Assembly: GCA_002780715.1 (NCBI GenBank)
Contig: PEUO01000121.1
Coordinates: 1,102 to 42,901, forward strand
DNA from: Deltaproteobacteria bacterium CG03_land_8_20_14_0_80_45_14
Lineage (GTDB): Bacteria > Desulfobacterota > BSN033 > UBA1163
DNA length: 41,800 nt
Direction of reading: 5' to 3'
A program made the position numbers and the translations under genes. Each line of letters opens with the position of its first letter. The stretch's first letter is position 1. This document shows, piece by piece, positions 1 to 41,800 of this stretch. The notes below the pieces were generated by a model. It did no database searches. It was given only the letters and a program-made list of their open reading frames with translations, and was not told where the DNA came from.

Positions 1-1
1 T

Positions 2-1351
2 GGAATGAGTGGAATGGAAGTTCTGGATCACATACGAACCATTGATCCGAACCTCCTTGTCATCGTGATCACAGGTTATGCGACGGTGGAGTCAGCCGTG
101 GAGGCCATGAAAAAGGGGGCCTACGATTTCATCCCCAAACCTTTCACCCCAGACCAACTCCGCATCATTGTGAGAAGAGCGTTGGAGAGGAGAGCCCTCC
201 AGAAAGAAGCGGAGTTTCTGCGAAGGGAACGGGAGAGATCTCTTCGGGATATTGCCACCGAGAAGTCTAAGATCAAAACCATCATCAATTGCATGGGCGA
301 TGGTGTCCTGGTGTGCGATCGTGACGGTTGCATTGTTCTCACGAATCCGGCTGCAAGTCGAATGCTGATAACTTCCGAAACTTTACTTCTGGGAAATTTC
401 CTCCCCCAGTGTAATCTCCATTCAGAATTGTCCAAGACCATTGAAGAAAGTCTGAAGACAAAGGATATGAGTTATACTTCTGTCTCCCAGGAGTTGAGTA
501 TTGGAGAATCCGGAGAGATTTTTCTCCGTGCCCATACTGCCCCTGTACGAAACGATCTCGGTGAGACCATGGGTTCTGTCACCGTCCTCCAGGATATTAG
601 TCATCTGAAAGAACTCGACAAGATGAAATCAGAGTTCATCGCTATGGTCACCCATGAACTTCGAGCGCCTATCGCCGCTGTTGAACAGCAACTGACTGTC
701 ATCCTGAATAAAATGGCAGGGGAAATAACAGAAAAGCAGGAACGACTCCTTTCCCGCGCCAAAGAGAGGACAAAAGGACTTCTCGATCTGATCAAAGACC
801 TTCTTGACCTTTCCAAAATTGAAGCAGGAAAGATGGTTCAATACAAAGAGCCTCTCGCCCTTCACGATGTGATTCAAAGAGTGGTGGATCTGATGAGGGT
901 TGTGGCTGACAACAAAAAGATCGATCTTCAATTCTCCGCCCCTTCCAATGTTTCGGTGATCCATGCAGACCGAAATAGTATGGAGGGAATCTTCACCAAT
1001 CTCATTTCCAATGCCATCAAATATACGCCTGAGGGTGGAAAGGTTTGGATCAATCTCGTTGAAGAGGGCGGATTTGTGAAGGCCATGGTCTCGGATACTG
1101 GGATTGGCATTAAAAAAGAGGATCTCCCTCGAATCTTTGATAAATTCTATCGGGTGAAAACCATAGAAACTCGTCAGATCGTCGGGACAGGCCTCGGACT
1201 TTCAATTGTCAAGAGCATTGTGGACGCTCACTTGGGCTCCATCTCCGTCGAAAGTGAGGAAGGCGGAGGAACTACTTTTACTGTCTTTTTCCCAAAAGAG
1301 TCAAATCCGGTCATCTATAAACCCTGTGATGCGACAGAGAGCAATGTTTGA
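2..1351 (+). CDS. Receiver-PAS-histidine kinase hybrid, 5' end cut by window edge
   Basis: This is a two-component signalling protein, probably cytoplasmic because no membrane segment is visible. The reading frame is open from base 2, so the start lies outside the window. The visible part begins just after the expected phospho-acceptor Asp of a CheY-like receiver domain (residues 1-60 from the first Met, with the conserved switch Thr in VITGYA and the Lys in PKPF). A coiled linker and a PAS domain (about 88-200) follow. Then come a HisKA domain with phospho-acceptor His217 in THELRAP and a HATPase_c domain with an N box (NLISNAIKYTPEGG), a G1 box (DTGIGI) and a G2 box (GTGLGLSIV). The gene stops 19 bases before hdrC on the same strand, so it may be co-transcribed with the redox genes and sense redox or energy state; that link is inferred from position only. 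Confidence 0.9.
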   Translation, partial: GMSGMEVLDHIRTIDPNLLVIVITGYATVESAVEAMKKGAYDFIPKPFTPDQLRIIVRRALERRALQKEAEFLRRERERSLRDIATEKSKIKTIINCMGDGVLVCDRDGCIVLTNPAASRMLITSETLLLGNFLPQCNLHSELSKTIEESLKTKDMSYTSVSQELSIGESGEIFLRAHTAPVRNDLGETMGSVTVLQDISHLKELDKMKSEFIAMVTHELRAPIAAVEQQLTVILNKMAGEITEKQERLLSRAKERTKGLLDLIKDLLDLSKIEAGKMVQYKEPLALHDVIQRVVDLMRVVADNKKIDLQFSAPSNVSVIHADRNSMEGIFTNLISNAIKYTPEGGKVWINLVEEGGFVKAMVSDTGIGIKKEDLPRIFDKFYRVKTIETRQIVGTGLGLSIVKSIVDAHLGSISVESEEGGGTTFTVFFPKESNPVIYKPCDATESNV

Positions 1352-1370
1352 GATTTAAAGAGGAGATAAA

Positions 1371-1937
1371 ATGACCGTCGTCTTTTCAAAGGAAAATTTG
1401 AAACTCAGCAAAGACCTTCAAACCTTGACGGGCGAGAATGTCATGCTCTGCTACCAGTGCAAAAAATGTACATTGGGCTGTCCCTCTGCTTATGCCATGA
1501 GGATGAAACCTCACGAACTGATGCGAGCGACCCAATTCGGCCTGGCTGAAGAGATTTATTGGTCAGGCGCCATTTGGATCTGTCTTTCTTGTGAAACCTG
1601 TAATACTCGTTGTCCCCAGGACATCAATATCCTCCGGGTCATTGATGGATTGAGGGAGATGTCAAAGGAGTCTGAATACTATAACCCTTACCCTGCCATC
1701 CCTGCCTTGCATCGAATCTTTATGGCATTGGTGGAACGTTTTGGAAAGGTGTATGAACTGGGGCTTGCCCTGCTAATTAATTTAAGGATGCTGACGCCTT
1801 TTAAAGATATCGATATGGCTTCTCCCATGCTATTGAAGGGAAAGCTCAAGCCCCTTCCCCATTTCAGTCATGGGGCAAAAGAACTTCGGAAGGTAATGGC
1901 CAGAATTCGTGCAATGGAAAAGGACCGCTTCGCTTGA
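1371..1937 (+). CDS. hdrC: Heterodisulfide reductase subunit C-like iron-sulfur protein
   Basis: This is a soluble electron-transfer subunit of 188 aa, a usual length for HdrC. Two [4Fe-4S] motifs lie in the N-terminal half, in CYQCKKCTLGCP and CLSCETCNTRCP, each CxxCxxCxxxCP, and a helical C-terminal half follows. HdrC passes electrons between HdrA and HdrB in methanogens and in Hdr-like complexes of anaerobic bacteria. A GAGGAG-type Shine-Dalgarno precedes the ATG, and hdrB follows on the same strand. The last few codons and the stop lie inside a palindromic repeat that fills the hdrC-hdrB spacer, so the present C-terminus may have been reshaped by that repeat. Which complex it belongs to is not certain, because no HdrA is present in the window. 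Confidence 0.88.
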   Translation: MTVVFSKENLKLSKDLQTLTGENVMLCYQCKKCTLGCPSAYAMRMKPHELMRATQFGLAEEIYWSGAIWICLSCETCNTRCPQDINILRVIDGLREMSKESEYYNPYPAIPALHRIFMALVERFGKVYELGLALLINLRMLTPFKDIDMASPMLLKGKLKPLPHFSHGAKELRKVMARIRAMEKDRFA

Positions 1938-2041
1938 GGAGCGCTTCGTTCGAGGATCGCTTTCGCTTGAGGCAGGAAAAATCTTTTGCCTCCGGCCTTA
2001 AGCGTAGCGCTCCTCAAGTCCCGCCTTGCGGGACGATCCTC
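1924..2041. repeat. Composite palindromic repeat between hdrC and hdrB
   Basis: A perfect 13-bp inverted repeat (cttgaggagcgct at 1933-1945, complement at 2006-2018) encloses smaller palindromes: gaggca/tgcctc at 1969-1974 and 1987-1992, and a cccgc/gcggg hairpin at 2020-2032. Words such as gaggatcgc and its complement recur. The left edge overlaps the end of hdrC and supplies its stop codon (1935-1937). No protein motif is present. Confidence 0.75.
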
Positions 2042-2066
2042 TAACATTAATGTAAGGAGTTTGCTG

Positions 2067-2936
2067 ATGCGCTATGCCTATTTCCCGGGATGTTCTCTCA
2101 GTTCCTCTGGATATGATTACAATCTCTCTTTGAAATATGTCGCCAAGGCGTTAGGAATTGACCTCGCAGAAGTGAAGGACTGGGTTTGTTGCGGAGCCTC
2201 ATCCGCCCATGCGACTTCTCATCTTTTATCGATTGCCCTTCCAGTTCTTAACCTTTCTCATGCTGAAAAGGACGGCTTTGATAAATTGATCGCTCCCTGT
2301 CTGGCATGCCTTTCCAGATTTAAGGCAGCCAATGTGGAGCTGGAGCATGATGCCGATTTAAAGAAAAAGATTCACGAGGTTTTCGATTACAAGTATCAGG
2401 GCAAGGTGAGAGTTTATCATCCCTTAGAAGTCTTTCTTGAAATGGGTATCGAGAAAATCCGCGAGAGGATTCGAAAGAAACTTAAAGGTTTGAAGGTGGC
2501 CTGTTATTATGGATGCGCCCTCACACGTCCCCCAAAAGTTTGCCAGTTTGACAATGTCGAAGATCCTCAAAGCATGGATACCATTGTTAAAGCCTTGGGC
2601 GCAGAAACGATTGATTGGTCCTTTAAAACAGAGTGCTGTGGTGTGTCGATGACCCTCACCCGATCTGATATGGTCCTCAAGCTTTCAAACGATATTCTCC
2701 GTGAGGCAAAGGAGGCGGGGGCCAATGCCATTACTGTCGCCTGTCCTCTCTGCCAAGCGAACCTCGATGGCCGTCAAAGGCAGATTGAGGAAGCCTATAA
2801 AACCCGCTATGGAATTCCCATCCTTTATTTCACCCAGTTGATGGGCCTCGCCTTTGGCGCCTATCCTAAAGAGCTCGGCATCCAAAAATTGATCACCAGC
2901 CCACGCGAGGTGTTGGGATCCGTTGGCCTCATGTAG
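2067..2936 (+). CDS. hdrB: Heterodisulfide reductase subunit B-like protein (two CCG domains)
   Basis: HdrB carries the site of disulfide reduction or an equivalent non-cubane Fe-S centre. Two cysteine-rich CCG domains are visible: the first with YFPGCS, WVCCGA and CLAC, the second with CYYGCA, ECCGV and CPLCQ. This is the paired Cx~35CCx~35CxxC pattern that binds the twin [4Fe-4S] clusters. The start is set at 2067 because AAGGAG lies 8 bases upstream and the protein then begins MRYAYFPGCS as in the family. An upstream in-frame ATG at 1986 would translate a palindromic repeat. Length is 289 aa, normal for HdrB. It follows hdrC and precedes a NADH-oxidising module, so it may receive electrons from NADH or deliver them to NAD+; the natural substrate is unknown. 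Confidence 0.9.
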   Translation: MRYAYFPGCSLSSSGYDYNLSLKYVAKALGIDLAEVKDWVCCGASSAHATSHLLSIALPVLNLSHAEKDGFDKLIAPCLACLSRFKAANVELEHDADLKKKIHEVFDYKYQGKVRVYHPLEVFLEMGIEKIRERIRKKLKGLKVACYYGCALTRPPKVCQFDNVEDPQSMDTIVKALGAETIDWSFKTECCGVSMTLTRSDMVLKLSNDILREAKEAGANAITVACPLCQANLDGRQRQIEEAYKTRYGIPILYFTQLMGLAFGAYPKELGIQKLITSPREVLGSVGLM

Positions 2937-3055
2937 AATAGGAAAATTCTACCCTCTATTTTAGAAATTGCCTTTCACCAGGGGATTCGAAAAAAGATTG
3001 AGAAGACTCTTGTTTTTGGAGTCTGAATTCGTTATTTCAATTAATAGAGACGAAG

Positions 3056-3559
3056 ATGAGCAACGAAGAGGCAGAGATCAAAGAAAAAACAAGGGTCATA
3101 TTAGAAGGCATAGGAAGTAAAAGAGAAAACCTCATACCCATTTTACAAAAAATCCAGGAAGAGCTTGGATATCTACCGCCCTATGCCATGCTCGAGGTTG
3201 CCAGGTTCCTCAATATTCCAGACATTGATGTCTACAGCGTAGCAACCTTCTATAACCAGTTTCGTCTCACCCCTCCCGGCAAGCATTCCATAAGGGTTTG
3301 CATGGGAACTGCCTGTCATGTAAAGGGGGGTTACATCACTCTGGCAGCGTGGCAAAGAAGATTGAAAATAGGACCGGGTGAGACCTCCCCTGATCGCGAG
3401 TTTGACCTCGATATAGTGGCTTGTGTCGGTTGTTGTGCCATGGCGCCCGTGAGCGTTGTGGATAAAAAGGTTGAGGGCAAAGCTAATCCCACTCGCGTAG
3501 ATGGTATCCTGCTCTCCTATCAGCTTCAAAAAGAGCAAGAAGAAAAGGAAAAGAATTGA
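3056..3559 (+). CDS. NuoE/HoxE-like [2Fe-2S] subunit of an NADH-linked complex
   Basis: This is a 167-aa thioredoxin-fold subunit of the NuoE family (24-kDa complex I subunit, also HoxE, HydC and HndA). A helical N-terminal region (about 1-75, with the family signature YSVATFYNQF) precedes the [2Fe-2S] domain. Its ligands are visible as CMGTAC (Cx4C) and CVGCC (Cx3C). The partner is the NuoF-like flavoprotein encoded next; the stop TGA of this gene overlaps the TTG start of that gene, so the two are translationally coupled. The family alone does not say whether the complex serves a hydrogenase, a formate dehydrogenase or another acceptor. The hdrCB neighbours and the lack of hydrogenase genes favour an Hdr- or formate-linked role, which is inference. 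Confidence 0.92.
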   Translation: MSNEEAEIKEKTRVILEGIGSKRENLIPILQKIQEELGYLPPYAMLEVARFLNIPDIDVYSVATFYNQFRLTPPGKHSIRVCMGTACHVKGGYITLAAWQRRLKIGPGETSPDREFDLDIVACVGCCAMAPVSVVDKKVEGKANPTRVDGILLSYQLQKEQEEKEKN

Positions 3560-5448
3560 AATTCGATGAAATAAAAAAGCAGGCGCAATCCCGCTGGAGG
3601 GAGATATGGAATGACCAAGTGCCAGTGATTCTGGTCGGGACTGCCACTTGCGGCAGAGCGGCTGGCGCGCTCGAGGTCCTTCAGGCGATAAAAGACACAG
3701 TGAAAAAACAAAATCTCAATTGCCTCGTCTATGAAGTGGGCTGCATGGGACACTGTTATGCTGAGCCTCTGGTCATACTTCGGAAACCGGGATATCCTTC
3801 CATCTGTTATGGCCATGTCAATCCAGTTTTAGCCGAGAATTTAATCAATAGCTTCATTTTAAATGGTGATCCCTGTCTTGAGTTTGTTTTAGGCGCCCTC
3901 GAAGAAAATGACCTGATCCCCAGCTTTTCTGATTTTCCCCGATCAAAATATGAACAGCGAATCCTTTTAAAGAATTGCGGCCAAATTAATCCAGAGGAGA
4001 TAGAACATTATATTGCGAACGGCGGATATGAAAATCTGTCAAAAGCTCTCCAGATGAAACCAGAGGAAATTGTATCGGAGATCAAGCGGTCTAAATTACG
4101 GGGTTTGGGAGGCGCAGGTTTCCCGGCTGGAGATAAGTGGGATGTCTGCCGTCGCTCAGAAGGAGAACCAAAATATCTGATCTGTAATGGCGATGAAGGC
4201 GACCCGGGCGCCTTCATGGACAGAGCTATCTTGGAAAGTGACCCTCACTCAGTATTAGAGGGAATGATTATCGCAGGCTATGCCATCGGTGCCCGTCATG
4301 GCTATATCTATGTTCGAGCTGAATATCCCCTGGCTGTACAAAGGGTTCGGAATGCGATTCATCAAGCGGAAGAATACAAGTTGCTTGGAGAAAATATTCT
4401 TGGGAGTGACTTCAGCTTTGACATCAAACTTTTCCAAGGTTCAGGTGCTTTTGTCTGCGGAGAAGAGACAGCCCTCATTGCGTCGATAGAAGGGAAACCC
4501 GGAATCCCTCGACATCGTCCCCCCTACCCTGCCCTTCAAGGTCTATTTGGAAAACCGACTCTCATTAATAATGTAAAGACCCTGGCCTATGTCCCTCATA
4601 TCATAAAAAATGGGGCGGAGTGGCGCTTACAGATAGGTATTGGAAAAAACAAGGGCACAGCTGTCTTCGCCCTCGCAGGGAAAGTCGTCAATACAGGTCT
4701 AGTAGAAGTCCCCATGGGTACAACACTGCGCCAGATCATCTTCCAGGTGGGCGGCGGTATCACCAAAGGGAGGCGTTTCAAGGCAGTTCAAATTGGCGGC
4801 CCATCCGGCGGATGCCTTCCTGAATCGGTACTCGACATTCCCATTGATTTTGATTCTCTCCAGGAAAGCGGAGCCATGATGGGCTCTGGTGGAATGGTCG
4901 TTCTCGATGAGGACGACTGCATGGTTGAAGTAGCCCGTTATTTTCTTGACTTTACCCAGAAGGAATCCTGTGGAAAATGTACTCTATGCCGTTTGGGAAC
5001 AAAGCAAATGTTAGATATCCTCGAGGACATCACAAAGGGCCGTGGAAAAATGGAAGATATTGAGACACTCCAGGAACTGGCAGAGGATATAAAGCAAGGA
5101 TCACTCTGTGGTCTGGGCAGAACCGCACCCAATCCTGTGCTCACAACCCTGAGATATTTCCGGGAGGAGTATGAGGTTCACATTAAAGAAGGCCGCTGCC
5201 CGGCGCTGAGGTGTCAGCCCCTCATTGCTTATTACATCATTCCAGAGAAGTGTGCACGGGGCTGCGATGCCTGTGTTGGCACTTGTACAATTGAGGCTAT
5301 CTCTACTGACAAGAAGAGGAGAATCAAGGTCATTGACCAGGAAAAATGCGTTAAGTGCAATACTTGCCTTGCTGCATGTCCGCCGCAGTATGATGCTGTC
5401 ATCAAATTATCACCCCCTGACCGGGTGCCTAAGTCAGAGGGAAAGTAA
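3556..5448 (+). CDS. NuoF/HydB-like NADH-oxidising flavoprotein with extra Fe-S domains
   Basis: This is the large NAD(H)-binding subunit, 630 aa, close to the size of HydB of electron-bifurcating hydrogenases. In order: an N-terminal thioredoxin-like [2Fe-2S] domain (Cys in TATCGR and VGCMGHC), the FMN/NADH domain (GLGGAGFPAGDKW, CNGDEGDPGAF, FVCGEETALI), an SLBB domain, the NuoF [4Fe-4S] motif SCGKCTLCRLG with its distant fourth Cys in SLCGLG, and a C-terminal 2x[4Fe-4S] ferredoxin domain. The first C-terminal cluster is CARGCDACVGTC, with a CxxxC spacing and Thr where Pro is usual. The start is a TTG at 3556 overlapping the upstream stop; no in-frame ATG is close by. It should oxidise NADH (or reduce NAD+) and exchange electrons with the NuoE- and HoxU-like partners. 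Confidence 0.92.
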   Translation: MKFDEIKKQAQSRWREIWNDQVPVILVGTATCGRAAGALEVLQAIKDTVKKQNLNCLVYEVGCMGHCYAEPLVILRKPGYPSICYGHVNPVLAENLINSFILNGDPCLEFVLGALEENDLIPSFSDFPRSKYEQRILLKNCGQINPEEIEHYIANGGYENLSKALQMKPEEIVSEIKRSKLRGLGGAGFPAGDKWDVCRRSEGEPKYLICNGDEGDPGAFMDRAILESDPHSVLEGMIIAGYAIGARHGYIYVRAEYPLAVQRVRNAIHQAEEYKLLGENILGSDFSFDIKLFQGSGAFVCGEETALIASIEGKPGIPRHRPPYPALQGLFGKPTLINNVKTLAYVPHIIKNGAEWRLQIGIGKNKGTAVFALAGKVVNTGLVEVPMGTTLRQIIFQVGGGITKGRRFKAVQIGGPSGGCLPESVLDIPIDFDSLQESGAMMGSGGMVVLDEDDCMVEVARYFLDFTQKESCGKCTLCRLGTKQMLDILEDITKGRGKMEDIETLQELAEDIKQGSLCGLGRTAPNPVLTTLRYFREEYEVHIKEGRCPALRCQPLIAYYIIPEKCARGCDACVGTCTIEAISTDKKRRIKVIDQEKCVKCNTCLAACPPQYDAVIKLSPPDRVPKSEGK

Positions 5449-5494
5449 CAATCTGGATGTTTTGAAAAAAGAAAAGAAAACTTCATTCAAAGGT

Positions 5495-5586
5495 GTCATT
5501 CCTGCGGAAGCAGGAATCCATTCCTTTAAAACCTATCTGGATTCCCACTGGAGTTTACCCCATACTGGATACGGGGTGGGAATGAC
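5495..5586. repeat. Dispersed palindromic element, gtcattcc family, copy 1
   Basis: The element has ends gtcattcc and ggaatgac in inverted orientation, with inner hairpins (cctgc/gcagg near the left end, cccc/gggg near the right end) and a core containing ggaatcca and ctggagttta. The same layout recurs at 24071-24150. It fills the spacer between the NuoF-like and HoxU-like genes and ends directly at the first possible ATG (5587) of the latter. Confidence 0.85.
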
Positions 5587-6258
5587 ATGATACAACGAGA
5601 AATGAAAGAAGTATCTTTAACCATTGATGGTAAAAAAATAAAAGCCAAAGAGGGAGAAAAGATCCTCTGGGTTGCTCTGGAAAATGGAATCTATATACCC
5701 AACCTCTGTGCCATTTATGAAAAGATGCAGCCTTCTGCCTCTTGTCGTCTCTGCTTTGTAGAGGTTGAAGGCGAGGACGAACCTGTCACAGCCTGCACTG
5801 AACCAGTAAGAGAATGCATGGCGGTCAATACGCGAGGTAAAATCGCTTTGAGGCTTGCACGCACCTCTGCTGAACTTCTTCTGGCAAGCCACCCTGTTAA
5901 TTGCGGTCATTGTTTAAAAAACCGTTCGTGCGAACTCCAGAAAATTGCTAAACATCTTGGAATAAAACTCAAGACAAAGCGATTCAGAAAACTCGAGAGG
6001 AATCTACCCATAGATGAAAGCAGTCCTCTCTTTATCTATGATCCCAATAAGTGTGTCCTTTGCGGCAAATGCGTTTGGGTATGTCAGGAGAAATTAGGCA
6101 TCGGAGCCATTGGCTTCACCCGAAGAGGTTTCAAACGAATGGTCTCCACCTTCCAAGACAAACCAATTGGCGAAACAACCTGCGGACAGTGCGTTGAGTG
6201 TGTGAAGGTCTGCCCAGTCGGCTCCTTGGTCTTCAAGAATGATAAACGGGTGGAATAA
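5587..6258 (+). CDS. HoxU/NuoG N-terminal-like iron-sulfur protein without catalytic domain
   Basis: This 223-aa ferredoxin-like subunit matches the N-terminal portion of NuoG and of [FeFe]-hydrogenase/formate-dehydrogenase large subunits, and the stand-alone HoxU diaphorase subunit. Visible centres: a plant-type [2Fe-2S] site (NLCAIY, SCRLC, then TACTE), the His-ligated [4Fe-4S] site HPVNCGHCLKNRSC, and two bacterial ferredoxin motifs (CVLCGKCVWVC and CGQCVECVKVCP). No molybdopterin or H-cluster domain follows, so it is an electron wire rather than an enzyme. With the two preceding genes it completes a HoxEFU-type set. The start is uncertain: ATG 5587 abuts a repeat element and ATG 5602 is five codons in. 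The partner enzyme is not encoded beside it. Confidence 0.88.
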   Translation: MIQREMKEVSLTIDGKKIKAKEGEKILWVALENGIYIPNLCAIYEKMQPSASCRLCFVEVEGEDEPVTACTEPVRECMAVNTRGKIALRLARTSAELLLASHPVNCGHCLKNRSCELQKIAKHLGIKLKTKRFRKLERNLPIDESSPLFIYDPNKCVLCGKCVWVCQEKLGIGAIGFTRRGFKRMVSTFQDKPIGETTCGQCVECVKVCPVGSLVFKNDKRVE

Positions 6259-6350
6259 ATTTTCTCTTCTGACAAGAAATTGAGCATCTACAACCGTCCC
6301 TTTTTGATTTTTCCTCCATGATTCTTATCGCATTTTATGGTTGACCGCTT

Positions 6351-6379
6351 TTGCTAATTCAATTACCCTATGATAGAAT
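6351..6379 (+). promoter_or_regulatory. Possible sigma70-type promoter of the CDF transporter
   Basis: TTGCTA at 6351-6356 and TAGAAT at 6374-6379 are 17 bases apart in an AT-rich spacer, about 65 bases before the transporter start. Found by eye; other hexamer pairs are possible here. Confidence 0.35.
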
Positions 6380-6443
6380 TCTTTTGCTCAAAGTGAATCT
6401 CTCTATCAAACCAGAATCTCAGTATTTTTGATGGCGGCGAAAA

Positions 6444-7349
6444 ATGGTAATGAGTAACTTTTCTCAAGACGGCGCACATGAAAAAAGGTCAGCCGCAATG
6501 AGTTCTGTCATGGCGGGTGGTGGCCTAACCGGTTTTAAGATTATCGTAGGGCTTACCACTGGTAGTCTGGGCATTCTTGCCGAAGCCGCCCATTCCGGAC
6601 TTGATCTCATGGCTGCGGTGATGACTTTCCTGGCAGTCCGAATTTCTGGCAAACCAGCGGATCGCAATCACCTTTATGGCCACGGCAAGGCGGAAAACCT
6701 TTCTGCGCTTTTTGAAACCCTGCTTCTTCTGGTGACATGTTTTTGGATCCTTTACGAGGCTACCCACCGTCTTCTTTATCATGCCGTTGTTTTAAAAGTC
6801 ACCTTCTGGTCCTTCACTGTCATGATCACATCAATTGTGGTGGATATCTCCCGTTCTCGTATCCTCTATCGGGCAGCCAGAAAGTACAACAGCCAAGCCC
6901 TTGAAGCAGATGCACTCCACTTCAGCACTGATATCTGGAGCTCTGGCGTAGTTATTTTGGGACTGTTTTTCGTAAAGCTCAGTCAGGTAGTACCGGGTTT
7001 AGCGTTCTTTCACCAAGCGGATTCAGTGGCAGCCATCATGGTGGGATTGATTGTGGTTTACGTCAGCATAAAACTCGGTATTCGCACGATTCAGGCACTG
7101 CTGGACGTTGCCCCCTCAGGCATAGAGAAAAGAATCATATCTGCGTTAGAAGTCCTACCAGACGTAAAGGGTTGTCATAATGTGAGGGTGCGCTGCTCAG
7201 GTCCGCAGCTTTTTGTAGATATCCATATCCTCGTAGATGGTAATCAAACCTTAAAAGAAGCCCACAATCTCACAGAAGAGATTGAACATGTCATCCAGAA
7301 GCTTATGCCGAATGCTGATGTCACCGTCCACCCTGAGCCAACTGGGTGA
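6444..7349 (+). CDS. Cation diffusion facilitator (CDF) family metal efflux protein
   Basis: This inner-membrane antiporter probably exports a divalent metal such as zinc, iron or manganese in exchange for protons. About six membrane segments occupy residues 20-215 and a cytoplasmic ZT-dimer domain occupies about 220-300. The transmembrane metal site is visible as His50/Asp54 in AAHSGLD and His159/Asp163 in LHFSTD, an HD-HD arrangement rather than the DD-HD of E. coli FieF. Length of 301 aa is typical. The start is ATG 6444, with an alternative at 6450; neither has a strong Shine-Dalgarno. Spacers on both sides suggest its own transcript. The substrate cannot be read with certainty. Confidence 0.9.
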   Translation: MVMSNFSQDGAHEKRSAAMSSVMAGGGLTGFKIIVGLTTGSLGILAEAAHSGLDLMAAVMTFLAVRISGKPADRNHLYGHGKAENLSALFETLLLLVTCFWILYEATHRLLYHAVVLKVTFWSFTVMITSIVVDISRSRILYRAARKYNSQALEADALHFSTDIWSSGVVILGLFFVKLSQVVPGLAFFHQADSVAAIMVGLIVVYVSIKLGIRTIQALLDVAPSGIEKRIISALEVLPDVKGCHNVRVRCSGPQLFVDIHILVDGNQTLKEAHNLTEEIEHVIQKLMPNADVTVHPEPTG

Positions 7350-7374
7350 CACAATATTTTTCATAAGGAAGTAA

Positions 7375-7504
7375 ACCCCGTTAGAAATTCCAGTCGTTGC
7401 GACTCGAAACCGAGCGGGGCATTACCCCCCGAGTTATTCTAAAATCTAACCCCGCTACAGCCGCCGGCCCAGAGGGAGCGGCGGGGCATTATTTCTAACG
7501 GGGT
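7375..7504. repeat. MITE-like element with 14-bp terminal inverted repeats
   Basis: Perfect inverted ends accccgttagaaat (7375-7388) and atttctaacggggt (7491-7504) bound a 130-bp non-coding element. Inside are further C/G-rich palindromes (cccgct/agcggg and a gccgcc/ggcggg-type pair). It fills most of the spacer between the CDF gene and the thioredoxin-FMN gene. No transposase is encoded within it. Confidence 0.8.
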
Positions 7505-7545
7505 AAAAACAGACCCGACCCTGCTAAACATAAAGAAAAAAATCT

Positions 7546-8649
7546 ATGATCAATAGAAAATTCATCTCGGCTATAGGAATTGTTTTTTCATCCATCCCTC
7601 TCTGCTACTGCCTTTTATTGGCAGGAACAAAGGCCATGGGGTTCGCCATTCCTTTACCCGATCTGACCTTTACTCAGGCTCTATCCAAAGGAGAACAGGT
7701 CTACCTCGGGATCCCGCAAAAGAAGAGTCTCTCCTTCAAGGAAATCCGTGGGAATTTAATCCTCATTGAATTCATCAGCACCTATTGCGTGAGCTGTCAG
7801 AGGCAGGCCCCGATTTTCAATGAGTTATATTCATCCATTGAAAAAGATCCCAGATTGAAGGGAAAGGTGAAGATGATAGGGGTGGCTGCCGGGAATAACC
7901 TGAATGAGGTGGAAATTTATAAAAAACAATATAATGTCCCCTATCCTATTATCAGCGATTCTAAATTCGATGCCCATATGGGTGTTGGAAGCCCTCGAAC
8001 CCCTTTCACGATTTGGGTCAGGAAAGATGCTCAGGGAAAAGGCGTTGTGGTGAGTACGCATCTGGGTTTGATGGATTTACAGAGCCTCGTGGATGAAACC
8101 AAAGCAGTCCTTCAGTATGATCTCGCTCTATTAAAACCAAGAAAAGGAACTGTCTACGAAGGGGATGTTTTAAAGCCACCTCTCACAGAAGAAGAACTGC
8201 TGGCAAAGGCAAGGGAAGGAATGGAATCAACAGGAGGAAAAGTCCTTAAAATCGAAAAGATATCCCTGAAAGATGGAGATTGGATTTATTTGGGAAAGGT
8301 TGATTTCGGAACATCCCAGAAAAATCTCTTTTCGAAACTAGCAAGCCGGCGAGCTGTCTGTGATATCTGCCATGACACGTTTTTTATATATGCCTTTGAC
8401 CGTGAAGGAAAGGTGATCGATATTGTCCCTATCCAGCTTACAAAAGTTGGAAACCTCAACTGGACCGAGGAAGACATAAAAAAATTTAAAGCCAGAACCA
8501 TAGGGAGATCCATCCTCAGCCCATTCACTTTTGATCCCGGCGTCGATTCTGTCTCCGGGGCAACGATCACTGCCGTGTTGATCTTCGATAGCTTGGATAA
8601 AGCAAAAGAGATCTTCGAGAAACTAAAGAAGGAAGGATATGTTAAGTAA
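7546..8649 (+). CDS. Exported thioredoxin-like/FMN-binding domain fusion protein
   Basis: An N-terminal hydrophobic segment (about 7-33) suggests export or membrane anchoring. A redoxin domain follows (about 40-195) with the redox pair CVSC at Cys81/Cys84. The C-terminal part (about 215-367) is FMN_bind-like and ends with the flavinylation motif SGAT, Thr340, in DSVSGATIT. A CDICH motif (272-276) matches the CxxCH form of a covalent haem c site. The next gene, apbE, overlaps it by 11 bases and encodes the enzyme that attaches FMN to the Thr of such motifs, so this protein is the likely target. It could move electrons from a thiol or quinol donor to an unknown periplasmic acceptor. Domain identities are solid; the physiological role is not known. 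Confidence 0.85.
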   Translation: MINRKFISAIGIVFSSIPLCYCLLLAGTKAMGFAIPLPDLTFTQALSKGEQVYLGIPQKKSLSFKEIRGNLILIEFISTYCVSCQRQAPIFNELYSSIEKDPRLKGKVKMIGVAAGNNLNEVEIYKKQYNVPYPIISDSKFDAHMGVGSPRTPFTIWVRKDAQGKGVVVSTHLGLMDLQSLVDETKAVLQYDLALLKPRKGTVYEGDVLKPPLTEEELLAKAREGMESTGGKVLKIEKISLKDGDWIYLGKVDFGTSQKNLFSKLASRRAVCDICHDTFFIYAFDREGKVIDIVPIQLTKVGNLNWTEEDIKKFKARTIGRSILSPFTFDPGVDSVSGATITAVLIFDSLDKAKEIFEKLKKEGYVK

Positions 8650-9673
8650 TCTCCCTTCGCCCCCCTTTAAAAAGGGGAGAGTTATTTATATTCTTCTATT
8701 CTTCTCTTTCATCTCAATTCTCCATCCACCTTCTTCACAATCATCCAATCTCTTTAAATACCAGCAAGTGGCCATGGGGACAATAATTGAAATCACCCTC
8801 ATTGGCGATGATGAGGAAGCAGCCAATAAAGCAGTGCTTCAAGCCTTTCAGGAGATTAAAAGGATTGAAACTTTAATGAGCCCATGGCTTGATTCGAGTG
8901 ATGTGACTCGAATCAACCGATCCGCCGGAAAAGCATGGTTAAAGGTCTCTCCAGAAACCATGGAGGTAATCAAAAAAGCACAGGAGATATCCGAACTTTC
9001 AGAGGGTGGATTCGATATCACTATCGGCCCTCTCACTGAACTCTGGAGGGAGGCGAGAAAGAAAAAGATTCCCCCTTCTATAGAAGAAGTGAAAGAAAAA
9101 TTGGGTCTGGTCAATTTTAAAAATATAGAGACGGATCAAAAGGGGAAAGTTTTCTTGAAAAAGAAAGGCATGGCCATTGATCTGGGCGGAATTGCCAAAG
9201 GCTATGCTGTGGACAGGGCTTTTGAACTTCTGAAGTCTCTCGAATATAGAAATTTGATCATCAATGCTGGCGGAGATTTGAGAGTTGGAGGTCTAAAAAA
9301 TAATCAACCCTGGTCAATTGGTATCCAGAATCCAAGGGAATCTCAAAAACTCCTGGCAAGAATTTCTGTCTCCGATATGGCTGTCGTCACCTCAGGAGAT
9401 TATGAAAGATTCTTCAATTACGAAAGCAAACGGTATCACCATATCTTTAACCCAAAAGATGGTTTCCCTACAGATGACTGTCAAAGTGTAACAGTACTCT
9501 GTAAAGAAGGAATGATAGCCGATGCCCTGGCGACAGCTGTGTTTGTTCTCGGCCTTGAGAAGGGATATGCCCTCTGTCAAAAACTTGATGGCGTCGAATG
9601 TCTCATCGTAGACAAAGAGGGAAAGACTATCATTTCACCCGGTCTGAAAGACCGGATCTCATTTGGTCCTTGA
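8639..9673 (+). CDS. apbE: FAD:protein FMN transferase ApbE
   Basis: ApbE uses FAD to attach FMN to a Thr or Ser in exported flavoproteins, with Mg2+. The signatures are present: AMGTIIEI at the start of the domain, DLGGIAKGYAVD, NAGGDLR, TSGDYERFF, HHIFNP and the C-terminal ADALATAVFV. The 344-aa length is normal. A hydrophobic stretch at about 14-36 without a lipobox Cys indicates secretion. The ATG at 8639 lies within the end of the preceding gene, so the two are coupled. Residues about 4-13 (NLPSPPFKKG) are encoded by a partial copy of a C-rich palindromic repeat found elsewhere in the window, so the leader has been partly built from a repeat. Confidence 0.95.
   Translation: MLSNLPSPPFKKGRVIYILLFFSFISILHPPSSQSSNLFKYQQVAMGTIIEITLIGDDEEAANKAVLQAFQEIKRIETLMSPWLDSSDVTRINRSAGKAWLKVSPETMEVIKKAQEISELSEGGFDITIGPLTELWREARKKKIPPSIEEVKEKLGLVNFKNIETDQKGKVFLKKKGMAIDLGGIAKGYAVDRAFELLKSLEYRNLIINAGGDLRVGGLKNNQPWSIGIQNPRESQKLLARISVSDMAVVTSGDYERFFNYESKRYHHIFNPKDGFPTDDCQSVTVLCKEGMIADALATAVFVLGLEKGYALCQKLDGVECLIVDKEGKTIISPGLKDRISFGP
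8648..8681. repeat. Partial C/G-rich palindrome inside the apbE leader
   Basis: The sequence resembles the left arm and loop of the perfect hairpin at 11567-11611 (cgccccccttt followed by aaaaagggg) with a degenerate right arm. It is read in frame in the n-region of the ApbE signal sequence. Confidence 0.65.
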
Positions 9674-9743
9674 TGGTTATACAATTTCAATTCTGGATTT
9701 CCATCATTAATGATTATAGGTTAATGAAGAAAGGAGCACAGAG

Positions 9744-10367
9744 ATGAATCAATCGCGAAATGTCGCTATCCTTATTTTTGATGAAGTGGAGGTGCTCGAT
9801 TTTTGTGGTCCCTTTGAGGTCTTCTCAGTGACAGGTAGGCAGGACAATTTAAATCCCTTTAACGTTTATACGGTTGCAGAGAAAGGGCAACCCATCTCAG
9901 CTCGAAATCATTTGAGTGTTAATCCAAGCTATACCATTCAGGATTGTCCTCAGCCAGATATTCTGCTCGTCCCGGGAGGATTAGGCACTCGTAGAGAAAT
10001 TCACAACCCTATCTTGATTGATTGGATAAGAAGCTCTTCACAAAAGGCAGAGTTAATTCTTTCGGTATGCACCGGAGCTCTGCTCCTGGCGAAAGCTGGC
10101 TTGCTGGAAGGCCTGGCAGCCACCACTCACCACGGGGCAATAGAACTTCTGAAGAAAGTGGCGCCTCACACAACGATTCAAGCAAACAAACGGATTATAG
10201 ACAACGGAAGAATCATTGTATCGGCCGGCATATCTGCGGGAATTGATATGTCTTTGTATGTGGTCGCCAAGCTCCTGGGTAAAGAACGGGCACTCGAAAC
10301 AGCTCAATATATGGAATATGACTGGAACGTCGATCCAGGAAGAATATTATCGACTGAGCGCTCATAA
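9744..10367 (+). CDS. DJ-1/PfpI family protein, isonitrile hydratase-like branch
   Basis: This 207-aa cytoplasmic protein has the class I glutamine-amidotransferase-like fold. The nucleophile elbow is SVCTGALLLA with Cys109-Thr110, and Asp19 in VEVLDFCGP lies where isonitrile hydratases have their catalytic Asp. TTHHGAIELL supplies the usual His. No helix-turn-helix follows, so it is not one of the AraC-type regulators that share this domain. AAAGGAG precedes the ATG at a good distance. The gene stands alone between apbE and the toxin-antitoxin pair. An enzymatic role on isonitriles or on glyoxal-type damage is possible; the substrate cannot be assigned. Confidence 0.85.
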   Translation: MNQSRNVAILIFDEVEVLDFCGPFEVFSVTGRQDNLNPFNVYTVAEKGQPISARNHLSVNPSYTIQDCPQPDILLVPGGLGTRREIHNPILIDWIRSSSQKAELILSVCTGALLLAKAGLLEGLAATTHHGAIELLKKVAPHTTIQANKRIIDNGRIIVSAGISAGIDMSLYVVAKLLGKERALETAQYMEYDWNVDPGRILSTERS

Positions 10368-10655
10368 ATCATTTTAGGACGTGCCCAAGAGACACAGTTA
10401 AGTTTGTTAAGTAAGGACGGTTTACAAGTGGCACTGGACTTCGCAGGATAATTTAAAATACTTAAGGACGTCCTCAAGGTCATTGCCCCCGACCAAACCT
10501 CCGCCTGAAAACTTCTTCCTGAAATCTTCCGCAAGTCATTTTGTCCCTACATTGCAGATTTCAACCAATAATAAATAAATTAGGTCTGTTGACGTTCCAA
10601 ATCAAGTATCTAAATTTCTTGACACCTATAACGTATCAGGTTACAATTTTACTGT
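10368..10655. other. Spacer between DJ-1 gene and higBA
   Basis: About 290 bases with no convincing gene on either strand. It contains a small ggacgtcc palindrome near 10465-10480 and, at its right end, the higBA promoter. Nothing else recognisable was seen. Confidence 0.6.
10619..10647 (+). promoter_or_regulatory. Strong sigma70-type promoter of higBA
   Basis: TTGACA at 10619-10624 and TACAAT at 10642-10647 are separated by exactly 17 bases, the best match to the housekeeping consensus in the window. Transcription would begin near the higB start codon at 10656, so the toxin message would have almost no leader. Confidence 0.75.
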
Positions 10656-10664
10656 ATGATACAG
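10652..10664. promoter_or_regulatory. Probable HigA operator overlapping the higB start
   Basis: The perfect palindrome ctgtat-g-atacag covers the higB ATG and sits immediately downstream of the -10 box; a related half-site (gtatcagg) lies in the promoter spacer. Binding of the HigA antitoxin here would repress the operon, as in known type II systems. The assignment rests on position and symmetry. Confidence 0.55.
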
Positions 10665-10934
10665 AATTTTCGGCACAAAGGCCTAAAGCAGCTCTTTGAA
10701 TCAGGCATCTCAGCAGGTGTCAATCCACAACATGTACCACGGCTCCGGGGAATCCTCGCTCTTCTCGAGACGGCTGAAACCATTGATGATATGGATTTGG
10801 CCGGCTTAAATTTGCATGAACTTAAAGGTGAGCGTAAAGGGACGTGTTCAGTGAAAGTCAGTGGGAACTGGCGTGTTAGCTTCAAGATTAAACAAGGGGA
10901 TGTCATCGACGTAAATTATGAAGATTATCATTAA
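10656..10934 (+). CDS. higB: HigB-like type II toxin (RelE/ParE superfamily)
   Basis: This 92-aa basic protein matches HigB mRNA interferases, which cut mRNA on the ribosome. Family features are the N-terminal [13 protein letters not shown], the central [20 protein letters not shown] and the C-terminal strand ending in VNYEDYH. The toxin precedes the antitoxin, the reversed order that is typical of hig loci. The promoter and operator lie directly at its start, and higA begins 11 bases after its stop. Neighbours are unrelated, which fits a horizontally mobile module. Confidence 0.93.
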
Positions 10935-10945
10935 AGGAGAATTCT

Positions 10946-11236
10946 ATGCGCATGCACAATCCACCGCATCCCGGGGAAATTATAAGAGAGTTTTGTATTG
11001 CACCCCTGAATTTAAGTGTAACGGAGGCAGCCGATGCACTGGGGGTTACACGAAAAACTCTTTCCACCCTTCTGAACGGCAGGTCCGGGATCAGTCCTGA
11101 AATGGCTCTTAGATTGTCAAAGGTTTTTGGCCGGACACCAGAGGGGTGGCTTCGCCTTCAACTACAATTTGATTTATGGAAAACACAACAATCAGTTGAT
11201 ATTAGAAAGTTAAAGCGTGTAGAGGCAAATGTTTGA
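10946..11236 (+). CDS. higA: HigA-like antitoxin with helix-turn-helix DNA-binding domain
   Basis: This 96-aa XRE-type protein neutralises HigB and represses the operon. The HigA opening [18 protein letters not shown] and the helix-turn-helix ([20 protein letters not shown]) are evident, followed by [20 protein letters not shown], which is diagnostic of the HigA branch. AAAGGAG lies 6 bases upstream of the ATG, giving stronger translation initiation than for higB, as expected for an antitoxin. Confidence 0.94.
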
Positions 11237-11660
11237 GTCTTAAATAGAGACAGATAACTTTTCATTCCCTCTGATCAGCGTTCAGAAACTTTTCACACTG
11301 GCAGGTGAATTTACTCGTTATCGCTCACTTTCATCCGTAATCTTCGATTCCTGCATATGGCCCCCAGTACTGACTTGTAGGTGAACACAGACTCAAAGAG
11401 CTGGATATCGGGCAAGCTTGGGTAGAGGTCTCGCTAAAAATAATTGTAATTGGTCATGGCCGGTTGGCCTCCCAAACATGTTTGCAGAAACTCCTGCTTT
11501 CGCCGGAGCGGCTTCGCGCAGGCAGGCCAGTAGTTCGGCGTGCTGGCACGAACCATGAAAAGTCTTAATCCCCCCTCGCCCCCCTTTAGCAAAGGGGGGC
11601 GAGGGGGGATTTGAAAGTTATCTTCTAACTAAAAAATGCGGCGGCAATCAACCCCAAAAA
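11237..11660. other. Spacer between higA and the thioesterase: possible decayed coding DNA plus hairpin
   Basis: No intact gene was found in these 424 bases. On the minus strand, 11311-11493 reads as protein-like text interrupted by one in-frame stop (pieces such as YPSLPDIQLFESV and KSVLGAICRNRRLR, ending at the stop 11311-11313), which may be a remnant of an unidentified gene. The stretch 11490-11545 holds short palindromes (cgccggag, gcaggcaggcc), and a perfect C/G hairpin lies at 11567-11611. Confidence 0.4.
11567..11611. repeat. Perfect 21-bp-arm C/G-rich hairpin
   Basis: Two perfectly complementary 21-bp arms (11567-11587 and 11591-11611) are separated by the loop agc. The arms consist of runs of six C, then t-c-g, then six C and ttt. 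There is no following T-tract, so a conventional intrinsic terminator is unlikely. Related degraded copies occur inside apbE (8648-8681) and at the 3' end of maf (29738-29790). Confidence 0.9.
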
Positions 11661-12128
11661 TCATATCTTTTTGGGTGGTAAGTTCTCTTGTCCTTCGACT
11701 TTCAGGTCAGGGACGATCATCATCGTGGCTGTTCCATGGGCTAAGAGATTTCCTTTAGCATTATAAATCGTGGCGTCTCCTAAAGCCAAAGTTTTCCCTA
11801 TCTTGATGCACCGGCCTTTGGCCACCAGCTTCCCTTTCTGGACCGGAGCAAGAAAATTCACCTTTATCTCAACAGTCGTGAGTCCCATTCCATCCTTCAC
11901 TTGAGGGAAGACGGCCCAAAAAGTGGCTGCGTCCATGACTGAGGCCATAACCCCTCCATGGACAAAACCAAAAGGCTGGAGATGTTTCTCCTCCAGTTCA
12001 ACCTCCAAAACGGCCGTTCCCCATTCGAGGTCTTTGATCTTCATCGAGAGAAGCGAAAAATAGGGGGATTGATTGACAAGCCTTGATATGGTCTCTTTGT
12101 ATTTTGGATTTAACCGCGATTCAGACAT
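11661..12128 (-). CDS. PaaI-type hotdog-fold thioesterase
   Basis: This is a small cytoplasmic acyl-CoA thioesterase-like protein of 155 aa. The hotdog signature HGGVMASVMDAATFWAV, with its active-site Asp region, and the following VEIKVNFLAPVQKG are typical of the PaaI/YdiI group. The start is placed at 12128 because GGAGAG lies 7 bases upstream; an in-frame ATG at 12188 lacks a site and would intrude into the upstream permease gene. It is last in line behind the ABC transporter genes on the same strand, with a short gap, so co-transcription is likely. A link to export of an acylated substrate is possible but unproven. Confidence 0.85.
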   Translation of the reverse strand: MSESRLNPKYKETISRLVNQSPYFSLLSMKIKDLEWGTAVLEVELEEKHLQPFGFVHGGVMASVMDAATFWAVFPQVKDGMGLTTVEIKVNFLAPVQKGKLVAKGRCIKIGKTLALGDATIYNAKGNLLAHGTATMMIVPDLKVEGQENLPPKKI

Positions 12129-12184
12129 CAATATCTCTCCTTTTGACAATGGGATATAAGAAAATATTTTATGATCTTCATGAC

Positions 12185-13351
12185 TCAAACTGCCCGCAGG
12201 GCATCTACAATAATCATGCGCGATGCTCGTATCGCCGGAAGCACGCCACCCACCAAACCCATCACCAGTGCGAATACCATGCCCATAGTAATAATATTGA
12301 AGTTCAGAGAGAAGCTGAAGGCGAGTTCTGAAAAAGTCTGGAAGTTCATTGTGGATATGGTGATGAGCTGCATGAAGGAAGCGAAGAAGAGCCCAACGAG
12401 TCCACCTAAAAAGCCGAGGAACAACGATTCCAGAAGAAATGCAATCAGGATATCTCTCCTTTTAAATCCGAGTGCGCGAAGGGTTCCGATCTCGGCTGTC
12501 CGGTTGGCCACAGCAGAGTACATAGTAATCATCGCACCGATAATTGCCCCGATAGAAAAAATAATGGTGAGAGAAATACCTAAAATTCTCAGAAACTTTG
12601 CCATGATCTCGGATTGGTCTGCATAATACCTCGTCTCCCGCTTTGCTTCTACGGTCAGGCGGGGGTCGCTTTCAATGCGTGATTTAACATTCTGGAACTC
12701 TGAAGAATCCTGTAACTTAAAAATAACCGAGGAATAACCATTCCTCCGAAAGGCCTGCATGAACTGGTCCGCATCTCCCCAGATCTCGGAGTTGAAACCA
12801 GTGTTTCCGGCATCAAAGACTCCCACAATCCTCCAGTCACGCATTCCGCAGCAGAGTGTTTCATCCACCCCTATATCCTTGAACTTCTGAACAATGCTCA
12901 TCCCAGCGATGACTTCTGTTGAGCCCATTCTTGGAAGGCGCCCTTCCACCAGTCTCACCTGTGACCTCAAGAGAAGAGAGTTTTCATCTATGCCACGGAG
13001 AACCACATTGGAGGGCTTGTCGCTCCCCTTCTTGGTCAGGGCAATCAGCACCACAACCTCCTTGGACAGAAGCTTCTGGCCTCTTGGACCCATGGCAATC
13101 TCAGGAAATGTTTCCAAAATGGAAGCTTGCTGCCTGGTCACCCCACTCACCACTTCGGAACTCGAACCTTTGCGAAGGAATACCAGGTTGTCGTAAGAGC
13201 CTGTCTCGACCAGGGTCTTCTGGAGCCCTCCGGCAAGCATCAAAATGGAGGCAAAGACAAAAACCACTAAGGCCATACCCGAAACGGTCAGAATAGTCGT
13301 CAGCCTTCGTGTCCAGAGATTACGGAAGTTGTAGGCTATCGGGATCGCCAT
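12185..13351 (-). CDS. MacB/FtsX-like ABC transporter permease, second copy
   Basis: This 388-aa inner-membrane permease has the MacB topology: one N-terminal membrane helix (about 18-42), a large periplasmic domain (about 43-260) and three C-terminal helices around the FtsX signature (YSAVANRTAEIGTLRALGF). It ends in PAIRASRMIIVDALRAV. Its ATG overlaps the stop of the other permease gene (TGATG), so the two should be made together and could form a heterodimer working with the ATPase. It resembles LolC/MacB-type mechanotransmission exporters rather than channel-type transporters. The cargo is unknown. Confidence 0.9.
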   Translation of the reverse strand: MAIPIAYNFRNLWTRRLTTILTVSGMALVVFVFASILMLAGGLQKTLVETGSYDNLVFLRKGSSSEVVSGVTRQQASILETFPEIAMGPRGQKLLSKEVVVLIALTKKGSDKPSNVVLRGIDENSLLLRSQVRLVEGRLPRMGSTEVIAGMSIVQKFKDIGVDETLCCGMRDWRIVGVFDAGNTGFNSEIWGDADQFMQAFRRNGYSSVIFKLQDSSEFQNVKSRIESDPRLTVEAKRETRYYADQSEIMAKFLRILGISLTIIFSIGAIIGAMITMYSAVANRTAEIGTLRALGFKRRDILIAFLLESLFLGFLGGLVGLFFASFMQLITISTMNFQTFSELAFSFSLNFNIITMGMVFALVMGLVGGVLPAIRASRMIIVDALRAV

Positions 13352-14508
13352 CAGCCGATCCTCCTGAGGCCGTCTGCGATACGAATTTTAATAGCCCGCC
13401 GGGTTGGGATGATCGCCGAAACAAAGGCAATGGTCAATGCGGCCACCAGGTTTAATAAAAGGGTTTCTCTCCCAATATTAAACACGGGGAAGTAAGTTCC
13501 CAACTCATGGCTCAGGATTTTTGTCGCAGGAAAGGTCAACACGACACCCAGCAGACAACCCATGATCGTGATCACCAGAGACTCTCCAAAGATCAGTGCA
13601 GTAATATGTCCCCCTCCAAATCCGAGGGTCTTTAAGATAGCATACTCTCCAATTCTCTCCCGAGTGGTCATCGCCATGGTGTTTGCGACCACGGCCATGA
13701 TGATGAAAATGACCACGAAGGAGACGATCTGGATGGCCGTCACGATGGCTCCACTCATGGCAATAAAACCTTGCTGGAAGGCTTTTTCAGTTTCCGTCAG
13801 GGTTTCTGCCAGAGAATTTTTAAAGATTTGATCTATGGCAACGGCCACATCGCCTGCCAGCTCTGGGCGGGCCACACCAATGATATAGTAACCCACCTGA
13901 TCAGCCCAGCCTGAGAGAGACTTTTTCACGATTTCATTGAGGTAATCCCAGTGAAAGAAAAACTGACTTTCATCCGTATCCTTGTCTCTCCCCAGATAGA
14001 TGGCTCGAACCACAAAATCCCAGTTTCCCAGGAAGATGGTTCCTTTGAGGGTAATGATGTCGCCAATCTTCCATCCGAACTTGGCTGCAAGTTTTTTTCC
14101 AATGACACAACCCTTCTGATCTTTGAGAAACGCCTCTTTGCCATCTGGAGGGATGATAAATTCAGGATAGAGTTCAAGAAAGCTCCTGGGTTCCACGGCA
14201 AAGTTGGCAAAGAAATTTTTCTCGTCACCGTAAACACCACCAAACCAGGTTCCGTAAGAAACGGTCTTCACGCCGTTGACCTGCTGGATCTTATTTTTGT
14301 AAAAATGAGGAAGCGGGAAAACGATGGATACCGAATTCCTGGTGACGAGGCGTGTGGCAGAAGAAGCCTCCACGCCTGCATACCAGGCGCTGATCAGGGT
14401 GCGAAGGAGACCAAAGGCCAAGATTGCGATGGTAATCCCCAGGATGGTGAGACTGGTGCGGAGTTTATTTCGAAAAGCACTCCTAAAGAGGACTTTGAGA
14501 ATGAGCAT
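13351..14508 (-). CDS. MacB/FtsX-like ABC transporter permease, first copy
   Basis: This is a 385-aa protein with the same layout as its neighbour: an N-terminal helix after RNKLRTSLTILGITIAILAF, a periplasmic domain, and three C-terminal helices with TTRERIGEYAILKTLGFG and the ending PTRRAIKIRIADGLRRIG. Its start lies 26 bases inside the end of the ATPase gene, so translation is coupled. The two permeases clearly differ in sequence, which argues for a functional heterodimer rather than a recent duplication. Role: energy-driven extrusion or extraction of a periplasmic or membrane substrate, with the HlyD-type adaptor encoded upstream. Confidence 0.9.
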   Translation of the reverse strand: MLILKVLFRSAFRNKLRTSLTILGITIAILAFGLLRTLISAWYAGVEASSATRLVTRNSVSIVFPLPHFYKNKIQQVNGVKTVSYGTWFGGVYGDEKNFFANFAVEPRSFLELYPEFIIPPDGKEAFLKDQKGCVIGKKLAAKFGWKIGDIITLKGTIFLGNWDFVVRAIYLGRDKDTDESQFFFHWDYLNEIVKKSLSGWADQVGYYIIGVARPELAGDVAVAIDQIFKNSLAETLTETEKAFQQGFIAMSGAIVTAIQIVSFVVIFIIMAVVANTMAMTTRERIGEYAILKTLGFGGGHITALIFGESLVITIMGCLLGVVLTFPATKILSHELGTYFPVFNIGRETLLLNLVAALTIAFVSAIIPTRRAIKIRIADGLRRIG

Positions 14509-15193
14509 TGTTTAAAAAACCTTTTTCCAGATGTCTGAGCACCTGAGCCCTCTTGGCTGCCCGTGGGTCATGAGTCACCATGATGATGGTCTTTTTCAGT
14601 TCAGCATTGAGGCGCTCCATCAGGTCCAGAACTTCCTCAGCCGAAACCCGATCCAGGTCGCCTGTGGGTTCGTCTGCGACCAAAATGGTCGGATCGGTGA
14701 CAATGGCGCGAGCAATGGCCACCCGTTGCTGTTCACCACCTGAAAGCTCTTTGGGGTAATGATCCAAACGATGGGAAAGGTTGACCAGCCTGAGGGCCAT
14801 GTCCACATGCTCCCTGCGCTCTTTTTTTGAAAGTCCTGTCAAATTTAGAGGAAGCTCCACATTCTCAAAGGCGTTGAGAACCGGGATGAGGTTGTAGAAT
14901 TGAAAGATGAAACCCACATTCGTGGCACGCCACTGGGCAAGCTCTGTTTCAGAAAGCAAAGTAATATCAACGCCCCCGACCTTGATCGTGCCGCTGTCCG
15001 CCCTGTCAATACCAGCGATCAGATTGAGAAGCGTGCTTTTCCCCGAACCGGATGGGCCCATGAGGACCAGGAATTCGACCTCGTTGATGTCAAAAGTGAT
15101 ATCGTGCAACACGGGGACGACTTGAGTCCCCCGGTGATAGGACTTGCTCAAATTTCTTATTTCAACAATGGGTGTTTTCCCTTCCATCCTCAC
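14483..15193 (-). CDS. ABC transporter ATP-binding protein (LolD/MacB type)
   Basis: This 236-aa nucleotide-binding subunit contains Walker [10 protein letters not shown], the Q-loop in [10 protein letters not shown], the signature [14 protein letters not shown], Walker [13 protein letters not shown] and the switch His in VTHDPRAA. The sequence is the MacB/LolD type ([16 protein letters not shown] is characteristic). It overlaps the adaptor gene by 4 bases upstream and the first permease by 26 bases downstream, giving one tight operon. Hydrolysis of ATP here powers the two FtsX-like permeases. Confidence 0.95.
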
Positions 15194-16407
15194 TTTTCAG
15201 CGACCTTGATCCTGGACCCGTTTTTCAATCTCTTCGGCGGCTTCGCCACCACCCTATCTCCTGCTTTGGCTCCTCCCAATACTTCGATCATCTCACCCAA
15301 TTGCTCTCCCGTGGTGATGGCTGTCTCCACGGCTCTGTCCCCTTGGACAAGAAAAATAGTTTTTTGGTCCCCGTGGTTGACAATAGCCGACCGAATCACC
15401 GCTGTCCTCGGTTTCTCCTCCTCTCGCTTCAATGGCCGTGAAAGAAAGGCAACCTTTGCCCTCATCTCAGGTAGGATACGGGGATCTTTTTCGAAAAAGC
15501 GAACCTTCACCATAATGGTGGCTTTGGCCCGGTCCGCTGTTGGAACGATCGCATGGACTTCTCCACGGAAACGTGAATCTGGGATGGCATCAAGTTGGAT
15601 TTCGCAGGGCTGTCCAACCTTCACGAGTCCTAAATTGGTTTCTGAAACATCTGTTTCAACTTGCAAGGAATTTAAGTCAGCAATGGTGACGACAGCAGCC
15701 TTTGCATTGGCAGCCGCTCCAAGAGGTGTTACGATATCCCCGATATCAGCGTTCTTTGTCAAGACGACCGCATTGAAAGGAGCCCTGATCAGAGAGTATT
15801 CCAGAGCGACATTGGCTCCCTGAAGGGCCGCAGAGCTGGCTTTTATTGCCGCCTCTGCCGCCGCCACTGAAGCCTGACCCCTTAAAAAACGGGCTTCAGA
15901 AGTATCATATTGGGACCTCGATATCACTCCCTTTGCGATGAGCTGTTTGTCTCGATTGAACGTAAGGGAAACTTCTTCGAGTTCCGCCTTGGCCCCTTTT
16001 AGATTGGCGCGGGCCACCTTCAGGTTCGCATCTGCCTGATCACGGGCTGCAACGGCGTCCTCGTTTTCCAGGCGGGCGATCACCTGTCCTTCTTTTACCC
16101 TGCTCCCTTCTTCCACCATCAGCGAAACAAGCCGGCCGGTGATCTTGGAAGCCACAGCAGCCTTTCGCTGGGCCACAACATAACCACTCGCATTTAACTG
16201 GGAAATGGTCTGGGAGGGATAGACCTGGGAAATGCTTGCCATTTCCACTGGGATGGCCGGTGAAATGAAGCCGCTCAAGTAGAGGAAACCCGCAATGATG
16301 ATCAGCAGGGTGACCACTACAAAATAGACAAGCCTTTTACGCTTGACCGGCCGAAAAGTCCTGACAGATTTATCAATCTTCAGTTTTGAAAGGTCTTCAT
16401 TTTCCAT
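15190..16407 (-). CDS. HlyD/MacA-type periplasmic adaptor (membrane fusion protein)
   Basis: This 405-aa protein is anchored by one N-terminal helix (about 27-47, VYFVVVTLLIIIAGFLYL) with the rest in the periplasm. Next come a biotinyl-lipoyl half-motif (NASGYVVAQRKAAVASKITGRL), a long alpha-hairpin (about 110-205, Ala-rich coiled coil), the second lipoyl half (LIRAPFNAVVLTKNADIGD) and beta-barrel domains. It would link the ABC permeases to an outer-membrane TolC-like channel, but no such gene is in the window. It is the first gene of the operon and is followed by the ATPase with a 4-base overlap. Confidence 0.92.
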   Translation of the reverse strand: MENEDLSKLKIDKSVRTFRPVKRKRLVYFVVVTLLIIIAGFLYLSGFISPAIPVEMASISQVYPSQTISQLNASGYVVAQRKAAVASKITGRLVSLMVEEGSRVKEGQVIARLENEDAVAARDQADANLKVARANLKGAKAELEEVSLTFNRDKQLIAKGVISRSQYDTSEARFLRGQASVAAAEAAIKASSAALQGANVALEYSLIRAPFNAVVLTKNADIGDIVTPLGAAANAKAAVVTIADLNSLQVETDVSETNLGLVKVGQPCEIQLDAIPDSRFRGEVHAIVPTADRAKATIMVKVRFFEKDPRILPEMRAKVAFLSRPLKREEEKPRTAVIRSAIVNHGDQKTIFLVQGDRAVETAITTGEQLGEMIEVLGGAKAGDRVVAKPPKRLKNGSRIKVAEK

Positions 16408-16578
16408 TGCTTTATAATCTTTTCTTAATAATCCGTATTATTTTCCTTTATCATCTCCTATTTGTCAAACATTTCTAATGAAATTCTGGGCGACAATGGG
16501 GAGGGGGAGTAGGGGGCATTTTGGATTGTTCTTGCCTATCGCGGGAAGGGACTTGAAGGTTACTTTGGCAGAATTCTT

Positions 16579-17220
16579 TTAATTCGGAAGGCAATTCAAC
16601 AGATCGAGGTGATCATTGATATAGGCATCATTGGCTATTTCTTTATTTTTATAAGCAACAAATTTAATGCCCGATGATTTGGCCGTCTGTTGGTCTACAT
16701 CAGAATCTCCTACAAAAACAATCTCTTCCTTTTTCAATTTAAATGCTTCGATAATCTTCTCGATTGATTCAGGGTTAGGTTTAGGGTTTTTGACATCGAG
16801 GGCTGTCACCACCATCTCGAAATATTGCCAGAGATCATATTTTTCCATGATATATTTCATCGAGGTCGTCCGGTTGGTGTTGATGACCCGAAGTATTCCT
16901 TTTTCTTTTAGCTTCTCTAAAGTTTGAAACAGATGAGGCTCCATCTTTAAATAGATAAGGTAATTTCTTAAATCAACCTGTTTTAGAGATTCTAAGGCCT
17001 TTTTTTCCAAATCGTTTTCTTTCCCAAAAATGAAGTGGATAGCTTCATAGACCGTGTGGGTGTGAACATATTGCAGCTCTTCCTCCCTCAGAGGGACTCT
17101 CCCCACCAAAGCACAGAGATCGTTATATAATTTTGTGTTGGCTTCGAGGGAATCGAAGAGAACGCCATCACAATCGTAGATCACGCAACGGATTTTCCAA
17201 TTTCGGGTTTGAATGTCCAT
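16579..17220 (-). CDS. HAD superfamily phosphatase, phosphoglycolate phosphatase-like
   Basis: This 213-aa cytoplasmic hydrolase has all four HAD motifs: I DCDGVLFDS (nucleophile Asp and acid-base Asp), II INTNRTT, III Lys in NPKPNPE and IV GDSDVDQQTA. A helical cap lies between motifs I and II (about 25-95). It resembles Gph/PpaX-type phosphatases; the substrate cannot be told from sequence. Its start is 28 bases after the stop of the histidine-phosphatase gene on the same strand, so the two phosphatases are probably one transcript. Confidence 0.88.
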   Translation of the reverse strand: MDIQTRNWKIRCVIYDCDGVLFDSLEANTKLYNDLCALVGRVPLREEELQYVHTHTVYEAIHFIFGKENDLEKKALESLKQVDLRNYLIYLKMEPHLFQTLEKLKEKGILRVINTNRTTSMKYIMEKYDLWQYFEMVVTALDVKNPKPNPESIEKIIEAFKLKKEEIVFVGDSDVDQQTAKSSGIKFVAYKNKEIANDAYINDHLDLLNCLPN

Positions 17221-17248
17221 TAAGCCTTCTTCGTTCTTTCGTTTCTCG

Positions 17249-17884
17249 TCAGGGACTTGTCTCCCGGCTTACGAGCAGGAGCCCCTCTTTGACTTCACCA
17301 TTCAAGTAGTAAAAGACCCTTGACTCCCCGCTTTTCTGAACCAGATAAAGACAATCATTGGTCTGCTCGATCTTAAGGATCTCCTCCAGGGGAAATTCCA
17401 AAAGCAGCCCGATTAAAATCCGATTGACCACCCCGTGACCGACGATCAGGACCTCCTGGCCCTCATGATGTTTAATGATCTTTTCCACGAATGGCTTAAT
17501 CCGGACAGCAACATCCATATAATTCTCTGCCCCCGGGATACGGTAGGTAAACCGGTTCCCCTTGAACTGCTCCCATTCACTCTTCAGCTCTTCATCAAAA
17601 TGAAAAAGTCCTTTTCCCTCCAATATCCCTAAAGCGATCTCGTCCATTTCAGACTGTTTCTGAATGGGAAGACCTAAATGTTCGGCGACAGGTTGAGCGG
17701 TGAGAATCGATCTCTGAAGGGTACTGGTGTAGATGGCCGAGATGGGCCGGTCTTTGAGCTGCTCAAGCAAGGCGAAACTCTGGGCATAACCCTTCGGACT
17801 AAGCCCAGGGTCGCTTCGGCCCTGAATTCTCCCCTCCGCATTCCAGGTCGTCTCCCCATGCCGCGCAATGTAAATATTAATCAA
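17249..17884 (-). CDS. Histidine phosphatase family protein (phosphoglycerate mutase/CobC-like)
   Basis: This 211-aa enzyme has the phosphohistidine motif ARHGETTWN at its N-terminus, GRSDPGLSPKG, and the second catalytic His in VLIVGHGVVNR. It could be a phosphoglycerate-mutase-like or alpha-ribazole-phosphatase-like enzyme; no cobalamin genes are nearby to favour the latter. The start is TTG at 17884-17882, which overlaps the TGA stop of an upstream open frame (TTGA). That means it was originally translated by coupling to an upstream gene, of which only the 3' end remains. The HAD phosphatase follows. Confidence 0.88.
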   Translation of the reverse strand: MINIYIARHGETTWNAEGRIQGRSDPGLSPKGYAQSFALLEQLKDRPISAIYTSTLQRSILTAQPVAEHLGLPIQKQSEMDEIALGILEGKGLFHFDEELKSEWEQFKGNRFTYRIPGAENYMDVAVRIKPFVEKIIKHHEGQEVLIVGHGVVNRILIGLLLEFPLEEILKIEQTNDCLYLVQKSGESRVFYYLNGEVKEGLLLVSRETSP

Positions 17885-18078
17885 TGGGTAAAAGCTCCTC
17901 TCTCATCTTCTGGCAATCTTTTTCGATCTACCCCAGGACCTCTCACTTCAAAATAAATATAGTCTAAAATTTTTCCCTCTTCATCCGCAAGGGCGAGCGA
18001 ATATTTCTCTGTCCTCTGATACGATTCAGTTTTGCTGGATTCTACTAAAGCAACAGGCCGGTCAATGAAGAGGCTTTT
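17881..18078 (-). pseudogene. 3' fragment of an unidentified gene, head missing next to a transposase element
   Basis: An open frame of 65 codons runs on the minus strand from a stop at 18081-18079 to TGA at 17883-17881. It reads like real protein (pieces IDRPVALVESSKTESYQR, LALADEEGKILDYIYFEV, PEDERGAFTH) but has no ATG, GTG or TTG in its first half. Its stop overlaps the TTG start of the histidine phosphatase, the signature of a genuine coupled gene pair. The open frame begins close to the left boundary of the RAYT element. Most simply, an insertion or rearrangement there removed its 5' part. I do not recognise the family. Confidence 0.5.
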
Positions 18079-18123
18079 TTAATTTGGTGTTGGGAGATAC
18101 GAGAGTTGAAAGTTGGCAAAAGT

Positions 18124-18177
18124 TGGAAAAAGTTGGGGTCAAACCTTCAATGGAAAAAGTTGGGGTCAAACCTTCAA
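18124..18177. repeat. Two perfect tandem copies of a 27-bp repeat at the left end of the RAYT element
   Basis: Two identical 27-bp units lie at 18124-18150 and 18151-18177, each ending tggggtcaaaccttcaa. Shorter ttggaaaaagt-like partial units precede them (about 18095-18123). The last 17 bases of the unit recur inverted at 19181-19197, on the other side of the transposase gene. Confidence 0.9.
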
Positions 18178-18212
18178 AATTCGATTGACAATTTTTTCAA
18201 ATTGAATAGAAT

Positions 18213-19184
18213 ATGGGCATGGCGAGGCAATTAAGGGTAGAATTTGAAAATGCTTTTTACCACATCACGTCGAGGGGAAACCAGCGAGATAAGATATTTT
18301 ATAATCCCGCGGATCGGGAAAGGTTTTTGAAAATACTGAGCCGGACAAAGGAGAGATATGGCTTTCTGCTTCATGCCTATGCATTGATGGATAATCATTA
18401 TCATCTTCTCCTGGAGACCCCGAAAGGGAACTTATCCCAAATCATGCAGAACATCAATACGAGCTATACCGTTTATGTTAATCGAAAGTATCAGAGGAGC
18501 GGACATCTCTTACAGGGACGATTTAAGGGGATTATTGTGGACAAAGATAGATATTTGATTTCGTTAAGTCGGTACATACATTTGAATCCTGTGAGAGCAA
18601 AATTGGTCAAGGAACTGCAGGATTATCCTTGGACGAGTTACAGGGTATTTATCAATCAGAAGGCAGAAAATTCATTGGTTGACACAGAGGAGACGCTTTC
18701 GTACTTTTCAAACCATAGAAATAAGGCGGTAAAAGCTTATAGAGAATTTGTTGAAGCGGATGAAGGAAGAGATGAGAATCCATTCGCTACGATGGAAGCA
18801 GGGTTACTCCTCGGGGAGGGGGCATTTAAGGCGAAAGTTCTAAGACTGATTGAGAGGATAAAAGTTGATGAAGAGATTGTCCAAGCGAAGAGGCTTCGGA
18901 AGAGAGTATCTATTGATACTGTGATCAAGGCATGTCAATTGTTTTACGGAAAGAATCGAAAAGAGTTGGTGGAGAGAGCAAAAGGAAATGAGGGGCGGCA
19001 GGTAGCTATTTATTTGGCAAAAATATTGACTGGTGAAAAGGGTAAAGAGATAGGGGGATACTTTGGGATTAAGGGGTCAGCCATAAGTGATGCGATAAAG
19101 AGGATCGAGGGAAGGTTGGACAAAGAGAGTCAGTTAAGAGAAAGGATTGAGTTTCTGAAGGGAAGAATCTTACCTGAATTTTGA
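18213..19184 (+). CDS. REP-associated tyrosine transposase with DnaA-like C-terminal domain
   Basis: This 323-aa HUH nuclease is of the Y1 transposase/RAYT family, which nicks single-stranded DNA. The N-terminal domain carries the HUH motif as NHYHLL (His62, His64), the family start RQLRVEFENAFYHITSRGN, and the region DRYLISLSRYIHLNPVRA that includes the probable catalytic Tyr114. The C-terminal part (about 205-300) contains a helix-turn-helix (EIGGYFGIKGSAISDAIKRIE) resembling DnaA domain IV, a known fusion in this family. Its stop codon (19182-19184) lies inside the right-hand flanking repeat. It may act on the element's own repeats and possibly on some palindromes elsewhere in the window; the latter is untested. 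Confidence 0.92.
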   Translation: MGMARQLRVEFENAFYHITSRGNQRDKIFYNPADRERFLKILSRTKERYGFLLHAYALMDNHYHLLLETPKGNLSQIMQNINTSYTVYVNRKYQRSGHLLQGRFKGIIVDKDRYLISLSRYIHLNPVRAKLVKELQDYPWTSYRVFINQKAENSLVDTEETLSYFSNHRNKAVKAYREFVEADEGRDENPFATMEAGLLLGEGAFKAKVLRLIERIKVDEEIVQAKRLRKRVSIDTVIKACQLFYGKNRKELVERAKGNEGRQVAIYLAKILTGEKGKEIGGYFGIKGSAISDAIKRIEGRLDKESQLRERIEFLKGRILPEF

Positions 19185-19197
19185 AGGTTTGACCCCA
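19181..19197. repeat. Inverted right-end copy of the RAYT flanking repeat
   Basis: ttgaaggtttgacccca is the exact complement of the 17-bp end of the left-hand tandem units. It includes the transposase stop codon. Confidence 0.9.
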
Positions 19198-19208
19198 CCC
19201 GCCCCACT

Positions 19209-21605
19209 TTATGTCTTTTTATTTTTGTCTTTCGCGTTCCGAATATATTGCCCTGCAACCAAACGGATTTCACCATAGCTTACATCCTGAGGAAGCAGGG
19301 CCTTGATCGGGGCCAATCGTTCGCTTCCGGCCCGAACAATCGCTTCTTCAATGAGGGCGATTCGCTCCTTTGAAAGAATCCGGTTAAGGTTGATCGACCG
19401 ACCTTCGTCAATAAGCTGAACAAGATGTTCGGCAATCGTCGATGAAGTGAGACCCCTTTTACGGGCAATTTCCTCCAGAGTCCCTCCCTTTTCCCACAAC
19501 ATCCATGTGATCTCGACTGTGCTTCCCCCTGAAGGTTTCTTCAGGACAGGTCGTATTGCTGAAGCTCCATCATGCTCACTCAAGGGCCTTGCCTCAGGAT
19601 GCCTTTTGAGATAAGCCCTGACCACTTCAATCGTCTGATCCCCGTAAGTCGATACCTTATATTCGCCACAGCCCTTGAGGGCAAGCAATTCAGAGGTTGT
19701 TTGAGGCAGTTGCTGGCTGATGGCTATGAGTGTTCGGTTATGGAAGATGACAAAGGGGGGAAGGTTGGATGCCTGAGCGAGTTTGAGACGCATTTCCTTC
19801 AGGGAGGCAAACAGGTCTTCATGGCAGGGAAGATCCGATTTCTTCGGGAGTTTCCCCTTAATGATCTTTTCTTTTTTTGGTATTGTCCCGAGCGTGTGAG
19901 TTTTAACCTCATGGAGACAGTTCGAGCAGTTTTCACAACTGTTCTTTGCGATTCGCTCGCCGAAGTATTCGAGAATAAACCGTCTTAGGCATTGGTCAGT
20001 ATAGGCGTAATCGATCATCCTTCGGAGTTTCTTACGCTCAAAAAGGCTCCGGCGTTCAATCTCTTGAAAATTGATATTCAGTTTGGGGATAGGAACCCGT
20101 GACAGTATTTTCAGACCCCGGCCCCGAAACGGCGGTCGATATTCTATTGACCCTGCTTGATGAAGTGTAGAGAAATACCGTCTCAACTGCTCCGGTGCAA
20201 GATTCAGATGCTCGGCCATCACATCCAGGTCCACCAGAAGGGTCTTGTCTTTCGATCCATCCAGAACATCGACACAATAATTGACAATCTCTTTCTGGTA
20301 TTTGCTCTTTCCCTCAACCTGGCGATGAAGCTCCTCCGGCTCGATACACAGGGTCACCCTGGCCTGATGCTCCCCTTCCGATCCGCGCTCAATATAGCCG
20401 GCCTTCTCCAGAATCTTCAGGCACGAAGAAACGGCCATCTCATTCGATTTTGAGCGACCGAGGCGCTGGGCCAGGGCCTTCTGGGTCATCTCAATTTCAT
20501 CTGTCCCGATATCACATAAGACCTCGTACGTCCTCTCGACCATGTCTTGGGGTGGGTAACTTCCGTCGATAAAAAATTCCTGGGTGAAAGTGTCGGCGTA
20601 GTTAAAAAGGAGCAGACAGGTTGCAGGCTTCCCGTCACGCCCGGCGCGCCCGACTTCCTGGTAGTAAGCCTCGAGGGAGCCGGGGATGTCATAGTGGACG
20701 ACAAAACGGAGATCCGCCTTATCGATGCCCATGCCAAAGGCGTTTGTCGCCACCACCACCGGCAGGGTTCCTTCCATAAAAAGGTCCTGCACAACCTTGC
20801 GGGACTCCATCTCCATGCCGGCGTGATAACTTCCCGCTTTGTAGCCATTGGACCGTAATGCCGAGGTTAAGGTTTCTACATTCTTACGGGTAGCGGCATA
20901 GATGATTCCTCTCCGCAATCCCTTTTTGAGGAGGGTGACAATCGCATCGACCTTATCTTTCTCACCGTCCACCTTTTTAACATGAAACCGGAGATTGGGG
21001 CGATCAAAACCGGCAACGAAGGCGATCGGCTGCCTGAGACCCAACTGGGTGATGATATCACGGCGGACATCAGGAGTGGCCGTTGCTGTCAGAGCGGCAA
21101 CAGGGGGATGGCCCAATTTTTCAACAACCCCTTTGAGACGAAGGTAATCGGGACGAAAATCATGCCCCCATTCGGAAACGCAGTGGGCCTCATCAACAGC
21201 AAACAGTGAAACACTGCAGGATTGAATCCCCTCCATAAATCCCGGATTCCGAAACCGCTCAGGGGCAATATAAACCAGCTTATATCTGCCCTGCTGAATC
21301 TCTCTCAGTCTCTGCCCTTGCTCGGAAGGGGTCAATACGCTGTTGATGAAAGTGGCAGGGATTTGATTCTCCACCAGTCCATCCACCTGATCCTTCATCA
21401 ATGCAATCAGGGGCGAGATGACCAGGGTCACCCCATCCAGAAGCAGCGCAGGCAACTGGTAACAGAGCGATTTACCGCTTCCTGTGGGCATGACCACGAC
21501 CACATCGCGCCTCGCCAGGAGGGTATCGATGATCTCCTCCTGCCACTTTCGAAAACCAGAGAAATGGAACTTCTCGCTCAGGACCCGGAACCGTTCATCT
21601 TTCAT
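19209..21605 (-). CDS. recQ: ATP-dependent DNA helicase RecQ
   Basis: RecQ is a 3'-5' superfamily 2 helicase for recombination and fork repair. Helicase motifs are clear: motif I MPTGSGKSLCYQLP, motif II VDEAHCVSEWGHDFRPDY, motif III TATATP and motif VI in YYQEVGRAGRDGKP. Next come the RQC region with zinc Cys residues (CLRRF, CENCSNC), a winged helix, an HRDC domain (about 610-690) and an additional C-terminal helix-turn-helix domain (about 700-790, GGTLEEIARKRGLTSSTIAEHL). At 798 aa it is longer than E. coli RecQ by roughly that last domain, an arrangement seen in other bacteria. It is transcribed alone on the minus strand. Confidence 0.96.
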   Translation of the reverse strand: MKDERFRVLSEKFHFSGFRKWQEEIIDTLLARRDVVVVMPTGSGKSLCYQLPALLLDGVTLVISPLIALMKDQVDGLVENQIPATFINSVLTPSEQGQRLREIQQGRYKLVYIAPERFRNPGFMEGIQSCSVSLFAVDEAHCVSEWGHDFRPDYLRLKGVVEKLGHPPVAALTATATPDVRRDIITQLGLRQPIAFVAGFDRPNLRFHVKKVDGEKDKVDAIVTLLKKGLRRGIIYAATRKNVETLTSALRSNGYKAGSYHAGMEMESRKVVQDLFMEGTLPVVVATNAFGMGIDKADLRFVVHYDIPGSLEAYYQEVGRAGRDGKPATCLLLFNYADTFTQEFFIDGSYPPQDMVERTYEVLCDIGTDEIEMTQKALAQRLGRSKSNEMAVSSCLKILEKAGYIERGSEGEHQARVTLCIEPEELHRQVEGKSKYQKEIVNYCVDVLDGSKDKTLLVDLDVMAEHLNLAPEQLRRYFSTLHQAGSIEYRPPFRGRGLKILSRVPIPKLNINFQEIERRSLFERKKLRRMIDYAYTDQCLRRFILEYFGERIAKNSCENCSNCLHEVKTHTLGTIPKKEKIIKGKLPKKSDLPCHEDLFASLKEMRLKLAQASNLPPFVIFHNRTLIAISQQLPQTTSELLALKGCGEYKVSTYGDQTIEVVRAYLKRHPEARPLSEHDGASAIRPVLKKPSGGSTVEITWMLWEKGGTLEEIARKRGLTSSTIAEHLVQLIDEGRSINLNRILSKERIALIEEAIVRAGSERLAPIKALLPQDVSYGEIRLVAGQYIRNAKDKNKKT

Positions 21606-21801
21606 TGAAGCATCTAATAGATAAGGGGACGTTTAAAGGGACAAAGCTCTATTTTCAGAAGGTTTAGATTTTTTCGCTTTTGCTCTTGACAGGAACTATA
21701 AAGTCAAGATTTGGGGTCATCTTCACTTGTCACTAATTTATGAAAATAGTTAACAATTTAACAGCGTTTGTTACAAAGCACGACCTCCTTACTGTTCAAA
21801 A

Positions 21802-23085
21802 TTAAATCTTCTTAAAAGCGGCATCACAGGCTTCGATGGTTTTGTCCAGATCTTTCTGGGTGTGGGCCAGAGAAATGAACCAGGCTTCAAATTGGGAGGG
21901 AGGAAGATAGATACCCTGTTCCATCATTTCAATAAAGAATTGGGCAAATCGCTTCGTATCGCTCATTTTGGCAGTGCGGTAATCCCTGACCGGACCCTCT
22001 GTAAAAAAGAGGGTGAACAATCCTGGGGTTCGATTGATGGAAAAAGGAATTCCCTTTTCCTCAGCACATTCGGAAATTTTCTCTGTTAAATAAAAAGTCT
22101 TTTTCTCCAAATCCTGATAAATCTTTTTTGACTTCAAGAGCGTCAATGTCGTAATCCCTGCGGTCATGGCCAGAGGATTCCCAGAAAGCGTCCCTGCCTG
22201 GTAGACTCCTCCAAGAGGAGAGACCTTCTCCATAATCGCTCTTTTTCCACCATAGGCCCCTACTGGTAGACCGCCTCCAATAATTTTCCCGAGACAAGTC
22301 ATATCCGCTTTGATCTTGTAAATCTCCTGAGCACCTCCATAGGCTGCCCGGAATCCAGAAATGACTTCATCAAAAATGAGAAGGACCTCTTTCTCGTCGC
22401 AGATTTTTCTCAATCCTTCTAAAAATCCCCTCTCAGGCAGAACCACTCCCATATTCCCTGCAATGGGTTCTACAATGATGCAAGCAATCTGCTCGGGATA
22501 TTGAGTGATCAGGGCTTTTACACTTTCCAGATTGTTATAGGATGCGATCAAGGTATGTTTTGCCAGTTCTTCTGGAATGCCGAGGCTATCAGGAATACCA
22601 AAGGTCATCGCACCGGAACCTGCCTTGACAAGCAGACTATCGCCATGGCCATGGTAGCATCCTTCGAATTTAATAATTTTAGCCCTTCCTGTATAACCCC
22701 TTGCCACTCGAATCGCACTCATCACCGCTTCCGTTCCGGAACTCACCATCCTGACCAATTCCATGGAAGGAAAGGCCTTCTTCACTTTGCTGGTAAGTTC
22801 CACTTCGAGGGGAGTGGGAGCGCCGTAACTCGTCCCCTTTGAGATGGCTCTTTTGAGTGCTGCCACAATCTTCGGGTGGGCATGGCCCAGGATCATTGGC
22901 CCCCAGGAACCCACGTAATCAATATATTCATTGCCATCCACGTCAAAAATTTTTGACCCTTTTGCACGTTCAATAAAACTGGGTGGAACGCCAATGGCCT
23001 TAAAGGCCCTGACCGGGCTGTTCACCCCACCTGGAATCATCTCCAATGCTCTATGATAGAATCCGATCGATTTTTTTCTGTTCAT
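21802..23085 (-). CDS. hemL: Glutamate-1-semialdehyde 2,1-aminomutase
   Basis: This PLP enzyme converts glutamate-1-semialdehyde to 5-aminolevulinate, the last step of the C5 route to tetrapyrroles. At 427 aa it is of normal length. Class III aminotransferase features are present: GGVNSPVRAFKAIG at the N-terminus, SSGTEAVMSAIRVARG, the FDEVISGFR motif and the PLP Lys in CLGKIIGGGLPVGAYGG. The YQAGTLSGNPLAMTAG segment is diagnostic for HemL. The gene begins 13 bases after a GGGGA sequence. Its product would feed haem, sirohaem or cobamide synthesis, consistent with an anaerobe rich in cytochromes or corrinoids. Confidence 0.97.
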   Translation of the reverse strand: MNRKKSIGFYHRALEMIPGGVNSPVRAFKAIGVPPSFIERAKGSKIFDVDGNEYIDYVGSWGPMILGHAHPKIVAALKRAISKGTSYGAPTPLEVELTSKVKKAFPSMELVRMVSSGTEAVMSAIRVARGYTGRAKIIKFEGCYHGHGDSLLVKAGSGAMTFGIPDSLGIPEELAKHTLIASYNNLESVKALITQYPEQIACIIVEPIAGNMGVVLPERGFLEGLRKICDEKEVLLIFDEVISGFRAAYGGAQEIYKIKADMTCLGKIIGGGLPVGAYGGKRAIMEKVSPLGGVYQAGTLSGNPLAMTAGITTLTLLKSKKIYQDLEKKTFYLTEKISECAEEKGIPFSINRTPGLFTLFFTEGPVRDYRTAKMSDTKRFAQFFIEMMEQGIYLPPSQFEAWFISLAHTQKDLDKTIEACDAAFKKI

Positions 23086-23129
23086 CTCCCATCCCCTAAT
23101 TAGTTGCCACTGAAAAATTGTGTCAACTA

Positions 23130-23205
23130 ATTACACAGATTAATAACTTTACGATTTCGCAATCTTTTTAATCAATGTAATCTGATTTAAAATCTGCGCA
23201 ATCAA
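23130..23205. repeat. Weak 9-nt-periodic word repeat between hemL and the FAH-family gene
   Basis: AATC recurs at 23161, 23170, 23179, 23191 and 23200 (steps of 9, 9, 12, 9), while the complementary word GATT occurs at 23138 and 23153. This looks like a degraded member of the word-palindrome class seen in the following spacers. Confidence 0.45.
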
Positions 23206-23235
23206 TTTCATGATGGATTTTTCAGCATGAATTAA

Positions 23236-23997
23236 TTATTCCTCGGCAACGACCTTATTACTAAGGGTGCCGATCCCTTCGATCACCACATCGATTTGAT
23301 CACCAATGGCCATCGGACCGATTCCAGAAGGCGTCCCTGTGGCGATTGCATCTCCTGGCAGAAGCGTCATGACCCGGGAGATGAAACTCACCAGTTGATG
23401 GGGACCAAAGATGAGGTTCTTTGTATTGGAATACTGACGTCTCTCTCCATTCAGATAACTCGATACATCAAGATGATGGGGGTCAATGTCTGTGACAATC
23501 CAGGGACCAATCGGTGAAAAAGTATCAAACCCCTTCGACAATGTCCACTGACCATCCTTGGGTTGTAAATCCCTGGCGGTTACATCATTCAAACAGGTAT
23601 ATCCAAGGATATAATCCCCTGCCTTTTCCTCTGGAACTTTTTTCGCTACTTTCCCAATCACTACAGCTAACTCAGCTTCATAATCCACCCTCTTGGAAAT
23701 CTTTGGATAGACAATGGCCTCTCCCGGTCCGATGACAGAGGTGGAAGGTTTAATAAAGAGAAGGGGTTCCTTGGGAGGAACCATCTTTACCTCTTCGGCA
23801 TGGTCCCTGTAGTTCAAACCCAAAGCAACAATTTTTGAGGGAAGGCAGGGTGAAAGGAGTTTCACCTCTCCCATTGTTTTCATTCTCGGGGTCAGGTGGA
23901 AGTGGCCAAAAGGATCTCCATCCATTTCACGAATCATACCCTCTTCTATGACGCCCCACCTCACCAATGCTCCATCCTTGTATCTGACAATCTTCAT
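23236..23997 (-). CDS. Fumarylacetoacetate hydrolase family protein
   Basis: This 253-aa FAH-fold protein belongs to the group annotated as 2-hydroxyhepta-2,4-diene-1,7-dioate isomerase or acylpyruvase. The metal-binding motif is seen in KRVDYEAELAVVIGK (two acidic ligands) with a further Asp in YTCLNDVTARDLQ. KIVALGLNYRDHAEE and ATGTPSGIGPM are family signatures. Family members cleave or isomerise beta-diketo acids, or act as oxaloacetate or fumarylpyruvate hydrolases; the substrate here is open. It has no obvious operon partner, with palindromic elements in both flanking spacers. Confidence 0.9.
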   Translation of the reverse strand: MKIVRYKDGALVRWGVIEEGMIREMDGDPFGHFHLTPRMKTMGEVKLLSPCLPSKIVALGLNYRDHAEEVKMVPPKEPLLFIKPSTSVIGPGEAIVYPKISKRVDYEAELAVVIGKVAKKVPEEKAGDYILGYTCLNDVTARDLQPKDGQWTLSKGFDTFSPIGPWIVTDIDPHHLDVSSYLNGERRQYSNTKNLIFGPHQLVSFISRVMTLLPGDAIATGTPSGIGPMAIGDQIDVVIEGIGTLSNKVVAEE

Positions 23998-24070
23998 TTT
24001 GCCTCCCTCTCTATAAATTACATGACCGTGACCGTGTTTCGTGTCCGCTTTAAATCCCCATCATAATTCT

Positions 24071-24150
24071 GTCATTCCCGTGAAAACGGGAATCCAGAAA
24101 TATAGATTCCTGCTGGAGTTTATCCCGTTGAAAAACGGGGCAGGAATGAC
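24071..24150. repeat. Dispersed palindromic element, gtcattcc family, copy 2
   Basis: The ends gtcattcc and ggaatgac are inverted, the inner hairpins are cccgtgaaaacggg and cccgttgaaaaacgggg, and the core has ggaatccag and ctggagttta as in the copy at 5495-5586. It lies between the FAH-family gene and dapB. Confidence 0.85.
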
Positions 24151-24198
24151 ATTTTTAGAGGTAGCCTTGATTATTTGTGCTTGGTTATTGGTAATTCA

Positions 24199-25005
24199 TC
24201 ACCTCTTTAGCCCTAACACATCCTGCATATCGTAAAGGCCATTGGGCTGGTTCACCACCCAGAGGGCTGCTCTGATTGCACCGCGTGCAAAATTATCCCG
24301 GCTGTGGGCACGGTGGATGATCTCCAACCGTTCACCAATCCCCCCGAAGAGCACGGTGTGTTCTCCCACGATATCTCCCGCGCGGATCACCTGCATCCCG
24401 ATCTCTTCTTTTGTCCTCTCACCCACCATCCCCTTCCTGCCATAGACTCCAACCTGACCAAAATCTCGTCCAATGGCGTTGGCAATCAACTCTCCCAATT
24501 TCGCTGCGGTGCCACTGGGCGAATCTTTTTTCAGACGGTGATGGGCTTCAAAAATTTCTATGTCATACTCCGGACCCAAAACCTGGGCAACCTCCTGAAC
24601 GATCCTGAACATGACATTCACTCCTACGCTCATATTGGGCGAGAAAACACATCGAACACTTTTGGAAAGTTCTTTGATTCTTTCAATCTGCTCGGGACTC
24701 AAACCCGTCGTACCAATGACAATGGCCGAACTCGTTTCTTTAGCGAATTCAAGACTCTCTATGGAAGTTTTAGGATTGGTAAAGTTGAAGATGACATCCG
24801 CTCCTGCCTTCTTCAAATCCCCTTCCAAAGGGATATTCATTTTCCCCAATCCGATGACTTCTCCAATATCTTTTCCAATAGATGGATGATCTAATCTCTC
24901 GATGGCACGGTAGAGGGTAATCGAAGGGGTTTCGTTAATGATATGAATAATACGGCTTCCCATCTTCCCGGCTGCGCCAACGACAATGGCTTTGATCTCT
25001 TTCAT
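24199..25005 (-). CDS. dapB: 4-hydroxy-tetrahydrodipicolinate reductase
   Basis: DapB makes tetrahydrodipicolinate with NAD(P)H on the diaminopimelate/lysine pathway. The nucleotide-binding VVGAAGKMGSRI, the catalytic EAHHRLKKDSPSGTA and the FARGAIRAALW ending are all present. The start is at 25005 because GGAGGAGG precedes it; the ATG overlaps the dapF stop as ATGA. An in-frame ATG six codons upstream would place the Shine-Dalgarno inside the gene. Length is 268 aa. It follows dapF directly, with no dapA between them. Confidence 0.96.
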   Translation of the reverse strand: MKEIKAIVVGAAGKMGSRIIHIINETPSITLYRAIERLDHPSIGKDIGEVIGLGKMNIPLEGDLKKAGADVIFNFTNPKTSIESLEFAKETSSAIVIGTTGLSPEQIERIKELSKSVRCVFSPNMSVGVNVMFRIVQEVAQVLGPEYDIEIFEAHHRLKKDSPSGTAAKLGELIANAIGRDFGQVGVYGRKGMVGERTKEEIGMQVIRAGDIVGEHTVLFGGIGERLEIIHRAHSRDNFARGAIRAALWVVNQPNGLYDMQDVLGLKR

Positions 25006-25823
25006 TGATAGGCCTCCTCCCACATCTCAGCTTCATAGATGATGTGGACATCTCCCTCGAAAAAAACTTTCTTTACCTCCTGGCCTTCAATCTCAAAATA
25101 AACCGTCAAAACCTCGCCTCCCCTGGTCTTAATCGATACCGGAGATTTTACCAGGCCCTTGAAGGCAGCAATTAAGGCCGAAGCAACAGCCCCTGTGCCG
25201 CAGGCTAATGTCTCGTTTTCCACGCCTCGTTCATAGGTACGGATCGATAATTGAGAACCCTTCTCCAACTGGATGAAATTTGCATTGGTTCCACTCGGTG
25301 CAAAAAAGGAATGGTATCGAATCGCCCTTCCAATTCGGATGATATCCAACCCTTCAAGATCTTCTACAAAAAGAACGGCATGTGGGACGCCTGTATTAAT
25401 GATTGAGAAAATCTGTTCCTCCCCGTCGATAAAAATGGTTTCATCGAGCTTCAGACCAAATGGTTTGGTCATTTCAAGTTTCACTTTTTTGCCATCCACC
25501 TGAGCAGAGAGGATTCCAGCGAGTGTTTCAAATTTCAGAGAAGGACCGGCGATCCCTTTTAAATGGGCAAACCGGGCAGCACAACGGCCCCCGTTACCGC
25601 ACATTTCCGCTTCGCTTCCATCTGCATTAAAGTAGCGCCACTTGAAATCGGCTTTATTAGACCGTTCGATGAGAATGAGACCATCTGCTCCGACAGAGAT
25701 TCTTCTTCGACAGACTTTCCGAATGAAGTCTTTCAGATGATCCTCTTTCAGGAAGGGTTCCCGATGATCGATGAGGATAAAGTCATTGCCACTGCCGCTC
25801 ATCTTCATAAAAGGAATCTTCAT
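25002..25823 (-). CDS. dapF: Diaminopimelate epimerase
   Basis: This cofactor-independent racemase converts LL- to meso-diaminopimelate for peptidoglycan and lysine. Both catalytic cysteines are visible, in EMCGNGGRCAARFA and LACGTGAVAS. The protein starts MKIPFMKMSGSGNDF at 25823, supported by GGGAGAGG just upstream; an in-frame ATG at 25847 lacks this. Length is 273 aa. It sits between lysA and dapB on the minus strand; a repeat-filled spacer separates it from lysA. Confidence 0.96.
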   Translation of the reverse strand: MKIPFMKMSGSGNDFILIDHREPFLKEDHLKDFIRKVCRRRISVGADGLILIERSNKADFKWRYFNADGSEAEMCGNGGRCAARFAHLKGIAGPSLKFETLAGILSAQVDGKKVKLEMTKPFGLKLDETIFIDGEEQIFSIINTGVPHAVLFVEDLEGLDIIRIGRAIRYHSFFAPSGTNANFIQLEKGSQLSIRTYERGVENETLACGTGAVASALIAAFKGLVKSPVSIKTRGGEVLTVYFEIEGQEVKKVFFEGDVHIIYEAEMWEEAYQ

Positions 25824-25883
25824 GGTGCCTCTCCCAGCCACAAACAAAATTTGGTCTCATGGAAGCATAATCAGACTTTTCGC

Positions 25884-26032
25884 TGAAAAATTCGAAATCC
25901 GAATATCGAAATCCGAAACAAATTCTAATTTCAAATTTTCAAAATTCTAAACATTTTTTATCTGTTTGGGTCCTTCGTATTTTGAACATTAGTGCTTGTT
26001 TCGAATTTCGGATTTCGTGCTTCGGATTTAAA
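25884..26032. repeat. 7-nt-periodic word palindrome between lysA and dapF
   Basis: On the left arm CGAA recurs at 25893, 25900, 25907 and 25914, exactly every 7 bases. On the right arm the complement TTCG recurs at 26000, 26007, 26014 and 26021, also every 7. The centre is AT-rich. The arms contain the same longer word (gaaatccgaa and complement). Confidence 0.85.
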
Positions 26033-26035
26033 ATC

Positions 26036-27298
26036 TTATGATCGAATTAAAAAATCAGGAATCTTTTCCCCCCGAATGAGGTCTTCATAACCCTCTCGCT
26101 TGCGGATCACAAACATCTGGTCATCCCGAACAAGAACTTCTGCAATCCTCGGCCTTGAGTTATAGTTGGTGGACATCGAGAACCCATAAGCGCCAGCACT
26201 CATCACGGCAATCAGTTCACCAGAATGGAGAATTGCCATTTTCCGTCCTTTTGCTAAAAAATCGCTCGACTCGCAGATAGGACCCACCACATCAGCCACA
26301 ATCTCCTCCCTGGTCTCCTCCTTCACGGGAAGGATCTGGTGGTAGGAACCGTAATAACTGGGCCGGACCAGATCATTCATGCCTGCATCCACGATTACGA
26401 ACCGCTTTTCCTCATTCTCTTTGGTGTAAAGAACCTTTGAGACCAAAACTCCTGCATTCCCAACGATGACGCGGCCTGGCTCTAAGATGAGGGTGCAGCC
26501 GAATCCTTGAAGTTCTTCAAGGATGGTGGAGGCGTATTCTACGGGATGGGGAGGTTCTTCATCCTCATAAGTAATTCCAAGGCCACCTCCCAAATCCAGA
26601 TATTGTATCTCCATTCCGTCCTTTCTCAAATTTTCGACCAATTGTTTAAGTCTCCTCAAGGCCTCGATAATAGGCTCTACCTCGACCAATTGGGATCCGA
26701 TATGACAATCAATTCCCACAATCTTTAGATTTGGCAATTGAGAGGCAAGGCGGTAAGCCATCGGTGCGCGAAGGATATCAATCCCAAATTTATTCTGCTT
26801 CAACCCAGTTGAGATATAAGGATGAGTCTTGGGATCGATATCAGGGTTGACGCGGATAGCGATCGCCGCTTTTTTGCCAATTCGGCTTGCCACCTCATTG
26901 ATCACCTGAAGCTCCTGAGAAGACTCTACATTAAACATGAGGATACCCGTTTTCAAGGCATATTCAATTTCATCTTCTCTTTTCCCAACCCCCGAAAATA
27001 CAATCTTTTGTGGGACTGCTCCACCTTTGAGGGCTCGGTAGAGTTCGCCTCCGGAGACCACATCCACTCCTCCACCCAAGTTGATAAAGAGACGGAGAAG
27101 GGCCAGATTCGAATTGGCCTTTGCTGAATAACAGACGAGATGAGGAATCCCTTTGAAGGCATCATCGAAAACAGTGAAATGTCTGACTAAGGTGTGATAG
27201 CTGTAAAGATAGAAGGGGGTGCCCACTTTTTCAGCGATCTCGCGAATTAGAATCCCCTCGCAATAAAGTTGACGATCCTTATATTCAAAAAAATGCAT
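26036..27298 (-). CDS. lysA: Diaminopimelate decarboxylase
   Basis: This PLP-dependent alanine-racemase-fold enzyme makes lysine from meso-diaminopimelate. The PLP Lys is in CYSAKANSNLALL, with HIGSQL, the glycine-rich LDLGGGLG, the CESSDFLA active-site Cys segment and the C-terminal GAYGFSMSTNYNSRPR. The start is set at 27298, where AAGGAG stands 5 bases upstream of the ATG; an in-frame ATG seven codons earlier has no site and lies in a repeat. Length is 420 aa, normal. With dapF, dapB and the lipoprotein gene it forms a same-strand cluster. Confidence 0.97.
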   Translation of the reverse strand: MHFFEYKDRQLYCEGILIREIAEKVGTPFYLYSYHTLVRHFTVFDDAFKGIPHLVCYSAKANSNLALLRLFINLGGGVDVVSGGELYRALKGGAVPQKIVFSGVGKREDEIEYALKTGILMFNVESSQELQVINEVASRIGKKAAIAIRVNPDIDPKTHPYISTGLKQNKFGIDILRAPMAYRLASQLPNLKIVGIDCHIGSQLVEVEPIIEALRRLKQLVENLRKDGMEIQYLDLGGGLGITYEDEEPPHPVEYASTILEELQGFGCTLILEPGRVIVGNAGVLVSKVLYTKENEEKRFVIVDAGMNDLVRPSYYGSYHQILPVKEETREEIVADVVGPICESSDFLAKGRKMAILHSGELIAVMSAGAYGFSMSTNYNSRPRIAEVLVRDDQMFVIRKREGYEDLIRGEKIPDFLIRS

Positions 27299-27302
27299 CC
27301 AA

Positions 27303-27612
27303 TCTCCTTGATTGATCAATGGTCAATGGTCAATTGTTAATGCTAACTGCTATAGTGAACGACCCTGAAAAGTAGTCATTGCGAGAAGCGAAGCGACGTG
27401 GCAATCCCTTGAGATTGCTTCACGGAGTTTACCCTGAGCGAAATGCTTAGATTCTTCGCTTCGCTCAGAATGACAGGAAGCGAAGGGTTCGCAATGACAC
27501 ATGGTGAATGTCAACTTATTTATGTCGTTCACTATAATTGTTCATCGAAAATTGATCCCTGCTTTTTAATCCCTGTTTCATTGCTAATTGCTAATTGATC
27601 ATTGCTAATTGA
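27303..27612. repeat. 7-nt-periodic word palindrome split by an inserted MITE
   Basis: On the left arm TCAAT occurs at 27316, 27323 and 27330, followed in register by TTAAT (27337). On the right arm ATTG occurs at 27580, 27587, 27594, 27601 and 27608, and ATTG/ATCG/ATTG at 27537, 27544 and 27551, all in steps of 7. The arms are complementary in sense. A separate 186-bp element (27351-27536) lies inside. This accounts for the whole 317-base lysA-lipoprotein spacer. Confidence 0.8.
27351..27536. mobile_element. MITE with 13-bp terminal inverted repeats, inserted in a word palindrome
   Basis: Perfect ends tatagtgaacgac (27351-27363) and gtcgttcactata (27524-27536) bound a non-coding 186-bp element. 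Its interior carries further inverted words (gtcattgcga near the left, tcgcaatgac near the right, and gcgaag/cttcgc motifs). The TA dinucleotides at both ends fit a TA-targeting (IS630/mariner-like) transposase acting in trans; that is inference. Confidence 0.75.
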
Positions 27613-27615
27613 TTA

Positions 27616-28725
27616 TTAATAAATGTATTTCACCCTCATTTCTTCTGAGCGAGTGCTTTCGTTTCTTCGGATGGAGTTATCCACTGCTGTGACAGCATAC
27701 TCATATTCTTGCTGTAAAACGACATCTTTATCAAGATAGGTCTCCTTCGTCAGGGGACTCTCATTTAATCTTTTAAATTCTTTCTCCTCAGGTTTCCTTC
27801 GATAGACATAATAACCAAGAAGGTCAGGTTCACGATTCCTTCTCCAATTCAACTCCATCCCATCTTTAAGGGGGATAGCCACCAGATCTACGGGAGCAAC
27901 GGGTGCGATGAGGTCAGTCGGAGTGACCGGGACTCCCAAGGATCCCTTTCCTTCCACATCCGTTTTAACCACTCTTCTCACAGCCCTAACCGAATAGATA
28001 CACCTTTTCTCGTTCTCCACACTCAAATCTGAATAATGGGTCGCTGTCAGCGGTTCTCTATTCAACGGCCTGGTGGAAAATTCCTCATTTTCTAACCTTC
28101 GATAAACATTATAGCCTGATGCTCCTTCCACAGGTTCCCAATAGAGGTCCACCCTTTTATCTCCTCTTTCTCCTTTCACCATTCTTGGGGCTTGGGGTGA
28201 ATAGTCCCAATAGACCGTAACCGGATTCGAAGGAGCACTGGGATATCCTCTCCGATTGATTGAAACCACTTGATAGATATAAACCTTTCTTGCTTCTTGA
28301 TCTTCAAATAAGACCGCCATTCTTTTTTTCTTGGTCTCTTCCTTTCTATCCTCCTTACCCTTTTCCCTGCTAACCTTCTTGCCCTTTTCCTTGCTATCCT
28401 TTTTTCCCTCTTCTTTGCTATCCGACTTCATCTCGTAGACGACCTTCGTTTTCTCTCCGCATCCTCTGCATTCCCCTCCAATGAGAACTCCTTCGGATCT
28501 TAAAATTTGAAAACCTGCCAAATCGGTAAGAGTAGACTTATCTGTATTTTCTTTAGGGGATGTCCATTCTAAAAGGAGGCGACCTTCTCTAGGCGTGGCC
28601 TCAAGGTCAACAATTCTTTTAGGAACAATTGAATCCCAAGGCACAGGAGGACCCTTCTTAGCACAACCAGATGCCACCATTGTAAAAATCATCAAGCACA
28701 AGAATAGACTTTTCTTCGTCTTCAA
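27616..28725 (-). CDS. Lipoprotein with LptM-like start and fibronectin type III-like domains
   Basis: A signal peptide ends in the lipobox VASGC (Cys21), and the mature protein begins CAKKGPPVPW, resembling the short LptM (YifL) lipoprotein motif CGxKGPL. LptM genes often lie next to lysA/dapF, as here. The rest (about 35-369) looks like three fibronectin type III-like beta domains (LEWTSP, YWEPVEGASGYNVYRR and NWRRNREPDLLGYYVYRR are typical strands). Between the first and second comes a Lys/Glu-rich insert of four 8-residue repeats (102-133), preceded by a CRGC pair (86-89). Predicted location: periplasmic face of the outer or inner membrane. A role in LPS-transport assembly is suggested only by the N-terminus and gene order. 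Confidence 0.75.
   Translation of the reverse strand: MKTKKSLFLCLMIFTMVASGCAKKGPPVPWDSIVPKRIVDLEATPREGRLLLEWTSPKENTDKSTLTDLAGFQILRSEGVLIGGECRGCGEKTKVVYEMKSDSKEEGKKDSKEKGKKVSREKGKEDRKEETKKKRMAVLFEDQEARKVYIYQVVSINRRGYPSAPSNPVTVYWDYSPQAPRMVKGERGDKRVDLYWEPVEGASGYNVYRRLENEEFSTRPLNREPLTATHYSDLSVENEKRCIYSVRAVRRVVKTDVEGKGSLGVPVTPTDLIAPVAPVDLVAIPLKDGMELNWRRNREPDLLGYYVYRRKPEEKEFKRLNESPLTKETYLDKDVVLQQEYEYAVTAVDNSIRRNESTRSEEMRVKYIY
28327..28422. repeat. Four 24-bp coding tandem repeats in the lipoprotein gene
   Basis: The units encode DSKEEGKK, DSKEKGKK, VSREKGKE and DRKEETKK (residues 102-133), highly charged and probably helical or disordered. Repeat number could vary between strains by slippage. Confidence 0.8.
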
Positions 28726-28751
28726 CCTATTCCTCCATTCAAATTTGAGAA

Positions 28752-28890
28752 GGTTATCAGAATATCAGGTTATCAGGTTGCGGATATCAGATTATCAGTG
28801 CATCAGGTAAATTAATTTGAAATTGTTTTCACCCTATATCCTGATATCCCGATTCTCGGCATCCTGATTTCCTGATGACCTGGTATCCTT
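28752..28890. repeat. 8-nt-periodic word palindrome between yggS and the lipoprotein gene
   Basis: On the left arm ATCAG occurs at 28756, 28764, 28772, then 28786, 28794 and 28802 (steps 8, 8, 14, 8, 8). On the right arm CTGAT-type words occur at 28841, 28849 (one change), 28864, 28872 and 28880 (one change), with steps 8, 15, 8, 8. The gap in the middle of each arm is mirrored. Confidence 0.88.
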
Positions 28891-28897
28891 ATTTTCT

Positions 28898-29578
28898 TTA
28901 CTTTCGTGGTCCAAAGATCGCTGTCCCTACACGAACATAGGTGGCTCCTTCCTCAATAGCGATCTCAAAGTCATTGGACATTCCCATGGAGAGGTCTTTC
29001 ATTGGAATCCTCTCTTTTACCATTCTCTCCTTTAATGCTCGAAGTGCAATATAATAAGGTCGACTCATTTCTGGCGAATCAAAATAAGGGGGCATGGTCA
29101 TCAACCCTTCTAAGAAGAGATGGTTAAGGTTTTGAATCCTCCTGGCAAGACTCAACACCCTCTCCTCATCTGCCCCAAATTTAGCGGCTTCCTTAGAGAG
29201 ATTTACTTCAATCATCACTTTAATCGCTTGATTCGCCTGTTCAGCCCTCCGATTCAATTCCTCAGCCAGGGGAATGCTGTCTAAAGAGTGTATCATATCG
29301 AAGAGGCGAATTGCATATTTCACCTTATTCGACTGAAGGTGGCCGATAAAGTGCCAGGAGACAAGCCGTCCGATCTCTTCAATCTTTTTTTGCGCCTCCT
29401 GGATATAATTTTCGCCCAGGATAGAGACCCCTGCTCCAATCGCCTCCTTGATTCGAGCTGCCTCTACCGTCTTGGAGACTGCAACCAACTTGATCTCATT
29501 CGGATCTCTCCCTACTTTTCGAGCCGCCTTTTCTATCCTCTCCATCACCCTTAATAAATTTTCTTTGATCTCTGACAT
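28898..29578 (-). CDS. yggS: YggS/PROSC family pyridoxal phosphate homeostasis protein
   Basis: This 226-aa single-domain alanine-racemase-like barrel holds and transfers PLP and balances vitamin B6 and amino-acid pools. The PLP Lys is in LVAVSKTV; GENYIQEA, WHFIGHLQSNK, GLMTMPPYF, LSMGMSNDFEIAIEEG and VRVGTAIFG are family signatures. It is often near cell-division or proline genes; here it lies between maf and the lipoprotein gene, with word-palindrome spacers on both sides. Confidence 0.95.
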   Translation of the reverse strand: MSEIKENLLRVMERIEKAARKVGRDPNEIKLVAVSKTVEAARIKEAIGAGVSILGENYIQEAQKKIEEIGRLVSWHFIGHLQSNKVKYAIRLFDMIHSLDSIPLAEELNRRAEQANQAIKVMIEVNLSKEAAKFGADEERVLSLARRIQNLNHLFLEGLMTMPPYFDSPEMSRPYYIALRALKERMVKERIPMKDLSMGMSNDFEIAIEEGATYVRVGTAIFGPRK

Positions 29579-29601
29579 CTCCTCAATCCGCCAACCCCGA
29601 A

Positions 29602-29660
29602 GTCATTGAGTCATTAGTCATTAAGTCATTTATTGACCCAATGACCCATTGACCTAATCA
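29602..29660. repeat. 8-nt-periodic word palindrome between maf and yggS
   Basis: On the left arm GTCATT occurs at 29602, 29610, 29617 and 29625 (steps 8, 7, 8). On the right arm TGACC occurs at 29634, 29642 and 29650 (steps of 8), followed in register by aatcatt. The arms are complementary and nearly contiguous. Confidence 0.85.
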
Positions 29661-29714
29661 TTATTAGGGTATTTCCATTCTGCAATCTGCAATCTCTCCG
29701 AGCCAGAGGGCTCT

Positions 29715-30362
29715 CTAAGCCGGAGGCCGCATTCCGCACCCCCCTCTTATCCTCCCCCCACAAGTGGGGGAGGAAAAAGGTGGGGGGAAAATAATGGCAT
29801 TTAGACGATTAAGCATTTCAATCAACTCACATAGGGGAAGGCCCACTACATTGGTATAGGATCCTCGGATCGATTCGATCATAAAAGAACCGATTCCCTG
29901 GATGGCGTATCCCCCTGCTTTATCAAAGGGTTCTCCCGTTTGGACATACCACTCCATCTCTGCAGGAGTCAGGTTTTTCACCTTCACCACTGTCTGTACT
30001 GCTTCTTTATCACCCTTCCCTCTTTCTAAATGCCAAACCGAAAATCCGGTCAATACCCAATGTTCCTGACCACTTAGGCAATGCAATATTTCCATGGCAT
30101 CTTCTCGGTTTTTCGGTTTCCCTAAAATGGACCCATTAATATAAACAATGGTATCCGCAGCAATCACCCAGCGATCAGGATATCCCCTCGCTACATCTCT
30201 GGCTTTGGCTTCAGCTAACCGAATGACATGTTCTTGAGGAGATTCTTTCTGAACAAAATCCTCCATCAACCCGCTTGGGATTACCTCGAAATCAAAACCC
30301 ACTTGTTTTAGTAATTCATATCGGCGGGGAGACTTAGAGGCCAGAATAAGTCTGTTGTTCAT
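29715..30362 (-). CDS. maf: Maf/YhdE family nucleoside triphosphate pyrophosphatase
   Basis: Maf enzymes hydrolyse non-canonical or m5-type NTPs (dTTP/UTP group) to monophosphates. The N-terminal ILASKSPRRYELL, the catalytic VIAADTIVYINGSILGKP, the WVLTGFSVW segment and GGYAIQGIGS are present. The usual family end falls near LCELIEMLNRLNAI. The last 20 or so residues (rich in Pro, Gly and Arg) come from a C/G-rich palindromic repeat at 29738-29790 that has been read through to a chance TAG. The tail is unlikely to matter for catalysis. Confidence 0.94.
   Translation of the reverse strand: MNNRLILASKSPRRYELLKQVGFDFEVIPSGLMEDFVQKESPQEHVIRLAEAKARDVARGYPDRWVIAADTIVYINGSILGKPKNREDAMEILHCLSGQEHWVLTGFSVWHLERGKGDKEAVQTVVKVKNLTPAEMEWYVQTGEPFDKAGGYAIQGIGSFMIESIRGSYTNVVGLPLCELIEMLNRLNAIIFPPPFSSPTCGGRIRGGCGMRPPA
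29738..29790. repeat. Degraded C/G-rich palindrome forming the 3' end of maf
   Basis: Left runs of C (29739-29744, 29754-29759) pair with right runs of G (29765-29769, 29781-29786) around tcctcccccc and gggggagga. It resembles the perfect hairpin at 11567-11611 in composition and layout. Confidence 0.7.
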
Positions 30363-30822
30363 TTATTAAAAACTAAAGGAATCCAATAGGTTTGTCAAGT
30401 TTGAAATGGGAGATTTCTTCGCTTTGAAAAATATTAGGGGATTTCAAAAAAAGTTCAGCAATCCCTGAGAAGCTGTGAAAAAATCACTCAAAGCCTCAAG
30501 GTCGGGCGGAGATGTCGCAGAAGTTTTACAGCGGCGCCTTATGACGTCAAGCAGAAGAAACGAACGCTCCACCCTTTAGGACGGTGTGCATATCGCCGCT
30601 TCCTTCGACAAGCTCAGGACACTGAGTTTATCGAAGTGCCTCTCGACAAGCTCAAGGCCCTGAGTTTATCGAAGGGCAGGGTCAACCCTGAGGCTTTTGG
30701 TAATACTTAAAGCTCAGTCCTAATTGACACCGAAGGACTGGGCAAGCCCTAACCTTTAGGCCAGGGAGTCGAAGGGTTGACTCTTAAGTTCAAATCTGAT
30801 ACTTAAATAGAAAGGGCGCTGA
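30363..30822. repeat. Composite palindromic block between maf and rfaE2
   Basis: No gene was found in these 460 bases, which lie between divergent genes. An outer inverted repeat (aaagcctca at 30490-30498, complement at 30689-30697) encloses two tandem imperfect hairpins built from cgacaagctca and ctgagtttatcga (30603-30636 and 30642-30675). The same word family recurs at 34733-34794. To the right, 30700-30780 has further short palindromes (aggactgggc and related), and a possible promoter precedes rfaE2. Confidence 0.7.
30777..30805 (+). promoter_or_regulatory. Weak candidate promoter of rfaE2-lon
   Basis: TTGACT at 30777-30782 and TACTTA at 30800-30805 are 17 bases apart, directly upstream of the rfaE2 ribosome site. 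The -35 is good and the -10 poor; it lies at the edge of the repeat block. Confidence 0.3.
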
Positions 30823-31311
30823 ATGAAACAAAAAATCAAGGGAAGAAAAGAGCTTCTCAGGATCATCAAACACCTCAAGGCAAAAGGAAAACGGATTATC
30901 TTCACCAATGGTTGTTTTGACCTTCTACACGTCGGTCATATCCGTTATCTTGAGGAAGCCAGAGCCCTTGGAGACGTTTTGATCGTAGGGGTCAACAGTG
31001 ACTCTTCAGTGCGAAAGCTGAAAGGGTCTAAAAGACCTGTTCTCCCTGAAGAAGAGAGGGCAGAGATTCTTTCCGGTCTCGGGTGTGTGGATTATATTAT
31101 CATCTTTGATGAAATTGACCCCTTGAAACTTATCACTTCCCTCCAGCCAAATGTTCTTGCCAAGGGAGGGGATTGGACAAAAGAACAGACGGTAGGAAAG
31201 AAAGTGGTGGAAAGGTCAGGAGGAGAAGTGGTCATTATTCCTTTTGTCCAAGGGGCTTCTACCTCAAATCTAATAAAAACCATTTTGAAACGATATGAAA
31301 AAAGGACCTGA
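30823..31311 (+). CDS. rfaE2: D-glycero-beta-D-manno-heptose 1-phosphate adenylyltransferase
   Basis: This 162-aa nucleotidyltransferase adenylates heptose-1-phosphate for the inner core of lipopolysaccharide; it equals the C-terminal domain of bifunctional HldE. The cytidylyltransferase-like motif [17 protein letters not shown], the [13 protein letters not shown] loop, [14 protein letters not shown] and the C-terminal [11 protein letters not shown] (ISSTxxI-type) are present. The matching kinase domain (RfaE1) is not in the window. The lon gene starts 17 bases before this gene ends. Confidence 0.95.
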
Positions 31312-33652
31312 AAAAGATCTGTTATCCCTTCCGGAAACACTTCCTCTGCTTCCTGTCAGAGATATTGTTGTTTTTCCCTATATGGTTCTTCCTCTTTTTG
31401 TGAGTCGGGAAAAATCGATCAAATCTTTAGAAGAAGCCCTTTCTAAAGACCGACTGATCTTCCTCGTCGCTCAGAAAAAACTTTCTGAAGAAGACCCTTC
31501 TCCCAAGGATCTCTACCGAGTGGGGACGGTGGCCGTCATCATGAAGATGCTCAAGCTGCCCGATGGAAAGGTCAAGATCCTTGTCCAGGGACTCTCCAAG
31601 GCTTCCATCAAAGAAACCTTCCAGACAACGCCCTATCCCCTCGTAAGAGTGGAGAATATTAAAGATCCTTTCATCACGGAGATCACCCTTGAAACAGAAG
31701 CTTTGATGAGAACTGTCAGAGAACAATTGGAGAGGATCGTCTCCTATGGCAAACTCCTCTCCCCAGATATGATGTTTATCCTCGAAAGCGTTGACGATCC
31801 AGGGAGATTAGCTGACTTGGTAGCCTCCAACTTGGAACTCACTGTTGAAAAAGCCCAGGAGATTTTAGAAATCCTCGACCCTGTGGAAAGGCTGAAGACC
31901 CTGAATGAACTTCTTGAAAAAGAGGTCCAGGTCCTCACCATGCAGGCCAAGATTCAGTCGCAGGCCAAAGAGGAAATCACCAAAACGCAGAAGGAATATT
32001 TTCTTCGAGAGCAGATGAGGGCGATTCGAAGCGAACTGGGTGAGGTGGACGAACGCGCCGAAGAAATCAAAACCCTCCAGCAGAAGATCAAAAAGTCAAA
32101 GATGCCCAAAGAGGTTGAGAAGGAGGCCAGACGGGAACTAGAGCGATTGGAGCAGATGCATCCAGATGCCGCAGAGGCCTCTATGGTGAGGACTTATCTC
32201 GACTGGTTGATCGAAATGCCCTGGTCAATATCGACGACCAATAATCTCGATCTTCATAAGGCAAAAAATGTTTTGGATGAGGACCATTACGATTTGGAAA
32301 AAGTGAAAGAACGAATTTTAGAATACCTGAGCGTCCATAAATTGAAAAAGAAGATGAAAGGACCTATCCTCTGCTTCATAGGACCTCCTGGGGTTGGAAA
32401 AACCTCCTTGGGCAGATCGATCGCCAGAGCCTTGGGAAGAAAATTTGTAAGAATCTCTTTGGGAGGGATAAGAGATGAGGCTGAGATTCGGGGCCACCGT
32501 CGCACTTATGTCGGCGCCCTGCCAGGTCGAATCATCCAATCAATTAAACAGGCCGGAAGCAACAATCCGGTTTTCATGATGGATGAGGTGGATAAGATCG
32601 GCATCGATTTTCGTGGAGATCCAGCCTCTGCTCTCTTAGAGGTTCTCGATCCAGAACAGAACAATGCCTTCAGCGACCACTATCTCAATGTCCCCTTCGA
32701 CCTCTCTGGGGTAATGTTTATCACCACAGGAAATTTGACCGATCCCATTCCCTCTACCCTCAAAGATCGGATGGAGGTGATTAACCTTCCCGGATACACC
32801 GATCTGGAGAAATTGAGGATTGCACGGACCTTTCTCCTTCCCCGACAGATGGATGAAAATGGAATCAGCCCAAAGATGCTCGAAATTTCTGATAAAGCCA
32901 CCCTTCTAATCATCTCACAGTATACTCAGGAGGCAGGCCTTCGGAACCTCGAAAGGGAATTGGCTTCCATCTGCAGGAAGGTAGCAAGGCGAATAGCAGA
33001 AGGGAAGAAAGAGAAGACCAAAGTCAATACAAGGAACCTTCATCAATTCTTGGGACCTCCCGCCTACTTGCCAGATGAGGAACAGAAACGTAATGAGGTG
33101 GGTGTGGCCACAGGCCTGGCTTGGACAGAGACCGGTGGTGAAATTCTTCATGTCGAGGCCTCCACCACTCCGGGCAAAGGCTCCCTCATCCTCACCGGTC
33201 ATCTTGGAGATGTAATGAAGGAGTCGGCGCAGGCTGCCCTCACCTATGTACGATCTAAAGGGAAGACCTATCGAATCAATCCCAATGCTCTCAACAATAA
33301 AGAAATACACATCCATGTTCCTGCGGGCGCTATCCCGAAGGATGGACCTTCTGCTGGAATTACCATGGCGGTTACCCTCTTCTCTGCCCTCACGGGTATC
33401 CCTGTCAAAAAAGATGTGGCCATGACTGGCGAGATCACTCTGCGCGGGAGTGTCCTCCCAGTCGGAGGCCTGAAGGAAAAGGCCCTTGCCGCCCTTAGAA
33501 ACAAAATCAAAGATGTGATCATTCCCTATCTGAACAAGAAGGACCTCATCGATCTTCCCCTATACGTTCGAAAAAAGATAAACTTTATCCCGGTCAAACA
33601 TATGGATGAAGTTTTGCGAATCGCCCTTTCCAACAAAAGAGTTAAGAGTTAG
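31295..33652 (+). CDS. lon: ATP-dependent protease Lon
   Basis: Lon degrades misfolded and regulatory proteins in the cytoplasm. The N-terminal substrate domain begins [21 protein letters not shown]. The AAA+ domain has Walker [10 protein letters not shown] (about 363-371) and Walker B in [11 protein letters not shown]. The C-terminal protease domain has the Ser-Lys dyad: Ser686 in PKDGPSAG and Lys729 in [10 protein letters not shown]. At 785 aa it matches E. coli Lon (784 aa). The start overlaps rfaE2, so translation is coupled. Lon is also the protease that usually destroys antitoxins such as HigA. Confidence 0.97.
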
Positions 33653-33663
33653 GGGTTCGGTAG

Positions 33664-33705
33664 GGAACGCCTGCCTGTCCGGTAGGCAGGGTTTGAAACC
33701 GTTCC
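33664..33705. repeat. Nested palindrome between lon and thiL
   Basis: The outer arms ggaacg (33664-33669) and cgttcc (33700-33705) enclose an inner hairpin cctgcct (33670-33676) / aggcagg (33684-33690) with the loop gtccggt. There is no T-tract, so terminator function is doubtful. Confidence 0.7.
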
Positions 33706-33721
33706 GTACAAGAGTTCGGAG

Positions 33722-34729
33722 TTGAAAGCAAAAGAAAAGGACTTGAGAGAGATTGGTGAGTTCGGGCTCATCAATCGAATCCGAAAATGGATAACCTCTT
33801 CTGATCCTGCATTGGTCCAGGGGATCGGTGATGATGTGGCGGTCATCAAGATGGGGGCGAAAGCCTTGCTCGTTACCACCGACATCCTTATTGAAGGCAT
33901 CCATTTCGATCGGTCCTGGCTCGATCCCTACCAACTTGGGAGAAAAAGCCTCGCGGTCAATCTCAGTGATATTGCTTCAATGGGAGGGATCCCCAAATAC
34001 TTCCTCATCTCCATTGGCCTTCCTAAGAACCTTCCTCTTTCTTTTATCTCCTCGTTCTATCTTGGCTTAAAAAAGGAGGCGAAACAATTTCGGGTGGAAC
34101 TGATTGGGGGGGACACCTCCCTTTCTCAAAAAATCGTCATCAATATCTGCCTTTTAGGAGAAGGAAGAAAAAAAGATCTCCTTTTTAGAAAAGGGGCAAG
34201 GGTTGGGGATGATCTCTTTGTCTCTGGAACACTAGGCGATGCCGCTCTGGGACTAAAAATTCTCCAAGAAAAAGGGAAAATAATAGGAGCTGAGGGATTG
34301 ATCAAAAAACATCTCTCTCCCTGCCCAAGAGTCGAATTGGGTCAAACCATTGCCAAACATCATTGGGCGACTGCTATGATCGATGTCAGTGATGGTCTGT
34401 TGATCGACACCTCTCACCTCTTACAAGAGAGCGGAGTAGGAGCTCAGGTATGGGAGAATCGAATTCCTCTTTCCAGGCTCTATCGGAAATGGGTTCATCC
34501 TTTTTTAAAAGATTTTTTTCAGCTTGCCCTTTCCGGAGGTGAGGATTATGAACTCCTCTTCACTGCCCCCTCCGAGATGAGGGAGAGGATACCTTATCTC
34601 TCCCGTTCGCTCAAGATCCCGATCACCCATATTGGAGAAATCCTCCCTAAAAAAGAGGGGCTCCACATTATCCGAGAAGATGGAAAAAATTATTCTCCCT
34701 CTCGTTTGGGGTTTGAACATTTTAAATGA
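33722..34729 (+). CDS. thiL: Thiamine-monophosphate kinase
   Basis: ThiL phosphorylates thiamine monophosphate to the active diphosphate cofactor. The AIR-synthase-like fold is marked by IGEFGLINRIRKW, QGIGDDVAVIK, DILIEGIHFDRSW, KSLAVNLSDIASMGG, LIGGDTS and SGGEDYELLFT. At 335 aa it is of typical length. No ATG lies in the right place; TTG at 33722 gives the family N-terminus and follows GGAG closely. A palindrome separates it from lon. No other thiamine genes are nearby. Confidence 0.93.
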   Translation: MKAKEKDLREIGEFGLINRIRKWITSSDPALVQGIGDDVAVIKMGAKALLVTTDILIEGIHFDRSWLDPYQLGRKSLAVNLSDIASMGGIPKYFLISIGLPKNLPLSFISSFYLGLKKEAKQFRVELIGGDTSLSQKIVINICLLGEGRKKDLLFRKGARVGDDLFVSGTLGDAALGLKILQEKGKIIGAEGLIKKHLSPCPRVELGQTIAKHHWATAMIDVSDGLLIDTSHLLQESGVGAQVWENRIPLSRLYRKWVHPFLKDFFQLALSGGEDYELLFTAPSEMRERIPYLSRSLKIPITHIGEILPKKEGLHIIREDGKNYSPSRLGFEHFK

Positions 34730-34732
34730 TGG

Positions 34733-34794
34733 TTCGACAAGCTCACCATGATTACACTTCAGTATGCTCTGAACATCATCCTGAGCTTGTCGAA
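34733..34794. repeat. Dispersed palindrome with ttcgacaagctca ends
   Basis: Perfect 13-bp inverted arms ttcgacaagctca (34733-34745) and tgagcttgtcgaa (34782-34794) begin right after thiL. The element belongs to the same word family as the block at 30603-30675. Its right end is followed at once by the AGGAG used to translate the next gene. Confidence 0.9.
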
Positions 34795-34805
34795 GGAGCA
34801 ACCCA

Positions 34806-35807
34806 ATGAAGACCTATACAAACGAAATTAAAGAGAATGACTCTGTGGAGTCCTTCTTTCTGGTTGAAGAGAAATCTTCTGGGATCACCAAAACTGGAAA
34901 CGCCTACTTGAAATTGAAATTGGTGGACCGTTCCGGAGAAATCGAAGGCAGGATTTGGACATTGGTGGAAAACTATGCCAAATCCTTTGGAAAAGATGAC
35001 TTTGTCCATGTGATGGGAAAGGCAGTCTCCTTTCAGGAGCATCTTCAATTGAACATCACCCATATCGAAAGAGTGGGCGAAGAAGAAATTCTTTTTTCAG
35101 ACTTTTTTCCCATGGCAGAAAAAAATATTGACGAAATGTTCCGGTCCCTTTTAGAAATCACTCAACAGATTAAAAACCCACACCTCAGCCAACTTCTCCA
35201 ACTCTTCTGGGAGGATGAATCCTTTATCAAACTTTTTAAAATGGCCCCTGCATCCAAATGGCTCCATCACAATTATTTAGGGGGTCTGTTAGAGCACACC
35301 CTCTCCATAGTGCAACTGGTATTAAAAAATGCTTCCCATTACAATGGGTTGAACTTGGACCTTTTGCTCACAGCTTCAATTCTCCACGACCTTGGTAAAG
35401 TGGATGAGCTCTCTTACCAACGATCCTTTGCCTATTCAGATGAAGGCCGACTCCTCGGTCATATACTCCTCGGGATAGAAAGGGTGGAGGATAAAATCCG
35501 CCAACTAACTGATTTCCCAAAAGACCTTTCAACGCTGCTAAAGCACCTCCTCCTCAGTCACCATGGTCAATATATTTGGGGGTCGCCCAAAAGGCCGATG
35601 ACCTTGGAAGCTGTGATGCTCCATTACCTAGATGACATGGATGCAAAAATCAATGGGATTAAACAATTTATAAAAAAACAGGTCCCAAAAGGGTCCAGGT
35701 GGAGCGCCTATCACCGTATATTTGAACAATATTTTTATGTGTCCAACCTTTTGGAGAAGATGGAACTACCCGATAAGATTGAGAAAGACGAATTGGAAGA
35801 GGAATGA
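34806..35807 (+). CDS. YhaM-like 3'-5' exoribonuclease family protein (OB fold plus HD domain)
   Basis: This 333-aa protein has an N-terminal OB-fold nucleic-acid-binding domain (about 1-95, KLKLVDRSGEIEGRIWTL, DFVHVMGKA) and a C-terminal HD metal-dependent domain (about 155-300) with LEHTLSIV, the metal motif ILHDLGK and LLSHHGQYIWGSPKRP. This is the YhaM/CBF1 architecture known as a 3'-5' exonuclease in Firmicutes; homologues occur widely in Desulfobacterota. Its Shine-Dalgarno (AGGAG, 34795-34799) is appended to the end of a repeat element. RNA turnover or DNA repair are the likely roles; activity is inferred from the family. Confidence 0.88.
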   Translation: MKTYTNEIKENDSVESFFLVEEKSSGITKTGNAYLKLKLVDRSGEIEGRIWTLVENYAKSFGKDDFVHVMGKAVSFQEHLQLNITHIERVGEEEILFSDFFPMAEKNIDEMFRSLLEITQQIKNPHLSQLLQLFWEDESFIKLFKMAPASKWLHHNYLGGLLEHTLSIVQLVLKNASHYNGLNLDLLLTASILHDLGKVDELSYQRSFAYSDEGRLLGHILLGIERVEDKIRQLTDFPKDLSTLLKHLLLSHHGQYIWGSPKRPMTLEAVMLHYLDDMDAKINGIKQFIKKQVPKGSRWSAYHRIFEQYFYVSNLLEKMELPDKIEKDELEEE

Positions 35808-35824
35808 TTAAATCTTCCATTTTC

Positions 35825-35853
35825 TTGACAAACCGCTCCTCCATTATTATCTT
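35825..35853 (+). promoter_or_regulatory. Candidate promoter of hrcA-grpE-dnaK
   Basis: TTGACA at 35825-35830 and TATCTT at 35848-35853 are 17 bases apart, about 70 bases before hrcA. No CIRCE-type inverted repeat (ttagcactc with its complement 9 bases apart) is seen around it. Confidence 0.5.
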
Positions 35854-35925
35854 AAGAGCACAAAAAGAATTTTATTTTAGATGCTTAGTTTTAGCTTTTT
35901 CGCATTAAAAAAGGGCAAGGATTAA

Positions 35926-36966
35926 ATGGATTTTTTCCCTTCCGAAAGAATGAGGCGGGTTTTAGAGATTGTGATTGAAGATTACATTCTCAGTCCAGAA
36001 CCGGTGGGTTCAAGGACGATTTCTAAAAAATCGAACCTCAACCTAAGCCCCGCTACCATACGGAATATTATGTCGGATTTGGAAGATCTGGGTTTACTTT
36101 CTCAACCTTACACCTCAGCAGGTAGGATACCTACGGAGAAGGGACTTCGATTTTACATCGATTCTATTATCAATGTCCACGAACTCAGTGAACTGGAGCA
36201 ACAGGAGATTCGATCCAAATATTTGAGTCATCTCATTGAGGGACCGGACCTATTCAGGGAGACGTCTCGAATCCTTTCTTCATCTTCTCATTATTTAGGA
36301 ATTGTTTGGACACCCCGAATGAGTTCGGTCGTGCTTCAACATATTGAGTTTGTGAAATTAAGAAGACATTTGGTGCTTACTATTTTAGTGAGCACAACCG
36401 GTTTGGCTCACAACCGGATTATCGAAATGGAGGAAAATTTTTCGCAATCCGAATTAGATGATCTTTCAGATTATTTGAATAGTTTCCTGACCGGCCTCAC
36501 CCTTTACCAAGTGAGAGAGAAACTTCTGGAGCAGATGAGAGTGGCAAAGAATGCTTATGATCGTCTGCTTGAGCAGGCGCTCAAATTAGGAGAGAAAGCT
36601 TTTTCCTCCATCGATGACACTGATGTTTTTATCGAGGGAAAGACAAATATTCTGAACGAGCTTGAATTCAGTAATGTTTCAAGAATGACAGATCTCTTTC
36701 GAACTTTTGAGGAAAAAGCCACCATGGTCAAACTCTTAGATAAATTTATGGATCCCAAAGGGGTTCAAATTGCGATCGGTTCTGAGAGCCAGGTCCAAGA
36801 AATGGAGACTTGTAGCTTAGTGACCTCCACTTACGGGTGCGCAGGACAGGTTTGGGGAGCCTTGGGAGTCATCGGACCACGGAGGATGAACTATTCCAAA
36901 ATCATCCCCTTGGTGGATTATTCTGCAAGGCTGCTGACAGAGATCTTAGATAGGCATTTTCATTAA
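35926..36966 (+). CDS. hrcA: Heat-inducible transcription repressor HrcA
   Basis: HrcA represses chaperone operons by binding CIRCE elements, with GroEL keeping it active. The N-terminal winged helix is clear (RRVLEIVIEDYILSPEPVGS, SPATIRNIMSDLEDLGLL, PYTSAGRIPTEKGLRFYID), followed by the GAF-like dimer domain and the C-terminal GALGVIGPRRMNYSKIIPLV. Length is 346 aa. It leads the operon with grpE 18 bases downstream and then dnaK, a common order. If it controls this operon, its binding site must be degenerate or elsewhere. Confidence 0.96.
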   Translation: MDFFPSERMRRVLEIVIEDYILSPEPVGSRTISKKSNLNLSPATIRNIMSDLEDLGLLSQPYTSAGRIPTEKGLRFYIDSIINVHELSELEQQEIRSKYLSHLIEGPDLFRETSRILSSSSHYLGIVWTPRMSSVVLQHIEFVKLRRHLVLTILVSTTGLAHNRIIEMEENFSQSELDDLSDYLNSFLTGLTLYQVREKLLEQMRVAKNAYDRLLEQALKLGEKAFSSIDDTDVFIEGKTNILNELEFSNVSRMTDLFRTFEEKATMVKLLDKFMDPKGVQIAIGSESQVQEMETCSLVTSTYGCAGQVWGALGVIGPRRMNYSKIIPLVDYSARLLTEILDRHFH

Positions 36967-36984
36967 AAACGAGGAGTCGTCTTT

Positions 36985-37608
36985 ATGGAAGGATCAGAGA
37001 AAAAAGAGATCCCTGTTGCCTTGGAGCCATCTCCGGAAGAGAATGAAGGGGAAACATCAGAAATATTGATAGAGGAAAACCATCCAAAAAGTAAGAAAAA
37101 AAAAGAAGACAAGGAGATTCAGGAACTGAAAAAGAAGCTGGAGGAAAAAGAGAAAGAGGCGAAGGAGAATTATGACCGTCTGTTGAGAACGGCAGCCGAT
37201 TTTGAGAACTATAAAAAGAGGGCGGCGAGAGAAAAAGAAGACTGGACCAAATTTGCCAATAAAGATTTCATCAAAGCGATTCTCCCTTTTATTGATAATC
37301 TGGAGAGGGCTGTCAATCACGCTCAAAAGGTAGCGGACACCGGGGTATTAATCGAAGGGGTTCGATTGACCATTCAACAACTCCTCCAGAACCTTAACCA
37401 GTTTGGTCTTTTTTCCTTTGAATCGGTTGGGAAACCTTTTGATCCCGCCGTGCATGAAGCCATGTTGGTCGTGGAAACAGACAAGCATGAACCCAATCAG
37501 GTCGTCGAGGAGTTCCGGAAGGGCTACCTCTTGAATGGCCGACTCTTAAGACCGGCAACCGTTTCTGTGTCAAAACCCCCGGAAAAAGAAGTTCGGACAC
37601 CAGAATGA
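36985..37608 (+). CDS. grpE: Nucleotide exchange factor GrpE
   Basis: GrpE releases ADP from DnaK. This 207-aa form has a disordered, acidic/Lys-rich N-terminal stretch (about 1-45), a long coiled coil (about 45-110, containing YDRLLRTAADFENYKKRAARE) and the C-terminal beta domain ending FDPAVHEAMLVVE and GYLLNGRLLRPATVSVSK. GAGGAG stands 8 bases before the ATG. dnaK follows after 33 bases. No dnaJ follows dnaK in this window. Confidence 0.96.
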   Translation: MEGSEKKEIPVALEPSPEENEGETSEILIEENHPKSKKKKEDKEIQELKKKLEEKEKEAKENYDRLLRTAADFENYKKRAAREKEDWTKFANKDFIKAILPFIDNLERAVNHAQKVADTGVLIEGVRLTIQQLLQNLNQFGLFSFESVGKPFDPAVHEAMLVVETDKHEPNQVVEEFRKGYLLNGRLLRPATVSVSKPPEKEVRTPE

Positions 37609-37641
37609 TTTTGAATAATACTTTAAGGAGGGGAAATTAAA

Positions 37642-39558
37642 ATGGCTAAGACAATAGGAATTGATTTGGGAACAACGAACTCAGTCGTGGCAATCATGGA
37701 GGGAGGGGATCCTGCCGTTATCGCCAACCCGGAAGGGAGTCGAACGACTCCATCTGTTGTTGCCTTTACAGATAAAGGGGAGAGGGTTGTAGGACAGATT
37801 GCGAAACGTCAAGCGATCACCAACTCTGAAAATACAATCTTCTCGATCAAGCGACTGATGGGAAGAAAATTTACAGACGGGGAGGTTCAGAAAGACTTGA
37901 AGATCCTTCCCTATAAAATCGTCGAAAATAAGAATGGGGATGCATGGGTCAGGGCCAGGGATAAGGAGTATAGCCCCCCTGAAATCTCTGCCTTTGTTCT
38001 CCAGAAGATGAAGGAGACGGCAGAAGCCTACCTCGGCGAGAAGGTGACCGATGCGGTGATTACCGTTCCAGCTTATTTTAACGATAGTCAACGCCAGGCC
38101 ACGAAGGATGCGGGAAGGATAGCAGGTTTGAATGTCATTCGAATTATCAATGAACCGACAGCCGCCTCCCTGGCTTATGGTTTGGACAAGAAGAAGGATG
38201 AAAAGGTCGCTGTCTTCGACCTGGGGGGTGGAACTTTTGATATCTCCATTCTCGAATTGGGGGAAGGTGTCTTCGAGGTCAAATCGACCAATGGAAATAC
38301 CCATCTGGGTGGAGATGACTTTGACCAACATGTCATCGACTATTTAGCGAATGAATTCAAAAAAGATCAGGGGATTGATCTGAGAAAAGATCGAATGGCT
38401 CTTCAAAGATTGAAGGAGGCTGCGGAAAAGGCAAAGATTGAACTCTCTAACATGATGGAGACGGACATCAATCTACCCTTTATCACTGCCGACGCCTCAG
38501 GGCCAAAACATCTGAACATGAAATTGACACGGGCAAAATTGGAAAATTTGACAGGAGATCTCATTGAAATGGTTGAGGGACCATGCCGCCAGGCCCTTGC
38601 CGATTCTGGACTTTCAGCCAGGGACATTGATGAGGTGATCCTCGTTGGCGGAATGACAAGGATGCCAAAAGTTCAGGAGAAAGTGAAACAAATTTTTGGG
38701 AAAGAGCCAAACAAGAGCGTCAACCCTGATGAGGCCGTAGGTATTGGCGCGGCGATTCAGGCTGGAGTCCTGAAGGGTGAGGTGAAGGATGTGCTCCTCT
38801 TGGATGTCACCCCGCTCTCCCTTGGGATTGAAACGCTCGGTGGTGTCTTTACCAAACTGATTGAAAGAAACACTACCATTCCATCAAAAAAGAGCCAGAT
38901 TTTTTCTACAGCATCGGATAACCAACCTGCTGTGACGATTCATGTCCTCCAGGGCGAAAGAGAAATGGCCGCTGATAACAAAACCCTCGGTCAATTTGAA
39001 TTGGTAGGGATTCCAACCGCTCCCCGAGGCATTCCCCAAATCGAAGTGACCTTTGATATTGATGCCAATGGAATCGTCCATGTCGCGGCGAAAGATCTTG
39101 GAACAGGGAAAGAACAATCTATAAAAATCACTGCCTCGAGTGGCCTTCACGAAGAGGAGATCAAAAAGATGGTGAGGGATGCCGAGGCTCATGCAGCAGA
39201 TGATAAGAAGAGACGGGAGTTGGCCGAAGCGAGAAACCATCTCGATACACTCATCTACACAACAGAGAAATCCTTGAAGGATTACGGCGACAAGATCGAT
39301 TCCGGAGATAAACAGAATATCGAAGATGCGATGGCCAAGGCGAAGAAAGCGATGGAGTCAAACGACCCGGATGCCATCAAATCTGCCCAAGAAGAGCTCA
39401 CCCGTTCTTCCCACAAATTGGCAGAGGCGATGTATGCAAAAGCTTCTCAAAAAGGAGCTGCTGAGCCCGGTGCTGAAGCTGGCCCTCAAGAAGGCCCTCG
39501 ACAAAAAGCGCAGGAGGATGTGGTCGATGCGGATTTCGAGGATGTTGGTAAAAAATAA
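37642..39558 (+). CDS. dnaK: Molecular chaperone DnaK (Hsp70)
   Basis: This 638-aa Hsp70 has an N-terminal ATPase domain ([48 protein letters not shown]), the conserved linker [16 protein letters not shown], the substrate-binding beta domain and the alpha lid ending in an Ala/Gly/Glu-rich tail with [10 protein letters not shown]. That terminal acidic motif is typical of bacterial DnaK. GGAGG precedes the start. A strong intrinsic terminator follows, so this is the last gene of the heat-shock operon. Confidence 0.98.
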
Positions 39559-39580
39559 CTGGGTTGTGTCTCTCATGAAA

Positions 39581-39610
39581 AGGGCGAAGGGGAACCTTCG
39601 CTCTTTTTGT
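39581..39610 (+). terminator. Intrinsic terminator after dnaK
   Basis: A 10-bp stem (agggcgaagg at 39581-39590 with ccttcgctct at 39595-39604, one G-U pair) and the loop ggaa are followed by tttttg. It lies 22 bases after the dnaK stop. Confidence 0.88.
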
Positions 39611-39625
39611 ATGGGCGCCAGTTCC

Positions 39626-39750
39626 TGGAATAATGGAATGATGTGAGGAGGAAGCTTCGCTTCCTTCAATTCCTAAACTCTTTGCAAAGGCGGTGTTTTG
39701 CATTCAGTTATTTCCCCAATATTCCACCATTCCAATATTCCAATATTCCA
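39626..39750. repeat. 8-nt-periodic word palindrome between dnaK and ftsY
   Basis: On the left arm TGGAAT occurs at 39626 and 39634. On the right arm ATTCCA occurs at 39721, 39729, 39737 and 39745, all in steps of 8. The arms are complementary. The intervening 80 bases contain a small gaagcttc palindrome. Confidence 0.85.
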
Positions 39751-39762
39751 TCGAGGTCAATC

Positions 39763-40680
39763 ATGTGGGGTTTTTTTGAAAAATTAAAAAAGGGTCTTTC
39801 AAAAACCCATCAGGGTTTTGTAGAAAAGATCGATCAGCTCTTCTTGGGAAAGAAGACCATCGACCAAGATCTCTTGGACGAATTGGAAGGGCTTCTTTTT
39901 GAAGCCGATTTGGGAGTGAAGACATCCAGTCAACTGATAGAGGGTGTTCACCAGGGACTCAAAAGGGGAGAGCTGCAGGAACCTGAGAAAGTAAAGGAGT
40001 TTATTAAACAGGAAATTCTTCAGATACTAAAATCAGGGGAGAAGCCCCTCCCCATTGACTTCTCACAGACAAAACCATTTGTCTTCATGGTGATTGGAGT
40101 CAATGGGGGTGGTAAGACGACTACCATCGGAAAGATCGCCCATCAATATTCATCCCAGGGGAAGAAGATCCTAATGGGTGCGGCGGACACCTTTCGGGCC
40201 GCTGCAGTAGAACAGCTTGAAATTTGGGCAAACCGAGCCGGAGCCGATTTAATCAAACAATCCAGAGGATCAGATCCCTCTGCCGTCGCCTTCGACTCCA
40301 TCCATGCTGCCAAGGCTAGAGACACTGATCTTGTCTTCATTGATACCGCAGGAAGGCTCCACACTAAAGTCAACCTGATGGAAGAGTTGAAGAAAGTAAA
40401 ACGAATCATCGGCAGAGAGTGTCCAGGTGCACCCCACGAGGTCCTTCTCGTCCTCGACGCCACGACAGGCCAGAATGCAATCTCTCAAGCGAAACTTTTT
40501 AATGAGGCCATCGGTGTGACAGGCATCGCTTTGACCAAATTGGATGGGACAGCCAAGGGGGGAATCATTGTCGGAATCACAGAAGAGCTGAAAATCCCAA
40601 TTCGATACATTGGTGTGGGAGAGGGGATTGATGACCTGAAAGAATTTAACGCTACTGAATTTGTCCAAGCTCTGTTTTGA
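39763..40680 (+). CDS. ftsY: Signal recognition particle receptor FtsY
   Basis: FtsY docks SRP-ribosome complexes at the inner membrane. The NG domain is complete: four-helix N part (DLLDELEGLLFEADLG), P-loop GVNGGGKTTTIGKIA, DTFRAAAVEQL, DTAGRLHTK, TKLDGTAKGG and the ending GEGIDDLKEFNATEFVQALF. The start is ATG 39763, supported by GAGG 7 bases upstream and by MWGFFEKLKKGL; an in-frame ATG at 39643 would translate a word-palindrome repeat. At 305 aa it lacks the long acidic A domain of E. coli FtsY, as in many bacteria. Confidence 0.96.
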   Translation: MWGFFEKLKKGLSKTHQGFVEKIDQLFLGKKTIDQDLLDELEGLLFEADLGVKTSSQLIEGVHQGLKRGELQEPEKVKEFIKQEILQILKSGEKPLPIDFSQTKPFVFMVIGVNGGGKTTTIGKIAHQYSSQGKKILMGAADTFRAAAVEQLEIWANRAGADLIKQSRGSDPSAVAFDSIHAAKARDTDLVFIDTAGRLHTKVNLMEELKKVKRIIGRECPGAPHEVLLVLDATTGQNAISQAKLFNEAIGVTGIALTKLDGTAKGGIIVGITEELKIPIRYIGVGEGIDDLKEFNATEFVQALF

Positions 40681-40857
40681 AGTAATAAAAAAAGGGGAAT
40701 CGGCAATAAAACCTTCTTTCATCTTCTCTTTGATGGAGGCCATCTCTTCTGTCACCTGTTTGATCCCTTCTCTGAGGCTCTCCATTCCCTCTCTTAGCCC
40801 ATCGAGGTCAGCAATACCACAGACCCATTTGAATATCAATCTTTTTTTTCCCGTCAT
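40681..40857 (-). pseudogene. Short coiled-coil open frame or gene remnant, convergent with ftsY
   Basis: A minus-strand frame starting with ATG at 40857 reads WVCGIADLDGLREG and then a heptad-like stretch with SLREGIKQVTEEM and SIKEKMKEGF, which looks like real coiled-coil protein. It has no stop before ftsY and runs on antisense through ftsY to 40270, where the text no longer looks like protein. It may be the 5' piece of a truncated gene. I do not recognise a family; a chance open frame is also possible. Confidence 0.3.
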
Positions 40858-41155
40858 CCAAAGGCTACTTTAATCCCGAATCGGTAATTAAAAATAAAAT
40901 TGTTTCAAAAGGAAATATTCAAATCACACTATTTTTTTCTATTTTTTTTCTTGACAAAAATATTCTTTGTGGTATGTTTCATATGTTTTTAATTTACCAT
41001 ATCTTTAATCCTTTTTAATCTTTATGGCTTTTAAGGAACAGGGGGGGCCTTAGAGAAATCTTAAGGTTAAAAGAACTCCCTTATTAATTAAAGGGAAAGG
41101 GGGTGAACTTAACTCTCATCTTAAAAATTTTAAGAAAGGAAGGTGAATAACATTT
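40858..41155. other. AT-rich leader region of the formate dehydrogenase gene
   Basis: No gene was seen. The stretch holds a candidate promoter (40951-40978), a ccctt/aaggg hairpin near 41080-41100, the perfect small palindrome cttaaaaattttaag (41120-41134) just before the Shine-Dalgarno, and a purine-rich run at 41040-41047. The leader of about 170 bases leaves room for regulation. Confidence 0.55.
40951..40978 (+). promoter_or_regulatory. Candidate promoter of the formate dehydrogenase operon
   Basis: TTGACA at 40951-40956 and TATGTT at 40973-40978 are 16 bases apart in very AT-rich DNA, about 175 bases before the start codon. Confidence 0.5.
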
Positions 41156-41800
41156 ATGAAAATTACCCGAAGAACATTTTTAAAGATTTCGGGGGCCACA
41201 GCAGCAGGAACAGTGATGGGTGGCTTAGGATTTGATCTCTCTCCAGCAGAGGTCTATGCCCAGGAACTCCGGATTAAAGGGGCTAAGGAAACAACATCCA
41301 TCTGCTGTTACTGTTCGGTTGGTTGTGGGATTATTGTCCATACCGATGCCAAGGGAAAAGTGATCAATTCCGAGGGGGATCCAGACCACCCCATCAATGA
41401 AGGGGCCCTTTGTGCCAAAGGGTCTTCACTCTATCAGATCGCGGTCAATGATAACCGTTTGAAAAAGGTCCGGTATCGCGCCCCTTATAGCGCCCAGTGG
41501 AAAGAGGTGAGCTGGGAATGGGCTCTGGATAAGATCGCGGCCAACATCAAGAAGAGCCGGGATGCGAGCTTCATGGAGAAGAATGCCAAAGGTCAGGTGG
41601 TCAATCGAACCAACGGCATTGCCTCAGTGGGAAGCGCAGCCCTCGACAATGAGGAGTGCTGGCTGTACGCAAAATTCCTCAGGTCTCTCGGCATAATCTA
41701 TATCGAGCACCAGGCCCGTATCTGACACAGCGCCACTGTAGCGGCTCTGGGAGAGTCGTTCGGACGCGGTGCAATGACCAATCATTATATCGATTTTAGA
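41156..41800 (+). CDS. Tat-exported selenocysteine formate dehydrogenase alpha subunit, 3' end beyond window
   Basis: This is the catalytic subunit of a periplasmic FdnG/FdhA-type formate dehydrogenase (molybdenum or tungsten bis-pterin, one [4Fe-4S]). A twin-arginine signal (RRTFLKISGATAAG, cleavage near VYAQE) is followed by the cluster motif CCYCSVGCG with its fourth Cys in GALCAKG. TGA at 41723-41725 is read as selenocysteine (residue 190): the flanking text EHQARI-U-HSATVAAL is the FdnG active-site sequence, and the frame stays open through GRGAMTNHYIDFR to the last base. A SECIS-like hairpin follows at the expected distance. GGAAGGTG precedes the start by 11 bases. The beta and gamma subunits are presumably downstream. 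Confidence 0.95.
41740..41760 (+). promoter_or_regulatory. Probable bacterial SECIS element
   Basis: A 9-bp stem (agcggctct at 41740-41748 with agagtcgtt at 41752-41760, two G-U pairs in RNA) carries a ggg loop 24-26 bases after the UGA. SelB-dependent recoding in bacteria requires such a hairpin just downstream of UGA with G early in the apical loop. Folded by eye only. Confidence 0.65.

Follow-up and report, generated by a model that had tools for sequence, protein, structure and literature searches.

Phased inverted arrays in the window

The window, the whole stretch of 41,800 nt that was analysed, corresponds to positions 1102-42901 of contig C51 in a genome of 3.24 Mb in 253 contigs. The genes flanking the sites described here are hemL, a relative of fumarylacetoacetate hydrolase (FAH), dapB, dapF, lysA, yggS, maf, dnaK and ftsY, together with a gene for which fn3 is used as a working label only (a single Pfam match, under the curated cut-off). 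The nearest relatives of lysA were found in MAGs labelled Syntrophaceae, with identities of 86-90%.

Six spacers of this region had been described in the initial annotation as inverted repeats, with a short word in strict register on one arm and its complement on the other. Each spacer was compared with 150 dinucleotide shuffles of its own sequence, which were scored for phase and for phase and inversion jointly. At five sites none of the 150 shuffles attained either score, namely dapF-lysA (CGAAATC, period 7), lysA-fn3 (TCAAT, 7), fn3-yggS (ATCAGG, 8), yggS-maf (GTCATT, 8/7) and dnaK-ftsY (TGGAAT, 8). Shuffled spacers, the control that had been proposed for the pattern, hence left these five unmatched, whereas the phase of the AATC repeat of period 9 at 23130 was not significant against dinucleotide shuffles (p = 0.13). 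The latter is a single copy without relatives and was rejected as a family member. The positions of all sites are given in Table 1.

Table 1. Phased arms and related features in the window.
Feature	Position	Strand	Basis or remark
Weak sixth site, hemL to FAH gene	23086..23235	.	lineage-specific extra DNA; phasing non-significant; excluded as member
CGAAATC element, dapF-lysA spacer	25888..26034	.	shuffle test; 17 full copies, alignable end to end, within 1.05 Mb of own genome
CGAAATC element, arms	5' arm 25888-25918 (CGAAATC, 7 nt); 3' arm 25999-26029 (TTCGGAT)		palindrome in full ~145 bp
lysA-fn3 site, TCAATGG (7 nt) arm	27311..27342	.	TRF and shuffle test
lysA-fn3 site, ATTGCTA/ATTGATC (7 nt) arm	27556..27617	.	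TRF and shuffle test
fn3-yggS site, ATCAGGNN (8 nt) arm	28751..28798	.	bases include shuffle test
fn3-yggS site, CCTGATNN (8 nt) arm	28836..28889	.	bases include shuffle test
yggS-maf site, GTCATT (8/7 nt) arm	29600..29630	.	bases include shuffle test
yggS-maf site, TGACCCAA (8 nt) arm	29634..29658	.	bases include shuffle test
dnaK-ftsY site, TGGAATRN (8 nt) 5' arm	39626..39643	.	sequence; member of the TGGAATRN family
dnaK-ftsY site, NYATTCCA (8 nt) 3' arm	39716..39750	.	sequence

Genome-wide extent of the arrays

The genome search for phased palindromes that had been proposed in the initial annotation revealed the pattern throughout the genome. In 592 kb of the same genome, 71 intergenic segments with lag 7 and 41 with lag 8 were found, compared with 1.6 in shuffles for each, and the excess at lag 9 was weaker (12 compared with 1.1); gene limits for these and the following genome-wide statistics were crude ORF calls, and the main genome is one incomplete MAG. 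Coding DNA did not rise above background at lag 7 or lag 8. The pattern is intergenic, consistent with the claim that such words lie only between genes. Over 1.05 Mb, arrays were held by 153 of 516 spacers (each at most 520 nt including margins), and at a stricter threshold the best lag was 7 in 78 spacers and 8 in 43. A reverse-complement partner with a score of at least 14 was present in the same spacer for 28.6% of the arrays, compared with 0.5% against other phased spacers. Arrays occupy about 30% of the genome's short spacers, and the process that produces or maintains them therefore shapes a large part of its non-coding DNA.

Grammar of the units

Several words recurred in the genome, including TGGAAT, ATCAGG, TCAAGG, CGAAATC and GCATAG. 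The claim of a different word at each site is therefore true within the window but not genome-wide, where each of the main words is a family that recurs at other sites. For TGGAATRN, 32 unique inverted sites were collected from three genera. The word was on the 5' arm at all 32 sites, 59 of the 64 arms had 3-4 units, and the loop between the arms was 10-149 nt long. The core was near-invariant, with positions 2-5 altered in 8 of 684 unit positions, and position 7 was a purine. The same plan of six fixed letters, then a purine-biased letter, then a free letter was observed in ATCAGG and TCAAGG.

The spacer letters of neighbouring TGGAAT units were less alike than permuted ones (0.327 versus 0.434, SD 0.032), and opposite arms were also less alike than permuted, with p < 0.001 at position 7 and p = 0.004 at position 8. 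Dissimilarity of opposite arms was likewise found for ATCAGG (p = 0.004), was weak for TCAAGG (p = 0.066) and was absent in the 7-nt words tested, GCATAG and TTCGGA; several of these tests share the same data and are uncorrected, and n is small for the words besides TGGAAT.

These observations bear on templated slippage at palindromes, which had been suggested as a generating process. Slippage and template switching at hairpins would then make the tandem words and copy them to the other arm with no recognition involved. Although strict register, unit differences between orthologues (three versus two units at dnaK-ftsY, an extra outer unit in L332 relative to L335) and the near one-step chain of words at fn3-lysA (TGCGGAT - TTCGGAG - TTCAAAG - TTCAGAT) fit such a process, adjacent units resembled each other no more than units three steps apart did (0.70 versus 0.66; paired difference -0.009, SEM 0.011), and similarity within arrays showed no fall with the distance between units. 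The unlike neighbours and arms of TGGAAT, a unit order that is not mirrored between arms, the narrow copy number of almost always 3-4 units and the occurrence of the same degenerate word in distant families also argue against it. Hence, we consider slippage an improbable origin of the arrays.

Strand symmetry of the arms

Alternatively, base pairing of the arms in the mRNA might terminate, process or stabilise transcripts between genes that are transcribed together. Arrays were commoner between co-directional genes (72 of 197) than elsewhere (11 of 60, p = 0.008), and a suggestion of transcript stability or translational coupling is relayed for cyanobacterial STRRs (PMC2670836). On the sense strand, A.A mismatches exceeded T.T mismatches by 37 to 18, which may reflect base composition, but G.U and A.C were balanced (38 versus 37; 72 versus 56 in a wider set), and mismatches were thus without strand bias. 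When both strands were folded, the sense strand was not favoured by folding energy (p = 0.19), and the length that loops can reach is a further argument against a hairpin in RNA. A search of Rfam gave no match at the sites. The folding of the sites into hairpins, a check proposed in the initial annotation, therefore left no asymmetry between the strands in G.U pairs or folding energy, and we attach a low probability to a function in RNA.

Distribution of the word families

Among 148 genomes of the phylum, exact arrays of three units were found in 14 genomes for TGGAATNN, 6 for ATCAGGNN, 7 for GTAARGB and 19 for TTCGGAN. The reversed-pattern control gave zero for TGGAATNN and ATCAGGNN and one genome for TTCGGAN; for GTAARGB the reversed pattern was as frequent as the pattern itself, and its count is of little weight. 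TGGAAT and TTCGGA had 9 genomes in common compared with 1.8 expected (p = 2e-6). In distant families of the phylum, TGGAAT kept its polarity in all 7 listed pairs (two of which represent a single site), and position 7 was again a purine. Exact arrays were rare outside the phylum.

Copies of TGGAAT and of ATCAGG had a common word and layout but no common unit order, and did not align past the word grammar. Unit order thus gave no signal of common descent within families, but this test alone is not decisive because it fails also for CGAAATC, whose copies are shown to be homologous when aligned. Neither a target duplication nor a conserved outer end was found in 36 site records of TGGAAT.

The CGAAATC family, by comparison, is a homologous palindrome, and two of its full copies have the same second palindrome nested inside. 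An element of this family was found in an Omnitrophota genome (that of L129), with 72-76% identity to copies of the studied genome over about 140 nt (E = 8e-15); misbinning of this copy is possible, although it sits on a 159-kb contig. By eye we take the gene downstream of this copy to resemble adenylosuccinate synthetase. The CGAAGCAC signature of the family was present in six IMG/VR contigs, with both arms visible in at least four, and the genes of the signature-bearing contigs encode portal and capsid proteins (L379), a terminase (L381), a tail tape measure protein (L382) and a head protein (L383). A plasmid search with the CGAAATC element gave no match. Each word is a dispersed family that occurs across the phylum, and one of them has copies also in another phylum and in phage contigs.

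Movement of REP-like elements by the RAYT transposases of the genome would be another source of dispersed palindromes. The genome has ten Y1_Tnp matches, one of which, in the window, was above the REP_Tyr_transpos cut-off. However, most of the inspected genes had inverted ends of their own, of the GGGGTCA...TGACCCC type, and a TGGAAT element lay beside just one gene, a truncated one, of about 28 distinct genes. RAYT genes were not flanked by array words, and mobilisation by RAYT was rejected on these flanks as highly improbable.

Words at orthologous spacers

In the maf-hemL cluster of relatives, 30 of 53 orthologous spacers were phased and 19 also had an inverted partner, compared with 2.5% and 0.5% in shuffles. 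The words at fn3-lysA were TCAATTA/TCAATGG in the window, CAGTAAG in L066, GCGGATT in L069 and L073, AGTTCGG in L074 and L109, AGATTTC in L067 and L071, and ATCAATT in L122 and L127; there was no array in L065 and a weak one in L068. As read from these words, the congeners L066 and L069 have neither the word of the window nor a word in common. The elements of L069 and L073, which belong to different genera, were visibly homologous, indicating that elements can also be long inherited. In several relatives the final codons of LysA extend into the array.

The maf-yggS junction of the window is 140 bp long and holds an array; in congeners the two genes overlap or lie at most 47 nt apart, i.e., the element sits in a junction that is tight in congeners. 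The dnaK-ftsY element was found in G001 and G003, congeners in which its word cores are partly decayed, and was missing in G004. Most other family members had a TTTGATTTT...GTTA box at dnaK-ftsY, which we read as promoter-like and which was missing from the carriers of the element. The layout is therefore often kept in orthologous spacers while the word is exchanged, in agreement with the proposals that the architecture outlives the word and that no single sequence was copied to all the sites. Spacer architecture can thus persist while the sequence family is exchanged.

The arrays could instead be immobile regulatory sites of the host, bound by global regulators such as IHF/HU and selected site by site because they control the adjacent genes. 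In the available part of the account of the similar paired sites of Geobacter metallireducens (PMC2700814) such a role is proposed, the binding of IHF/HU being those authors' guess. Near-invariant cores and the three TGGAAT sites at orthologous places across genera are consistent with regulatory sites, but these orthologous pairs were detected because both copies were intact, and the word in a given spacer changes between congeners. In addition, a genome with so many words would require numerous regulators, and one family occurs in phage contigs and in another phylum. We regard regulatory sites of this kind as unlikely.

Proposed nature of the elements

The initial annotation had left a choice between a generating process and a recognised structure, and the latter is the better of the two. 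We put at about an even chance the reading that the sites are dispersed, non-autonomous intergenic element families acting at the DNA level, of the kind of the STRRs and the Geobacter paired sites, and kept by recognition of the word core. Such an element would consist of two facing arrays with a free loop between them, each a few units of a family-specific 7-, 8- or 9-nt word that stands on the 5' arm and faces its complement on the 3' arm, and would function at the DNA level. The fixed core of each unit may be the contact for a putative word-specific DNA-binding factor, with one or two positions left free, and the units would be independent draws from the degenerate motif that is recognised. 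A putative protein would read the cores, and the elements would spread by copying into new spacers and be swapped between species. Arrays in which neighbouring units are identical, or in which the arms match perfectly, would be lost by instability, so that the surviving neighbours and arms would be unlike each other.

Several observations stand against this reading of dispersed elements. A target duplication and a conserved outer end are both lacking in the TGGAAT family, and the word cores at dnaK-ftsY are partly decayed in G001 and G003. The unit order of TGGAAT is not common between copies, and hence no recent copying is visible there; and spacer avoidance was strong for TGGAAT and supported for ATCAGG but weak for TCAAGG and absent in two 7-nt words.

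A further proposal, which we offer tentatively and consider rather less probable, is that the identity of an element is its grammar. Unrelated octamer cores would follow a common rule (six fixed letters, then one biased to purine and one free; few units per arm; the word always 5'; unlike spacer letters in neighbours and arms), each core would have its own putative array-binding protein, and the elements would be partly moved by phages, with words exchanged per spacer. With phase, polarity and the grammar of core and spacer as measurable rules, searching for the protein that binds or copies the elements becomes practical.

Comparison with known systems

REP/REPIN elements with their RAYT genes resemble the present sites as intergenic palindromes of many copies that form families. 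However, REPs are without word arrays, and the RAYT genes inspected here, apart from the truncated one, have other flanks than these palindromes. Small non-autonomous insertions are also known as MITEs and as eukaryotic foldback elements, and foldback arms are built from short tandem repeats. Homologous dispersed copies together with copies in foreign replicons, as in MITEs, were observed for the CGAAATC family only, whereas the TGGAAT family had neither a terminal motif nor the terminal inverted repeat and target-site duplication of a MITE.

The TAACTGA repeats of Beggiatoaceae, Cyanobacteria and Bacteroidetes (PMC4679880) are likewise phase-locked intergenic heptamers of distant lineages, and the available part of that account describes indels in 7-nt steps. 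There they are direct, almost never inverted and mostly just upstream of start codons; here inverted arms fill the spacer, in place of single-orientation repeats just upstream of starts.

Cyanobacterial STRRs are, in the accessible portion of PMC2670836, degenerate intergenic heptamers capable of forming hairpins, as are the sites here, and a title cited there calls the intergenic regions of close relatives 'highly variable but structured'. Degenerate tandem heptamers occur in the spacers of the studied genome with several words, but unlike in STRRs words of 8 and 9 nt occur as well and the arms are systematically inverted with a fixed polarity, in a different phylum. The hairpin active in RNA that has been suggested for STRRs was not reflected here in G.U pairs or folding asymmetry, an indirect test.

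In Geobacter metallireducens, paired tandem octamer/heptamer sites of classes 1-3 have been described (Aklujkar 2009, PMC2700814). The part of this account that is available gives three to five tandem 7-8-mers, two such sites on opposite strands at a variable distance, dozens per genome, and insertion sequences at a fixed distance from the paired sites. The narrow unit number of the TGGAAT arms and the variable loop at all 32 sites agree with that description. TGGAATRN follows the plan of the class 1 octamer GTTGCTYN (six fixed letters, one half-fixed and one free), and MTYCTGA of class 3 is near the CCTGAT word of the studied genome. Compared with the same portion of that account, the words here are different and the families per genome are many more.

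As far as these partly available accounts go, the closest description is that of the Geobacter paired sites, then the cyanobacterial STRRs and then the TAACTGA repeats, all of which are the same kind of object as the arrays of the window. The word differences at orthologous spacers, the tests of grammar, polarity and spacer avoidance, and the phage and cross-phylum copies are additions to what the available part of the Geobacter account contains. STRRs, Geobacter paired sites and Beggiatoa heptamers are thereby joined as one testable class.

Repeats nested in the word elements and additional DNA in the hemL/FAH-gene spacer

A second palindrome, CCTGTTAA...TTAACAGGG, was observed within two copies of the CGAAATC element (the L175:7020 region and L007:3700-3990). 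Since it lies at an identical point in both copies, this suggests either that the composite was copied as a unit or that the point is preferred for insertion. The TCAAT site in the lysA-fn3 spacer of the window also holds a separate palindromic repeat (table). The extra DNA in the hemL/FAH-gene spacer has TAATTA at either side, and its inverted ends are CTGAAAAAT. Its removal would leave a spacer of 18 nt, in line with the 17-19 nt of the relatives. A search of the own genome and of 20 relatives found no second copy; the sole match was 21 nt long and at chance level.

Repeat features in the window
Feature	Position	Strand	Remark
REP-associated tyrosine transposase gene	18213-19184	+	DnaA-C-like domain
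Transposase flanks	~18128-18177 and 19181-19200		repeat copies of TTGGGGTCAAACCTTCAA
Extra DNA, ~130 bp	23086-23235		hemL/FAH-gene spacer
Separate palindromic repeat GTCATTGCGAGAAGCGAAGCG...CGCAATGACA	27375-27500		between both TCAAT-site arms

Other repeat families and the transposase gene

Another element with the same octamer in reversed polarity was found in IMG/VR viral contigs (L386, L387, L389, L402, L404, L406, L415, L416 and further loci). It consists of three ATATTCCA, a gap and three TGGAATAT; the spacing is nearly fixed (88-127 bp, mostly 105-115), and the interiors of the copies are homologous. The contigs carry genes for an SU10-type portal, a terminase and a head protein.

Two further families were observed in the own genome (L043, L158, L011, L020, L026, L051 and many more loci), each in about 20 spacers of the 1.05 Mb surveyed: CAGCAATTCTCGGTGA...TCACCGAGAATTGCTG, which is 100-200 bp long with a modular interior, and CCCCCCTTTA...TAAAGGGGGG. 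The transposase gene of the window is flanked by TTGGGGTCAAACCTTCAA, which occurs twice in direct and once in inverted orientation. Similar transposase genes in the relatives have GGGGTCA...TGACCCC ends, and their neighbours are unrelated.

Follow-up and report, generated by a model that had tools for sequence, protein, structure and literature searches.

The stretch of DNA analysed here, 41,800 nucleotides long and called the window below, comes from Deltaproteobacteria bacterium CG03_land_8_20_14_0_80_45_14, the genome of which amounts to 3.24 Mb in 253 contigs. The window forms the end of one of these contigs (C51) and closes on the 5' part of a gene encoding the alpha subunit of a formate dehydrogenase. 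The features of this gene, together with those of a second selB locus elsewhere in the genome, are collected in Table 1. With the standard genetic code, the ORF caller stops at position 41725 and delivers an ORF of 189 amino acids (41156..41725, forward strand) terminated by the TGA at 41723-41725, as the preliminary description of this DNA had said of a naive reading. When this TGA is translated as selenocysteine (Sec, U), the frame is open up to the edge of the window, with EHQARI-U-HSATVAALGESFGRGAMTNHYIDFR around Sec190.

Table 1. Position of the features discussed in the text, and the basis of each assignment
Feature	Position	Strand	Basis
Putative ribosome-binding site, purine-rich GGAAGG	41138..41143	+	Ahead of the ATG at 41156; read from the sequence
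Formate dehydrogenase alpha subunit, 5' part (215 codons including Sec190)	41156..41800	+	Translation with TGA as U
Predicted TAT (twin-arginine) export signal, KITRRTFLK	41156..41221	+	Pfam PF10518, residues 2-22, E=5.5e-6
Fe4S4-binding N-terminal domain, molybdopterin oxidoreductase	41285..41440	+	Pfam PF04879, residues 44-95, 66.7 bits
Predicted Sec190 codon, in-frame UGA	41723..41725	+	TGA in 75/79 sequences; aligns with the active-site position of D. vulgaris FdhAB
Putative SECIS hairpin: stem AGCGGCUCU (41740-41748) / AGAGUCGUU (41752-41760), loop GGG (41749-41751)	41740..41760	+	Folds, synonymous invariance, Rfam match below threshold
tRNA-Sec-like RNA, anticodon GCA	G000:C152:9262-9351 = L010:1498-1589	-	
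Second selB (selB*)	L109:7239-9239	-	SelB-family match

The remainder of the gene is carried by another contig of the same genome. When the downstream part of a homologue with 93% identity was used to search this genome, it matched C14:3-2417 with 87% identity. The first 11 bases of contig C14 repeat the end of the window (TCGATTTTAGA) exactly and in frame, and the junction of C51 with C14 rests on this 11-bp overlap and on homology. C14 (L127:1-2420) contributes 805 open codons corresponding to the rest of the alpha subunit, that is, 802 further residues past the window part, and the joined protein has 1017 amino acids. Against TIGR01553, the joined protein scores 1494 bits over residues 3-1008 (curated cut-off 814.2), the window part alone 303 bits. 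The Sec or Cys followed by His that this family requires is found as U190-H191, which falls on the active site of the Desulfovibrio vulgaris enzyme in the alignment. An fdhB-like gene for a beta-like Fe-S subunit and then an FdhE-like gene lie directly downstream, both scoring below the curated family cut-offs. A break of the frame soon past the window edge, envisaged in the preliminary description as a result contrary to its reading, was looked for, and the frame stays open on C14. The end of the standard-code ORF at 41725 is what one would expect if the UGA were a true stop, or if the gene were a decaying pseudogene, with 41156-41725 making a 189-residue fragment or nothing. However, 802 open residues with high identity to homologues lie downstream, the UGA occupies the same codon in many genomes, and the hairpin behind it is conserved. 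Reading the UGA as a stop or the gene as a pseudogene is refuted by the conserved open frame, and its probability is vanishingly small.

In an alignment of the window with 78 homologues (n=79), codon 190 is TGA in 75 sequences and TGC or TGT in four; more homologues with Cys at the Sec position were found in the same phylum. E. coli FdnG and FdhF, members of the same superfamily, have a UGA at the same codon, with a hairpin directly behind it that is read by SelB. The closest solved structures are those of FdhA from D. vulgaris FdhAB (PDB 6SDR, 9QM0 and others), with 1432 bits for the full-length alignment vs. only 993 bits for E. coli FdnG. In D. vulgaris FdhA, the active site reads IEHQARI-U-HS and Sec192 was established by crystallography (PMC11323313). 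Like the present enzyme, D. vulgaris FdhAB has a TAT-type N-terminus, and a gene for a small Fe-S subunit without obvious membrane helix follows downstream. It belongs, however, to another lineage, the closest named relatives here being Syntrophaceae and other deltaproteobacterial metagenome bins. Judging from these alignments, the enzyme is nearer D. vulgaris FdhAB, which is soluble and periplasmic, than E. coli FdnG. Hence, of the FdnG-type active site proposed earlier, the placement of the UGA at the metal-binding Sec position stands, while the closer relative is FdhAB.

The genome contains the full set selA, selB, selC (anticodon UCA) and selD that a bacterial selenoprotein requires, and the lack of Sec machinery that the preliminary description had put forward as a possible objection was not found. 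Genome searches gave 632 bits for selA, 390 bits for selD and 81 bits for a tRNA-Sec with anticodon UCA. Two SelB-family proteins score above the cut-off; the canonical one, on C241, carries a SRKYAIPLIEYFD motif in its RNA-binding C-terminus. The canonical Sec genes are spread over three contigs (L009/L111 for selA and tRNA-Sec, L110:6818-8767 on the reverse strand for selB, L025 for selD). selD has itself an in-frame TGA, with an 8-bp hairpin downstream and a GGA loop at about +22..24. Besides, L003 (G000:C147:29670-32828) encodes another formate dehydrogenase with a TGA in frame, where the surrounding sequence is DHCARL-U-HSSTVAGLAAAFGSG.

The hairpin behind the UGA lies exactly where it had been described, with a stem of 9 bp (G-U pairs included) that begins 14 nt after the UGA and a GGG loop at +24 to +26. 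It is present in both folds tried, with -10.3 kcal/mol when the stretch is folded alone. Shuffled sequences fold as well in 11 out of 200 cases for 41720-41775 and in 78 out of 200 for a longer stretch; taken alone, the folding energy says little in favour of a SECIS and does not stand out. The bSECIS model (bSECISearch consensus, restated in PMC13188914) specifies a loop of 3-9 nt on an upper stem of 4-16 bp, a G in at least one of the first two loop positions, 16-37 nt between the UGA and the apical loop, and a minimum free energy of at most -7.5 kcal/mol. On all four counts the hairpin deviates nowhere from this consensus: the loop has 3 nt and the stem 9 bp, the first two loop bases (G24 and G25) are each G in 95/95 distinct Sec genes, the distance is 23 nt, which bears out the earlier statement that the spacing falls within the bacterial range, and the energy is that given above. 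In a 201-base scan, the Rfam model SECIS_3 (RF01989) matches 41720-41778 with 24.9 bits (E=0.0011), short of its gathering cut-off of 63. The start and end of this match fit the position of the UGA, and many stem positions are mispaired if the hairpin is forced into the model. The hairpin is in register with SECIS_3 but is not filed under it because of the score. Its exact pattern occurs once in the genome, at 41740-41760, and a reversed control pattern had no match in the genome.

The hairpin lies within the codons for VAALGESF. Of the 770 six-codon windows in the gene, codons +6..+11 rank first in synonymous conservation over 78 gene sequences, with a mean synonymous identity of 0.98 vs. a per-codon gene mean of 0.44, and the synonymous sites flanking the hairpin vary freely. 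This peak arises because the offset of the stem pairs third-codon positions (+18, +21, +27, +30 and +33) with second-codon positions that are fixed by the amino acid. These five positions are as required in 94-95 of the 95 distinct Sec genes (motif xAL[AG]ES), loop position +24, the free third base of a Leu codon, is always G, and the hairpin core is kept in 94/95. In one homologue (L234), Ala is replaced by Lys, C17 by A and the silent position 33 by T, so that the pair C17-G33 becomes A17-T33, a single compensatory change. In only one distinct Sec gene of the 95, L108, a change of T21 to G breaks a core pair, which may reflect a sequencing error or a weakened SECIS.

Homologues with Cys at codon 190 behave differently. 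Of the 12 Cys genes that share the protein motif, four keep the 7-bp core (Fisher p=1.3e-8, uncorrected for relatedness), and the other eight have lost the codon choice of the hairpin, encoding the same residues through other synonymous codons. These genes bear directly on whether the nucleotide conservation behind the UGA is only codon bias or protein conservation, with no RNA signal. The segment HSATVAALAESFGRGAM is indeed strongly conserved as protein; however, Cys homologues having these residues mostly choose other synonymous codons, and synonymous sites on either side vary freely. An explanation by codon bias or protein conservation is refuted by the codon choice lost in 8/12 Cys homologues and has next to no probability. 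The comparison shows a pattern of selection acting on the hairpin and tied to the UGA, and the comparative evidence for a SECIS function is strong and unusually clean. Since silent codon positions pair with amino-acid-fixed ones, RNA selection can be read directly and covariation is almost unneeded, which makes this hairpin a good teaching case for RNA selection inside a coding sequence. The hairpin alone is no proof of Sec, because four Cys homologues still keep it. L039, L060, L068 and L209 have TGC or TGT at the Sec codon and retain the full SECIS core; these are probably recent Sec-to-Cys changes.

The second SelB is encoded on C152. About 20 bases upstream of its gene lies the tRNA-Sec-like RNA, with anticodon GCA and a discriminator U, and the selenium genes yedF and yedE follow selB*. 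This SelB reads GRTQT where the SECIS-binding SelB of Moorella has SRKY. A selC*/selB* pair is known from Syntrophobacterales and Desulfobacterales, some selC* members having a UCA anticodon (PMC7609411), and by sequence the C152 SelB and its GCA tRNA-Sec-like RNA match this pair. C152 was also considered as a contamination of the bin, but neither its G+C content (46.2%, as in the window) nor its tetranucleotide correlation (0.92, where 10-kb pieces of the window compared with the rest give 0.94) sets it strongly apart. The presence of a SelB paralogue with a tRNA-Sec-like RNA, and the UCA anticodon of some described family members, raise the question of whether such a pair, its RNA acting as a tRNA-Cys, reads the UGA as Cys. 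Here, however, the anticodon is GCA, which reads UGC and UGU, so that the pair should not read UGA; the genomes of the three near relatives checked (L029, L031 and L043) have TGA in this gene and a UCA tRNA-Sec with no close copy of selB*, and the canonical selA/selB/selC/selD set is complete. Insertion of Cys at this UGA is extremely improbable.

It is also conceivable, if very unlikely, that the C152 pair reads Cys codons that are followed by this type of SECIS. If true, this would account for the few UGC or UGU formate dehydrogenases in which the hairpin is intact, and the known selB*/selC* pair would have a target. In the genome of L060, a tRNA-Sec-like gene with anticodon GCA sits near selD (L136), and there is no close copy of selB*. 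That of L039 has only a UCA tRNA-Sec, with a distant SelB, and that of L068 gave no tRNA-Sec above the cut-off and no SelB match. Since none of these three genomes holds the GCA tRNA together with a close selB*, recent replacement of Sec by Cys is the simpler reading.

The same hairpin is found in the formate dehydrogenase of many genomes of the phylum, and also in bins labelled Nitrospirae; one cultured relative with this hairpin is Solidesulfovibrio aerotolerans (L081). Compared with the E. coli fdhF-type SECIS, it has a 3-nt GGS loop at +24..26. A stem differing from the fdhF element had been noted before; the difference of the loop from fdhF is common to the whole clade. A search with the SelB* C-terminus in 20 homologue genomes gave one SelB-like match in 16 of them, two in 2 and none in 2, with only one match close (59%) to SelB*. 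As the loop is clade-wide and most of these genomes have one SelB-like match, its difference from fdhF is not evidence of a peculiar local SelB, and the earlier suggestion that the local SelB may prefer a different loop is not supported by these data. Sec formate dehydrogenases with an AGLAA motif form a GGUCU loop near +19..23 when folded; two loop registers therefore exist. The C147 enzyme resembles the second register (GGGCU loop, +19..23), so both registers can apparently occur in one genome.

Taken as proposed in the preliminary description, the UGA at 41723-41725 almost certainly encodes Sec190 of the formate dehydrogenase, inserted via SelB and the hairpin at 41740-41760; the TGA shared by most homologues, the Sec machinery, the continuing frame and the UGA-tied selection on the hairpin argue for it. 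The gene codes for the catalytic subunit of a formate dehydrogenase (FdhA/FdnG, TIGR01553) that is predicted to be periplasmic and to depend on molybdenum or tungsten. Following established knowledge, SelB with Sec-tRNA(Sec) of anticodon UCA would bind the hairpin, Sec would be inserted in place of termination by release factor 2, and Sec190 would ligate the active-site metal. The free third positions of the VAALGESF codons complete the stem pairs and supply the loop G. This is an ordinary selenoprotein of the best-known bacterial family, in a well-known arrangement, and none of the field's open questions depends on Sec190 or its hairpin. For this organism, standard annotation would cut the enzyme at residue 189 and lose the formate dehydrogenase operon across the contig break.
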